Origin: Deltaproteobacteria bacterium | GTDB taxonomy: Bacteria > Desulfobacterota > Desulfuromonadia > Geobacterales > Pseudopelobacteraceae | Assembly (NCBI GenBank): GCA_021779135.1 | Contig: JAJYBH010000018.1 | Span: 1 to 36,466, forward strand | Direction of reading: 5' to 3' | DNA length: 36,466 nt | In this document: in pieces, positions 1 to 36,466 of the stretch | Layout of the letters: every line of letters starts with the position of its first letter | How positions within the stretch are numbered: position 1 is the stretch's first letter | Position numbers and translations under genes: made by a program | The notes under the pieces: generated by a model | The model's database searches: none | Told to the model about the DNA's origin: nothing | The model's input: the letters and a program-made list of their open reading frames with translations, nothing else

Positions 1-2
1 AC

Positions 3-68
3 CTGGAGATTCTGAACGAAGTGGAGTCCGGAGAACTGGAAGCACGCCAGAGGGAGTGGAAAAAGTGA
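3..68 (+). CDS. C-terminal end of an unidentified protein (partial)
   Basis: The third forward frame is open from the left edge and ends with TGA at 66-68. It encodes 21 residues ending in a charged tail (ELEARQREWKK). The other two forward frames are less convincing as coding ends: one stops within 15 bases. A strong terminator hairpin begins 20 bases after the stop, as expected for the end of a real gene. Too little is present to name the family. Confidence 0.5.
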   Translation: MEILNEVESGELEARQREWKK

Positions 69-88
69 AGACAGTCATGATGTGGAAG

Positions 89-127
89 AAAACGCCCCGT
101 TTCCTGGTCAGGAAGCGGGGCGTTTTT
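89..127. terminator. Bidirectional intrinsic terminator
   Basis: An 11-bp perfect stem (AAAACGCCCCG with CGGGGCGTTTT) extends inward through further near-complementary bases. It carries an A-run on one side and a T-run on the other. It sits between two convergent gene ends (68 on plus, 150 on minus), so it can terminate both transcripts. Confidence 0.85.
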
Positions 128-149
128 GCTGGTATCCGGAAACGATCGG

Positions 150-665
150 TTATGCTTCGATCAGCCTGGCCGATTTGATGAAGACCGGTTCAAGCGGGAC
201 ATCGCCATGTCCGATCTTGTTGCCGGTCTTGACTTCGCGAATCTGGTCAACGACGTCCATGCCCTCCACGACCTGACCGAAGACACAGTAGCCGAAGTTC
301 TCCGGTTGCTTGTTCTTGTGGTTGAGAAACAGGTTATCCACGGTGTTGATGAAAAACTGGCTGGTGGCCGAGTCAACGACAGCGGTGCGGGCCATGGCCA
401 GGGTGCCGCGAGTATTGGAGAGGCCGTTGGTGGCTTCATTCTTGATGGCAAACTTCGGTTTTTTCTGCTCCAGCGACTCGCTCATGCCGCCACCCTGAAT
501 CATAAAATCCTTGATAACGCGGTGAAAGATCAGGCCGTCGTAAAAGCCATCCTTTACATAGCCAAGAAAATTCCTGACGGTGATGGGCGCCTTTTCCTTG
601 AAGAGTTCAATGGTGATATTTCCCATGGATGTTTCCAGCAAGACCTGCGGATTCTGCTCAGACAT
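150..665 (-). CDS. Cyclophilin-type peptidyl-prolyl cis-trans isomerase
   Basis: This 171-residue protein is a single cyclophilin domain with no signal peptide, so it should act in the cytoplasm, catalysing cis-trans isomerisation of X-Pro bonds during protein folding. The family signature [14 protein letters not shown] lies at about residues 48-61 and includes the catalytic Arg49 and the Phe/Met/Gln residues of the active site. The later segment SQFFIN and the FGYCVFGQV strand are also typical. The start ATG is preceded by GGGAGG with normal spacing. Length and motifs match the small bacterial PpiA/PpiB group. It is a stand-alone gene, divergent from the peroxiredoxin gene and convergent with the partial gene at the left edge. 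Confidence 0.93.
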
Positions 666-814
666 GTGCTACCTCCCGAAATATTTTGAAGCAAATCTAT
701 GTGTGCCTGTTTTCTATCATAAACTTGCATAAATTAGAACTAGTATTGAAGATTGCCAAACCAGGGGTGCTGCGGTATCTTTGAGAAGAGTTGAATGAAT
801 CTGGGGGTGCTTCC

Positions 815-1444
815 ATGAGATACCTGATTGCATGTAGTTCGTTATTGCTCGCCCTTTTCATGTCCGGAGTTGTCGGCGCCACAACGGTTTCCAGCAGCCA
901 CCCGGTCAACCAGGATAAGGTCGGGTATGAGGTGGGGTCGCTTGCCCCGGATTTTAGCCTGGATGCGGTGGTCAACCTGGAGTTCAAAAAGATCAGCCTG
1001 GCTGACTACCGTGGGAAATGGGTGGTACTGTTCTTCTATCCGGGAGATTTTACCTTTGTCTGCCCGACCGAGATCAGAGGCTTCAACAAGTCGCTTGATG
1101 AGTTCAAGAAGGCTAACGCCGAGGTGCTGGCTGTCTCCGTCGACAGCAAATACTCACATCTGGCCTGGCTCAAGAGCGGCGCACTGGAAAAGCTGGAGTA
1201 TCCGCTGCTCTCCGATTTCAGCAAGCAGACGGCTCGCGCCTATGGTGTGCTGGACGAGGAGCAGAGCACTGCCCGGCGGGGGCTGTTCATCATTGACCCC
1301 AACGGTGTGATCCAGTACCGGGTCGTGCATAGCGATAAGGTGGGACGCAGTGTTGACGAGACCCTGCGGGTGCTGAAGGCCCTGCAGACCGAGGAACTGT
1401 GTCCGCTCAACTGGCGGCCGGGCGACAAGACCATCAAGAAGTAG
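815..1444 (+). CDS. Exported typical 2-Cys peroxiredoxin (AhpC/TSA family)
   Basis: This 209-residue thiol peroxidase should reduce H2O2 or organic hydroperoxides. Residues 1-22 form an N-terminal signal peptide (RYLIACSSLLLALFMSGVVGA), so the enzyme is probably periplasmic or membrane-anchored. The peroxidatic cysteine Cys83 lies in FTFVCPTE and the resolving cysteine Cys196 in ELCPLNWRPG, the arrangement of typical 2-Cys (Prx1/AhpC) enzymes. I chose ATG at 815 because GGGGGTG lies 6 bases upstream and the signal peptide begins there; an in-frame TTG at 791 lacks such a site. Most enzymes of this class are cytoplasmic, so the export signal is unusual. No dedicated reductase such as AhpF is adjacent. 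Confidence 0.9.
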   Translation: MRYLIACSSLLLALFMSGVVGATTVSSSHPVNQDKVGYEVGSLAPDFSLDAVVNLEFKKISLADYRGKWVVLFFYPGDFTFVCPTEIRGFNKSLDEFKKANAEVLAVSVDSKYSHLAWLKSGALEKLEYPLLSDFSKQTARAYGVLDEEQSTARRGLFIIDPNGVIQYRVVHSDKVGRSVDETLRVLKALQTEELCPLNWRPGDKTIKK

Positions 1445-1542
1445 GTGTGATCACAGCACATATCGACCAAGACCGCTTCCACAGTCCCGCACGTTCCCCT
1501 GGACGGCACACGTCAGCCGGAGAATGAAAGATTGGAGCTCAT

Positions 1543-2223
1543 ATGGCTATTACACTCGCGTTCGATGTCTATGGAACTCTCATCGATACCCATGGCGTCA
1601 TCATTGCCCTGGAAAAGCTCATTGGCGATAAAGCCCCTGAATTTTCCCGCACTTGGCGTGAGAAACAGCTGGAATACTCCTTCCGCCGCGGGCTGATGCA
1701 GAATTACGAGAACTTTGCCGTCTGTACCAGTAACGCTCTTGATTACACGAGTTCATACTATAAGGTTCCGCTCAGCCAGAAAGACAAGGCTGATCTCTTG
1801 GGCGAATATAAGGTGTTGCCGGCATTCGATGACGTAGTGGAAGGGTTGGCGCGGGCAAGGAAGGCTGGATTCAGGATGTTTGCGTTCTCGAACGGCAGCG
1901 CTGAAGCGGTCGAAATGTTGCTGAAGCATGCCGGCATCAGGGACTATTTCATCGGGGTGGTGAGTGTTGACGAAATGAAGTCGTTCAAGCCAAACCCGGG
2001 TGTGTATTGTCATTTTTTGAGAAGGGCAGGCGCGTTGGGCGCAGATGCCTGGCTTGTTTCGAGCAATCCCTTTGATGTGATCGGGGCGGTTTCGTCCGGG
2101 ATGCGGGCCGCCTGGGTCAAGCGTTCGCCGGACGCCGTATTTGATCCGTGGGGAATAGAGCCGACAGTGACGCTCCGAAGCCTTTTGACCCTGGCGGAGC
2201 AGATTGAGGATGAATGCAGCTGA
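1543..2223 (+). CDS. Haloacid dehalogenase, type II-like hydrolase
   Basis: This 226-residue protein belongs to the HAD superfamily, in the L-2-haloacid dehalogenase (type II) branch. Motif I is FDVYGTLID with the nucleophile Asp8. Motif II is FSNGS at about residues 112-116. Motif III is the lysine of KSFKPNP. The final segment SSNPFDVIGA resembles the SSNxWDxxGA motif of type II dehalogenases, with Phe replacing the usual Trp. The alpha-helical cap lies at about residues 15-90. The enzyme would hydrolyse a carbon-halogen bond of a short 2-haloacid through an ester intermediate. Many family members act on other substrates or are uncharacterised, so the substrate is uncertain. The start has GGAG 8 bases upstream, about 100 bases after the peroxiredoxin stop. 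Confidence 0.85.
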   Translation: MAITLAFDVYGTLIDTHGVIIALEKLIGDKAPEFSRTWREKQLEYSFRRGLMQNYENFAVCTSNALDYTSSYYKVPLSQKDKADLLGEYKVLPAFDDVVEGLARARKAGFRMFAFSNGSAEAVEMLLKHAGIRDYFIGVVSVDEMKSFKPNPGVYCHFLRRAGALGADAWLVSSNPFDVIGAVSSGMRAAWVKRSPDAVFDPWGIEPTVTLRSLLTLAEQIEDECS

Positions 2224-2295
2224 CCGCTGCATCCACATGGCAGGAAACCAGTTCGACCGGCAGGGCGGAGCCGTCGGCCGTAATGGAATACCGGT

Positions 2296-2724
2296 TTATC
2301 GATCCGCCTTTCTGAGCAGTTCATTCTCCGCGCTGAGGTGGCTGATTTCAACCTTGAGGCGGGCATTTTCCTCTTCCAGTTGTTCAAGCGTCCTCCCCTG
2401 TGGAGTCACTTCGGCATCACCCTTCCTCTTGATAACTGAGCACAGGCCGTTGACGTTCTTCACCGGTTTTTCCAGCAGTAAACTTGCAGCCACGTCCTCA
2501 GATATGCCGATTTGTCTGCATTTCCCGGACGCATACTCCCTCAGGGCCTTCTGGGTTGCAAAACATGCGCTTGGATTGAACAGGTAGTTGAGTCCGCTGC
2601 AATCAGCGGCTTCCCGCTCCTTCAGGAGCTTCTCCTCCGTGATGCATCTCTCATACCCCGTGCCGGCCAGGGCAAGTGCTGATATCGACAGCAGCAGTGC
2701 GGATATGGTCAGTATGTATCTCAT
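2296..2724 (-). CDS. Small exported protein with C-terminal coiled coil
   Basis: This is an unrecognised protein of 142 residues. The start at 2724 gives a clear signal peptide (MRYILTISALLLSISALALAG) and is preceded by AGAGGG, so it is preferred over a start further upstream at 2844. The mature part carries several cysteines (in YERCITEE, AADCSGL, PSACFAT, GKCRQIG and GLCSVIK), which could form disulfides in the periplasm. The last 35 residues (LEQLEEENARLKVEISHLSAEN and on) form a leucine-zipper-like coiled coil. It is divergent from tex. I cannot assign a function. Confidence 0.7.
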   Translation of the reverse strand: MRYILTISALLLSISALALAGTGYERCITEEKLLKEREAADCSGLNYLFNPSACFATQKALREYASGKCRQIGISEDVAASLLLEKPVKNVNGLCSVIKRKGDAEVTPQGRTLEQLEEENARLKVEISHLSAENELLRKADR

Positions 2725-2925
2725 GTAGCCCTCTTGCGTGCCGCTATCCGTATGGTTCTCATGGTTATCAAGGAATGGGACTATAACTGCCTGGCGCTTA
2801 AAAGTAAACAGTGGCCTGGCAATTCCATGATCAATTTCGGGCACCTGTATACACGCTGCTGCAGCCTATCTATTTCGCGCCTGCTGTAGTAGTATGTCTG
2901 CTCCCATCCCCACACCGGAGTTGTC

Positions 2926-5094
2926 ATGAAACCGACTGACGAACAAACAGGCAGGTTGCTTCCCTATATCATCGAGGCGACCGGCCTCAAGCAGTTTCAG
3001 GTAGAGCAGACCGTGGCGCTGCTGCAGGAAGGTGCCACGGTGCCCTTCATCGCCCGCTACCGCAAGGAACAGACCGGTGAGCTGGACGAGGTGCAGATTC
3101 GCACGGTTGAGGAGCAGTTCACCTACTTCTGCGAGCTGGAGGAACGCAGGACCACGGTGCTCAAATCCATCGAGGAGCAGGGCAGGCTGACCGATGAGCT
3201 GCGGCTGCGCATCGAAGCCACGCGACAGAAAACCGAGTTGGAAGACCTGTACCTGCCCTACAAGCCCAAACGCCGCACCAAGGCGACCATTGCCCGCGAA
3301 CGGGGGCTGGAACCGCTGGCCGATATCATGGCGGCCCAGGAGTTGACTTCAGGAACTGCCGAGGCTGCGGCCCTGCCGTTCATCGATCCCGACAAGGGGG
3401 TCTCCGATGCGGCCTCCGCCCTGGAGGGGGGCGGGCATATCCTGGCCGAGCGGCTTGCCGACAACGCCGATGCCCGGGCCATGGTGCGGCGGCTGACGAA
3501 AGAACACGGGGTGCTGGTCTCGCGGGTAGCGGCTGACCATAAAGGGCAGGTCAGCAAGTTCGAGATGTACTATGACTATCAGGAGCCGCTCAAGGCGGTC
3601 CCTTCGCACCGCATGCTGGCCATGCGACGCGGGGAGAAGGAGGAACTGCTCTACCTCGCGATCGCCGCGCCGGTCGATCAGATCCTGGCGGGGTTGAAAT
3701 CGCGCCTGATCCAGGGGGCAAGCATCTTCGCTCCGCTGCTGGAGCGGGTGGCAGAAGATGCCTATAAACGGCTGATCGCCCCATCCATCGAGGTGGAGCT
3801 GCGCCTGGAGAGCAAGGAGCGCGCCGACGAGGCGGCCATTCTCGTATTTGCCCGCAACCTGCGGGAGTTGCTGCTGGCCCCTCCCGTCGGCGGGAAGCGG
3901 GTACTGGGCATCGACCCGGGTTTTCGCACCGGTTCCAAGCTGGCGGCAGTGGATGAGACCGGCCGTTTTCTGGAGCATGTCACCATCTACCCCCACATCG
4001 GCGAGGGGCGCGTCCCCCAGGCCAGGCAGGATCTGCTGCGGATGGTCGAAAACCATGCGGTCGAGATGGTCGCCGTCGGTAACGGAACCGCCGGCCGCGA
4101 GATGGAGATCTTTGTCAAGGAGACCCTGGCCAAAGCCGGACGGCAGTTGCCGGTGGTGTCGATCAGCGAGGCAGGAGCCAGCATCTACTCGGCCTCGGAC
4201 ATGGCCCGCGAGGAGTTTCCCGAGCTGGACCTGACGGTGCGCGGAGCGATCTCCATCGCCCGCAGGCTGCAGGACCCGCTGGGTGAGCTGGTCAAGGTCG
4301 ATCCCAAGAGCATCGGCGTCGGGCAGTATCAGCACGATGTCAACCAGACCCTGCTGAAGCGGTCGCTGGATGGCGTGGTGGAGTCGTGCGTCAACTACGT
4401 GGGCGTCGATCTGAATACCGCCTCCTGGGCGCTGCTGGCCTACGTTTCCGGCGTGGGACCGGCCCTGGCCAGGGCCATTACCCGCTACCGCGACGAGAAC
4501 GGGTCCTTTGCCTCCCGCAAGGGGCTGCTCAAGGTGCCGCGTTTCGGGGCCAAGGCCTTCGAGCAGGCGGCCGGTTTCCTGCGTATCCGCGATGGTAAAA
4601 ATCCGCTGGATAATTCGGCAGTACATCCGGAACGCTACAAACTGGTTGAGACCATGGCTGCCGACCTGGGCGCTTCCCTGGCGGGGTTGGTCGCTGATGC
4701 GGAATTGGTGGAGAGGATCGACCTGAAGCGCTATGTGACCGGGGACGTCGGCCTGCCGACACTGGGAGATATCATCGCTGAGCTGAAGAAACCGGGGCGC
4801 GACCCGCGCAGCCAGTTCCAGACGGCCGCATTCCGGGATGACATCCGCGAGATTAGCGACCTGCACGTCGATATGATCCTGCAGGGCGTGGTGACCAACG
4901 TGACCGCTTTTGGCGCCTTTGTCGATATCGGGGTCCACCAGGATGGTCTGGTGCACATCAGTCACCTGGCCAACCGCTATGTCAAGGATCCTAACGACGC
5001 CGTCAAGGCCGGGCAGGTGGTCAAGGTCAAGGTCCTGTCCGCAGATCCCCAGCGCAAACGGATATCGTTGTCGATCAAAGAGGCCGGAGTCTGA
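2926..5094 (+). CDS. tex: Tex family RNA-binding protein with S1 domain
   Basis: This 722-residue cytoplasmic protein matches Tex, a conserved nucleic-acid-binding protein linked to transcription in several bacteria. The N-terminal helical region includes GATVPFIARYRKE and LEDLYLPYKPKRRTKA. The central YqgF/RNase H-like domain begins at VLGIDPGFRTG (about residue 326). A helix-hairpin-helix region follows (VSGVGPALARAI, then the FASRKGLLKVPRFG segment). The C-terminal S1 domain starts near residue 650 (LQGVVTNVTAFGAFVDIG ... DGLVHISHLA). All domains are complete. The ATG has GGAG upstream. The gene appears to be single. Confidence 0.96.
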   Translation: MKPTDEQTGRLLPYIIEATGLKQFQVEQTVALLQEGATVPFIARYRKEQTGELDEVQIRTVEEQFTYFCELEERRTTVLKSIEEQGRLTDELRLRIEATRQKTELEDLYLPYKPKRRTKATIARERGLEPLADIMAAQELTSGTAEAAALPFIDPDKGVSDAASALEGGGHILAERLADNADARAMVRRLTKEHGVLVSRVAADHKGQVSKFEMYYDYQEPLKAVPSHRMLAMRRGEKEELLYLAIAAPVDQILAGLKSRLIQGASIFAPLLERVAEDAYKRLIAPSIEVELRLESKERADEAAILVFARNLRELLLAPPVGGKRVLGIDPGFRTGSKLAAVDETGRFLEHVTIYPHIGEGRVPQARQDLLRMVENHAVEMVAVGNGTAGREMEIFVKETLAKAGRQLPVVSISEAGASIYSASDMAREEFPELDLTVRGAISIARRLQDPLGELVKVDPKSIGVGQYQHDVNQTLLKRSLDGVVESCVNYVGVDLNTASWALLAYVSGVGPALARAITRYRDENGSFASRKGLLKVPRFGAKAFEQAAGFLRIRDGKNPLDNSAVHPERYKLVETMAADLGASLAGLVADAELVERIDLKRYVTGDVGLPTLGDIIAELKKPGRDPRSQFQTAAFRDDIREISDLHVDMILQGVVTNVTAFGAFVDIGVHQDGLVHISHLANRYVKDPNDAVKAGQVVKVKVLSADPQRKRISLSIKEAGV

Positions 5095-5175
5095 TACATC
5101 CCTCTCCCTGAGGAGCAAGGAACGGGTGTGAGCAGTGTTACTCAGAAATTAATGTAAAGTCAGGGGTGTCGAATA

Positions 5176-5673
5176 ATGGAAGATAAACAAGGTAACAACA
5201 AGGTCTGGCGGTTGGCGGCGGATTCAACCGCCGGCAGGTTGTCATCCCGCAAGGTGAGCAGCGATCTACCGAATATTGCTGAGGATGCCTCGCCGCAGGT
5301 TGCGCGGGATAATATTGTCAAGGATATGATGAGAATATTTGATGGACTGCTGGGATGTTCGACGAAACGGAGCGGGGTGAGTCTGGCCTTTCTGCATGCC
5401 CACAAGTCCAAGCCTGTCAGCGGCACACAGAAAAAGCTGGAGCAGGAAATCTACCGTATAATCAAAGGGTTGGTTGAACAGAATTCTCCCAACACCGGAT
5501 TCGCCCTGGGTGTTCTGTACAATAACGCTACGTACTACTACAACAAGGCCAATGTGCCGCTCTCATTCGGAATCTTTCTGACATCACTGGTCGAGTTTCT
5601 GGAAGGGCATGATTGCCTGAGCATCTGTTCCGATGAGATGCTAAAGCTGAAGACACTGCTCTCCCGGGGGTAG
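5176..5673 (+). CDS. Hypothetical protein, 165 residues
   Basis: I do not recognise this protein. It has no signal peptide or membrane segment. The first 45 residues are polar and probably disordered. From about residue 45 it looks helical (NIVKDMMRIFDGLLG ... KKLEQEIYRIIKGLVEQ), followed by an aromatic stretch NNATYYYNKANVPLSFGIF. The ATG is preceded by GGGGTG with slightly long spacing. It lies between tex and the convergent methyltransferase-like gene. Codon use and a clean ribosome binding site support it as a real gene. Confidence 0.65.
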   Translation: MEDKQGNNKVWRLAADSTAGRLSSRKVSSDLPNIAEDASPQVARDNIVKDMMRIFDGLLGCSTKRSGVSLAFLHAHKSKPVSGTQKKLEQEIYRIIKGLVEQNSPNTGFALGVLYNNATYYYNKANVPLSFGIFLTSLVEFLEGHDCLSICSDEMLKLKTLLSRG

Positions 5674-5714
5674 AGGGGGAAATATCCGCGCCGTCAATAC
5701 CGGTCGCCTGTTTC

Positions 5715-6422
5715 TCAGGAGGCGTGTTTTCCGGTCTTTTTCGATGGTTTCAGCTGGCCCACGAAGACCACATGCCGGAGACCGCCCCGGCCGGGACGAT
5801 CAGTGGTTACCGTGAAGCCGGCACCTCGCAGGCGTTTATCGAAGGCCTCGTCATACATTTCCCCCCATATTGCCACGACACCGCAGGGTTTGAGCGCGGC
5901 CCGCATATTCTCGATAGCCCGGCTGCCATAGAACGGGTCGTCGCTGTGGTGTGTCTTTGCGTGGGGTCCGCGGTACAGGTCGAGAATGATGGCATCGAAG
6001 CGCGCCCCACCGCCATTTACGGCACTGCGGCGAATCCGGTGGGCCACGTCTCCGATCTCGACAACCACCCGCGGATCGTTGACGGCGTTTTCCGTGAGCG
6101 CGGCCAGGGGCCCCCGGCACCACTCCACGACGGTCGGGTTCAGTTCGCTTACGACGACCTCGGCCGTGGGGGGCAGGGTGTCCAGCATCGCTCTGAGCGT
6201 AAATCCCATGCCCAGACCACCCACCAGTACCCGCGCATGCTCACTCTCCACCAGGTGGCTGCAGCCGAGCTGGCCGAGTACCACTTCGGATCGGTTTGCC
6301 AGGCTGTTCATAAGTACCTGGGGGCCGAGCATGATCATGAAGTCCCGCTCGCCACGCTGACGCAGTTCGAGTGTCCCATCGTCGGTGGCAATGCTTTCAA
6401 TGATGCTCCAGGGTTGTGCCAT
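5715..6422 (-). CDS. Spermidine synthase-like / SAM-binding protein
   Basis: This 235-residue protein has the Rossmann fold of the spermidine synthase-like family. The glycine-rich loop VLVGGLGMGFTLRAML lies at about residues 65-80, the acidic end of strand 2 is VSELNP, and FDAIILDLYRGP corresponds to the catalytic-site region in which a polyamine synthase has its DAxxxD residues. The N-terminal beta domain of true spermidine synthases is short here. It may be an aminopropyltransferase homologue or a small-molecule methyltransferase; many bacterial members are uncharacterised. AAGG lies 8 bases before the ATG. It is downstream of the GreA-like gene on the same strand. Confidence 0.75.
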   Translation of the reverse strand: MAQPWSIIESIATDDGTLELRQRGERDFMIMLGPQVLMNSLANRSEVVLGQLGCSHLVESEHARVLVGGLGMGFTLRAMLDTLPPTAEVVVSELNPTVVEWCRGPLAALTENAVNDPRVVVEIGDVAHRIRRSAVNGGGARFDAIILDLYRGPHAKTHHSDDPFYGSRAIENMRAALKPCGVVAIWGEMYDEAFDKRLRGAGFTVTTDRPGRGGLRHVVFVGQLKPSKKTGKHAS

Positions 6423-6546
6423 GGTTATCTGCCTTTCACTACTTTTTCTGGTGCGGATAGTCCCTCAATCCTGCTTTACAATTCTTTCACCTGGATCCAT
6501 CCGGTTCAGCCATTAACAGGCGGTTCCTGAGGAGCGGTCCATGGCG

Positions 6547-7035
6547 TCAGCATACCTCGACGATTTCGAACTCTGTACCTTCGCGGCCGATCCCGATCCT
6601 GACCGAATCCCCGGCACGCTTGCCGATCAGGTCCCGGCCCAGTGGCGAAGCCGGGGTGATGACCACGATCTCGGTGCCGTTCAGCTTGTCGCTGATCTTC
6701 ATGCCACCCTCCAGCGGTCCGATGAAGACCGTCCTGATTGTTCCCTCCGGGCTGGCCAGGGTGGCCAGTGCAGTCAGGCCGATGGCATCGGTGTCGTCGA
6801 AGTTCACCAGCACCAGTTGCTTATAGGTCTCCAGTGCCCGCCTGATTTCCTGGGCCCGGTTGGCCTGTCCCTGGGCAACATAGGACGCTTCAAGGGCAAG
6901 GGTTTCGTATTTGTTGTCGGGTATGTTTTCCTCGTGGGTAGAGGCCTCATGGGCAGCTTTGGCTGCATTGAACTGGACGGCCAGGTCGTGGGTGAGCTGT
7001 TCGATTATGAGTTGGAGAAGATCTGCTTTATTCAT
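6547..7035 (-). CDS. GreA/GreB-family transcription factor
   Basis: This 162-residue protein has a helical N-terminal half (about residues 1-77) and a C-terminal GreA/GreB domain with the characteristic segment VVITPASPLGRDLIGKRAGD at about residues 124-143. Gre factors bind the secondary channel of RNA polymerase through the C-terminal domain and stimulate transcript cleavage through an acidic tip in the coiled coil. Here the N-terminal tip reads HEENIPDNKYET rather than the usual GDLxENAEYxAA, so cleavage activity is uncertain. It may be one of the divergent Gre-like proteins that only bind polymerase. Confidence 0.8.
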   Translation of the reverse strand: MNKADLLQLIIEQLTHDLAVQFNAAKAAHEASTHEENIPDNKYETLALEASYVAQGQANRAQEIRRALETYKQLVLVNFDDTDAIGLTALATLASPEGTIRTVFIGPLEGGMKISDKLNGTEIVVITPASPLGRDLIGKRAGDSVRIGIGREGTEFEIVEVC

Positions 7036-7196
7036 GATTCATACGCACAGTGTGTTCCCTTGAATATTTTAGTGATCGAGTGAATTGCGTCGGAATACCG
7101 CGGAAAATTGACTTGGGTCATAATTCCGGGCCGCGCAATCGAGTAAGTTGCGAACTATAACATAAAAACAGAAATTGTACGACAGGAGGAATAGAT

Positions 7197-7487
7197 ATGT
7201 GTGAGTGCGGATCGTCAACGACAGCGGGGGTAGGGCCGTTTGCTTCCGGCAGGGCACTGGTGGAGTTTGTCATGAATGCCCACGGCGGGTCGGTTGCGGT
7301 GTCTCCCTTGCCGAATGGCGGGCTGGAGAGCACGTGTCAGGGGTGCGGAACGCCGTTTGTTCTCGAAACCTTTGTACAGAGTTGTCCGGCCTGCGGTGGC
7401 GTGCATGCCGTCTCGCCGCCGCGCGCCACCGACCCGGCAGCGATTCAATTCGCCGGGGCCGATTTCATTCTTCCTAAGGTAAACTGA
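7197..7487 (+). CDS. Small cysteine-rich protein with zinc-ribbon-like motifs
   Basis: This 96-residue protein begins MCECGSS and has two CxxC pairs, CQGC at about residue 47 and CPAC at about residue 64, spaced like a zinc ribbon or rubredoxin-like knuckle. The C-terminus is neutral. An excellent AGGAGG lies 9 bases upstream of the ATG. Its stop overlaps the end of the convergent GIY-YIG gene by 14 bases. Metal binding is inferred from the cysteine spacing only; no specific family was recognised. Confidence 0.75.
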   Translation: MCECGSSTTAGVGPFASGRALVEFVMNAHGGSVAVSPLPNGGLESTCQGCGTPFVLETFVQSCPACGGVHAVSPPRATDPAAIQFAGADFILPKVN

Positions 7488-7749
7488 AATCGCTTACCCT
7501 GATTTCTCCAGAAGAGATCAGGGTGATTTTTTCAGCGCGGGTCAGGGCCTTGATCTCCAGCTCCCTCCGGCCGGCACTGCTGCGCGTATGGCCGTTCTCC
7601 TGATAGACCACCTGTAGCGGCTGGCGGCCACGGAAGTACTTGGCTCCCCGCCCTGCGGCGTGCTGATCGAAACGACGAGGCAGGTCGGTTGTGATGCCGG
7701 TATAGAGCGTGTCGTCCGTGCAGAGGATGATATAGACCTGCCAGTTCAA
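7474..7749 (-). CDS. GIY-YIG domain protein (UPF0213/YhbQ-like)
   Basis: This 91-residue protein is a stand-alone GIY-YIG nuclease domain. The motifs are VYIILC (GIY position), LYTGIT (YIG position), the arginine in DLPRRFDQHAAGRGAKY, and the glutamate in RRELEIKALTR. Such small proteins resemble YhbQ/UPF0213. The frame is open further upstream, but only sequence unlike the family lies there. The best start is TTG at 7749, which overlaps the TGA stop of the upstream DUF309 gene (TTGA), suggesting translational coupling. The biological substrate is unknown. Confidence 0.82.
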   Translation of the reverse strand: MNWQVYIILCTDDTLYTGITTDLPRRFDQHAAGRGAKYFRGRQPLQVVYQENGHTRSSAGRRELEIKALTRAEKITLISSGEIRVSDFSLP

Positions 7750-8144
7750 GGTTGTTCTGCCGATACGGTCCTGATCCGGGGGATGAGTCCGGGATCCAGC
7801 GTATCCATACGCTCTTTGCCAAGCTCCTCCAGGGCAACCCGCATCCTGGCCGCATCGGCAATCAGCGCGGCAACATCCACCCACTGACAGTGCCCGGCTA
7901 CATGGCGTAAATAACCGGCACCCCCCTTGAGCAGGCTGATGGCCCCGCCGAAGTTCCCGTTGCGCCAGTGGTGCAGCGCCACCGCAATCTGGATCAGCCC
8001 CTGATAAAAATCACGCACTTCACCCTGTTCTCCAATCCAGAGATCTTCAACCGTTTCATGGCATTCGAACCACTCGCTGTTGTTGAACTCACGTATGGCC
8101 TGGAGTAGTTGTCCCGGCGGGGATTCGTTGCACAGTCTGTTCAT
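7746..8144 (-). CDS. DUF309 domain protein
   Basis: This 132-residue protein shows the DUF309 signature: FNNSEWFECHETVEDLW followed by DFYQGLIQIAVALHHWRNGN and a glycine-rich GGAGYL turn. The conserved His and Glu residues could bind a metal, but no activity is established for the family. Its stop codon overlaps the TTG start of the GIY-YIG gene. It begins 23 bases downstream of the end of pdhC on the same strand, so it may be cotranscribed with the dehydrogenase operon. Confidence 0.88.
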   Translation of the reverse strand: MNRLCNESPPGQLLQAIREFNNSEWFECHETVEDLWIGEQGEVRDFYQGLIQIAVALHHWRNGNFGGAISLLKGGAGYLRHVAGHCQWVDVAALIADAARMRVALEELGKERMDTLDPGLIPRIRTVSAEQP

Positions 8145-8166
8145 GAAATATCCACTCCCTGGCTAT

Positions 8167-9417
8167 CTACACCAGCAGCGAAACCGGCTTTTCCAGGATG
8201 CCCCGCAGTTCCGCCAGGAAGCGGGCCGCATAGGCGCCATCGATGACGCGGTGATCGCTGGACAGGGTTACGCGCATCGTTGCGGCAGCATGCAGCTGGC
8301 CATTGCGAACAACCGGCCGCTCGGTGACGGCGCCTGCCGCCAGGATGGCCGTCTGTCCTGGCATGATCAGGGCGGTAAAATCATCCACACCATACATGCC
8401 CAGGTTTGATATCGAGAAGGACGCGCCGCTCATCTCTTCGGCGGAGAGCCGCCCGTTGCGACATTTTTCAACAAGACGCGCGGTTTCAGTGCCGATCTCT
8501 GTCACCGTCAGGCTGTCGCAGCGTCTGATAACCGGCATCAACAGACCATCCGGCAGAGCCACGGCAAAGCTGATGTGCAGGCCGTCGCCGGCTGTTGAAT
8601 TCGCAGGGCAGAGCAGCGGAAAGTGCGCCAGCGCGCTGGCGCAGGCCTTTGTCAGGAGAACATTGTATCCAACCGGGTGTGATCCGGTCTTCAGCTCGCG
8701 TATGATCTCGCGGCAGGCCTCCATGTCAATTTCAACCGTGACGCTGAAATGAGGGATGGTCTGCCAGGATTGGGTGACCGCAGCCGTTATCGCCTGACGC
8801 ATGGATCTGGCCGGCTTGGCCGCAGGCTCCTCTGGCTGGGGCGGCTGAGTCGTTTCGGCGGAAGGAGCCCGAGGAGGCGTGGGCTTCTCTCCCTTCTGCG
8901 CGGATTGTGGCGGAGTAAATCCCGCCAGGTCTTCCTGGGTGATTCTTCCGTCCGGGCCGCTGCCGTGAACCTGTCCCAGATCGATGCCCTGATCGCGTGC
9001 CAGGCGGCGCACCAGGGGCGAAGCCTTCTCATGCTCCTGTTCGGTGTGGACTGCTGCTGGCTGCGGTGCGGCTGCCAGTTGCGGCGCTGCCGGAGGCTCT
9101 GGAGCAACTGGCGCTGCCGCGGGGGCGGCTGCTTCAGGCTCGTTCACGGGTGCCGCGGCAGGTTCCCCGGCGAGTTCTCCCGCTTCACCGATCAGCCCGA
9201 GTACGGTTCCGACCGGAACAAGTTCGCCCTCCTTGGCCATGGTCTTGAGCAGGACTCCTGAAGCAAAGGCCTCCAGTTCCATGACCGCCTTGTCTGTTTC
9301 CACTTCGGCAATGATGTCGCCGCGTTCGATGCGGTCGCCAACCTTCTTGCGCCAGCCGGCAAAAAGCCCCTCCGTCATGGTATCGGACAGCTTGGGCATG
9401 GTAATTTCTTTGACCAT
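8167..9417 (-). CDS. pdhC: Dihydrolipoyl acetyltransferase, E2 of pyruvate dehydrogenase
   Basis: This 416-residue acyltransferase forms the core of a 2-oxoacid dehydrogenase complex. An N-terminal lipoyl domain (about residues 1-80) carries the lipoylated Lys43 in VETDKAVMELEA. An Ala/Pro-rich linker follows. A peripheral-subunit-binding domain spans about residues 133-170 (SPLVRRLARDQGIDL, then GSGPDGRITQEDL). The catalytic domain ends with HRVIDGAYAARFL, where the His and Asp are the catalytic pair. A second Pro/Ala linker separates it from the binding domain. AAGGAG lies 7 bases before the ATG. pdhB lies 225 bases upstream, with an unusual repeat region between them. Acetoin dehydrogenase E2 is the main alternative. 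Confidence 0.92.
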   Translation of the reverse strand: MVKEITMPKLSDTMTEGLFAGWRKKVGDRIERGDIIAEVETDKAVMELEAFASGVLLKTMAKEGELVPVGTVLGLIGEAGELAGEPAAAPVNEPEAAAPAAAPVAPEPPAAPQLAAAPQPAAVHTEQEHEKASPLVRRLARDQGIDLGQVHGSGPDGRITQEDLAGFTPPQSAQKGEKPTPPRAPSAETTQPPQPEEPAAKPARSMRQAITAAVTQSWQTIPHFSVTVEIDMEACREIIRELKTGSHPVGYNVLLTKACASALAHFPLLCPANSTAGDGLHISFAVALPDGLLMPVIRRCDSLTVTEIGTETARLVEKCRNGRLSAEEMSGASFSISNLGMYGVDDFTALIMPGQTAILAAGAVTERPVVRNGQLHAAATMRVTLSSDHRVIDGAYAARFLAELRGILEKPVSLLV

Positions 9418-9447
9418 GGATAACTCCTTAGATTCAAAAAATAATTT

Positions 9448-9548
9448 GCCACAGAGTTCACAGAGCTCTCAGAGGAAAATCAAACCGATTGTTTGTCCTT
9501 TACAGATAAAACCCGATTAACCTCTGTGTCCTCTGTGCCCTCTGTGGC
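9448..9548. repeat. Imperfect long inverted repeat built of period-9 CCTCTGTG units
   Basis: Two 28-base arms (9448-9475 and 9521-9548) are inverted copies of each other with 22 of 28 matches. Each arm consists of three copies of a roughly 9-base unit (CACAGAG on one arm, CTCTGTG on the other). The mismatches fall in the two- to four-base spacers between units. The arms enclose 45 bases. The pattern looks like a dispersed noncoding repeat. It lies in the pdhB-pdhC spacer. Confidence 0.7.
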
Positions 9549-9587
9549 TAAAAGCCGTTAAAGCCTAACCCTGATAAACAGGATAAT

Positions 9588-9642
9588 TAAGTTATCAAGA
9601 TTATTTTCTGCCTGAAAAGCGCAGAAAATAATCTGTAACTTA
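9588..9642. repeat. AT-rich hairpin after pdhB
   Basis: A perfect 13-bp stem (AGATTATTTTCTG at 9598-9610 with CAGAAAATAATCT at 9622-9634) encloses an 11-base loop. It extends outward through a small bulge into TAAGTTA and TAACTTA. It begins at the pdhB stop codon and could act as a processing or partial termination signal before pdhC, or be part of the neighbouring repeat element. No clean T-run follows on the minus strand. Confidence 0.6.
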
Positions 9643-10629
9643 CTAATAACCGCCGGACAGGACGTCCCTGATTGCCTGTTTGATCGTCTCGGCCTGGGGG
9701 ATGCAAATCTTTTCGATCTTGCGCGAATAGGGCATGGGCACGTCCAGCCCGGATACGCGCCTGACCGGGGCCCGGAGCACGTCGAAACACTTTTCGAAGA
9801 TGATGGAGCTGATTTCCGCTCCCAGGCCGCAGGTGCGCCAGCATTCCTCAACCACCACGGCCCGGCCGGTCTTGCGGACCGAGGCCAGGATGGTCTCCGT
9901 ATCCAGCGGCGCCAGGCTTCTCAGGTCGACTACTTCGCAGGAAACGCCTTCCCTGGCCAACTCTTCCGCCGCCTGCAGTGCCAGGATCGTCATGCGGCCA
10001 TAACCGACGATCGTGACCTGCTCGCCCGCCCGCTTGACCTCGGCTTGGCCGATGGGCACCAGGAACTCCGGGTCTTCCGGCACTTCGCCCTTGCTGTTGT
10101 AGAGCAGCTCGTGCTCCAGGAAGATCACCGGATTGTTGTCGCGGATGGCGCTTTTCAGCAGCCCCTTGGCATCTGCCGGTGTGGCGGGGTAGAGCACGCG
10201 CATGCCGGGGCAGTGCATGAAAAAGGTCTCCAGGCTTTGGGAGTGCTGGGCGCCCAGCTGGCTGCCGCCCCCGCCCGGCATGCGGATCGTCATGGGCAGA
10301 TGGGTCTGGCCGCCGAACATGTAGCGGATCTTGGTCATGTGGTTGACGATCTGGTCCATGGCCAGCAGCGCGAAGTTGACGGTCATCAGCTCGGCCACCG
10401 GTCTCAGGCCGCCCATGGCCGCACCGATGGAAACGCCGATGATCGTGTTCTCGGAGATGGGGGTGTCCTTGACCCGCTCCTCACCGAACTCCGCCAGCAG
10501 GCCCCGTGTAACCTTGAAAGAGCCTTCGTACAAGGCCACGTCCTCACCCAGCACAAACACCGACGGATCGTGTCGCATCTCTTCCTTCAGGGCCAGATTC
10601 AACGCATCTCTATAGGTCATCTCAGACAT
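9643..10629 (-). CDS. pdhB: Pyruvate dehydrogenase E1 component, beta subunit
   Basis: This 328-residue subunit pairs with E1 alpha to form the thiamine-diphosphate-dependent decarboxylase of the complex. Typical segments are FVLGEDVALYEG near residue 25, DTPISENTIIGVSIGAAM, TVNFALLAMDQIVNH, MPGGGGSQLGAQHSQ and the C-terminal domain VDLRSLAPLDTETI. The frame is open for a further 99 codons upstream, but the real start is ATG at 10629: it has GGGAGGA in front and matches the family N-terminus (MSEMTYRDALN). The start overlaps the end of pdhA by 8 bases, implying coupled translation. Confidence 0.94.
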   Translation of the reverse strand: MSEMTYRDALNLALKEEMRHDPSVFVLGEDVALYEGSFKVTRGLLAEFGEERVKDTPISENTIIGVSIGAAMGGLRPVAELMTVNFALLAMDQIVNHMTKIRYMFGGQTHLPMTIRMPGGGGSQLGAQHSQSLETFFMHCPGMRVLYPATPADAKGLLKSAIRDNNPVIFLEHELLYNSKGEVPEDPEFLVPIGQAEVKRAGEQVTIVGYGRMTILALQAAEELAREGVSCEVVDLRSLAPLDTETILASVRKTGRAVVVEECWRTCGLGAEISSIIFEKCFDVLRAPVRRVSGLDVPMPYSRKIEKICIPQAETIKQAIRDVLSGGY

Positions 10630-11599
10630 AGATATCCTCCCACACCGCACTGTCTTCCGGCCAGGGCGACTCTTCCGCGAATTGTACGGATTCGTCAACC
10701 AGTCGTGCACAGCCGGCCTCGATGCCGTCCAGTTGTTCGCGTGTCGCGATCCCTTCCTCAAGCAGCTGGTTGGCAAAATTGGGCAGCGGGTCGCGGGCCT
10801 TCCAGACATCATGTTCGGCCGCGGAGCGGTATTTGGCCGGATCGGCCATGGAGTGCCCGCGGAAACGGTAGGTGGTCGCCTCGATGAAGTAGGGATGGCC
10901 GCTCTCGCGAACCTTTTCGGCGGCATATTTGACCGCCTTGTAGACGGCGATCACATCCATGCCATCCACCTTCTCGGAGGGAATGTCGTAGCCGCAGGTG
11001 CGCTTGTGGATGGAGGCCAGGGCCGAGGAACGGTGCACCTCGGTGCCGATGCCGTAGAAATTGTTCTCGCAGATGAACAGCACCGGCAGTTGCCAGAGTT
11101 GCGCCCAGTTGAGGGACTCGTGGAAGGTGCCCTGGTTGACCGCGCCGTCGCCGAAGAAGCAGGCGGCGATGCGGTCCTCGCCGCGGTAGCGTGCGGAAAA
11201 GGCCAGGCCGACCGAAATGGGGAACTGCCCTCCGACGATGGCGTAGCCGCCCATGAAGTTCAGGCTTGGGTCGAAGAGGTGCATGGAGCCCCCCTTGCCC
11301 TTGCAGATGCCGGTGGACTTGCCGAACAACTCGGCCATAACCCTGCGGGGATCGGCGCCCCGTACGATGGCCTGGGCATGTTCGCGATAGGCGGAGAGGA
11401 TGTAGTCATCCTTGTGCAATCCGGCCGTTGCGCCGACAGCCACCGCCTCCTGGCCGCTGTACAGGTGCAGGAAACCGGTGATATGGCCTTTGGCATACTG
11501 TTCCGCGCAGCGCTCTTCAAACTCCCGGGAAAGGAACATCTTTTCATACAGTTTGATGAGTTCCTGATCCGGCAGTACCATGCGTAATCTGGTTTGCAT
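10622..11599 (-). CDS. pdhA: Pyruvate dehydrogenase E1 component, alpha subunit
   Basis: This 325-residue subunit carries the thiamine-diphosphate motif GDGAVNQGTFHESLNWA ... FICENN (the GDG-N motif) at about residues 165-200, together with GFLHLYSGQEAVAVG and the phosphorylation-loop-like region YRFRGHSMADPAKYR. The length matches bacterial heterotetrameric E1. I chose ATG at 11599, because GGAGG sits 5 bases in front of it; GTG at 11605 would lie inside that ribosome binding site. It is the first gene of the pdhABC operon. No E3 dihydrolipoamide dehydrogenase lies in the operon, so E3 must come from elsewhere. Acetoin dehydrogenase alpha cannot be fully excluded. Confidence 0.93.
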   Translation of the reverse strand: MQTRLRMVLPDQELIKLYEKMFLSREFEERCAEQYAKGHITGFLHLYSGQEAVAVGATAGLHKDDYILSAYREHAQAIVRGADPRRVMAELFGKSTGICKGKGGSMHLFDPSLNFMGGYAIVGGQFPISVGLAFSARYRGEDRIAACFFGDGAVNQGTFHESLNWAQLWQLPVLFICENNFYGIGTEVHRSSALASIHKRTCGYDIPSEKVDGMDVIAVYKAVKYAAEKVRESGHPYFIEATTYRFRGHSMADPAKYRSAAEHDVWKARDPLPNFANQLLEEGIATREQLDGIEAGCARLVDESVQFAEESPWPEDSAVWEDIYV

Positions 11600-11691
11600 G
11601 TTCACCTCCGTGATGTTAGGCCGGTATGCTCATAACTTGGCTTTCTATTGACAGTATGGCAGATTTTCCGGAGCGAAAGAATGTAATTCAG

Positions 11692-11706
11692 CTCCTGTGA
11701 CAGGAG
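11692..11706. promoter_or_regulatory. 15-base perfect palindrome, possible operator
   Basis: CTCCTGT-G-ACAGGAG is a perfect dyad with 7-bp arms. It is in the divergent region between pdhA (minus strand) and the thioredoxin gene (plus strand), 93 bases upstream of the pdhA start and 34 bases upstream of the predicted -35 box of the plus-strand gene. The regulator is unknown. Confidence 0.4.
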
Positions 11707-11739
11707 ATGTTTCACGGCTTTTTCCGCCAGGTTCAATTC

Positions 11740-11768
11740 TTGACAAGTTTACCACAAGGCTGTTTACT
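11740..11768 (+). promoter_or_regulatory. Sigma-70-type promoter of the thioredoxin gene
   Basis: A perfect -35 box TTGACA at 11740-11745 is followed after 17 bases by TTTACT at 11763-11768, matching four of six positions of the -10 consensus. The predicted transcript begins about 45 bases before the ATG at 11821 and includes the strong AAGGAGG site. Confidence 0.55.
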
Positions 11769-11820
11769 TGAAAGGAGAAGATGATTCTGAGTCTGTTTTT
11801 TTCCGGAAGGAGGGAGAGGC

Positions 11821-12258
11821 ATGTCATCATATACGATAACCTGCAGTTCGTGCGGGACGGTAAACAGGATTCCCGCCGATAAGCAGGGAAAAACGGGACG
11901 TTGCGGCACGTGTCACAATCCCCTGCTAGCGTTGTATTTTCAACCCCAGTCACTCAACGAGCGGAGCTTTGACGACTTTGTGAAAGGCTATCATGGCCCG
12001 GTTCTGGCTGAATTCTGGGCGCCGTGGTGACCGCACTGTGTCTCGTTCGCACCGGCGGTGCGAAAGGTAGCAGAGCTGTTGGCCGGAAAAGCGGCTGTCG
12101 TGCAGATTAATACCCAGGAAAACCCCACCCTGGCGGGACGCTTTGGTGTGCGTGGCATTCCGGTTGTGTATCTGCTGAGAAACGGCGGGGTCGTCGATCA
12201 ACTGGCAGGAGCCCAGACAGCGGAAGCTCTTCTGGCCTGGTTCAGGCGTCATCAGTAA
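11821..12258 (+). CDS. Selenocysteine-containing thioredoxin with N-terminal zinc ribbon (UGA read as Sec70)
   Basis: The reading frame covers 145 residues if the TGA at 12028-12030 is read as selenocysteine. Residues 1-35 form a zinc ribbon with Cys8, Cys11, Cys28 and Cys31, as in thioredoxin 2 (TrxC). Residues 45-145 are a complete thioredoxin fold. The active site reads EFWAPW-U-PHC, with the UGA exactly where the first redox cysteine of CxxC belongs and Cys73 as the resolving residue. Downstream conserved features are intact, including the GIPVVYLLRNG cis-proline segment. A hairpin with the properties of a bacterial SECIS starts 16 bases after the UGA. AAGGAGG lies 9 bases before the ATG. 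Known biology: Sec-containing thioredoxin-like proteins occur in deltaproteobacteria. The alternative, a nonsense mutation of a TGC or TGT codon, is less likely because the 76 codons beyond the UGA are fully conserved in character. Function would be thiol-disulfide or peroxide-linked reduction in the cytoplasm. Confidence 0.85.
12046..12064 (+). promoter_or_regulatory. Bacterial SECIS-like hairpin
   Basis: TTCGCACC (12046-12053) pairs perfectly with GGTGCGAA (12057-12064) around a 3-base loop GGC. The loop lies 23 bases after the UGA codon and begins with G. Both values fit the published general properties of bacterial SECIS elements (loop about 16-37 bases from UGA, G among the first loop bases). 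It lies inside the coding sequence, as bacterial SECIS elements do. Confidence 0.7.
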
Positions 12259-12409
12259 TTGCCATCGGACGGCAAATTAAATAGGTGTAACTGCCTCGGG
12301 GGCTCGGCACCCGAAAATCCAACAACATCATTCAATGGATCGGCAGAACAGGGGTTCACCGCTGTCTCTGTCTGGTTGGACATTTCATCTCTCTCAATAA
12401 ATTTGCCGG

Positions 12410-12437
12410 TTGACTTTATACGTCAATGCCGTATATT
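12410..12437 (+). promoter_or_regulatory. Promoter and dyad operator of the toxin-antitoxin operon
   Basis: TTGACT (12410-12415) and TATATT (12432-12437) are separated by 16 bases. A dyad TATACG-(7 bases)-CGTATA at 12417-12435 fills the spacer and overlaps the -10 box, a placement typical of autorepression by an antitoxin. The toxin ATG at 12444 lies about 7 bases after the -10 box, so the transcript would be leaderless or nearly so. Confidence 0.6.
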
Positions 12438-12443
12438 TAATAC

Positions 12444-12764
12444 ATGGTCACTTTTGTCGAATCGCCACTGTTCACGAAACAGGTTCACGATTACCTGACA
12501 GATACCGAATACGGAGTCTTTCAGGAATATCTTGCCGCCAATCAAGATATGGGCGACATTGTACGCGGTTCCGGCGGGGTTCGCAAGGTGCGCTGGAGCC
12601 GTCGAGGGACCGGCAAGAGCGGCGGTGTCAGGGTACTCTATTTTGCCCGGACAGAGGCCGGGCAAATCTGGTTGCTTCTGATTTATGCCAAGAGTGCCGT
12701 TGACAGTATTCCCGGTCACATTCTCAAAGCCCTCAAAGAGGAGATGGAACATGCCACTAAATGA
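12444..12764 (+). CDS. higB: HigB/RelE-type toxin
   Basis: This 106-residue protein matches the RelE/HigB-like toxin family: it begins FVESPLFTKQVHDYL, has the basic core GVRKVRWSRRGTGKSGGVRVLYF and ends LLLIYAKSAVDSI. Such toxins are ribosome-dependent mRNA endonucleases that are neutralised by an adjacent antitoxin. The gene precedes its antitoxin, the order typical of higBA, and the two overlap by 14 bases. No Shine-Dalgarno sequence is visible before the ATG, and the promoter -10 box ends 7 bases upstream. Confidence 0.85.
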   Translation: MVTFVESPLFTKQVHDYLTDTEYGVFQEYLAANQDMGDIVRGSGGVRKVRWSRRGTGKSGGVRVLYFARTEAGQIWLLLIYAKSAVDSIPGHILKALKEEMEHATK

Positions 12765-13062
12765 AAAAGAACTGCTTGAACGTGATGCAAAGCGCAACAT
12801 CGGCGAGGAACTGATCCAGGCCGTGCGGGATCTCAAAGCTGGCAGGGTCGGGCGAGTGTCTACCATAGAAGTCTCTCCTCTGGCAGCGTCCCGTCTCAGG
12901 ATTGGCCTCTCCCAGAGTGAGTTTGCCAAGCTGCTCGGTGTGTCGCTCCGTACCCTTCAGGAGTGGGAGCAGGGGCGTCGTACGCCGTCGGGCGCGGCAA
13001 AGTCACTTATCACTATTGCCATAAAAAAACCGGATGTTTTGAAAGAGCTGCTTGCTGCCTGA
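12751..13062 (+). CDS. higA: HigA/NadS-type antitoxin with XRE helix-turn-helix
   Basis: This 103-residue protein has an N-terminal toxin-binding region (about residues 1-50) and a C-terminal XRE-type helix-turn-helix: SRLRIGLSQSEFAKLLGVS then LRTLQEWEQGRRTPSGAAK. It should neutralise the toxin and repress the operon through the dyad at 12417-12435. The start ATG at 12751 lies inside the end of the toxin gene (14-base overlap); an in-frame start at 12685 would sit deep within the toxin gene and lacks family character. Confidence 0.87.
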   Translation: MPLNEKELLERDAKRNIGEELIQAVRDLKAGRVGRVSTIEVSPLAASRLRIGLSQSEFAKLLGVSLRTLQEWEQGRRTPSGAAKSLITIAIKKPDVLKELLAA

Positions 13063-13074
13063 TTCCCCCAAATT

Positions 13075-13218
13075 TTATAGTTGATTCATCTTGATACGGC
13101 CTTTACTCATCAGGTAGAGGCCGATTATCATCGTAATAGCGCCTAAATAACCAGAATAAGCTCGCGTCAGCAGAATGCTCGCCAATACAACATTCAATCC
13201 GATCACTACCAAATACAT
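13075..13218 (-). CDS. Tiny predicted membrane protein (47 residues)
   Basis: Read on the minus strand, ATG at 13218 opens a 47-codon frame ending TAA at 13075. The product begins MYLVVIGLNVVLASILLTRAY and continues GYLGAITMIIGLYLMSKGR, giving two hydrophobic helices joined by a short polar turn and a positively charged C-terminus. AAGAGGT lies 5 bases before the ATG. It is convergent with the antitoxin gene, whose stop is 12 bases away. No family was recognised. The ribosome binding site and the two-helix pattern support translation, but the short length leaves doubt. Confidence 0.5.
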   Translation of the reverse strand: MYLVVIGLNVVLASILLTRAYSGYLGAITMIIGLYLMSKGRIKMNQL

Positions 13219-13285
13219 CGTTGACCTCTTTAGTCTTCTGTTCAACGGGGTCGGGGCACCAGCGGCTTGACCGCTGTTGCCGATG

Positions 13286-13332
13286 GTGTACGCCCGTCAT
13301 GGGCGTGAACTTATGGGGTGCAAGTCCCCTGT
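13286..13332 (+). mobile_element. Probable group II intron 5'-end relic
   Basis: The segment starts GTGTACGCCC and folds into two short hairpins: CGCCC-GTCAT-GGGCG, then GGGG-TGCAAGT-CCCC. The wording GGCGTGAACTTATGGGG followed by TGCAAGTCCCC resembles the 5' end of domain I of bacterial group II introns. The rest of an intron (reverse transcriptase gene, domains V and VI) is absent. This is a resemblance from memory, not a database match. Confidence 0.35.
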
Positions 13333-13361
13333 AAAAAAAGGCAGCCTCCGGGGAAGCTGCC
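13332..13361 (-). terminator. Intrinsic terminator (minus strand)
   Basis: On the minus strand GGCAGC and GCTGCC close a hairpin with one internal mismatch and a C/G-rich tip, directly followed by seven T residues. It is placed to end transcripts coming from the MerA-like gene, about 210 bases beyond its stop codon. Confidence 0.6.
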
Positions 13362-13569
13362 CAATACCTGTTTAAGTGCATTGATGCTGTATTAGTCTAA
13401 AACTTTATAGTCTTTTTTATCTGCCGCGAAGCGGTTTAGCTCAACCATGATCTATACCCACTGCGTCCCGGTCAGGACGGTCAAAGAGCCGAAAAGCCCG
13501 CTGGATTTTTGACCGGAGTATATGTGAGGGAATCTTTCAAGGGCGCAGGGATCAAGGGAACTGAGAGTC

Positions 13570-14982
13570 TTATTCGGCACAGCAGGAGAGCAGGCTGATA
13601 TCACGGTTGAAGCCCTGGGCGCACAGCTTGAGCCCTTCGCCGATGGAGGGATAGACATGCATCGTGGTGGCGATATCGGTCACAGTTGCCCGCATGTGCA
13701 GGGCCAGAGCAGCTTCATTGATCATGTCCGCCCCCCGGTGGCAGACCAGGTGAACCCCCAGGATCCGCCCGGTAACACGGTCGGCTATCATCTTGATCAC
13801 GCCATCGGTCTGTCCGATTACATGCGCCTTGGGTATCGCACTAACCGGCATGCAGTTGACGATGCAGTCGAAGCCGGCCTGACGTGCGCTTTCCTCGCTG
13901 TGCCCCACCATGGCTACTTCCGGGTCGGTAAAGATCGCCATCGGCGCTAGCAGATAGTCCATGGTGCACCCGCACCCCCGGTTGAACATGTCATCCACCG
14001 CAACGATACCCTCACGGGCGCCGACCGTGGCGATCATCATCTTTCCGACCACATCGCCGGCGGCCCAGATACCGTCAGCGGTTGTACACATGTTCCTGTC
14101 GGTGACGATGAATCCCTTCTCGTCCAGGGTTACGCCGGTCGTTTCCAACCCGATGCCGGCTGTGGCCGGGGCGGTGCCGACCGCCAGAAGCAGTTTTTCG
14201 CAGGTGAATTTATGGCGTCTTTCATCGACATCCGCATAAACCACGTTCAGATTCCCGAGTCTGTCCAGGGAACATATCTTCACGTTGGTTACGACCGTGA
14301 TCCCTTCCCGTGTCAGGATTTTTTCCAGCGAGGTTGACAGCTCGGGCTCGATGTTCGGTAACAGGCAGGGACCATGCTCAAGGATGGTTATCCGGCACCC
14401 CAGACGGTGGTACATCTGACCCAGTTCAACGGCGATCACGCCCCCGCCGATGATGACGAGGGAGGCCGGCAGTTCCTTCATCAGCAGGGCGCTGCGGCTG
14501 GTGTAGTAGGAACACTTCTCCATCCCCGGAATATTGGGGATGCGGGGTGTTCCTCCCACCGCGATGAGTACACGCTCGGAGCGGTAGATATGGTCGTCAC
14601 ACTCCACGGTGCGGGCATCGATGAATCGCGCGGTGCCCTTGATCAGTTCCAGGCCCTTCATGTTACCGAGAACGTTGAGATAGCGCTCCTGACGCAAGTC
14701 GGTTACCACCTTTTCGCGATGCCTGAAGAGCCGTTCCGCGTCGATGGGATGGTTGCCGTCATCGCTGTCGACTCCAATCGTGCTTCCCAGGTGGGCTTCA
14801 TGTCTGAAGAGGGCGGCATGAATGAGCGTTTTACTGGGTATGCACCCCCAGTTGATACAGGTCCCTCCCAGTACACTTTTCTCGAACATCAGTACCCGCG
14901 CACCGTAGTTGGTGGCGCGCAATGCGGCAGCAAATGCGGTGGAACCGGATCCGAGTATTATCAGGTCATATCTGGAGTTCAT
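13570..14982 (-). CDS. merA: MerA-like mercuric reductase (FAD/NAD(P)-dependent disulfide oxidoreductase)
   Basis: This 470-residue flavoprotein has an FAD-binding loop ILGSGSTAFAAALRA, the redox-active disulfide GGTCINWGCIPSK (Cys42 and Cys47), an NAD(P)-binding loop VIIGGGVIAVELGQMYHRLG, the FAD segment WAAGDVVG, and a C-terminal tail HVYPSIGEGLKL ... LSCCAE. The vicinal cysteines Cys467-Cys468 and the tail tyrosine are hallmarks of mercuric reductase, which transfers Hg(II) between these cysteines and the active-site pair before reducing it to Hg(0). The N-terminal metal-binding (HMA) domain is absent, as in many MerA proteins. ATG at 14982 is preceded by GAAGAGAG. Dihydrolipoamide dehydrogenase is unlikely because of the C-terminal CC pair. 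No merR, merT or merP is adjacent. Confidence 0.8.
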   Translation of the reverse strand: MNSRYDLIILGSGSTAFAAALRATNYGARVLMFEKSVLGGTCINWGCIPSKTLIHAALFRHEAHLGSTIGVDSDDGNHPIDAERLFRHREKVVTDLRQERYLNVLGNMKGLELIKGTARFIDARTVECDDHIYRSERVLIAVGGTPRIPNIPGMEKCSYYTSRSALLMKELPASLVIIGGGVIAVELGQMYHRLGCRITILEHGPCLLPNIEPELSTSLEKILTREGITVVTNVKICSLDRLGNLNVVYADVDERRHKFTCEKLLLAVGTAPATAGIGLETTGVTLDEKGFIVTDRNMCTTADGIWAAGDVVGKMMIATVGAREGIVAVDDMFNRGCGCTMDYLLAPMAIFTDPEVAMVGHSEESARQAGFDCIVNCMPVSAIPKAHVIGQTDGVIKMIADRVTGRILGVHLVCHRGADMINEAALALHMRATVTDIATTMHVYPSIGEGLKLCAQGFNRDISLLSCCAE

Positions 14983-15088
14983 GCATACTCTCTTCGACTC
15001 TGCCAGCATGTCGCACGCAGAAATGGAATTTCTTCACTCTGTAAGGCTGTTACTCCGGCAACCTCTTGTACAAGCCGCTGGAGCGACT

Positions 15089-15451
15089 CTATGAATCGAC
15101 CGCGTTGCCTTTCGTTTCAACATCGAAAATTTCCATCAGAGTTTCCGGGGTAAAGGCACACTTGTTTACCTGTACACCTGTTTTGCCTTTGTGGGTCCAT
15201 TCGACCCTGTCGCCGTCCCTGCCATGCAGCAGGGTCACCCGTGATCCGCTGACTCGCCTGACCTCGTTCCACATGTCATCCATGGTCAACAGGTCTATCC
15301 CACCGATCTCTTCGTTTCCCCGGGTGTTCTCTACAAACCGGTCAATCAGATCGTAATCAAGGAAATCTTCCTCTTTTCTCCACCACTTAACAAAACAGTC
15401 CTTTTCTGTCCGCCGTTTGTTGAGTGCTTCAATGGCTTCCTGACCTCTCAT
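15089..15451 (-). CDS. Hypothetical protein, 120 residues, upstream of merA
   Basis: I do not recognise this soluble protein. It is rich in charged residues and Trp (FVKWWRKEEDFLDYDLIDRF), with a segment SRVTLLHGRDGDRVEW that looks like a beta hairpin. AAGGAGGTG lies ahead of the ATG with good spacing, and a perfect TATAAT lies 59 bases upstream of the start, so it is very likely expressed. It lies 106 bases upstream of the MerA-like gene on the same strand and may form an operon with it. Confidence 0.7.
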   Translation of the reverse strand: MRGQEAIEALNKRRTEKDCFVKWWRKEEDFLDYDLIDRFVENTRGNEEIGGIDLLTMDDMWNEVRRVSGSRVTLLHGRDGDRVEWTHKGKTGVQVNKCAFTPETLMEIFDVETKGNAVDS

Positions 15452-15769
15452 GGCACACCTCCTTGTCCGTCATACCCCTTCGGACCTATTGCGTACTCTC
15501 TATGAGATTATTATACCCCCGTGAAAAAACCAGGAATAGCTATTTATTACGGCCATGCAATGCCTGTCGCGAAAGATGCCGCTGTCAACACCCCTTTGTC
15601 CTGAAATCATATAACGGACGTAACATGCTGTTCAACTAAAAGTATTCTTTGTAGTTAACCGCGTAACACAAGATTAGATATGCCGCGAGGGCAAAAAATG
15701 ATACTATTAAGACGAGGAGTTCAACGAACAGCCCGAAGAAATTTTATCAGAGAGGTGAAGGAGTGTAAA
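15452..15769. other. 318-base divergent intergenic region
   Basis: The region separates the divergent 120-residue protein and the ferritin-like gene. It is AT-rich. A perfect -10 hexamer TATAAT on the minus strand is at 15510-15515. No good -35 box is placed 16-18 bases from it. On the plus strand TTGTAG near 15650 may be a weak -35 element. No RNA gene or conserved small ORF was recognised. Confidence 0.4.
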
Positions 15770-16258
15770 ATGAACATACTCGAATGCACCATAAAGATGA
15801 AGCAGGAAACACGGGCACATTATCAGCAACTGGAGAAGGTTGCAACGGACAAGGAGTTGAAGCGCCTGTTCTCCCTGATGGCCGCGGCAGAAGGTGAGCA
15901 CATAGATAAGCTGATCGAGATGAAGGACAAGATGGCCAGGCTCAATATTCCGGGGAGTGACAAGCTCGTTGAAAGCGTCTGCGTCTACAGTCCGCACATC
16001 GATCCGCGGCATCTGGCAGAGGCCTTGCGCAATGACCCGGATGCCTATCGTCATGTCGTACAGGAGGAAGAGGAAACGATCGAGTTTTTTGACCAGCTTA
16101 CCAATCAGGCCGAGAGTGAAGAGCTGAAGAGGATTTGCCGGTTGCAGGCCGACAAGGAGCGCGAGCATCTGGCGGTGCTCGAAAATATCTATTTCTTCGT
16201 CGAGGAACCCCGGACGTATCTGGAGTGGGGCGAGTTCAGCAACCTCAAATCCCTCTAG
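15770..16258 (+). CDS. Ferritin-like / rubrerythrin-type di-iron protein
   Basis: This 162-residue all-helical protein has two ExxH di-iron motifs: EGEHIDKL near residue 43 and EREHLAVL near residue 136. Partner glutamates lie in KMKQETRAHYQQLE and EEEETIEFFDQL. It therefore matches the four-helix rubrerythrin domain but lacks the C-terminal rubredoxin domain. Family members act in peroxide reduction or iron handling. ATG at 15770 has AAGGAG 7 bases upstream; an in-frame ATG at 15680 is not supported. The small gene at 16281 follows after 22 bases and is probably cotranscribed. Confidence 0.87.
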   Translation: MNILECTIKMKQETRAHYQQLEKVATDKELKRLFSLMAAAEGEHIDKLIEMKDKMARLNIPGSDKLVESVCVYSPHIDPRHLAEALRNDPDAYRHVVQEEEETIEFFDQLTNQAESEELKRICRLQADKEREHLAVLENIYFFVEEPRTYLEWGEFSNLKSL

Positions 16259-16280
16259 CCATTGGAGAGGAGGTGTCATC

Positions 16281-16487
16281 ATGACCAACACCAGCTATGA
16301 CAAGGTATGTTATTGGACAGAACAGCGGGAAGAACATGTACCGCTTCGCAATGTTAAAAACGGTCAACTGGGCTATTCCTTTGGCTGTACCCAGGCTGGA
16401 GAGACCGTGCAGGTGAAACTTACCAACGGAGAGCTTGATTCATGGAGCCGTGACGAGTGCGTGGAGTCCAATGAGGAGCCGCTCTGA
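16281..16487 (+). CDS. Small hypothetical protein, 68 residues
   Basis: This short soluble protein begins MTNTSYDKVCYWTEQREEHV and has an SH3-like beta pattern (GQLGYSFGCTQAGETVQVKL) and an acidic end. Three cysteines are present. GAGGAGGTG lies 7 bases before the ATG. It probably shares a transcript with the ferritin-like gene, which ends 22 bases upstream, and is followed by a terminator. No family was recognised. Confidence 0.65.
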   Translation: MTNTSYDKVCYWTEQREEHVPLRNVKNGQLGYSFGCTQAGETVQVKLTNGELDSWSRDECVESNEEPL

Positions 16488-16506
16488 GATGAAATGACCT
16501 TTGCCG

Positions 16507-16545
16507 GAGATTGCAAGCCCGCCCGGGCTTGCAATCTCATTTTCA
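16507..16545 (+). terminator. Intrinsic terminator
   Basis: A perfect 15-bp inverted repeat (GAGATTGCAAGCCCG and CGGGCTTGCAATCTC) has a 2-base CC loop and is followed by ATTTT. It ends the ferritin-like operon, 20 bases after the last stop codon. Confidence 0.8.
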
Positions 16546-16684
16546 ACGATCGCGAATTGCCCTGGCCGAAATCTGGAGCCCTCGTCCTTCCGCAGTACCC
16601 ATCCCCCCTCGTAGCAAAACCTGTGTATTCCATACCGGAAAACAGCTTCGGCAGGATATTATATTAATTTAACTATTTGGTTTA

Positions 16685-16700
16685 TGGCATTTTACATGCT
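16685..16700 (+). promoter_or_regulatory. Possible sigma-54 promoter of the cytochrome gene
   Basis: TGGCATTTTACATGCT keeps the GG-(10 bases)-GC spacing of -24/-12 promoters, with TGGCA matching the upstream element. The downstream element ATGCT differs from TTGC(A/T) in one base. It lies 67 bases upstream of the cytochrome start at 16767. No activator site was identified. Confidence 0.35.
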
Positions 16701-16766
16701 TATGTACCAGACTAAAATAGTATTGCAATTCAGTTGGTTAAATGATTTACCGAGGGGGCTGTTTGT

Positions 16767-19700
16767 ATGCTATACAACAAATGCGCGGGTTTATCTGCGC
16801 TTTCATTAATACTTTTGTTTTCATTGATATTTTCTATTTTTCTGGTATGTGCGTCAAATAACGATGCGGTTGCCGCCATTCAGTGTTATGACTGCCACGG
16901 AACGCGCACAACCGTTGACAACCGGCCTGAGGATGCATCCTTTAGAAATGTCTCTACCGGCGGTTTCCCGGGAAACCACCAGCGGCACCTAGCCTATGGG
17001 GCAACTCCCAATTCCTGTCAGAAATGCCATCCCGGCAGCGCCGGTTACGTCTCAAGCCATAGGGACGGTCGAATCAAGATCTCCGGCAACATAAACTCCT
17101 CACCTCTTGTCACGACCTATCACAACTCCACCTCCGCCTTCCCCCAGACCGCAACCCCGACCCTGGCCAGTTGCAACAGCGTCAACTGCCACTTCGAATA
17201 CGGTACCCCGGACTGGGGAAGCGATCCCCAGAATACAAACTGCAGTACCTGCCATGCCTCCCCCCCCTCGGATGGCAGCCACCCCGGACTCACCGGCTCC
17301 GGCAAGAAGCATGGTGATTACCTCGGCACCGGCACCGGAAGCTGCATCAAATGTCACGCGAACAACACCACCTTTGCCCATGCCACCAGTGCCGGCAAGC
17401 GTGGCCTGGTGGTGAGATTCACCGCCGCGCCCAACAGCGGCGGCAGCTACAGCAGTGACGTCAGTTACCCCAAATACCTGCCGAGCCAGTCCCCGGCCCG
17501 CAACGGCACCTGTTCAGGCATCTATTGTCACAGTGATGGGCGGGGTGGCCCCGCTCTGATAACCCCGCAATGGTCGGGCGCGGATCCTCTCCCCTGCTAT
17601 GGATGCCATCGCGGCCGCACCACCGACAGCAGCCAGGCCAACTGCAACAGCAGTGTCGTGCAGGGGATCTGGTCATCCTCCAGCAGCAAATGCGTACCCG
17701 ACCTGACCATGTCGTCGAACGGCCATCATCGCCTGGTCGGTCCGCAGTGGATCAGGAAATATCCCTGCTACTACTGTCACAACAATACCGTTGACACATC
17801 CGGAACCATAAAAAACACCGCGGTCCACGACAACGGCGGCAAGGATGTAAAGATCGCGCCCCAATGGAACATCCTCGGGAGGTATTCCGCCAGTTACAAC
17901 CCGTCGACCAAGGTGTGCAGCGATGTGTATTGCCATAGTGATGGCACCACCGATCCCGAGGCGGTCAGGCCGTTTGCCTGGACCGAACCGAAGACGGAGT
18001 GCAACTCCTGCCACGGACATCCTGCCGGAACCTGCTCAACCGACACCTGCCACGACGGTAAAATCCACCCGGATGGCAGGCTCTGGGCAATAAAGACAGG
18101 CTATCCTCCCGGCAGCGAATGGATGGGGGCGATGCCGATGTTCCCCAACCAGGGTGCGGGGACGGCCCGCGCCAACTCGCATCCCCGCCACAGCCAGACC
18201 AATTTTACCTGCGATAATTGCCACGCCGCCACGGTCATTAACGGCTCCTGTACCACCTGCCATGCCGGCGGAATCCCCGCCGGCGGCATGGGTGAAGTGG
18301 CCCATATCAACCCGACATATCACGTCAACAAGAACAAGGATGTCGTCTTCAAGGATGGCGGCAGTTACGACGCCCTTGGAAAAACCTGTTCGGGCACCAC
18401 CTGCCACAGCGGCACCATCGATCCGGTCTGGGGCGGTTCGGTCAATGGAGCGGTCACCTGTCTGGGGTGCCATGGCGGCACAACGGACGTTGACGACTTC
18501 GGGTCATTCAATGGCGTCCAGGCCAAGATCAATATGGGGCAGTGGTACACGAGCGGCCATGGCCGCTACTCCTCGTCGGGCAACTATCCCGAATCCGGCA
18601 ACCCGGCCGCCAACTTTCCCGGCAATCCCTGCTGGTACTGTCACGACAACAACGTACTGCACAAAGATGCGGCCAACCCCTACCGCTTGCGCCACCATAC
18701 GCAGTACGAGCAGCGTTTTGAGAAGGAATGCGTCTACTGTCACATGCAGGGGTTGGACAGTGAATGTCTTGCCTGCCATAACGCCGCGGAATCGCTGGCG
18801 CCCCAGTTGGCCAGCACGGCAGTTGTTACGCTGCACGGCGGCACTCCAATGTCAGGCTGCCGTAACGGCGGCTGCCACGATACGGATGCCACGCTGCACA
18901 AAACCGACAGCGTCAGATTCTGGAGCAGTTCCGAGAAGGCGGATGTCAAGAATCAGTATGTCATGATGGGGGTCTGTCTGCAGTGCCATGACGACGATTC
19001 CGGCGGCCAATGCACCAGCTGCCACACCGCGCCGGTCGATAATCCGCTGAAGTATTCGCTCGGTTTCGATCCCAAGGTCGAAGGGAGCCGCTTTGTCAAG
19101 CCTAAGAAAGCCCGGGCCTCGTCGTCGCACTTCGGCTACAAGCACTATCGCGCCTATCAGACTGACGGCACCTGGATGGGGGGTAAGTTCTGCTGGGATT
19201 GTCATGACCCCCATGGCGATTCGAATATCTTTATGATCCAAGGCAAGGTGGCAACTACCACCGATGGCACCTTTGGCATACCGCTGACCCGCGCTGATGT
19301 CGTCTTCAGCCAGAAGAGGTCCGGAACCGATTATGTGCGCATCAAGGACCCGCAAAACCCGGATTTGCCGATAAACGGCATCTGCAATGTCTGTCATGTG
19401 CCGACCGGTAAGCATTACACCAGAAATGGCGGCGATTCACACAACCTCGGCCGGGTCTGCACGACCTGCCACGAGCACCGCTTTGCCGACAGCCACGCCA
19501 ACAAACAGAGCTGCGACAGTTGCCACAGCAACAAGAAGCCGGTTCCCAAGCATACGGCATTCGGGCTGCCGCGCGACTGCACCAAGTGCCACAACGGCAC
19601 GATCAACCAGCGCATGGATGTCATGGGACAGTTGAAGTCCAATTCGCACCATATCCAGGGCACCGAGGTCAACAACCGCCACTGCTATGCCTGTCACTGG

Positions 19701-21299
19701 GAGGCTACCCCCGAGGGGCTGATCGACGTCCGCCACCACGAGGGGTACAACTTCAAACAGTACACCTCGGTTAAGAATGCCAAGGTCGATCTGGTGGTCT
19801 GGCGTCCGGGGACCAGTTCAACAATCGGCGTTCGCCCCACCTATTACAACAGCACCACCTCCATCCAGTTCCTGGCAGCCAATATGGGTACCGCCGGAGA
19901 GCGCAACGAGGTGTCCAAGGTGAGCAACCATTGCCTGGGGTGCCACAGCGACCAGAACAATGACAACGCTCCCTTTGAAAACGATTGCCGGACACCGCGG
20001 CAGTACGCCTGGGATCGCCAGAGCGTCGCTTCCCGCTATTCCCAACCCGGGACCACGACCTGGGGCAAGTACAACTCGAATACCTACCCGGCCGCCAACA
20101 AGAAGGATACGATCGTCAAGGCGTTTTCGGCCCATGGCAATGCAGCCGGCAACAAAGGTGGCTGGAGCGCTGCCAGCGGATATGACGCCGCCATTCCGAT
20201 AACGCGGGGAGCCGCCGGCACACAGAACGTACAATGCTTTGACTGCCATAACTCGCACGGTTCCAAGGCGGTCGGAACTACTTCCAGCTACGTGACCTTC
20301 AACGGCACCAGGAATGGCGCCAATCTCAAGGAAACCCAGAAAGGGAAGGGCGGCTACAATGTCACCTATAAGGCGTCGGCGAACACTGCCGGTGTCAACC
20401 CGTACAACACCGGAGCCGGGCAGTGTTTTGACTGCCATGAAACCGCCAGCGGCGGCATAACCACCCCCTGGGGGTACGCGTCGACCTTCGGTGCGGCCGC
20501 ACCGGTCATGGGCTACCAGGACACCCCGCATTTCGGGGCCGGGTCAAAGGGTTCGGTTGCCCGCTACGACTACCGCGATTCCCGGAAAACCATCGTGAGC
20601 AGCCATCTCAAGGCCCAGACCTTCCTGAATTATTCCGCGCAGGGGACGATCAACGGCCTGTGCACCCCCTGCCATGACCCGCATGGGGTAAGCAAGACGC
20701 TGGGCGCCAATCAGGAATACGCGGTGCCGCTGCTCAAGGGTACCTGGATGACCTCGCCCTATCAGGAGGACAAGCCCGAATCGCGGCCGAGCGGTTCCAC
20801 CGGTATCTATGCCCAGCCCCCCTGGCGTACCGACCGGAACACCTTCTCCAACATGTATGACAACAGCAAGCGCATCCGGGAGAGCGCCGACAAATTCGCC
20901 GGCCTCTGTCTGCAGTGCCATCGCCAGGAAAAGCTGACTGACGGCGTCAACAAGAATACCCCCTTCAAGAGTCTCGACCGGGTACATGAGTCGGTCCAGG
21001 GCTGGGGCGCCAATGACGAGCATTCCTATCCCTGCTCCAAGTGCCATCAGCCGCACAGCTCCGGTCTGCCGCGCCTGCTGCAGACCGACTGCCTCAACGT
21101 CAATCATCGCGGCAACGTGGCCTCCGGTGGCTATCCCAACCAGAGCGGCTGGCGTGCAGGCAGGGTTTACGGTTTCCCCATGGGCACCTATGCCTACAAT
21201 TACGGGTTCCGCTGCCACACGGATACCTACAACAAGGATGACAAGTACTGGCCTCCCAACGCGGCCGGCGCCCGTTGGAACAATGTCAGCCCCTGGTGA
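16767..21299 (+). CDS. Giant multihaem c-type cytochrome with CXXCH and CXXXXCH sites
   Basis: This 1510-residue exported cytochrome has a signal peptide (hydrophobic residues 9-30, cleavage probably after DAVAA). I count 27 CXXCH motifs (from CYDCH near residue 40 to CSKCH near residue 1430) and 6 CXXXXCH motifs (CNSVNCH, CSGIYCH, CSDVYCH, CSTDTCH, CSGTTCH, CRNGGCH), so up to 33 covalent haems. The six long motifs all fall in the first half, in alternating order with CXXCH motifs, the pattern of the Geobacter CxxxxCH/CXXCH repeat family. The last 300 residues have fewer motifs and are Gly/Ser/Tyr-rich. Many histidines provide distal ligands. Electron transfer at the cell surface or in the periplasm is the likely role. 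GAGGGGG precedes the ATG. It heads a long co-oriented cluster. Confidence 0.95.
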   Translation: MLYNKCAGLSALSLILLFSLIFSIFLVCASNNDAVAAIQCYDCHGTRTTVDNRPEDASFRNVSTGGFPGNHQRHLAYGATPNSCQKCHPGSAGYVSSHRDGRIKISGNINSSPLVTTYHNSTSAFPQTATPTLASCNSVNCHFEYGTPDWGSDPQNTNCSTCHASPPSDGSHPGLTGSGKKHGDYLGTGTGSCIKCHANNTTFAHATSAGKRGLVVRFTAAPNSGGSYSSDVSYPKYLPSQSPARNGTCSGIYCHSDGRGGPALITPQWSGADPLPCYGCHRGRTTDSSQANCNSSVVQGIWSSSSSKCVPDLTMSSNGHHRLVGPQWIRKYPCYYCHNNTVDTSGTIKNTAVHDNGGKDVKIAPQWNILGRYSASYNPSTKVCSDVYCHSDGTTDPEAVRPFAWTEPKTECNSCHGHPAGTCSTDTCHDGKIHPDGRLWAIKTGYPPGSEWMGAMPMFPNQGAGTARANSHPRHSQTNFTCDNCHAATVINGSCTTCHAGGIPAGGMGEVAHINPTYHVNKNKDVVFKDGGSYDALGKTCSGTTCHSGTIDPVWGGSVNGAVTCLGCHGGTTDVDDFGSFNGVQAKINMGQWYTSGHGRYSSSGNYPESGNPAANFPGNPCWYCHDNNVLHKDAANPYRLRHHTQYEQRFEKECVYCHMQGLDSECLACHNAAESLAPQLASTAVVTLHGGTPMSGCRNGGCHDTDATLHKTDSVRFWSSSEKADVKNQYVMMGVCLQCHDDDSGGQCTSCHTAPVDNPLKYSLGFDPKVEGSRFVKPKKARASSSHFGYKHYRAYQTDGTWMGGKFCWDCHDPHGDSNIFMIQGKVATTTDGTFGIPLTRADVVFSQKRSGTDYVRIKDPQNPDLPINGICNVCHVPTGKHYTRNGGDSHNLGRVCTTCHEHRFADSHANKQSCDSCHSNKKPVPKHTAFGLPRDCTKCHNGTINQRMDVMGQLKSNSHHIQGTEVNNRHCYACHWEATPEGLIDVRHHEGYNFKQYTSVKNAKVDLVVWRPGTSSTIGVRPTYYNSTTSIQFLAANMGTAGERNEVSKVSNHCLGCHSDQNNDNAPFENDCRTPRQYAWDRQSVASRYSQPGTTTWGKYNSNTYPAANKKDTIVKAFSAHGNAAGNKGGWSAASGYDAAIPITRGAAGTQNVQCFDCHNSHGSKAVGTTSSYVTFNGTRNGANLKETQKGKGGYNVTYKASANTAGVNPYNTGAGQCFDCHETASGGITTPWGYASTFGAAAPVMGYQDTPHFGAGSKGSVARYDYRDSRKTIVSSHLKAQTFLNYSAQGTINGLCTPCHDPHGVSKTLGANQEYAVPLLKGTWMTSPYQEDKPESRPSGSTGIYAQPPWRTDRNTFSNMYDNSKRIRESADKFAGLCLQCHRQEKLTDGVNKNTPFKSLDRVHESVQGWGANDEHSYPCSKCHQPHSSGLPRLLQTDCLNVNHRGNVASGGYPNQSGWRAGRVYGFPMGTYAYNYGFRCHTDTYNKDDKYWPPNAAGARWNNVSPW

Positions 21300-21342
21300 T
21301 CGAATGTATTCAGACACGCTAAACACCATTACGAGGATAGTT

Positions 21343-24300
21343 ATGAAGATAGTGAACAATAGATCCCGGCTGCTGTCGCGGAGAGGCTGTCATTGGCCGA
21401 TCTCCGGTGTGTGTTGCGGCTTGCTGCTCGGCATGGCTGTCACCCTGCTGTCCGGATGGTGTACCTCCGCATATGCCGTCGGCGGTGACACGATCTCTCC
21501 CTTTCCGAAGAACGATGCCCGTAGCGGCCTGCAACGTGCAACCGCGGCGGTGGTGGATAACGGCGGTAACCAGATTGTCGCCGGGTATCAGAACCTGAGC
21601 GGCGGGACGGATGACGAGTATCTGACCGTCAAGGTCAATACTGATGGTTCGGTGGCGTGGCGTTCCACCCATAATCACTCAACGGGGTCGGACCGGATTG
21701 TTGCCGTCGTGGTCGACGGCAGCAACGATGTCATCGTGACCGGCTATGTCTGGAACGGCTCCAACAACGATATCCACACCATAAAGTACCGTGGTACGGA
21801 CGGAAGCGTGGTCTGGGAGGATACCTGGAACGGTGCGGCCGGAGGGGCCGACATGGCCACCTCGCTGGCCTATGATCCCGTCAACAATCTGCTCTATGTG
21901 GCGGGCTCTACCCAGAACGGCGGCGGTTACGACGATTTTGCCATCCTCAAATACGCAAACTCCTCCGGCGGTCCGGCCAACCCGCCCAGCGGCGTGTATA
22001 CCTATAACGCCACCGGCAAAGGCCCTCACCGGATCAAGGCCGTGGCGGCCAATGCCGGCGGATTTGTAGTGACCGGCGAATCCTATAACGGCACCGATTT
22101 CGACGCGCTGACCGTGCAGTTCACCCTGGCCGGCGTCAAATTCCACGAGTGGAGTTACGCATCCAGTGGCGGGCAGTACGATGCCGGCAAAGCGGTCGCG
22201 TTCGATTCCGCCGGAAACATCGTGGTGGCGGCCAAGGTGTCCAATACAGTCAACACTGATATCATGCTCCTGAAATATGACGCCTCCAGCGGGGCCGTGG
22301 TGTGGCAGAAAAAGATCGACGGCGGCTTCGATGATGAACCTGCAGGGCTGGCGGTGGATGGAAGCGATATCTACCTGCTGGGGATGACCTGGACCCTGGC
22401 CGGTCATGAGGACTTCTATCTGGCCCGGCATCTCGGCACGACCGGTGACCCGGTCTGGTCCGGCGCCCTGGTCTACAATTCCGGCGGCGCAGATGCCGAT
22501 TTCCCGGTCGGGCTGGCCGTGGGAGCAGGTGCCAACGGAGGTGTCTTTGTAACCGGCTATGCGATTACCGTTGTCAGCAATGACATTCTGACCATCAAGG
22601 CGGCCAAGGCCAATGGGACTCTGCTCTGGCAGCAGCGCTACAACGGTACCGCTGACCGGGACGAGCGCCCGGCCGGCATAGGCCTCGCCGCATCAGGCGC
22701 CGTGTGTGTTGCGGGCTGGACGGACGCCTGGAGCGGCGGCGCGACGGACTATGACCTGTTGTCGCTCAGATATGATTCTGGCCCTCTCGACCCGCCCAGC
22801 GCACTGACGGCGACCGCCGTTTCCAATACTTCGATCCAGCTCAACTGGACCAACAACGCCTCCAATGCCGACGGCTACAGAATCGAACGCAAACTGGGCG
22901 ACTCCGGCAGCTATGTGGAGATCGCGACGGTCGGCCCCGCTGTCGCCACCTATGCCGATCCGGGATTGACAGGCGAAAATTATTATTACTACCGCGTGCG
23001 GGCCTACAATGCCGCCAATGGCAACTCCGCCTACAGCAACGAGGCGCATGCCCTGACCAAGGTTGTCAGTTACGTTTCGCCGGTCTGGACCTTCCTCTAC
23101 AATGGCGCCGCCAACAGTGAAGACTATGCCCTCTCCATTGCTGCCGGCAGTGACGACCATCCGGTTGTCACCGGCTACAGCACGCTGGAAGAGGAGGGTG
23201 TCCCGGGCAGTTTTTCGACGGATTACTATACCCTGAAGCTGGACCGGACCAGCAAGGCCGTCAAATGGAATGCCCGATACGACAGCGGTTCCGGCGGCAT
23301 GGACCGCGCTACCCTGGTCTCGGTCCTGCCTGACAACGATGTACTGGTCACCGGCAATGCCTATCTGTCCGGGGCCGGCGGGTTTGATACGGACGAGATC
23401 TATACCATTAAATACCAGGCCTCGACGCACAGTGACCCCCTGCAGCCGCCGCCCGAACTGTGGCACGACCAGTTCGGCTACAGCGGTTCCGATCGTGCCT
23501 CGGCGGTGGCCGTGGCGACCGATGCCTCCAAAAAATCGGTCATTACGGGATTCGGGACCAATGCATCCGGCAACGACGACATCTACGTGATCAAGTACAA
23601 CGCCGATGGCAGCCGCTCATGGCCGGCCGCCATCTATGACAGTGGCCGCTATGAGTATCCCACTTCCGTGGCATTTGACACCGCCGGCAATGTCTTTGTA
23701 ACCGGTTATACCGAGAGCGTGAGCGGTGATACCGACTGGTTCACGGCCAAGTATGACGGTGCAACGGGGGCGCTGCTCTGGTCGGATACCTTTGACGGCG
23801 GTATTCACGGCAATGATTATGCCCGTTCGCTGGCTGTCGATGCAGCCGGCAATGCCTATGTTACCGGCTACATTACAACCGCTGGTGGCCAGGATTTCCA
23901 TACAATAAAATATGATGGCGCCGCGGTATCCGCGCAGCGCCGGATCTGGGAAAAGAGTTATGACGGTCCGGTGCATGGCGACGATGAAGGTGTCTCCGTC
24001 AAGGTAGATCCGATCGACGGCGCCGTGATGGTGACCGGGACACAGACCACCGCCGCCGGTGATACCGATTTTCACCTGATCCGCTATCAGGCGGCAGACG
24101 GTGCGATAGTCTGGGAGCGGACCTTTAATCGCCCCGGCAGCTATGAGTACCTCTCCGCCATGACCCTCGACTCATCCGGCTACATCTACGTCACCGGAAA
24201 CAGCCGGGGCGGCCCGGACTATGATGCAAGTTTTGACGCATCATCCAATATCCTTTCGCTGATCTATGATTTTGAGGGGACATTCCTGGGGGCGCTGCTC

Positions 24301-27300
24301 AATAATGGCGGGGGCAGGCAGAATGAGGCCGAGGCCATAGCCGCGAACAACCGGGGCGAGGCCTTTGTCGCCGGTTTCTGGAAGAATGCCGCCGGCAACG
24401 GGGATTATGCCGTGCTTAAACAGACCAATAGCTACATCCTGGTTCCGGCCCCGCTGACCGTTACGCCGCAGGCCGATTATACCAGGCTGCGGCTGGGGTG
24501 GCAGGAAAACAGCCCCGGGGCCTCATTCCGGATCTGGCGCACCCTGGGGCCGGCTACCCCGACCAGTGACTGGGGTACCCCGATCTACGACGGTCCGGCG
24601 GGTGTCAGCACCTTTGACAATAGCGGACTCGGGCAGGGGATCAACTACTGTTACCGGATCGAGGCCTACATCGGCAGTCTGAATTCAAGGCGTATCATTG
24701 CCTGCGCGACCACGACCCTGCCGGCGGCAACCCTGGCTGTCCCCCAGGTGATCTCGACCAGCCAGATCAACCTCTCCTGGGGCAACGTTCCGGCCAACAG
24801 CGGCTACCGGATCGAGAGAAAGATCGAGGCCGGCGCCTGGAGCGTGCTGGCCGAAACGGCAGCCGATGCGACCAGCTTTAGCGATAGCGGCCTTACGGCC
24901 GGCACACTCTACTCGTACCGGCTAACCGTCTTGAATGCCGGCGGGGTGTCCGCGACCAGTAATGAACGATCTGCGACAACTATCCCGGATGCACCGCTAC
25001 AGAGTGCGCCGACAGCTATTACCGCAACACAGGCAACATTGAACTGGAGCAATGTCTCGGGGGAAACCGGCTACAAGATTGAGCGTAAGCAGGGTACGGG
25101 CGGCAGCTGGTCGCAGCTTGCGTCAATCCCGAGTCCGAACGTCGTAACCGCTAACGACAGCGCGCTCACAGCGAATACCCAGTACTACTACCGCATCCGG
25201 GCGACGAATGCCGCCGGGGATTCCGTCTACAGCAACGAGCAGGGAGTGCTGACGCTGTTTGATTCGACCGTGTTGAGAGCCGCCGCCGGAACTTCAACCG
25301 CCACGATCGATCTGAGCTGGGACAATGTCGCCGGAGAGACCGGGTATACCATCCAGATGGGGGCTTGCGGCTACAATGGCGGATCGTATGACATCCCCTA
25401 CTGTATTGCCGCCTATGACTGGGCCTGGAACGGTTGGGTGAATCTGGCCACGCTGGGGCCCGACGTGACAACCTATCAGCACGCCGGCCTGGCAGCCGGG
25501 ACCGCGTATCGCTACCGGATTATCGCCAATGTTGCCGGAAACAGTTCCGCCCCCAGTAATACAATGATAGGATGGACCGCCCTGGCAGCTCCGGCGACCA
25601 TTGATGTCGCTCCTGCCTCGCAGACCGCGCTGACGGTCTCCTGGAGCGATGTTACCGGCGAAACCGGGTATGCCGTCGAACGCACCCTGGCCAGCCCGGT
25701 GAGCTGGGCCGTGGTTGCCGGCGCCGGTGCGCTGGCCGCCAACACCGTCTCGTATGCCGATAGCGGGTTGGCGCTTCAGACGGCCTACTGCTACCGGGTC
25801 AGGGCGATCAGCAGCATTTCCGGAACCTCTGCCACCAGTGCCGAGAAATGCCTGTCAACGCCCTTATCGGCTCCGGCGCTGAATGCCCCGATTACGGCGT
25901 CTACCACCCAGATTGACCTTTCCTGGAACAATATCAGCGGTAATACCGGCTATGAACTCCAGAGGCGTACCCTCAACGACCCGAATAATCCGGCCGGCGG
26001 AGCCTCGGAAGGGGAGTGGGGCGCTTGGGGCGCGTCGGTCGTTATCCCGGCGGACACGACATCATATTCCGCCACCGGACTTACCCCGGGATACACATAC
26101 CAATTCAGGGTGCTGGATACCTATAGCGGCGGGAAATCGGCCTGGAGCAACCTGCGACAGTTGACTACCATACCGCCGGCCCCGCTGATCAGCGGGGTGC
26201 GGATCGACTCTACCTCGCAGATGACGATCCTGTGGAATGATGTGTATGGTGAGACGAGCTACGGTCTGGAGTGGAAAGCCGGCAGCGGCGGGGCCTGGAG
26301 CGCGCCGATACCTGTGGCTGTCAACGCTGCGAGTTATGCCCACAGCGCCCTCACTCCCGACACGACCTATTACTACCGCATCCGGGCCACCGGCCCCGGC
26401 GGCACCTCGGCATACAGCGCGGAGGTTTCACAAACCACATCGCTGCCCCAGCTGAATCCGCTGACCGGTATTACTGCCTCCAGGATTGACCTCTCCTGGA
26501 ACTCGATTCCAGGCAATAGCGGCTATACGATCGAGCGCAAGATAGAAAATGGCGCCTGGGCCACCCTGATCACCACGGCGGCCAATGCGGTTGCGTATAC
26601 CGATACGGGGCTGACTGCCGGCACCCTCTATTCCTACCGCCTGAAGATGCTGACCGGAGCCGGCGCGACAGCACCAACCAATGAACAAGCCGCGACCACA
26701 ACGCCCGCTTCGACACCCCTGACGGTTACCGTGGTAAACGCATCCCAGGCGCAGTACTCATGGCCGGTTACGCCGGGTGCAACCAATTACAAGATCAGCA
26801 GAAAACCGGGGAGTGGCGGGGGCTATGTGGAGATTGCAAATATAGCCGCCGGTTATGCAAGCAGTTATTGCGGATATCCGGTACCCCGCATCGATTGCGC
26901 GGCGCCCACGCCGCTGACGGTCAGCGGCATTGATGGTGGTCTGGCCGGCAATACCCAGTACTGCTATAAAATAATCGCCTGGAACAGTACCGGCGGTGAT
27001 TCGGCCTCCAGTGCGGATGTGTGCGTGACAACCTCCGGGCTGGCAAATGACAATCTTTCGGCGGAGGCGCTCAATTCCTTCAAGGTCAGGCTGTCCTGGA
27101 CGGAGCTGTCCTGCGTCCCGGTCTCGTGCGCGGCCCCGCAAGGGTATGAATTGGAGCGCAAGGTCGCCTATGGTACCTGGACATCGGTAGCAACCGTCCC
27201 CGGTTCACAAAAAGAATTTACTGATACCTACGGATTGGAGCCGCTCAAGGTCTATACCTATCGCGTCCGCTCCTACAGCGCGGCAGACCACTCGCCGTAC

Positions 27301-27357
27301 AGCGAGACGAGCATCACGATGCCTGCCTACCAAGCGGACGACACGGCCTGCCAATGA
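21343..27357 (+). CDS. Secreted beta-propeller / fibronectin type III repeat protein
   Basis: This 2004-residue protein has a signal peptide ending near residue 46 (SGWCTSAYA). Residues about 48-480 are propeller-like repeats with recurring IVVTGY and TIKYD units. One fibronectin III domain follows (about 480-570), then a second block of the same propeller repeats (about 572-1030), then ten more fibronectin III domains to the C-terminus. I count 11 such domains, each with the core GYRIERK ... YYYRVRA. No catalytic motif is seen. The protein should be exported and may serve as a scaffold or adhesin for the neighbouring cytochrome. ATG at 21343 has GAGG 7 bases upstream and begins the signal peptide; the open frame extends 119 codons upstream inside the cytochrome gene, which I reject. 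Confidence 0.88.
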   Translation: MKIVNNRSRLLSRRGCHWPISGVCCGLLLGMAVTLLSGWCTSAYAVGGDTISPFPKNDARSGLQRATAAVVDNGGNQIVAGYQNLSGGTDDEYLTVKVNTDGSVAWRSTHNHSTGSDRIVAVVVDGSNDVIVTGYVWNGSNNDIHTIKYRGTDGSVVWEDTWNGAAGGADMATSLAYDPVNNLLYVAGSTQNGGGYDDFAILKYANSSGGPANPPSGVYTYNATGKGPHRIKAVAANAGGFVVTGESYNGTDFDALTVQFTLAGVKFHEWSYASSGGQYDAGKAVAFDSAGNIVVAAKVSNTVNTDIMLLKYDASSGAVVWQKKIDGGFDDEPAGLAVDGSDIYLLGMTWTLAGHEDFYLARHLGTTGDPVWSGALVYNSGGADADFPVGLAVGAGANGGVFVTGYAITVVSNDILTIKAAKANGTLLWQQRYNGTADRDERPAGIGLAASGAVCVAGWTDAWSGGATDYDLLSLRYDSGPLDPPSALTATAVSNTSIQLNWTNNASNADGYRIERKLGDSGSYVEIATVGPAVATYADPGLTGENYYYYRVRAYNAANGNSAYSNEAHALTKVVSYVSPVWTFLYNGAANSEDYALSIAAGSDDHPVVTGYSTLEEEGVPGSFSTDYYTLKLDRTSKAVKWNARYDSGSGGMDRATLVSVLPDNDVLVTGNAYLSGAGGFDTDEIYTIKYQASTHSDPLQPPPELWHDQFGYSGSDRASAVAVATDASKKSVITGFGTNASGNDDIYVIKYNADGSRSWPAAIYDSGRYEYPTSVAFDTAGNVFVTGYTESVSGDTDWFTAKYDGATGALLWSDTFDGGIHGNDYARSLAVDAAGNAYVTGYITTAGGQDFHTIKYDGAAVSAQRRIWEKSYDGPVHGDDEGVSVKVDPIDGAVMVTGTQTTAAGDTDFHLIRYQAADGAIVWERTFNRPGSYEYLSAMTLDSSGYIYVTGNSRGGPDYDASFDASSNILSLIYDFEGTFLGALLNNGGGRQNEAEAIAANNRGEAFVAGFWKNAAGNGDYAVLKQTNSYILVPAPLTVTPQADYTRLRLGWQENSPGASFRIWRTLGPATPTSDWGTPIYDGPAGVSTFDNSGLGQGINYCYRIEAYIGSLNSRRIIACATTTLPAATLAVPQVISTSQINLSWGNVPANSGYRIERKIEAGAWSVLAETAADATSFSDSGLTAGTLYSYRLTVLNAGGVSATSNERSATTIPDAPLQSAPTAITATQATLNWSNVSGETGYKIERKQGTGGSWSQLASIPSPNVVTANDSALTANTQYYYRIRATNAAGDSVYSNEQGVLTLFDSTVLRAAAGTSTATIDLSWDNVAGETGYTIQMGACGYNGGSYDIPYCIAAYDWAWNGWVNLATLGPDVTTYQHAGLAAGTAYRYRIIANVAGNSSAPSNTMIGWTALAAPATIDVAPASQTALTVSWSDVTGETGYAVERTLASPVSWAVVAGAGALAANTVSYADSGLALQTAYCYRVRAISSISGTSATSAEKCLSTPLSAPALNAPITASTTQIDLSWNNISGNTGYELQRRTLNDPNNPAGGASEGEWGAWGASVVIPADTTSYSATGLTPGYTYQFRVLDTYSGGKSAWSNLRQLTTIPPAPLISGVRIDSTSQMTILWNDVYGETSYGLEWKAGSGGAWSAPIPVAVNAASYAHSALTPDTTYYYRIRATGPGGTSAYSAEVSQTTSLPQLNPLTGITASRIDLSWNSIPGNSGYTIERKIENGAWATLITTAANAVAYTDTGLTAGTLYSYRLKMLTGAGATAPTNEQAATTTPASTPLTVTVVNASQAQYSWPVTPGATNYKISRKPGSGGGYVEIANIAAGYASSYCGYPVPRIDCAAPTPLTVSGIDGGLAGNTQYCYKIIAWNSTGGDSASSADVCVTTSGLANDNLSAEALNSFKVRLSWTELSCVPVSCAAPQGYELERKVAYGTWTSVATVPGSQKEFTDTYGLEPLKVYTYRVRSYSAADHSPYSETSITMPAYQADDTACQ

Positions 27358-27410
27358 GGACGTGACCAGTAATTGACGGAAGCTCAGATAACATCAACAG
27401 CCAAAGCCCT

Positions 27411-27438
27411 TTGCAAACGGCGCGTATTTTGCTACAGT
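27411..27438 (+). promoter_or_regulatory. Possible promoter within the leader of the beta-helix gene
   Basis: TTGCAA at 27411-27416 and TACAGT at 27433-27438 are 16 bases apart; each matches four of six consensus positions. The predicted start lies about 30 bases before the GTG of the short peptide and 190 bases before the beta-helix ATG. The upstream gene ends only 53 bases earlier, so read-through is also possible. Confidence 0.3.
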
Positions 27439-27471
27439 AAAAATATCTGTAATGAAGGGTGGTGAGGACTG

Positions 27472-27534
27472 GTGAAGAAAACGAAATACGCTCGTCCCAG
27501 GATTGTGGGGAGTGCAGTGGTTCACCCCTGCTGA
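27472..27534 (+). CDS. Candidate modified-peptide precursor, 20 residues, ending His-Pro-Cys before UGA
   Basis: A GTG start with GAGG 4 bases upstream opens 20 codons: MKKTKYARP, then RIVG, then SAVVHPC, followed by TGA. The composition (basic start, YxxPxI element, Gly-Ser centre, terminal Cys) resembles precursors of radical SAM-modified peptides, and YxxP is like the leader element recognised by PqqD-type domains. A strong hairpin after the UGA makes selenocysteine at residue 21 possible. Against that, the frame has no stop after the UGA and runs directly into the 825-residue protein, so a Sec product would be a huge fusion. The simplest reading is a free 20-residue peptide ending in Cys. 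A noncoding structured leader is also possible. Confidence 0.45.
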   Translation: MKKTKYARPRIVGSAVVHPC

Positions 27535-27547
27535 CAAGAGAGGTCGG

Positions 27548-27573
27548 GAGGCATCGGTGCATACCGGTGCCTC
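27548..27573 (+). other. SECIS-like or terminator-like hairpin
   Basis: GAGGCATCGGT (27548-27558) pairs with ACCGGTGCCTC (27563-27573) through 11 pairs, one of them T-G, around the loop GCAT. The loop begins 24 bases after the UGA at 27532-27534 and starts with G, which fits bacterial SECIS criteria. It is followed by TCTTTA, a poor terminator tract. An alternative outer pairing of AGAGAGG with CCTCTCT is also possible. Confidence 0.5.
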
Positions 27574-27630
27574 TCTTTATGTATTCAGCGTCACCACAAG
27601 GTTCGGGTCCTCTCAATCACATTACAAATT

Positions 27631-30108
27631 ATGAGATACCATAACTACATATCGCTAATTCTCTCCAGTGCCCTTTTCGTACTTCTGTTGAATTCCCCCG
27701 TACAAGCAACCGTTTTGACCGCGGATACCGTCTGGCATGGCGATGTGGTCGTCACTGATGACGTTCTGGTGCCTGTGGGCATTACGCTGACTGTCCTCGC
27801 CGGAACGCGTATCACGCTGCAGGTCGCCGAAAACACCAAGACCGATCCCGAATATCTTTCACCGCTTGCCGAAATCACGGTCCGGGGCGCCTTGCGGGTA
27901 CAGGGGAGTCAGCAGTCGCCGGTTGAATTCGGCTCCTCCGCCGGAAAGCCGGGCACCTGGGCCGGCATCATCATCGATAACGGAAGCGCGGAGATAGCCA
28001 ACTGCCGTATCAGCGCCGCTGATACGGGGGTCTATCTAACGGGCGGGACCCTGCGGCTCACCTCATCCACCCTGACCGGCAACCGTTACGGGGTTGTCGT
28101 GCAGGGGGCAAACTCGACGGCGATCCTCGGCAACAGCAGGATAACCGGCAATGACGTTGGTCTGTTTACCTACGCTGGTGCAACGGTAACACGGCAGGAT
28201 ACGCAGGTAACCGGAAACGGCAAGCGCGATCTGTACGAGCGCCCTGCTGTAGCGGCGACTCCGCTCATGCACGAATTTCCCTACAAAGAGCTGCCGGTCG
28301 CCAGGGAATATGGTGATGAAGCCTTGGCAGGGGAAACTGTCTGGCAGGGGAGGATCCGGGTGAACGGCCTCATCCGCGTCCCCGATGGCGGGAGACTGAT
28401 TATCCTTCCCGGTACGGTCGTCGAATTCAGCAAAAAGGACACCAACGGAGATGGCATCGGCGAAAACGGTCTTTTCATCCAGGGTCGCCTGCTTGCCAAG
28501 GGGACCCGCGAAGCGCCGATCTTCTTCCGCTCAGCTGAAAAAAACCGGAAAATGGGTGATTGGGACTCCATCAACATCATGAACAGCGATGGCAGCCAGA
28601 ACCTGATCGAATATTGCCAGATCGAGGATGCCTACCGGGGGGCACACTTTCACTTTGCCAATCTAGCGATCACCAACACGGTATTTCGCAACAACTATCG
28701 CGGGGTCCAGTTTCAGGAATCGGCCATTGCTATCCGGAATAGCTGGATTTATGGCAACAAGAGCGGTCTGCAGGGGCGTGACTCGACCATCGTATTCAAT
28801 AATAATCAGGTAGCCGATAATTATGACGGAGCCAATTTCTTCAGGGTCAACCTGACTGCCGAGGGGAACCGCTTCCTGCGGAACCAGAAGGAGGGTCTGC
28901 GCCTACGGGAAAGCACCTCGGCGATTACGGGAAATCTCGTGGATGCTAACCGCTTCGGGGTGATGATTGCCGATACATATCGCAGCAGTTTCAGCCGCAA
29001 TGTCATCTCCGCCAACAGTGAGTTCGGCGTCTCCCTGAAGAACTCCGACAATCTGGAACTGTCCGGCAACTTCTTTACCGGCAACGGTATCAATGGTCTA
29101 AATATCCAGGACTCCAGCGCCACCGTGCGGGGCAACCTTTTTGCCGGCAATGGCGAGCGGGGAATCGGCATCCTGTCGTTCAGCGGATATCTGACGGGAA
29201 ATAATTTTATGAAAAACGGTCTGTACGCGGTCGATTATGAAGGCACTGCCGATCTGGCGGCACCTGACAACTGGTGGGGCGTTGCCAAACCGGAACAGGT
29301 TATCGGCGACAGGCGGATCGACCCGCGGCGCGGCAGGGTCACGGCCGACCCCGCAAGCAGCGTGCCGCAGGCCATCACCTGGCCCCTCAACGAGATTTCG
29401 GCGGACGCATCCTGGTCTGGCAGCGTTCGGGTGAATGCAACGGTAACCGTTCCCAAGGGGAGCAGCCTGGTTATTGAACCGGGTACCCGGGTGCTGTTCG
29501 CCAGGGGAACCGGTTTGACGGTACAGGGAAAGCTGGAAGCGGTCGGTACACGGACGGACAAAATCACCTTCAGCGCTCAAGAGCCGCGCGAGGATTCGCT
29601 CTGGGATGAGATAATCATGGAATACGCGGATGGGAGCAAGATCGCCAACTGCATTTTCGAATACGCCACCTGGGGACTGCACAGCCACTTCACAAATCTC
29701 ACCGTGACAGACAGCCTGTTCCGCAAAAATTCCGGCGGCATCCGCTTCCGGAGCGGTCCGATGCTGATTACCCGCTCGGTCTTCACGGGGAACGGAATCG
29801 GCATCAGGGCCTATCGCGGTAACGCCGTCATCCGGGAGAATCTGATAACCGACAATGACACCGGCATCTTTGTCCGGGAAAAGGGGAGCGGCCTGAAGAT
29901 CACCGGCAACAATCTGGCCGCCAATCGTGGCTATGGTGTCCGCATCGGCGATTTCAACGACGAGGATGTCTCTGCCCGGGAGAACTGGTGGGGGCCTGGC
30001 GATCCGCAGCAGTATCTGTACGACGGGCGCAGCGAACCGGGAATCGGTATGATTCTGTATGAACCGTATCGCCATGAACCGCCCAGCCTGGAAGGTGTCC
30101 AGCCATGA
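27631..30108 (+). CDS. Exported right-handed beta-helix (NosD/CASH-like) protein
   Basis: This 825-residue protein has a signal peptide (ISLILSSALFVLLLNSPVQA). It has three similar modules starting near residues 33, 235 and 592, each opening with W-x-G and a stretch of VP-x-G-x-x-L-x-I-x-PGT, followed by parallel beta-helix repeats such as NTVFRNNYRGVQF and ITGNDVGLF. This matches the NosD/periplasmic copper-binding or CASH (carbohydrate-binding and sugar hydrolase) type of beta-helix. No catalytic site is evident. A structural or ligand-binding surface role is likely. There is no Shine-Dalgarno sequence before the ATG, which is unusual; translation may be coupled to the upstream short ORF. 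The stop overlaps the next start (ATGA). Confidence 0.85.
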   Translation: MRYHNYISLILSSALFVLLLNSPVQATVLTADTVWHGDVVVTDDVLVPVGITLTVLAGTRITLQVAENTKTDPEYLSPLAEITVRGALRVQGSQQSPVEFGSSAGKPGTWAGIIIDNGSAEIANCRISAADTGVYLTGGTLRLTSSTLTGNRYGVVVQGANSTAILGNSRITGNDVGLFTYAGATVTRQDTQVTGNGKRDLYERPAVAATPLMHEFPYKELPVAREYGDEALAGETVWQGRIRVNGLIRVPDGGRLIILPGTVVEFSKKDTNGDGIGENGLFIQGRLLAKGTREAPIFFRSAEKNRKMGDWDSINIMNSDGSQNLIEYCQIEDAYRGAHFHFANLAITNTVFRNNYRGVQFQESAIAIRNSWIYGNKSGLQGRDSTIVFNNNQVADNYDGANFFRVNLTAEGNRFLRNQKEGLRLRESTSAITGNLVDANRFGVMIADTYRSSFSRNVISANSEFGVSLKNSDNLELSGNFFTGNGINGLNIQDSSATVRGNLFAGNGERGIGILSFSGYLTGNNFMKNGLYAVDYEGTADLAAPDNWWGVAKPEQVIGDRRIDPRRGRVTADPASSVPQAITWPLNEISADASWSGSVRVNATVTVPKGSSLVIEPGTRVLFARGTGLTVQGKLEAVGTRTDKITFSAQEPREDSLWDEIIMEYADGSKIANCIFEYATWGLHSHFTNLTVTDSLFRKNSGGIRFRSGPMLITRSVFTGNGIGIRAYRGNAVIRENLITDNDTGIFVREKGSGLKITGNNLAANRGYGVRIGDFNDEDVSARENWWGPGDPQQYLYDGRSEPGIGMILYEPYRHEPPSLEGVQP

Positions 30109-30893
30109 GCAGCGAATTGACCCATTGCGGCTGTGCCGGCTCAAACCAAGGGCCCCGACAGCTTCGCCCTTCATTGGGACCGGCATTCCGGGCGCTGCGG
30201 AAAAGGCTCGCTTTTCCCGTACTGTTGTTGCTGTTGACCTGCTTCTCTCTCCCTGCCTCCGTGTCGGCGCTGGATACGTTCGTATTGAGCGGCCGGATCA
30301 TGAACATAGACGGCCAGCCGGTCAGCGGGGCTGAGCTCTTTGTCTACGACAGTCCCGTCACTCGGCGGCCGGCGGATTTCATCTCGGCCCGCACGGGACA
30401 GGACGGACGCTTCAGTCTGACACTGCCGCGCAAGAAGGTCTGGGCCGTTGCCCGGGTACGCGGTAGTGACAAATTCGGCCCGCTGCTGCCCGGGGACCGC
30501 CATTCAGGTGAAGCATTGATTCTGGAGCCGGACGACAGCGCGGAGTTGCGGCAGGATTTTACGGTGGTCAATATTTGGGAAGCGGCGCGGCAGAAGCAGA
30601 AAACAAGCGCTGAGTACCAACGTGTGACCGGCCGGGTGCTGGACCGCCAGGGTAAACCGGCTGACAATGCCTATGTCTTTGCCCATCCGCAAAAAACCGT
30701 GCGGGGAATACCCGGGCATATTTCAGCCTGGACCGATGAAAGCGGCATCTACACCCTGTACCTTCCGCCGGGTCGTCATTATCTGGGGGCAAGCACCGTC
30801 TTCCCGCCTCCTCAAGGATCCAGCGCCAGCAGGGAATTGGTCGTGGAACCCGGCAAAAATGCAGTTGCTATTGATATTAAGTTACCACTATAA
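30105..30893 (+). CDS. Exported protein with two carboxypeptidase-regulatory-like domains
   Basis: This 262-residue protein has an unusually long N-terminal cytoplasmic extension (about 35 residues) followed by a hydrophobic segment (FPVLLLLLTCFSLPASVSA), so it may be a signal peptide or a membrane anchor. Two beta-sandwich domains follow, one at about residues 62-150 (LSGRIMNIDGQPVSGAELFVY ... DGRFSLTLP) and one at 177-262 (VTGRVLDRQGKPADNAYVFAH ... SGIYTLYLPPGRHYL). This is the carboxypeptidase regulatory-like or Cna-B-like fold, a non-catalytic surface domain. The start codon overlaps the stop of the beta-helix gene, so the two are translationally coupled. Confidence 0.8.
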   Translation: MSSELTHCGCAGSNQGPRQLRPSLGPAFRALRKRLAFPVLLLLLTCFSLPASVSALDTFVLSGRIMNIDGQPVSGAELFVYDSPVTRRPADFISARTGQDGRFSLTLPRKKVWAVARVRGSDKFGPLLPGDRHSGEALILEPDDSAELRQDFTVVNIWEAARQKQKTSAEYQRVTGRVLDRQGKPADNAYVFAHPQKTVRGIPGHISAWTDESGIYTLYLPPGRHYLGASTVFPPPQGSSASRELVVEPGKNAVAIDIKLPL

Positions 30894-30953
30894 TCAAAAA
30901 ATAGTCCGGCGATTAGGTTGCAATCAGCAATAGACCTGCCCGAAGGAGATTGT

Positions 30954-31511
30954 ATGAAACATGTTGTAATTTCACTTTTACTTCTGTGCGCCTTTTTGAT
31001 GACACCTCCAGCCCAGGCCTGCGTGGGAAAAACACTTTTCGTGGGGATATCCGGCCCCCCCCAGGAGATGCTCCTGGCCGAGATGGTTTCCCAGCTGATT
31101 ACCGAACGTACCGGAACCACGGTGAAAATCCAGCAATACAAGGACAGTGCGGAGCTTTACAATGCGATCAAAAAGGGCGAGGTCGGGATGCTGGTGGAGA
31201 GCACGGACCGTGCCCTCCAGATCCTTGGCCGCAAGGAGGGTAATTCCCAACTGGCCTACGAACTGGTTAAAAAAGAGTATCGCAAGAGCATGAATCTGGT
31301 CTGGCTCGATCCGTTCGGCACCAGTCATCCGCATGCCCCGGTAATTTCGCTTGATACCATCGGTCATTTGCCTGCCCTCCCCAAACTGCTCAATAAACTG
31401 GCCGGTGTAATGAATGATGACAATTACGCCAAGTTGCTCAAATCCCTCAAATCCGACGAAAAACCGCACCAGATCGCCCGCGATTTTCTGAAAGCCAAAA
31501 AGCTTATCTGA
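30954..31511 (+). CDS. Small periplasmic OpuAC-like substrate-binding protein
   Basis: This 185-residue protein has a signal peptide (MKHVVISLLLLCAFLMTPPAQA) and a mature part beginning with cysteine, so a lipoprotein or a disulfide is possible. The fold resembles the OpuAC glycine-betaine-binding family: GKTLFVGISGPPQEMLLAEMV then TVKIQQYKDSAELYNAIKKGEVGML. It is shorter than usual solute-binding proteins (about 270 residues), so the second lobe is reduced and ligand binding is uncertain. No ABC transporter permease or ATPase is adjacent. AAGGAG lies 6 bases before the ATG, and an in-frame TTG at 30918 is not preferred. Confidence 0.72.
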   Translation: MKHVVISLLLLCAFLMTPPAQACVGKTLFVGISGPPQEMLLAEMVSQLITERTGTTVKIQQYKDSAELYNAIKKGEVGMLVESTDRALQILGRKEGNSQLAYELVKKEYRKSMNLVWLDPFGTSHPHAPVISLDTIGHLPALPKLLNKLAGVMNDDNYAKLLKSLKSDEKPHQIARDFLKAKKLI

Positions 31512-31516
31512 TCGAC

Positions 31517-32443
31517 GTGGATCATCAGTCACCGCAACCGATATCTACACGCCTGTACCGCTTTCTGGGTGGCGGCAATCTAGCGCTCATTCTGTTCGGC
31601 GTTATAACATTGCTGACACTCCCGGGAACCTTCGGGTTTGGCCGTTCTTTATATTCCAATCCGTTTTTCAAGGTCGTACTCGGCCTATTGATGGTGAACC
31701 TGCTCGTCTGCACCCTGCAGCGCTGGAGAAGGCTGAAGTGGCCCGTTCTGCTGCTGCACGGTGGGGTTCTGGTTGTCATGGTCGGCGCCTTCCTTACTTC
31801 GCTGGGGTATGTGGCCACGGTCAACATCCTTGAGGGCGGGAAGACGGAGCTGGCATACCGCTGGGACCTGGAGCAGGACATGCCGCTTGGCTTTGATCTG
31901 GCGGTGGAAAAGATCCATCGGGAATACCTGCCGCTTCCGGTCAAGGTCGGGGTTCTGCAGGGAGTGGAAAAGGTCGGCCTGTTTACCCTCAAAACCGGCG
32001 AGAGTTTCCTTGTCGGAGATTACCGGGTCCAGGTTGACTCGATCGATCTTGATTCGGATTCCCTTCATCTGACGATCTTTCAGGGAGAACGCACCCTCGG
32101 TACCGCTACAACGGCCGGAGTATCCAGCCTGCCGGTCGGATTTCCCTATGCGTTCAAACTTGTGGCGTTCAAAAACCCGGTGCTCCGGCGAACCTGGGTA
32201 GACCTGAAACTCACGCAGGATGCCACACTGCTGACGCATGGCAGCACCGAAATAAACAAGCCCTTTCAGTGGGGTGGCTTGTACTTTTACTCCACTTTGC
32301 TCGACAAGGCAGCCAACGGGGAGCCGTTTGCCGGTATTCAGATCGTCAAGGACCCGGGCCGTCCCGTGGTATTCGCCGGATTTGCACTGGCGGGGATCGG
32401 TGCCCTGGCACTATTTATGAGAAGGTTGACGGGAAAAAGGTAA
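31517..32443 (+). CDS. ResB-like cytochrome c biogenesis protein
   Basis: This 308-residue protein has about four membrane helices: near residues 20-40 (LALILFGVITLLTL), 50-68, 76-100 (PVLLLHGGVLVVMVGAFL) and 282-300 (FAGFALAGIGALALF). A periplasmic domain of about 180 residues lies between helices 3 and 4. This layout and the LLHGG segment match ResB/CcsB of cytochrome c maturation system II, which presents haem to apocytochromes. The usual partner CcsA/ResC is not nearby. The start GTG at 31517 lies 5 bases after the preceding stop and lacks a clear ribosome binding site, so coupling is likely. Confidence 0.82.
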   Translation: MDHQSPQPISTRLYRFLGGGNLALILFGVITLLTLPGTFGFGRSLYSNPFFKVVLGLLMVNLLVCTLQRWRRLKWPVLLLHGGVLVVMVGAFLTSLGYVATVNILEGGKTELAYRWDLEQDMPLGFDLAVEKIHREYLPLPVKVGVLQGVEKVGLFTLKTGESFLVGDYRVQVDSIDLDSDSLHLTIFQGERTLGTATTAGVSSLPVGFPYAFKLVAFKNPVLRRTWVDLKLTQDATLLTHGSTEINKPFQWGGLYFYSTLLDKAANGEPFAGIQIVKDPGRPVVFAGFALAGIGALALFMRRLTGKR

Positions 32444-32499
32444 TCAGTACGATTGAAGTTAACGCACGCATCCTGTTTATCAGGGTTTTGAGGTAGAAT

Positions 32500-34407
32500 T
32501 TGTTCAAGATGAAACGTCCCGAAGCCTGTGAAATCCACGGAAGCCATGGGGGACACGGCAATTGGATGCTCGTCGGCATGACCGTGGCATCTCTCGCCCT
32601 CATCATGTGGCATGTATGGGCCTACGGACCCAGCGCCCACCTGGCGCCTGCCGGTGATGCATCGGAGCTGTTCCCCGCCAAGCTGGGAAGAGAGTTGTGG
32701 GACCTGCTCATTAACAAACACGGCATCCTTGGCGAACTCTGGGAGATAATGCCGTACTTCCTCGCCGGTATATTCATCGCCGGTTATCTGCGTACCTACA
32801 AGGTTGCCGTCAAACTGCAGGCATCCCTCAGGAAGTACGGAGTGTTGAGTGTATTTCTCGCCTCTTTTGTTGGCATTATCACCCCGCTGTGTGCCTGCGG
32901 CACACTGACCACGGCCATCAGCCTCCTGTTTGCCGGCATCCCCCTGGCGCCGGTCATGTCCCTGATGGTCACCTCTTCCCTGTTAAGCCCCTCCGCCTAC
33001 CTGCTGACCCTGAACGACCTTGGTCCGGAATGGACCGTTGTCAGGACATTATCTGCTTACTCCATGGGGATCTTTGCGGGACTGGTTACCCATTTCATGA
33101 GTAAACATGGCTGGTACAATAATAAAGACATCTTCATCGAAGGCGCCATCATCAGAGGCGACTTCCATGACGATGATTATCCCGATGAACGCCTGCGTTG
33201 CAACTGCCGCAGGAATTTCGGCAACCGGGTGGCGGTCAGGACGGGAAACAAATTCCTGGTGTTTCTGGCAAAATCCTCTGAGATGACGTGGGTGGTCGGA
33301 AAGTATATCCTGGTCGGGGTTGTTGTCGGAATGGTGGTCGAGCGCTACTTGCCCAGCGAGTGGATATATCGTTATTTCGGGCAGAAGAACCCGCTGAATA
33401 TCGTCTGGATAACCCTGGCCTCAATACCGATGTTTCTCCACCAGTTGAGTGTCTCCAGTATCCTCTTCCATATCAAGAGCTCCCTGGATGGCACGCTGGA
33501 CAGCGGCGCAGCCCTGGCGTTCCTGATTGGCGGCCCGGTGACGGCCGTGCCCACCATGGTGCTTTTCTGGACCTTTTTCAAGAAAAGGGTGTTCGTGCTG
33601 TACATGCTGATCTGTATATTCGGGACCCTGCTGATCTCTTATACCTTTCAGTTCCTGATCTTTGCGCCGGGTGTGGATCTGGGCAACCCGCTCCTGAAGG
33701 CGGTAAATTCGATTTCAGGTGGAAGGTCCGCAATCCTACGGAAAACAGACCCCAACGTACGCATGGTCATGGATCCCTCCGGCAAGGGGCTCATTGCCAC
33801 CTACAGCAACGACCTGGATGGAAAGGGGCCCATCGTATTCGATGCCTCGCCGTTCCGTTTCAGCACCCCTGCAGCAAACAGCTATGACAACCGCCGATAC
33901 ATCCTCAATGTAGCCGGATGGCTGGAGCAGAATTCCAACTCGCCGGTGCAGAAGAAAATACTGGTCTACAGCCTGGCTGACAATGCCGGTGAGCGCGCGT
34001 CGTCACCCCTGGGAGCCGCGGCTCTGGCGGATCTCGCGAGGCAGGGCTTCTCCGTGAAAATGGCCAACCGCCGGGATGCCCCCCGGATATCCGAACAACT
34101 GCTGGCGGAATGCGGCCAACTCTGGCTGTTCTTTGCTCCCCATAGCAAAGACGTACTGAGCGCCGAAGAACTGCAGGTGATCTCAAAGTACAATGACCAC
34201 TACAAGGGCATCCTGGTTGTAGCCTCCGATCCCCGTCCGGACGGGATTGACGATCAGCCGGCCAATTGTGTGTCGTCGCGTTATGGAGTCCGGTTTTCCG
34301 GGTGTGCTGATAACAGTCGGGAACTGCACGTTTCCGTTGCCTCAAGCCTTTTTAACCGGACTTCTGAATTTCTCGGCACAATCTTGAAGCTGGTACACAA
34401 GGCATAA
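32500..34407 (+). CDS. DUF318/ArsP-type permease with soluble C-terminal domain
   Basis: The 635-residue protein starts with a His-rich segment (CEIHGSHGGHGNW). About eight membrane helices cover residues 20-400 and contain the family motif GIITPLCACGTL near residue 125 and a second half VGKYILVGVVVGMVV ... FLIGGPVTAVPTM. This is the DUF318 (ArsP-like) permease fold, whose members export metalloids or other compounds. After residue 405 a soluble domain of about 230 residues follows (PIVFDASPFRFSTPAANSYDN ... ILVVASDPRPDGID), resembling DUF4350/GldG-like domains. The fusion is unusual. TTG at 32500 has TGAGGT 5 bases upstream and is preferred; an in-frame ATG at 32509 is the alternative. Confidence 0.82.
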   Translation: MFKMKRPEACEIHGSHGGHGNWMLVGMTVASLALIMWHVWAYGPSAHLAPAGDASELFPAKLGRELWDLLINKHGILGELWEIMPYFLAGIFIAGYLRTYKVAVKLQASLRKYGVLSVFLASFVGIITPLCACGTLTTAISLLFAGIPLAPVMSLMVTSSLLSPSAYLLTLNDLGPEWTVVRTLSAYSMGIFAGLVTHFMSKHGWYNNKDIFIEGAIIRGDFHDDDYPDERLRCNCRRNFGNRVAVRTGNKFLVFLAKSSEMTWVVGKYILVGVVVGMVVERYLPSEWIYRYFGQKNPLNIVWITLASIPMFLHQLSVSSILFHIKSSLDGTLDSGAALAFLIGGPVTAVPTMVLFWTFFKKRVFVLYMLICIFGTLLISYTFQFLIFAPGVDLGNPLLKAVNSISGGRSAILRKTDPNVRMVMDPSGKGLIATYSNDLDGKGPIVFDASPFRFSTPAANSYDNRRYILNVAGWLEQNSNSPVQKKILVYSLADNAGERASSPLGAAALADLARQGFSVKMANRRDAPRISEQLLAECGQLWLFFAPHSKDVLSAEELQVISKYNDHYKGILVVASDPRPDGIDDQPANCVSSRYGVRFSGCADNSRELHVSVASSLFNRTSEFLGTILKLVHKA

Positions 34408-34454
34408 CAAGGTTCACGTAATATGCGGAAGTCACATCTATCTCGGGAGGATTC

Positions 34455-34775
34455 ATGAAATCACAGGTATTCGATGTAAAGAACATCAAGAAATTCACTG
34501 ATGAAAAACGCCATATGGAAATCATATGGTCCGATGATCACGCCAAGATCAGCCTGATCTGCATGAAGCCGGGGCAGGAAATCATCACCCACACCCACCA
34601 CGGCAGCCACATCTGGACTGTCATGGAAGGCACTGGCGAGCTTGTTTCCGGTAAACAGGCACAGACCATAACAATGGGGCAGATCGTTGTCGTGCCAGCT
34701 TTTGAGGACCATGGCATACGGAACTCTTCGACCGAAAACCTGGTGATCGCCTCGATAACAGGGCAGGGCGACTAG
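34455..34775 (+). CDS. Cupin-domain protein
   Basis: This 106-residue protein is a single conserved beta-barrel of the cupin_2 type. The metal-binding motif 1 is GQEIITHTHHGSHIWTVMEG, containing His residues and a Glu, and motif 2 is GQIVVVPAFEDHGIRNS. A metal-dependent dioxygenase, isomerase or sensor role is possible; the substrate is unknown. GGGAGG lies before the ATG with good spacing. It lies between the permease gene and the GeoRSP operon. Confidence 0.85.
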   Translation: MKSQVFDVKNIKKFTDEKRHMEIIWSDDHAKISLICMKPGQEIITHTHHGSHIWTVMEGTGELVSGKQAQTITMGQIVVVPAFEDHGIRNSSTENLVIASITGQGD

Positions 34776-34827
34776 AGCAAAGTAGAGAAAAATAGTCCCC
34801 TCCCTCGTTATGGGGGGGCGGGGCTAG

Positions 34828-34833
34828 TATAAC
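34828..34833 (+). promoter_or_regulatory. Possible -10 element of the GeoRSP operon
   Basis: TATAAC matches five of six positions of the -10 consensus. The -35 region 17 bases upstream (TCGTTA) is poor and the spacer is very G-rich. A G/C-rich hairpin with mismatches lies just upstream (about 34793-34825), possibly ending the cupin transcript. Confidence 0.3.
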
Positions 34834-34866
34834 AAATTTGAAAAGCTAAGAAAGCCGGTGAAAGAG

Positions 34867-35181
34867 ATGCAAGGTATCCATCGTAATCCCGATGTGCTCT
34901 GGCGTGAGGAAGATGAACAGCGCGATCAGGCGCAAACCGCCCTGGAGCAGGGTGGTGACGCCGGGGACATCGCTACGTCGCTGCTGTTCAAGGATGGAGT
35001 CATGCTGTCCCTCAACATCCTCGGCACCGAGATCTGGAAGCTGTGCGACGGCCGCACCAGTGAGGAAATCGTGGCCGAACTCCTCTCCTGCTTCGAAGTG
35101 GATGAGGACGCGTTGCGTACGGATGTGACCGGTTTCTTGAACGAGTTGAAGGAGAAGGGGTTTATCCACTATGGGGAATGA
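34867..35181 (+). CDS. GeoRSP system PqqD-family protein
   Basis: This 104-residue protein is a PqqD-like domain (RiPP recognition element): FKDGVMLSLNILGTEIWKLCDGRTSEEIVAELLSCF then VTGFLNELKEKGFI. Such domains bind the leader of a substrate peptide and deliver it to a radical SAM partner. The context (radical SAM/SPASM enzyme overlapping it by 11 bases, then a SPASM protein) matches the GeoRSP three-gene set described for Geobacter. ATG at 34867 is preceded by GGTG; GTG at 34858 is the alternative start and would add 3 residues. Confidence 0.82.
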   Translation: MQGIHRNPDVLWREEDEQRDQAQTALEQGGDAGDIATSLLFKDGVMLSLNILGTEIWKLCDGRTSEEIVAELLSCFEVDEDALRTDVTGFLNELKEKGFIHYGE

Positions 35182-36175
35182 ATGGCTGGTCAAGGCGCCA
35201 CTTACCATCAATTGGGCTCTTAACAACAGTTGCAACTTTGCCTGCCGCCACTGCTACAGCCGGGTGGAGACGGGTGAGGAACTGGATGGCGACACACTGC
35301 GCGGCTGTTTCGACAAGGTGGCCAAGATGGGGGTCATGGCGGTCAATTTCGGCGGTGGCGAGCCGCTGCTGCGTGCCGACCTGCTGGAGATGGCCAGTCA
35401 CGCTGCCTCCCTGAAGTTGCGGGTCTCCATGAACAGCAACGGCTATCTTCTGGACCGGGCCAAGGCCGGGGAGTTGAAGCAGGCCGGTTTTGCCGCGGTG
35501 GGGATCAGCCTCGACAGCCATGATGCCGCGGTGCACGACCGCTTCCGCGGGGTCGAGGGAAGTCACGCCCGGGCTCTGGCGGCCCTCGGTTTCCTGAAGG
35601 AGGCCGGCATCAGGACCTCCCTCTCCACCGTGATCTGCACGATCAACCTGGATTCGCTCGACGAGATCATCGCCCTGGCCCGTCAGTACGGCGTCAGCCG
35701 TCTCAATCTGCACAACTTCAAGTGCGCCGGCCATGGACTGGCCAACAAGGACGAACTCGACCTTTCGCCCGCTCAGTGGCAGGCCTTTTACCGCCGCGCC
35801 ATGGCCGCCAAGGACAAGTGCGCCGACCTGGAGCTGTCGTTTGACGACCCGGTGATCGCCTCCCTGGGGCTGCCTACCGAAAGCTCCCTGGTGAAGGGGA
35901 GTGTCTGCGGCAAACTCTCCCTGGCCATCAAGGCCAACGGCGATATAACCCCCTGTGGCTTCATTCCGGTCGTGATCGGCAACATCGTCAGGGACGACCT
36001 GGGCGAGGTGTGGCGCAATGCACCGCTACTGACCAAGATGCGCCACAAGGAACCGCACGGCAAGTGCGGCACCTGCGATCACTACAGCGACTGTCTGGGC
36101 GGCTGCAGCGCCCGGGCCCTGGCCCTGACCGGTGATATCAACAACCCTGATCCGCACTGCTGGGTGGAACCGTGA
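35171..36175 (+). CDS. GeoRSP system radical SAM/SPASM enzyme
   Basis: This 334-residue iron-sulfur enzyme has the radical SAM cluster motif CNFACRHC at residues 21-28 (the Cys residues bind the 4Fe-4S cluster), SAM-binding GGGEPLL near residue 62 and MNSNGYLL near residue 92. A C-terminal SPASM-type region has Cys residues in GSVCGKLSLAIKANGDITPCGF and CGTCDHYSDCLGGCSARALALTG, which would bind auxiliary clusters. SPASM enzymes commonly modify peptides. Its start overlaps the PqqD-family gene by 11 bases, and its stop overlaps the next start (GTGA), so the operon is tightly coupled. Substrate peptide unknown. Confidence 0.9.
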   Translation: MGNEWLVKAPLTINWALNNSCNFACRHCYSRVETGEELDGDTLRGCFDKVAKMGVMAVNFGGGEPLLRADLLEMASHAASLKLRVSMNSNGYLLDRAKAGELKQAGFAAVGISLDSHDAAVHDRFRGVEGSHARALAALGFLKEAGIRTSLSTVICTINLDSLDEIIALARQYGVSRLNLHNFKCAGHGLANKDELDLSPAQWQAFYRRAMAAKDKCADLELSFDDPVIASLGLPTESSLVKGSVCGKLSLAIKANGDITPCGFIPVVIGNIVRDDLGEVWRNAPLLTKMRHKEPHGKCGTCDHYSDCLGGCSARALALTGDINNPDPHCWVEP

Positions 36176-36466
36176 GCCTGGATGAGCTTGCCCGGCCGAT
36201 CACCATTTACTGGGATCTGACGCCTGTCCCCACGCCGGCGCCGGAGTACACTCTGATCTGCGATCAGATCAAGGAGATCAAGCCTCTTCAACTGCATCTG
36301 CTGGATAGCGAAGTCAGCAACAGCTTGCAGATACTGAAGAGGATGAAGGGTGCGCCCCTGGCGGTGCTGCTGACCGCCGCCCCAGCCGCCCTGGCACCGG
36401 CAATCATCGAGGACCTGCACACCCTTGGGCTGAAGGGCCTCCTGCTGCTGGCTGACTCCTTCGCCG
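36172..36466 (+). CDS. GeoRSP system SPASM-domain protein (partial, runs off the window)
   Basis: GTG at 36172 overlaps the stop of the radical SAM gene (GTGA). The frame is open to the right edge (98 codons). The sequence begins MSLDELARPITIYWDLTP and continues as an alternating beta-alpha pattern typical of a radical SAM-like barrel: TLICDQIKEIKPLQLHLL, then LAVLLTAAPAALAPAII. The expected C-terminal SPASM cysteines lie beyond the window. The PITIYWDL start and the position fit the third GeoRSP protein. Confidence 0.75.
   Translation, partial: MSLDELARPITIYWDLTPVPTPAPEYTLICDQIKEIKPLQLHLLDSEVSNSLQILKRMKGAPLAVLLTAAPAALAPAIIEDLHTLGLKGLLLLADSFA

Follow-up and report, generated by a model that had tools for sequence, protein, structure and literature searches.

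Does the single in-frame UGA of a thioredoxin-like gene in a 36,466-nucleotide stretch of Geobacterales DNA (hereafter the window; contig JAJYBH010000018.1 of assembly GCA_021779135.1) end translation, mark a decaying gene or specify selenocysteine (Sec)? On comparative sequence evidence, we consider it very probable that the product is a cytosolic thioredoxin-2-type selenothioredoxin, with the UGA kept for Sec insertion guided by a downstream hairpin and with selection acting on the full-length protein (Table 1). Support for Sec as the first redox residue of the active site comes from conservation among orthologues, a covarying hairpin, purifying selection on both sides of the UGA, and the co-occurrence in this genome of selA, selB and a selD that itself contains Sec. 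A split and easily misannotated gene becomes, on this reading, a well-supported selenoprotein.

Table 1 Features of the predicted selenothioredoxin gene and its divergent neighbours in the window
Feature	Position	Strand	Remark or basis
Putative Sec-containing thioredoxin-2 (TrxC-like) gene	11821..12258	+	145 residues, with one UGA predicted to be read through
Shine-Dalgarno-like AAGGAGGG	11807..11814	+	Precedes ATG at 11821; sequence
Zinc ribbon, C8-x2-C11 and C28-x2-C31	11842..11913	+	Profile match, alignment
In-frame UGA, predicted Sec, residue 70 (nucleophile)	12028..12030	+	Orthologue comparison
Cys73, predicted resolving residue of the U-P-H-C motif	12037..12039	+	Alignment
Predicted bSECIS hairpin, 8-bp stem, GGC loop	12046..12064	+	Comparative evidence and published bSECIS model (PMC13188914)
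Pro114 codon	12160..12162	+	Invariant proline (alignment)
Pyruvate dehydrogenase E1 alpha	10622..11605	-	TIGR03182 over cut-off; divergent from the thioredoxin gene
Pyruvate dehydrogenase E1 beta	9643-10926		Follows E1 alpha
Pyruvate dehydrogenase E2	8167-9417		Follows E1 alpha, with E1 beta

The frame consists of 69 codons, the UGA and another 75 codons before its stop. The first-pass annotation of the window had proposed a two-domain thioredoxin with Sec in place of the first active-site cysteine, and this is borne out by the domain profiles as well as by the orthologues, hairpin and selection described below. Pfam Zn_ribbon_Thio2 (PF21352) matched residues 7-32 (E 4e-9) and Pfam Thioredoxin (PF00085) residues 44-141 (E 4.6e-24), both over their cut-offs; the UGA, already assigned to the nucleophile position in that annotation, indeed falls on the nucleophile within the second domain, in the motif WAPW-U-P-H-C. 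A second open reading frame of 66 codons, also predicted there, is correct if its start is placed at the GTG at 12058. The four zinc-ribbon cysteines are invariant in 50 aligned members of the family, in both Sec and Cys forms, and Pro114 is presumably the cis-proline of the thioredoxin fold. Modelled with AlphaFold2 from 50 family members, the protein had a mean pLDDT of 95.5, and the best PDB matches of the model were the thioredoxin-2 structures 7ysi, 3p2a, 2ppt and 7d6l. Thioredoxin 2 (TrxC), the best match in both structure and sequence, shares the arrangement of a two-CxxC zinc ribbon followed by a thioredoxin domain (PF21352 and PF00085) but carries C-G-P-C, the motif expected of TrxC, where the window protein has Sec and Pro-His in U-P-H-C. 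Since the NCBIfam TrxC equivalog model scored 108.9 bits, below its cut-off of 125, we call the protein TrxC-like rather than a TrxC equivalog. An Rfam scan of the whole window gave no match, and promoter and terminator scans returned nothing exceeding shuffled sequences.

Comparison with relatives yielded 89 gene copies in 84 of 147 genomes. At the codon of residue 70, 76 copies carry UGA, 12 carry a cysteine codon (TGT or TGC; 11 CPHC and one CTHC) and one copy is broken, so that the alignment with Cys-containing homologues suggested earlier places UGA and Cys at the same codon. All 89 copies are confined to one order, across four families of which the UGA copies are spread; in the members sampled from the class's other families, only ordinary thioredoxins occur. 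Purifying selection was detected on both sides of the UGA, with dN/dS of ~0.05-0.25 downstream in most pairs and alike upstream. In the same-genus pair G000/G001, for example, dN/dS was 0.19 before the UGA and 0.13 after it, and other pairs were similar. Frames broken elsewhere in relatives, named in the first-pass annotation as a sign of decay, are represented by one of the 89 copies, and the relatives with an interrupted frame otherwise have the UGA at the same codon. This sole broken copy (G134:C76, L118 / L180) contains, in addition to the UGA for Sec, one TAA and a further TGA. Sequence errors are possible in it, because the contig title (cov_2.3) indicates low coverage.

The hairpin TTCGCACC-GGC-GGTGCGAA has arms at 12046-12053 and 12057-12064 and a loop at 12054-12056, with all eight pairs exact, and the first base of the stem is the 16th past the UGA, just as had been noted from the window alone. 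Published bSECIS constraints call for a loop of 3-9 nt, a stem of 4-16 bp, a G in the first two loop positions and a loop lying 16-37 nt after the UGA (PMC13188914); the window hairpin, with a 3-nt loop starting with G, 8 bp and 23 nt between UGA and loop, fits this model. Single-sequence folding gave only modest significance (z -1.95), and the case for the hairpin is therefore built on comparative evidence. All eight pairs are kept in 69 of the 76 UGA copies, seven in six and six in one, whereas random synonymous recoding with the family's codon usage would be expected to give ~1.4 complete hairpins in 76. Among 30 distinct UGA rows of the alignment, 97.1% of cells were paired, three pairs had changed on both sides (the third, for instance, from C-G to U-A), and the covariation score was reached by none of 500 shuffles. 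Synonymous codons in the stem are also frozen across the 76 UGA copies (Ala GCA in 74, Pro CCG in 76 and Val GTG in 76), while an equally conserved Ala three codons past the stem uses its four codons 24, 21, 16 and 15 times. This contrast indicates selection on the RNA beyond that on the protein.

The machinery for Sec insertion, which the first-pass annotation had proposed to look for, was found in part. The genome of the window contains selA (C60), selB (C164) and selD (C22), each over its cut-off, and selD has its own in-frame UGA at the active site (AAGUAAK). A tRNA-Sec was not found in the draft: the Rfam model gave tRNA-Ser and others as best matches, ARAGORN found none on the Rfam matches and the selA, selB and selD contigs, and a same-genus tRNA-Sec used as a DNA query had no match in the genome. 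An assembly gap is the likeliest explanation, since the genome is a draft in 221 contigs at 98% completeness. The three same-genus genomes have a tRNA-Sec with a UCA anticodon, the position of which varies among them. In G002 (L243) it adjoins an integrase-like ORF, and tRNA-Sec may serve as an island insertion site. In G009 (C1:59750-60315, L072), a tRNA-Sec gene on the other strand lies 41 nt 3' of the gene for the Sec-thioredoxin. Two genomes with the UGA form, G038 (96% complete) and G040 (92%), have neither SelB nor tRNA-Sec over cut-off, owing either to assembly gaps or to recent loss of Sec use.

On the comparative evidence, we reject three other readings of the UGA: a pseudogene, an ordinary stop, and decoding as Cys or Trp. 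That the codon arose by nonsense mutation of an earlier Cys thioredoxin, now in decay, is barely credible. The additional stops of G134 do indicate that loss occurs in the family, but 76 copies from four families of the order share UGA at this codon, purifying selection acts on the C-terminal part, and the hairpin covaries; conservation of both UGA and hairpin across genera rules out such decay. It is also highly improbable that the UGA is a normal stop, yielding a 69-residue zinc-ribbon peptide and a re-initiated fragment. The second fragment would be without the first beta strands and the nucleophile, and the conservation of synonymous sites in the stem would be left unexplained, even though termination always competes with read-through of UGA, and the UGA form occurs in G038 and G040, with their apparent lack of SelB and tRNA-Sec. 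Decoding as Cys or Trp by another suppressor would agree with the missing tRNA-Sec in the draft; however, selA, selB, the Sec-containing selD and the bSECIS features are present, same-genus relatives have the UCA-anticodon tRNA, and Cys relatives use TGT or TGC at this codon, which makes this reading extremely improbable.

Under the Sec reading, and on established knowledge of selenoprotein synthesis and thioredoxin chemistry, SelB carrying Sec-tRNA would bind the hairpin and decode the UGA. Sec70 would then attack substrate disulfides, Cys73 would resolve the mixed selenosulfide, and thioredoxin reductase would re-reduce the Sec-Cys bond, while the four ribbon cysteines would coordinate zinc, as those of E. 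coli TrxC do. The role of the protein may lie in the thiol-disulfide reduction or the repair of proteins in the cytosol. The Pro-His between its redox residues is the dipeptide of DsbA; unlike DsbA, the window protein has neither the DsbA fold nor a signal peptide and is a thioredoxin-2 scaffold, presumed cytosolic. In thioredoxin variants, the CPHC motif is more oxidising than CGPC. Sec makes a redox pair more reducing and is a better leaving group. By analogy, we infer that Pro-His and Sec may jointly tune the redox potential, with a balance between them that is hypothetical.

In a tree of the family, the Cys copies, 12 in all, fall into three groups nested within the Sec copies: one of ten members, sister to the clade of the window, and two singletons, G025 and G084. 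The tree is unrooted and we infer the direction of change. The hairpin is decayed in the ten-member clade, with 3-7 of 8 pairs and the loop G mostly lost, and is still complete (8/8) in the two single converts, a difference that supports the direction from Sec to Cys, the singletons being recent. These data point to about three Sec-to-Cys reversions. Two near-complete assemblies of the Cys clade, G052 and G063, have neither SelB nor tRNA-Sec over cut-off, and most other genomes of this clade retain both. A broader proposal, which we put forward tentatively and rate at slightly under an even chance, is that of a Geobacterales-specific selenothioredoxin-2 subfamily in which Sec is ancestral, about three Cys reversions have left the SECIS in graded states of decay (intact, half and lost), and the fixed Pro-His combines with Sec to give a redox potential unusual among thioredoxins. 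The series of reversions may be the most useful feature of the family as a dense natural set for Sec/Cys exchange. No change from Sec to Cys was entered for thioredoxin in a 2006 survey (PMC1794560), where Trx has blanks in the last two columns of the table, against about three such changes here, two of them with the hairpin intact. Comparison with a CPHC relative, identical in other respects, makes the benefit of Sec in a thioredoxin directly testable.

The novelty implied by the first-pass annotation is lower than it appeared, as Sec-thioredoxins of Geobacter were on record before (PMC1794560, PMC1914089). In G. sulfurreducens, G. metallireducens and G. uraniireducens, thioredoxin has been catalogued as a selenoprotein (Zhang et al. 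2006, PMC1794560), the G. sulfurreducens protein being GSU3446 (PMC1914089), and one Sec-Trx is listed with biochemical support (PMC13188914). The window gene therefore extends a known class. The Geobacter Trx selenoproteins (UxxC) have in common with it the thioredoxin fold, Sec at the first active-site position and a downstream bSECIS; a zinc ribbon, a fixed UPHC and Sec-to-Cys reversions are undescribed in PMC1794560, PMC1914089 and PMC13188914. GSU3446 is likely the orthologue of the window gene, although the G. sulfurreducens protein was not among the named-genome matches or in the sampled family. The UPHC form, earlier called unusual, is so when compared with other TrxC proteins, which are mostly CGPC, but not within the Geobacterales family, where it is universal; our literature search found no mention of UPHC among the matches listed. 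Outside the order, TrxC relatives from the search have CGPC or a similar motif, with the exception of a TrxC-like selenoprotein with UGHC in two genomes (G241 and G341) that belong to a different family of the phylum. It likewise has a zinc ribbon and a UGA at the same nucleophile codon, but differs in its 38% identity, its motif and its downstream hairpin, and it probably reflects an independent Cys-to-Sec event. The two WUGHC loci are G241:C48:7292-7690 on the reverse strand (L269) and G341:C119:4482-4880 on the forward strand (L270).

The gene neighbourhood bears on whether the selenothioredoxin serves a particular partner. Specialisation for lipoyl-dependent complexes (pyruvate dehydrogenase, glycine cleavage) would accord with the pyruvate dehydrogenase genes that adjoin it in the window and in G001, with the pyruvate dehydrogenase operon directly downstream of the Cys-form gene in five relatives, and with gcvT-H-PA-PB directly upstream in Geotalea-like genomes. 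We nevertheless regard it as unlikely: nuo genes lie downstream in the Geotalea/Geobacter-like clade, which has gcvT-H-PA-PB upstream, an Hsp20-CbpA-CbpM-DegP-membrane protein set lies upstream in the WAPT-UPHC clade, and in the remaining lineages the gene stands beside other, unrelated genes. Only in some lineages do these neighbours suggest a link with lipoyl enzymes or with protein quality control, and their variation by lineage fits a general thiol-redox helper better than one fixed partner. In the WAPT-UPHC subclade (G022, G023, G021, G068, G081 and others; L106, L122), 10 nt separate the thioredoxin gene from the end of the membrane protein gene, which follows those for DegP, CbpM, CbpA and Hsp20 and whose conserved product has a coiled N-terminus.

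Several further genes were seen in the window. A RelE-like toxin and an HTH antitoxin form a pair just 3' of the thioredoxin gene (12444-13062). On the reverse strand at 13570-15009 lies a gene for an FAD disulfide oxidoreductase, which is over the MerA cut-off (490 versus 454 bits), narrowly misses that for lipoamide dehydrogenase, and also occurs near the thioredoxin gene in G001. A large multihaem c-type cytochrome with many CxxCH motifs (16767-21299) is followed by a very long, repetitive protein of secreted type (20986-27357).

Follow-up and report, generated by a model that had tools for sequence, protein, structure and literature searches.

A probable GeoRSP peptide-modification locus next to a giant cytochrome operon: a candidate mini-peptide for surface cytochromes in Geobacterales

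Introduction

The closest described systems are those in which a radical SAM/SPASM enzyme modifies a short peptide. PqqD-type domains bind short precursor peptides and pass them to cross-linking radical SAM/SPASM enzymes, and a CX3CX2C motif together with the SPASM cysteine pattern is the signature of such peptide maturases. In the PQQ pathway, the precursor PqqA is a peptide of about 20 residues without an obvious separate leader, as is the peptide described here, and it carries a Glu-x3-Tyr motif that our peptide lacks. In the mycofactocin pathway, MftA is a short peptide with a conserved C-terminal motif, a trait that our peptide shares.

A further radical SAM family carries the NCBIfam name GeoRSP; no publication that we found assigns it a target or a role. 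In the literature we found no description of the GeoRSP system, its models, its peptide or a link to cytochromes, most subscription papers and bioRxiv lying outside the coverage of the search; the one listed paper containing the word belongs to ecology and has no bearing on the system. The available text of PMC4289311 deals with lasso peptides of Geobacter uraniireducens and Pelobacter, which are distinct from GeoRSP.

Here we analyse a stretch of 36,466 nucleotides, called the window, which is the entire contig C18 of its genome. From its sequence and that of its relatives, we consider it fairly likely that the window holds the main GeoRSP peptide-modification locus together with one cargo operon, and that a modified mini-peptide serves surface cytochromes and related secreted proteins. 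What was known beforehand is the three GeoRSP models and radical SAM peptide maturation in general; the apparent partnership with a cytochrome was unexpected.

Results

Organization of the window

A preliminary description of this DNA had reported eight long co-oriented ORFs at 16767-34775. All of them are real and lie there, and the domain types were correctly named, with Pfam matches to multihaem cytochrome, SBBP/Fn3, beta-helix, CarboxypepD_reg, OpuAC, ResB, ArsP_1 and cupin families. The features of the window are as follows.

16767..21299, + strand: giant multihaem cytochrome c of 1510 aa, with an N-terminal hydrophobic segment
19554..21296, + strand: C-terminal cytochrome module, residues ~930-1510
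21343..27357, + strand: SBBP beta-propeller/fibronectin-III protein, 2004 aa counted from the likely ATG
27472..27534, + strand: unannotated 20-codon ORF with a GTG start, encoding a putative precursor for the GeoRSP radical SAM enzyme
27546..27575, + strand: terminator-like hairpin immediately 3' of the peptide ORF
27631..30108, + strand: secreted right-handed beta-helix protein, Beta_helix/NosD Pfam
30105..30893, + strand: exported CarboxypepD_reg (transthyretin-like) protein with two domains
30954..31511, + strand: OpuAC/OpuBC-like periplasmic protein with a single predicted lobe (likely ATG 30954, ORF listed from TTG 30918)
31517..32443, + strand: short ResB-like membrane protein, 308 aa
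32500..34407, + strand: ArsP_1-type permease with an extra C-terminal domain
34455..34775, + strand: small cupin
34858..35181, + strand: GeoRSP PqqD-family peptide chaperone, TIGR04302
35171..36175, + strand: GeoRSP radical SAM/SPASM enzyme, TIGR04303
36172..36466, + strand: start of the GeoRSP SPASM-domain gene, which is truncated where the contig ends

The propeller start had been listed at 20986, inside the cytochrome gene; the ATG at 21343, preceded by a Shine-Dalgarno-like GAGG and located 43 nt behind the cytochrome gene, is likelier. Close or overlapping starts, also part of the preliminary description, are seen from the beta-helix gene to the cupin gene (spacing -4 to 56 nt); between the propeller and beta-helix genes, a gap of 273 nt contains the 20-codon ORF and the terminator-like hairpin (-25.3 kcal/mol for the 59 nt folded, z -4.35, with a T-rich tail). 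Because of this gap and its contents, the cytochrome and propeller genes probably form a transcription unit apart from the genes from beta-helix onward. A sigma-70 scan of 27300-27700 returned no promoter, and Rfam and tRNA scans of the window gave no matches.

The cluster does not end at 34775 as first described: the PqqD, radical SAM and SPASM genes continue beyond it, with spacings of -11 nt between the first two and -4 nt between the last two. The end of another contig, C152, overlaps the last 156 nt of the window at 99.4% identity and supplies the rest of the SPASM gene, followed by PhnD-like and TPR genes.

The candidate maturation enzymes

The radical SAM/SPASM protein passes the TIGR04303 cut-off (557.4 bits, cut-off 400), and the PqqD-family protein passes that of TIGR04302 (158.1 bits, cut-off 100). 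The SPASM gene product, of which the first 98 residues alone lie in the window, scores 46.2 bits against TIGR04304 (cut-off 300). Cysteines C21, C25 and C28 of the radical SAM protein form the CX3CX2C motif, and the SPASM cysteine pattern, CX9-15GX4C ... CX2CX5CX3C ... C, is present from residue 246. By sequence, the nearest solved structure is PqqE (6c8v). The enzyme scores below the cut-offs of both the PqqE model (145 bits, cut-off 381) and the mycofactocin maturase model (174 bits, cut-off 265).

A conserved locus with its own envelope module

Of 141 genomes of the order, 35 have a protein that exceeds the TIGR04303 cut-off; they belong to 13 of 29 genera, whereas none of 14 control genomes has one. 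The neighbourhood recurs in the order beta-helix, CPREG, OpuAC-like, ResB, transporter, PqqD, radical SAM, SPASM, and the six genes from beta-helix to cupin are the 5' part of a longer locus running into the PqqD, radical SAM and SPASM genes. Cultured strains with the locus include Geobacter sp. OR-1 and Pelotalea chapellei. In the 30 order loci that are 15 kb or longer, tblastn gave the following gene counts: beta-helix 28, CPREG 28, OpuAC-like 30, ResB 28, PqqD 30, SPASM 29, and 20 each for the PhnD-like, TPR and YeeE/YedE-like genes. The transporter slot is occupied by the ArsP_1 permease with the cupin in 17 of these loci and by a NicO-type gene in 8; five have neither and none has both. 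In genome G034, which has one of the five empty slots, the permease and cupin lie ~535 kb away, and in G075 the radical SAM and ResB genes are ~1.2 Mb apart.

The locus also occurs outside the order. Nitrospirota loci contain the same genes in a slightly altered order, and a third arrangement exists in Desulfuromonadales, where our reference sequences matched no ResB or permease. The relatives comprised 80 of 234, and 27 of these 80 were dropped as duplicates of order genomes for the residue-conservation, small-ORF and tblastn work. Synteny in relatives, on which the preliminary description had staked its cluster, was found for the six-gene part, whose order recurs across genera and phyla; the cytochrome and propeller, presented as parts of one machine, turned out to be variable cargo, ahead of the locus in only some relatives. 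Judged by this conserved order and by that variable position, the eight genes are a two-gene cargo unit plus the front half of a separate conserved unit.

By sequence, the GeoRSP set consists of the gene for a ~20-residue peptide, those for a PqqD-type chaperone, for a radical SAM/SPASM enzyme resembling PqqE and for its SPASM-only partner, and a conserved envelope module, the latter made up of beta-helix, transthyretin-like, OpuBC-like, PhnD-like, TPR, YeeE/YedE-like and short ResB proteins and an ArsP_1 or NicO transporter. The OpuAC-like protein, which has an invariant Cys at its predicted mature N-terminus, was likened to OpuBC/EgtU reduced to one lobe. Its predicted model (pLDDT 88, 185 residues) aligned with OpuAC 5nxy over 160 residues (Z 23.2, rmsd 1.8); 5nxy has 272 residues (chain range 4-274), and the model corresponds by length to one lobe. 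The PhnD-like protein carries a lipoprotein-type Cys, the YeeE/YedE-like membrane protein has invariant or nearly invariant cysteines, and the cupin, which travels with the ArsP_1 permease, has conserved His46, His48, His52 and His86. The ResB protein passes the Pfam ResB cut-off (41.8 bits, cut-off 24.6), its best stretch covering residues 257-301 only, and matches CcsBA 7s9y weakly (E 0.0023); no ResC/CcsA partner was recognised in the window cluster. This type of ResB is present as one copy in all 35 system-positive genomes and otherwise in G043 and G101 only, among the 141 genomes of the order.

More specific assignments were rejected. The beta-helix protein is far from a NosD equivalog (TIGR04247, 44.3 bits, cut-off 300), and the permease from both the SO_0444 Cu/Zn exporter (NF033936, 94.7 bits, cut-off 300) and SaoE (NF040736, 84.3 bits, cut-off 325). 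A search of solved structures by sequence with the YeeE/YedE-like protein and the beta-helix protein returned no relative. As the module combines a predicted single-lobe OpuBC-like protein, PhnD-like and YeeE/YedE-like proteins, ResB and a metal-type transporter, these genes suggest that the product is completed or used outside the cytoplasm.

A conserved 20-residue ORF

When the small ORFs near 90 loci were clustered, a single family proved common to different arrangements; its members have ~20 residues and a VHPC end. Many other clusters among those listed were shadow ORFs, which we discarded for their overlap with conserved neighbouring coding genes. A lipoprotein-like ORF of ~95 aa was likewise discarded, being confined to one arrangement. 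In the window, the family is represented by the ORF at 27472-27534, encoding (M)KKTKYARPRIVGSAVVHPC, with a GTG start and GAGG upstream. The consensus is MKKxxYxxP[RK][VI]VGSxxVHPC, and ORF length ranges from 17 to 21 residues.

A degenerate DNA pattern was then built on the C-terminal half of the peptide and run against the genomes, the reversed pattern serving as control. The pattern matched 37 of the 141 order genomes, with 1 to 6 copies each, and the control none (0/141). Outside the order, the peptide was found in 32 of 39 system-positive genomes, these 39 being a chosen subset of the loci found there. The pattern fixed Pro -12, Val -4 and the terminal His, Pro and Cys, and restricted positions -10 and -9; conservation at the fixed positions is thus no evidence. 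Tyr -15, on the other hand, is absent from the search pattern and is found in 132 of 132 distinct copies, while Gly -8 is present in 127 of them and Ser -7 in 109. Identity at codon positions 1, 2 and 3 is 0.742, 0.753 and 0.369, against 0.25-0.27 in distant flanks; by this measure the peptide is under protein-level constraint, its residues being kept while its codons vary. A relaxed motif scan of the loci added one variant, with a VYPC end (L138). Two nearly complete genomes with the system, G034 and G105, yielded no peptide even with 2 mismatches or with an N-terminal pattern. The 20-residue product of this ORF is probably a substrate of the GeoRSP radical SAM enzyme.

Peptide copies and giant cytochromes

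We examined the position of 138 deduplicated peptide copies, taking as upstream gene the directly adjoining one on the same strand within 400 nt. This gene encodes a cytochrome in 43 cases and the radical SAM enzyme in 23; 18 copies follow a gene for a CPREG-like protein, 13 a propeller gene and 1 a beta-helix gene. A further 28 upstream genes have no family assignment, 10 copies adjoin the end of a locus, and for 2 there is no ORF upstream. Eight unassigned or CPREG-like upstream proteins were sampled, among which FG-GAP, He_PIG and CarboxypepD_reg domains were found, two having no match. Copies of the peptide gene sit just 3' of giant multihaem cytochrome or propeller/Fn3 genes, or between the radical SAM and SPASM genes. 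Peptide and cytochrome copies are scattered, lying on several contigs or at distances of hundreds of kb from the locus, and, because the same cytochrome-peptide unit is repeated within some genomes, copies are not independent. Co-occurrence and gene order together give one GeoRSP system per genome and several cargo operons, many of which end in a peptide gene. What these operons encode is either a giant cytochrome bearing the C-terminal module, in some cases accompanied by a propeller/Fn3 protein, or another secreted protein.

The window cytochrome has 27 CXXCH and 6 CX4CH motifs, and part of it matches the MtrC/MtrF domain II/IV Pfam family. Its C-terminal ~580 residues are common to 37 of 40 peptide-linked cytochromes, which vary in length and haem number. 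A search of solved structures by sequence with this module found no relative, and its AlphaFold model (pLDDT 59.7) gave no Foldseek match at E <= 0.001. Among the matches listed, with at most 9 candidates scored per genome, 124 module copies were used once short second pieces and fragments at contig ends had been removed. Of these, 43 are followed within 20 kb by a peptide gene on their own strand (33 of them within 3 kb), whereas the peptide is upstream in 6 and on the opposite strand in 2. With 43 of the 124 listed copies followed by a peptide, the module-peptide pairing is common, though not one-to-one.

At the level of genomes, the radical SAM gene, the peptide and the cytochrome module are strongly linked. 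Fisher p-values are given below for the 141 order genomes and treat species as independent, which they are not.

Radical SAM and cytochrome module: both 35, radical SAM alone 0, module alone 4, neither 102; p 5e-29
Radical SAM and peptide: both 33, radical SAM alone 2, peptide alone 4, neither 102; p 2e-25
Peptide and module: both 36, peptide alone 1, module alone 3, neither 101; p 7e-29

The module is therefore present in all 35 radical-SAM-positive genomes. As a rough check on kinship, eight genera include both system-positive and system-negative species. The two genomes with the radical SAM gene and no peptide, G034 and G105, both have the module, and the third genome with the module and no peptide, G103, is also without the radical SAM gene. 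Four genomes have the peptide without the radical SAM gene: G043 (81% complete), G046 (81%), G114 (66%) and G117 (97%). The last of these has neither the radical SAM gene nor the module and remains an exception. The idea of surface electron carriers with maturation helpers, put forward in the preliminary description, fits the data, since the helper locus and the cytochrome family co-occur in 35 of 35 radical-SAM-positive genomes; it missed the core, namely PqqD, radical SAM/SPASM and mini-peptide, which lies outside or between the genes it listed.

Discussion

We propose the following scenario. PqqD would hand the peptide to the radical SAM enzyme, which would form a bond within the invariant Tyr...Val-His-Pro-Cys region, and the envelope module would then export, finish or install the product. 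For the surface cytochromes and propellers that take part in extracellular electron transfer, the mature peptide could then be a redox or metal cofactor bound to them, or a factor in their assembly. Since peptide copies lie directly behind genes of giant surface haem proteins, the peptide may assist the passage of electrons from the cell to its surroundings. A bolder and rather doubtful version of this scenario adds the GeoRSP product to PQQ and mycofactocin as a third redox cofactor of ribosomal origin, or sees in it a redox or metal centre carried by a peptide, in either case mounted on giant surface cytochromes and propellers. If this were true, an electron mediator or docking group would operate in the extracellular electron transfer of Geobacter relatives, Desulfuromonadales and Nitrospirota.

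An unlikely alternative is that the peptide is a secreted or periplasmic metallophore-like ligand that handles metal or sulfur, and that the system mainly ensures such a supply, the cytochrome operons carrying the peptide because they depend on it. The mutual exclusion of ArsP_1 and NicO in one slot (17 and 8 of 30) fits this idea, NicO being a nickel/cobalt-type family in Pfam, as do the NosD-like beta-helix, the four histidines of the cupin, the conserved cysteines of the YeeE/YedE-like protein and the His-Pro-Cys end of the peptide itself. However, no siderophore-type receptor was recognised among the genes scanned, which include the flanking genes in part, the permease is under the Cu/Zn and SaoE equivalog cut-offs, and it is with giant cytochromes and propellers, rather than with metal transporters, that the peptide copies are associated.

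One could also imagine that the 20-codon ORF is a regulatory or attenuator ORF at operon ends, the radical SAM enzyme acting on some other substrate. A terminator-like hairpin is present 3' of 102 of the 138 peptide copies, against 21 of 138 random stretches, the peptide has no classical leader/core split, and we saw no dedicated protease. Yet the ORF is found at operon 3' ends or between the radical SAM and SPASM genes, not in the 5' leader of one gene type, its residues are conserved while its codons vary, and its co-occurrence with the radical SAM gene is near-perfect, all of which makes this explanation quite improbable.

Shared inheritance of a genomic island, vertical or horizontal and with no functional coupling, could in principle produce the co-occurrence, and the repetition of cytochrome-peptide units within genomes and the patchy presence of the system within genera would suit it. 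We give it very little credit, as peptides and cytochromes are found on several contigs or hundreds of kb off the locus, split loci (535 kb in G034, ~1.2 Mb in G075) still keep their genes in one genome, and the concordance extends over eight mixed genera and other phyla. Finally, the preliminary description saw in the eight genes a single, complete machine for electron transfer at the surface, in which ResB attaches haem. This is scarcely credible: the eight are adjacent and co-oriented and ResB matches Pfam ResB and, weakly, CcsBA, but the six genes from beta-helix to cupin recur in places where this cytochrome or propeller is missing, a terminator-like hairpin stands between the two parts, and the conserved locus extends into the GeoRSP genes.

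A peptide-modification locus serving giant surface cytochromes and propellers remains our preferred reading. The candidate substrate has 18-20 residues and is easily synthesised, so that its role is directly testable. A link to a giant multihaem cytochrome family would connect radical SAM peptide chemistry with extracellular electron transfer, and the peptide motif may aid in spotting such cytochrome operons in metagenomes.

Comparison with known systems

Several described systems share parts with this locus. MtrC/OmcA-type surface cytochromes differ from the window protein in that no porin-cytochrome partner was recognised in the locus and the C-terminal module is without a solved relative; MtrC is also much smaller. 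System II (ResB/CcsBA) shares the ResB Pfam domain, whereas the ResB here has 308 aa and no adjoining ResC/CcsA was recognised. The NosD/NosDFYL system for nitrous oxide reductase maturation likewise has an envelope beta-helix protein of the NosD Pfam family, but no ABC pair NosFY was recognised in the locus and the NosD score is below the cut-off.

Among the peptide-based systems, mycofactocin (MftA/B/C) uses a radical SAM maturase of the same wider group; in contrast, the window enzyme is below its equivalog cut-off, no other mft gene was recognised among the scanned genes, and the locus is tied to multihaem cytochromes. The PQQ system (PqqA-PqqD-PqqE) also has a PqqD-type chaperone and a PqqE-like radical SAM/SPASM enzyme, and differs by the invariant Tyr and C-terminal Val-His-Pro-Cys of the peptide here, by its several copies per genome behind cytochrome genes and by the extra envelope module. 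As to the GeoRSP models (TIGR04302, TIGR04303 and TIGR04304), the PqqD and radical SAM/SPASM proteins of the window pass the equivalog cut-offs; these models name three proteins, and the envelope module, the peptide and the cytochrome link go beyond them.

Further copies of the peptide and changes at the GeoRSP locus

The peptide is not restricted to a single place in the genome that carries the window (G000). Two additional copies were found on contigs C61 and C172 (L257 and L258), and one of them lies 122 nt 3' of a gene for a 1619-aa cytochrome with 23 haems. In another genome, G075, the locus is split, its second part (L254) standing about 1.2 Mb away from the radical SAM gene; there, PhnD-like, TPR, YeeE/YedE-like, beta-helix and NicO pieces adjoin a peptide copy, near ResB. 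A variant ending in VYPC rather than VHPC was seen once (L138:343).

In some relatives, an FmdE/DksA zinc-finger gene sits between the SPASM and PhnD-like genes (L035:2815-3363). In the Desulfuromonadales arrangement, the gene 3' of SPASM is putatively class V aminotransferase/cysteine desulfurase-like (L187, L195, L199 and L204), a label taken from inspection of the N-terminus, with no family scan behind it.

The cytochrome gene and its 5' neighbours

A 99-nt stretch of the cytochrome gene (within 16767-18000) has an 81% identical copy on a separate contig of the same genome (G000:C27:1578-1676). The following genes lie 5' of the cytochrome gene in the window.

8167-11605, minus strand: pyruvate dehydrogenase E2, E1 beta and E1 alpha, consecutive genes (family assignment)
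13570-15009, minus strand: MerA-type flavoprotein (NCBIfam mercury(II) reductase MerA)
15680-16258, plus strand: rubrerythrin/ferritin-like protein (family assignment)

The E1 beta reading frame, as listed, has about 98 surplus N-terminal residues ahead of the matched region. The rubrerythrin/ferritin-like gene immediately precedes the cytochrome gene, and the flavoprotein gene lies upstream on the opposite strand; in the NCBIfam profile search its product scored 490 bits, above the MerA cut-off of 454.

Follow-up and report, generated by a model that had tools for sequence, protein, structure and literature searches.

The 36,466 nt contig analysed here (the window; C18 in our numbering) carries a 20-residue peptide ORF, V(M)KKTKYARPRIVGSAVVHPC, on the forward strand at nt 27472–27534. 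An earlier note on this DNA had described a GTG-initiated ORF of this length ending in His-Pro-Cys and followed by UGA, and the description holds: the frame reads VKKTKYARPRIVGSAVVHPC and ends at a TGA stop. An in-frame TGA at nt 27463–27465 bounds the ORF on its 5' side, so that the GTG at nt 27472 is the only possible start. A probable ribosome-binding site, AAGGGTGGTGAGG, lies at nt 27455–27467 on the same strand; AAAGGAGG-like sites occur at the equivalent place in nearly all relatives, and the window copy, besides its GTG start, has a weaker site than most family members. Beyond the stop codon, at nt 27546–27585 of the forward strand, is a structure resembling an intrinsic terminator, with 13 pairs (8 of them GC) and a T-rich tail. 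The hairpin itself (nt 27546–27575) has a 4-base loop and is followed by TTTATGTATT. No promoter was found immediately upstream of the peptide ORF in a sigma-70 scan, and an Rfam scan of the window gave no family at gathering score. The genome holds three copies of the peptide, on contigs C18, C61 and C172.

Directly upstream of the peptide, on the same strand, is the gene for a giant secreted fibronectin-III (FN3)/SBBP protein (nt 20986–27357), the true start of which is probably near nt 21340, at the signal peptide. This is preceded by a 1510-residue ORF (nt 16767–21299) with CxxxxCH/CxxCH multiheme cytochrome domains (TIGR01904, 1.5e-26). The peptide gene heads a cassette, all on the forward strand, that belongs to the GeoRSP system. 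The first large gene encodes a NosD-like right-handed beta-helix protein (nt 27631–30108; Pfam Beta_helix 8e-41, NosD 5e-35) that is conserved in GeoRSP cassettes and has a signal-like N terminus. In agreement with the earlier note, which had stated that this 825-residue protein lacks a ribosome-binding site of its own, no Shine-Dalgarno sequence is visible before its ATG at nt 27631. It is followed by genes for a CarboxypepD_reg/DUF4198-like protein (nt 30105–30893), a small OpuAC-type substrate-binding protein (nt 30918–31511), a ResB-like membrane protein (nt 31517–32443), an ArsP_1 permease related to the SO_0444/SaoE metal efflux transporters (nt 32500–34407) and a cupin protein (nt 34455–34775).

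About 7 kb downstream of the peptide lie the genes of the GeoRSP PqqD-family peptide chaperone, or recognition element (nt 34858–35181; TIGR04302, 158 bits, cut-off 100), and of the GeoRSP radical SAM/SPASM maturase (nt 35171–36175; TIGR04303, 557 bits, cut-off 400). The start of the GeoRSP SPASM protein gene (nt 36172–36466; TIGR04304) is cut by the contig end, and the rest is found on contig C152, the end of which overlaps that of C18 by 156 bases. Each piece of the split match falls below the cut-off of 300 (C18:36184–36456, 45.8 bits, model positions 1–94; C152:16371–17096, 254.4 bits, positions 50–292). All three marker genes, PqqD, radical SAM and SPASM, are thus present, the last over two overlapping contigs. 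Beyond the SPASM remainder, C152 encodes a PhnD-like binding protein, a 180-residue protein and a YedE homologue.

Relatives of the peptide were recovered with a degenerate DNA pattern for its C-terminal half, and refined patterns gave the final counts. The earlier note had suggested a search of related genomes for short ORFs with the same HPC ending, and such a search found the same peptide at once. There are 72 readable instances in the 141 genomes of the window's order, and at least 117 instances on at least 116 contigs in a scan of 84,980 species genomes; the two sets overlap. The matches listed from the latter scan are from Geobacteraceae, Desulfuromonadales, Deferrisomatales, Nitrospirota and a few other or unclassified bins. 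The family, with at least 121 distinct 20-mers and a recognisable Shine-Dalgarno sequence in nearly all, has the consensus MKK(x)xYxxP[RK][IV]VG[ST][AS]xVHPC-stop over 18–20 residues, and includes Asn, Asp, Ala and Thr variants. Two positions that the search patterns left free are nevertheless strongly conserved among the matches listed: position -14 from the Cys is Tyr in 118 of 121 distinct 20-mers and Phe in the other 3, and position -10 is Lys or Arg in 112 of 121. When neither the Cys nor the stop was specified, 74 of the 75 matches in the 141 order genomes still had a Cys followed by a stop, while a reversed control pattern gave scattered single matches only in the same genomes. The ORF is therefore, as far as comparison of genomes can tell, a real gene, conserved far beyond chance. 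Conservation of the peptide frame in relatives, which the earlier note had set as the test, extends across phyla, and judging from these matches the peptide, with well over 100 copies in all, is widespread among bacteria that cycle metals and sulfur. The three peptides compared with the NCBIfam models matched none of them, and the family appears to be undescribed. As a 20-codon gene lies below the usual limits of gene calling, the peptide could be missed in annotated genomes.

The surroundings of the copies vary. A same-strand gene lies directly upstream of the peptide in 55 of the 65 order instances with enough upstream sequence; 31 of these 55 genes encode four or more CxxCH heme motifs and 38 encode 700 residues or more. 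The association with giant multiheme genes is suggestive only. Genes on the 3' side differ among copies, and only a minority of copies stand before a beta-helix gene. At four loci in four genomes (L166, L171, L172 and L178) the peptide lies upstream of genes for a cytochrome c3/c7-TIG protein, a subtilase and a PPIC isomerase, these assignments coming from one scanned member per cluster. Several copies are found at contig ends (G009:C4, C45 and C62; G040:C32, C63 and C64; G082:C1 and C13), as if a repeat just upstream of the peptide breaks assemblies.

The distribution of the peptide follows that of the GeoRSP genes. Across the 141 order genomes, the strict peptide pattern and the GeoRSP PqqD occur together in 31, the peptide only in 4, GeoRSP only in 4 and neither in 102 (Fisher p = 1.6e-22, relatedness ignored); a looser peptide pattern, applied to five genomes only, changes the counts to 33/5/2/101. 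In 200 genomes taken from the class to which one Nitrospirota genome belongs, the corresponding counts are 22/1/4/173 (p = 3e-24, relatedness again ignored), but the patchy presence recurs in separate phyla. The GeoRSP radical SAM protein was also found in 31 of 34 further peptide-bearing genomes, over the cut-off in 27, just below it in 2 and split over contigs in 2. There are exceptions: a clear GeoRSP is lacking from five of the order genomes that have the peptide, of which one is 97% complete, and in two GeoRSP genomes (G025 and G122) no peptide was detected by the looser pattern or near the cassette. Many copies are far from a maturase gene. At 16 loci, however, the peptide lies just downstream of the radical SAM gene on the same strand, with the two stop codons 92–176 bases apart; at locus L208 the order is PqqD, radical SAM, peptide, SPASM and cysteine desulfurase. 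The last of these genes (L208, nt 6078–7223) encodes a TIGR01977-type cysteine desulfurase related to the selenocysteine lyase SclA, and such a gene follows the SPASM gene at several loci where the peptide is beside the radical SAM gene. That the ORF encodes a short precursor acted on by a radical SAM maturase had been proposed in the earlier note, which left the enzyme unnamed; the proposal is strongly supported, as the peptide both tracks and adjoins the GeoRSP genes.

The note had further claimed that the UGA after His-Pro-Cys, together with the hairpin, might specify selenocysteine. The hairpin is indeed present, but its identity as a SECIS element does not survive comparison with relatives. 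Stop codons in the 72 order instances are TGA (49), TAA (20) and TAG (3), and among the matches listed from the all-species scan, at least 117 instances, they are TGA (73), TAA (39) and TAG (5), so that an in-frame UGA conserved as a selenocysteine codon can be rejected (TAA or TAG in 44). The closest relative of the window copy, VKKAKYARPRIVGSAMVHPC (G004:C175), ends with TAA and has an almost identical hairpin. In at least 145 distinct instances, hairpins stronger than -10 kcal/mol follow 92% of TAA/TAG stops compared with 96% of TGA stops, and runs of four or more T on their 3' side are found in 58% and 38%, respectively, against 5% in shuffled sequences. A hairpin at a fixed distance from the UGA was likewise rejected, as the distance is variable (sd 14–22 nt). 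The SECIS interpretation fails because the hairpins are equally strong after TAA and TAG, stand at variable distance and have T-rich tails; they look like intrinsic terminators or attenuators. The similarity in geometry to the putative selenocysteine site at nt 12028 of the window, which had been offered as an argument, loses its force for the same reason, both the distance and the downstream frame varying among relatives. In the window that frame runs on for 857 codons without a stop, into the 825-residue ORF, and the note had observed that it stays open. In most other members adjoining a beta-helix gene it closes after 0–69 codons, and since most copies are elsewhere, selenocysteine-dependent control of that gene finds no support either. 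On this comparative evidence the UGA is an ordinary stop codon.

The ORF is best explained as encoding a RiPP-type precursor on which the GeoRSP radical SAM system would act, with a probability of roughly 0.86, on the grounds of its conservation, the identity of its stop codons, its linkage to maturase genes and its co-occurrence with them. The peptide, MKKTKYARPRIVGSAVVHPC, is the proposed GeoRSP substrate. As we infer the pathway, translation of the 20-residue peptide would begin at its own start and stop at the UGA, leaving the C-terminal cysteine free, and the hairpin would terminate or attenuate transcription ahead of the following gene. A YxxP motif and an invariant C terminus are typical of precursors bound by PqqD-type chaperones; the PqqD-like chaperone presumably recognises the basic YxxPx[IV]VG half, and the near-invariant VHPC-COOH end is presumably what the radical SAM/SPASM enzyme modifies, perhaps together with the SPASM-only partner. 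By profile, the closest relatives of the GeoRSP radical SAM protein are heme-pathway enzymes, the mycofactocin maturase and PqqE, which makes oxidative chemistry at the peptide C terminus a reasonable guess. In the cell envelope the product, perhaps a small cofactor carrying metal, sulfur or selenium, would act with the transporters, the NosD-like beta-helix protein and the giant multiheme cytochrome or FN3 proteins that are encoded next to copies of the peptide. It is conceivable, if rather doubtful in so specific a form, that GeoRSP makes a third peptide-derived envelope cofactor beside PQQ and mycofactocin, made from the 18–20-residue peptide, modified at its C-terminal His-Pro-Cys, possibly loaded with selenium, sulfur or metal, and serving those giant multiheme cytochromes and FN3 proteins that have a copy of the peptide at their genes.

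GeoRSP is an already named system, catalogued by its enzymes, and the peptide family appears to be the new part: the window has PqqD and radical SAM genes above the cut-offs and the start of the SPASM gene, while the named families (TIGR04302, TIGR04303 and TIGR04304) cover enzymes only. No described GeoRSP substrate and no relevant mention of GeoRSP were found in the open-access literature. The PQQ system also combines a very short precursor (PqqA), a PqqD-type chaperone and a radical SAM/SPASM enzyme (PqqE), as GeoRSP does, but the Glu and Tyr of PqqA that form PQQ are absent from the GeoRSP peptide, and its conserved end is VHPC. Among peptide-modifying enzymes, one of the nearest to the GeoRSP enzyme is the maturase of mycofactocin (MftA peptide, MftB chaperone, MftC maturase), whereas MftA is longer, with 34–78 residues predicted (PMC3023750). 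The GeoRSP peptide has 18–20 residues, ends in Cys and is often present in several dispersed copies per maturase, and no oxidoreductase partner set like that of mycofactocin was seen with it. As an MftC-type maturase (TIGR03962) the window enzyme scores 174 bits against a cut-off of 265. The selenobiotic SbtA-SbtM system (TIGR04082) pairs a radical SAM/SPASM enzyme with short peptide targets, some of them bearing selenocysteine, and we take it to be the one to which the earlier note alluded; unlike those targets, the GeoRSP family has no in-frame selenocysteine codon, and SbtM is absent from the genome, its best match there reaching 76.5 bits against a cut-off of 350. Naming the peptide makes GeoRSP testable in vitro with a synthetic peptide.

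It is improbable that the ORF is instead a regulatory leader, the translation of which would control the hairpin and hence the beta-helix gene by attenuation. Such a role would fit the terminator-like hairpin between the peptide and the next gene, the lack of a clear ribosome-binding site for the beta-helix ORF, and the presence of the hairpin inside the operon at the 16 maturase-linked loci. Attenuation of a constant downstream gene does not agree with the data, however, as the amino acid sequence is kept across phyla while the 3' genes differ, and the place of many copies is the 3' end of a giant gene, not the stretch ahead of a regulated one. The peptide has no run of a single regulatory codon, and the co-occurrence with GeoRSP would be left unexplained. 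Slightly less probable still is that the peptide stays unmodified and serves the giant secreted proteins as a small partner or structural peptide, being merely co-inherited with GeoRSP. An unmodified partner would yield part of the same pattern, in particular the position of so many copies directly behind large, often heme-rich, genes; yet the 16 copies in a maturase operon have no giant secreted-protein gene beside them, the peptide has no signal peptide, and its YxxP motif and invariant end are those expected of a PqqD-bound precursor. Decoding of the UGA as selenocysteine via a SECIS hairpin, which would yield either HPC-U or a product fused to the beta-helix protein, has very little left in its favor: UGA is the commonest stop of the family, the window hairpin is at a SECIS-like distance, the frame beyond is open and the genome probably uses selenocysteine elsewhere (nt 12028), but the TAA- and TAG-ended relatives with the same kind of hairpin, and the failure to find SbtM, mean that it is already refuted as a property of the family.

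A link to selenium may still come by another route, through YedE rather than selenocysteine, since putative selenium transporters of the YedE family are common in GeoRSP cassettes. In 58 GeoRSP loci, many of them incomplete, beta-helix genes were found in 48, SPASM in 48, YedE in 44 and PhnD-like genes in 43. The scanned YedE proteins reach 299–405 bits with the model of the 'putative selenium transporter' family, which has a cut-off of 200; that label rests on annotation, and YedE relatives carry sulfur compounds too. At loci L092–L095, L369–L408 and L413, YedE, the PhnD-like protein and often the 180-residue protein are regular members of the cassette. A new small cofactor, with a part in selenium or sulfur handling or in extracellular electron transfer, is suggested by the repeated presence of this transporter and of giant multiheme cytochromes.

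Selenocysteine itself may be used elsewhere in the window. A thioredoxin-like ORF (nt 11791–12258) has an in-frame TGA at nt 12028, in the context WAPW-U-PHC, and an N-terminal zinc-ribbon-like CxxC pair. From this context the earlier assignment of a selenocysteine site is plausible, and the ORF would encode a selenoprotein independent of the peptide.
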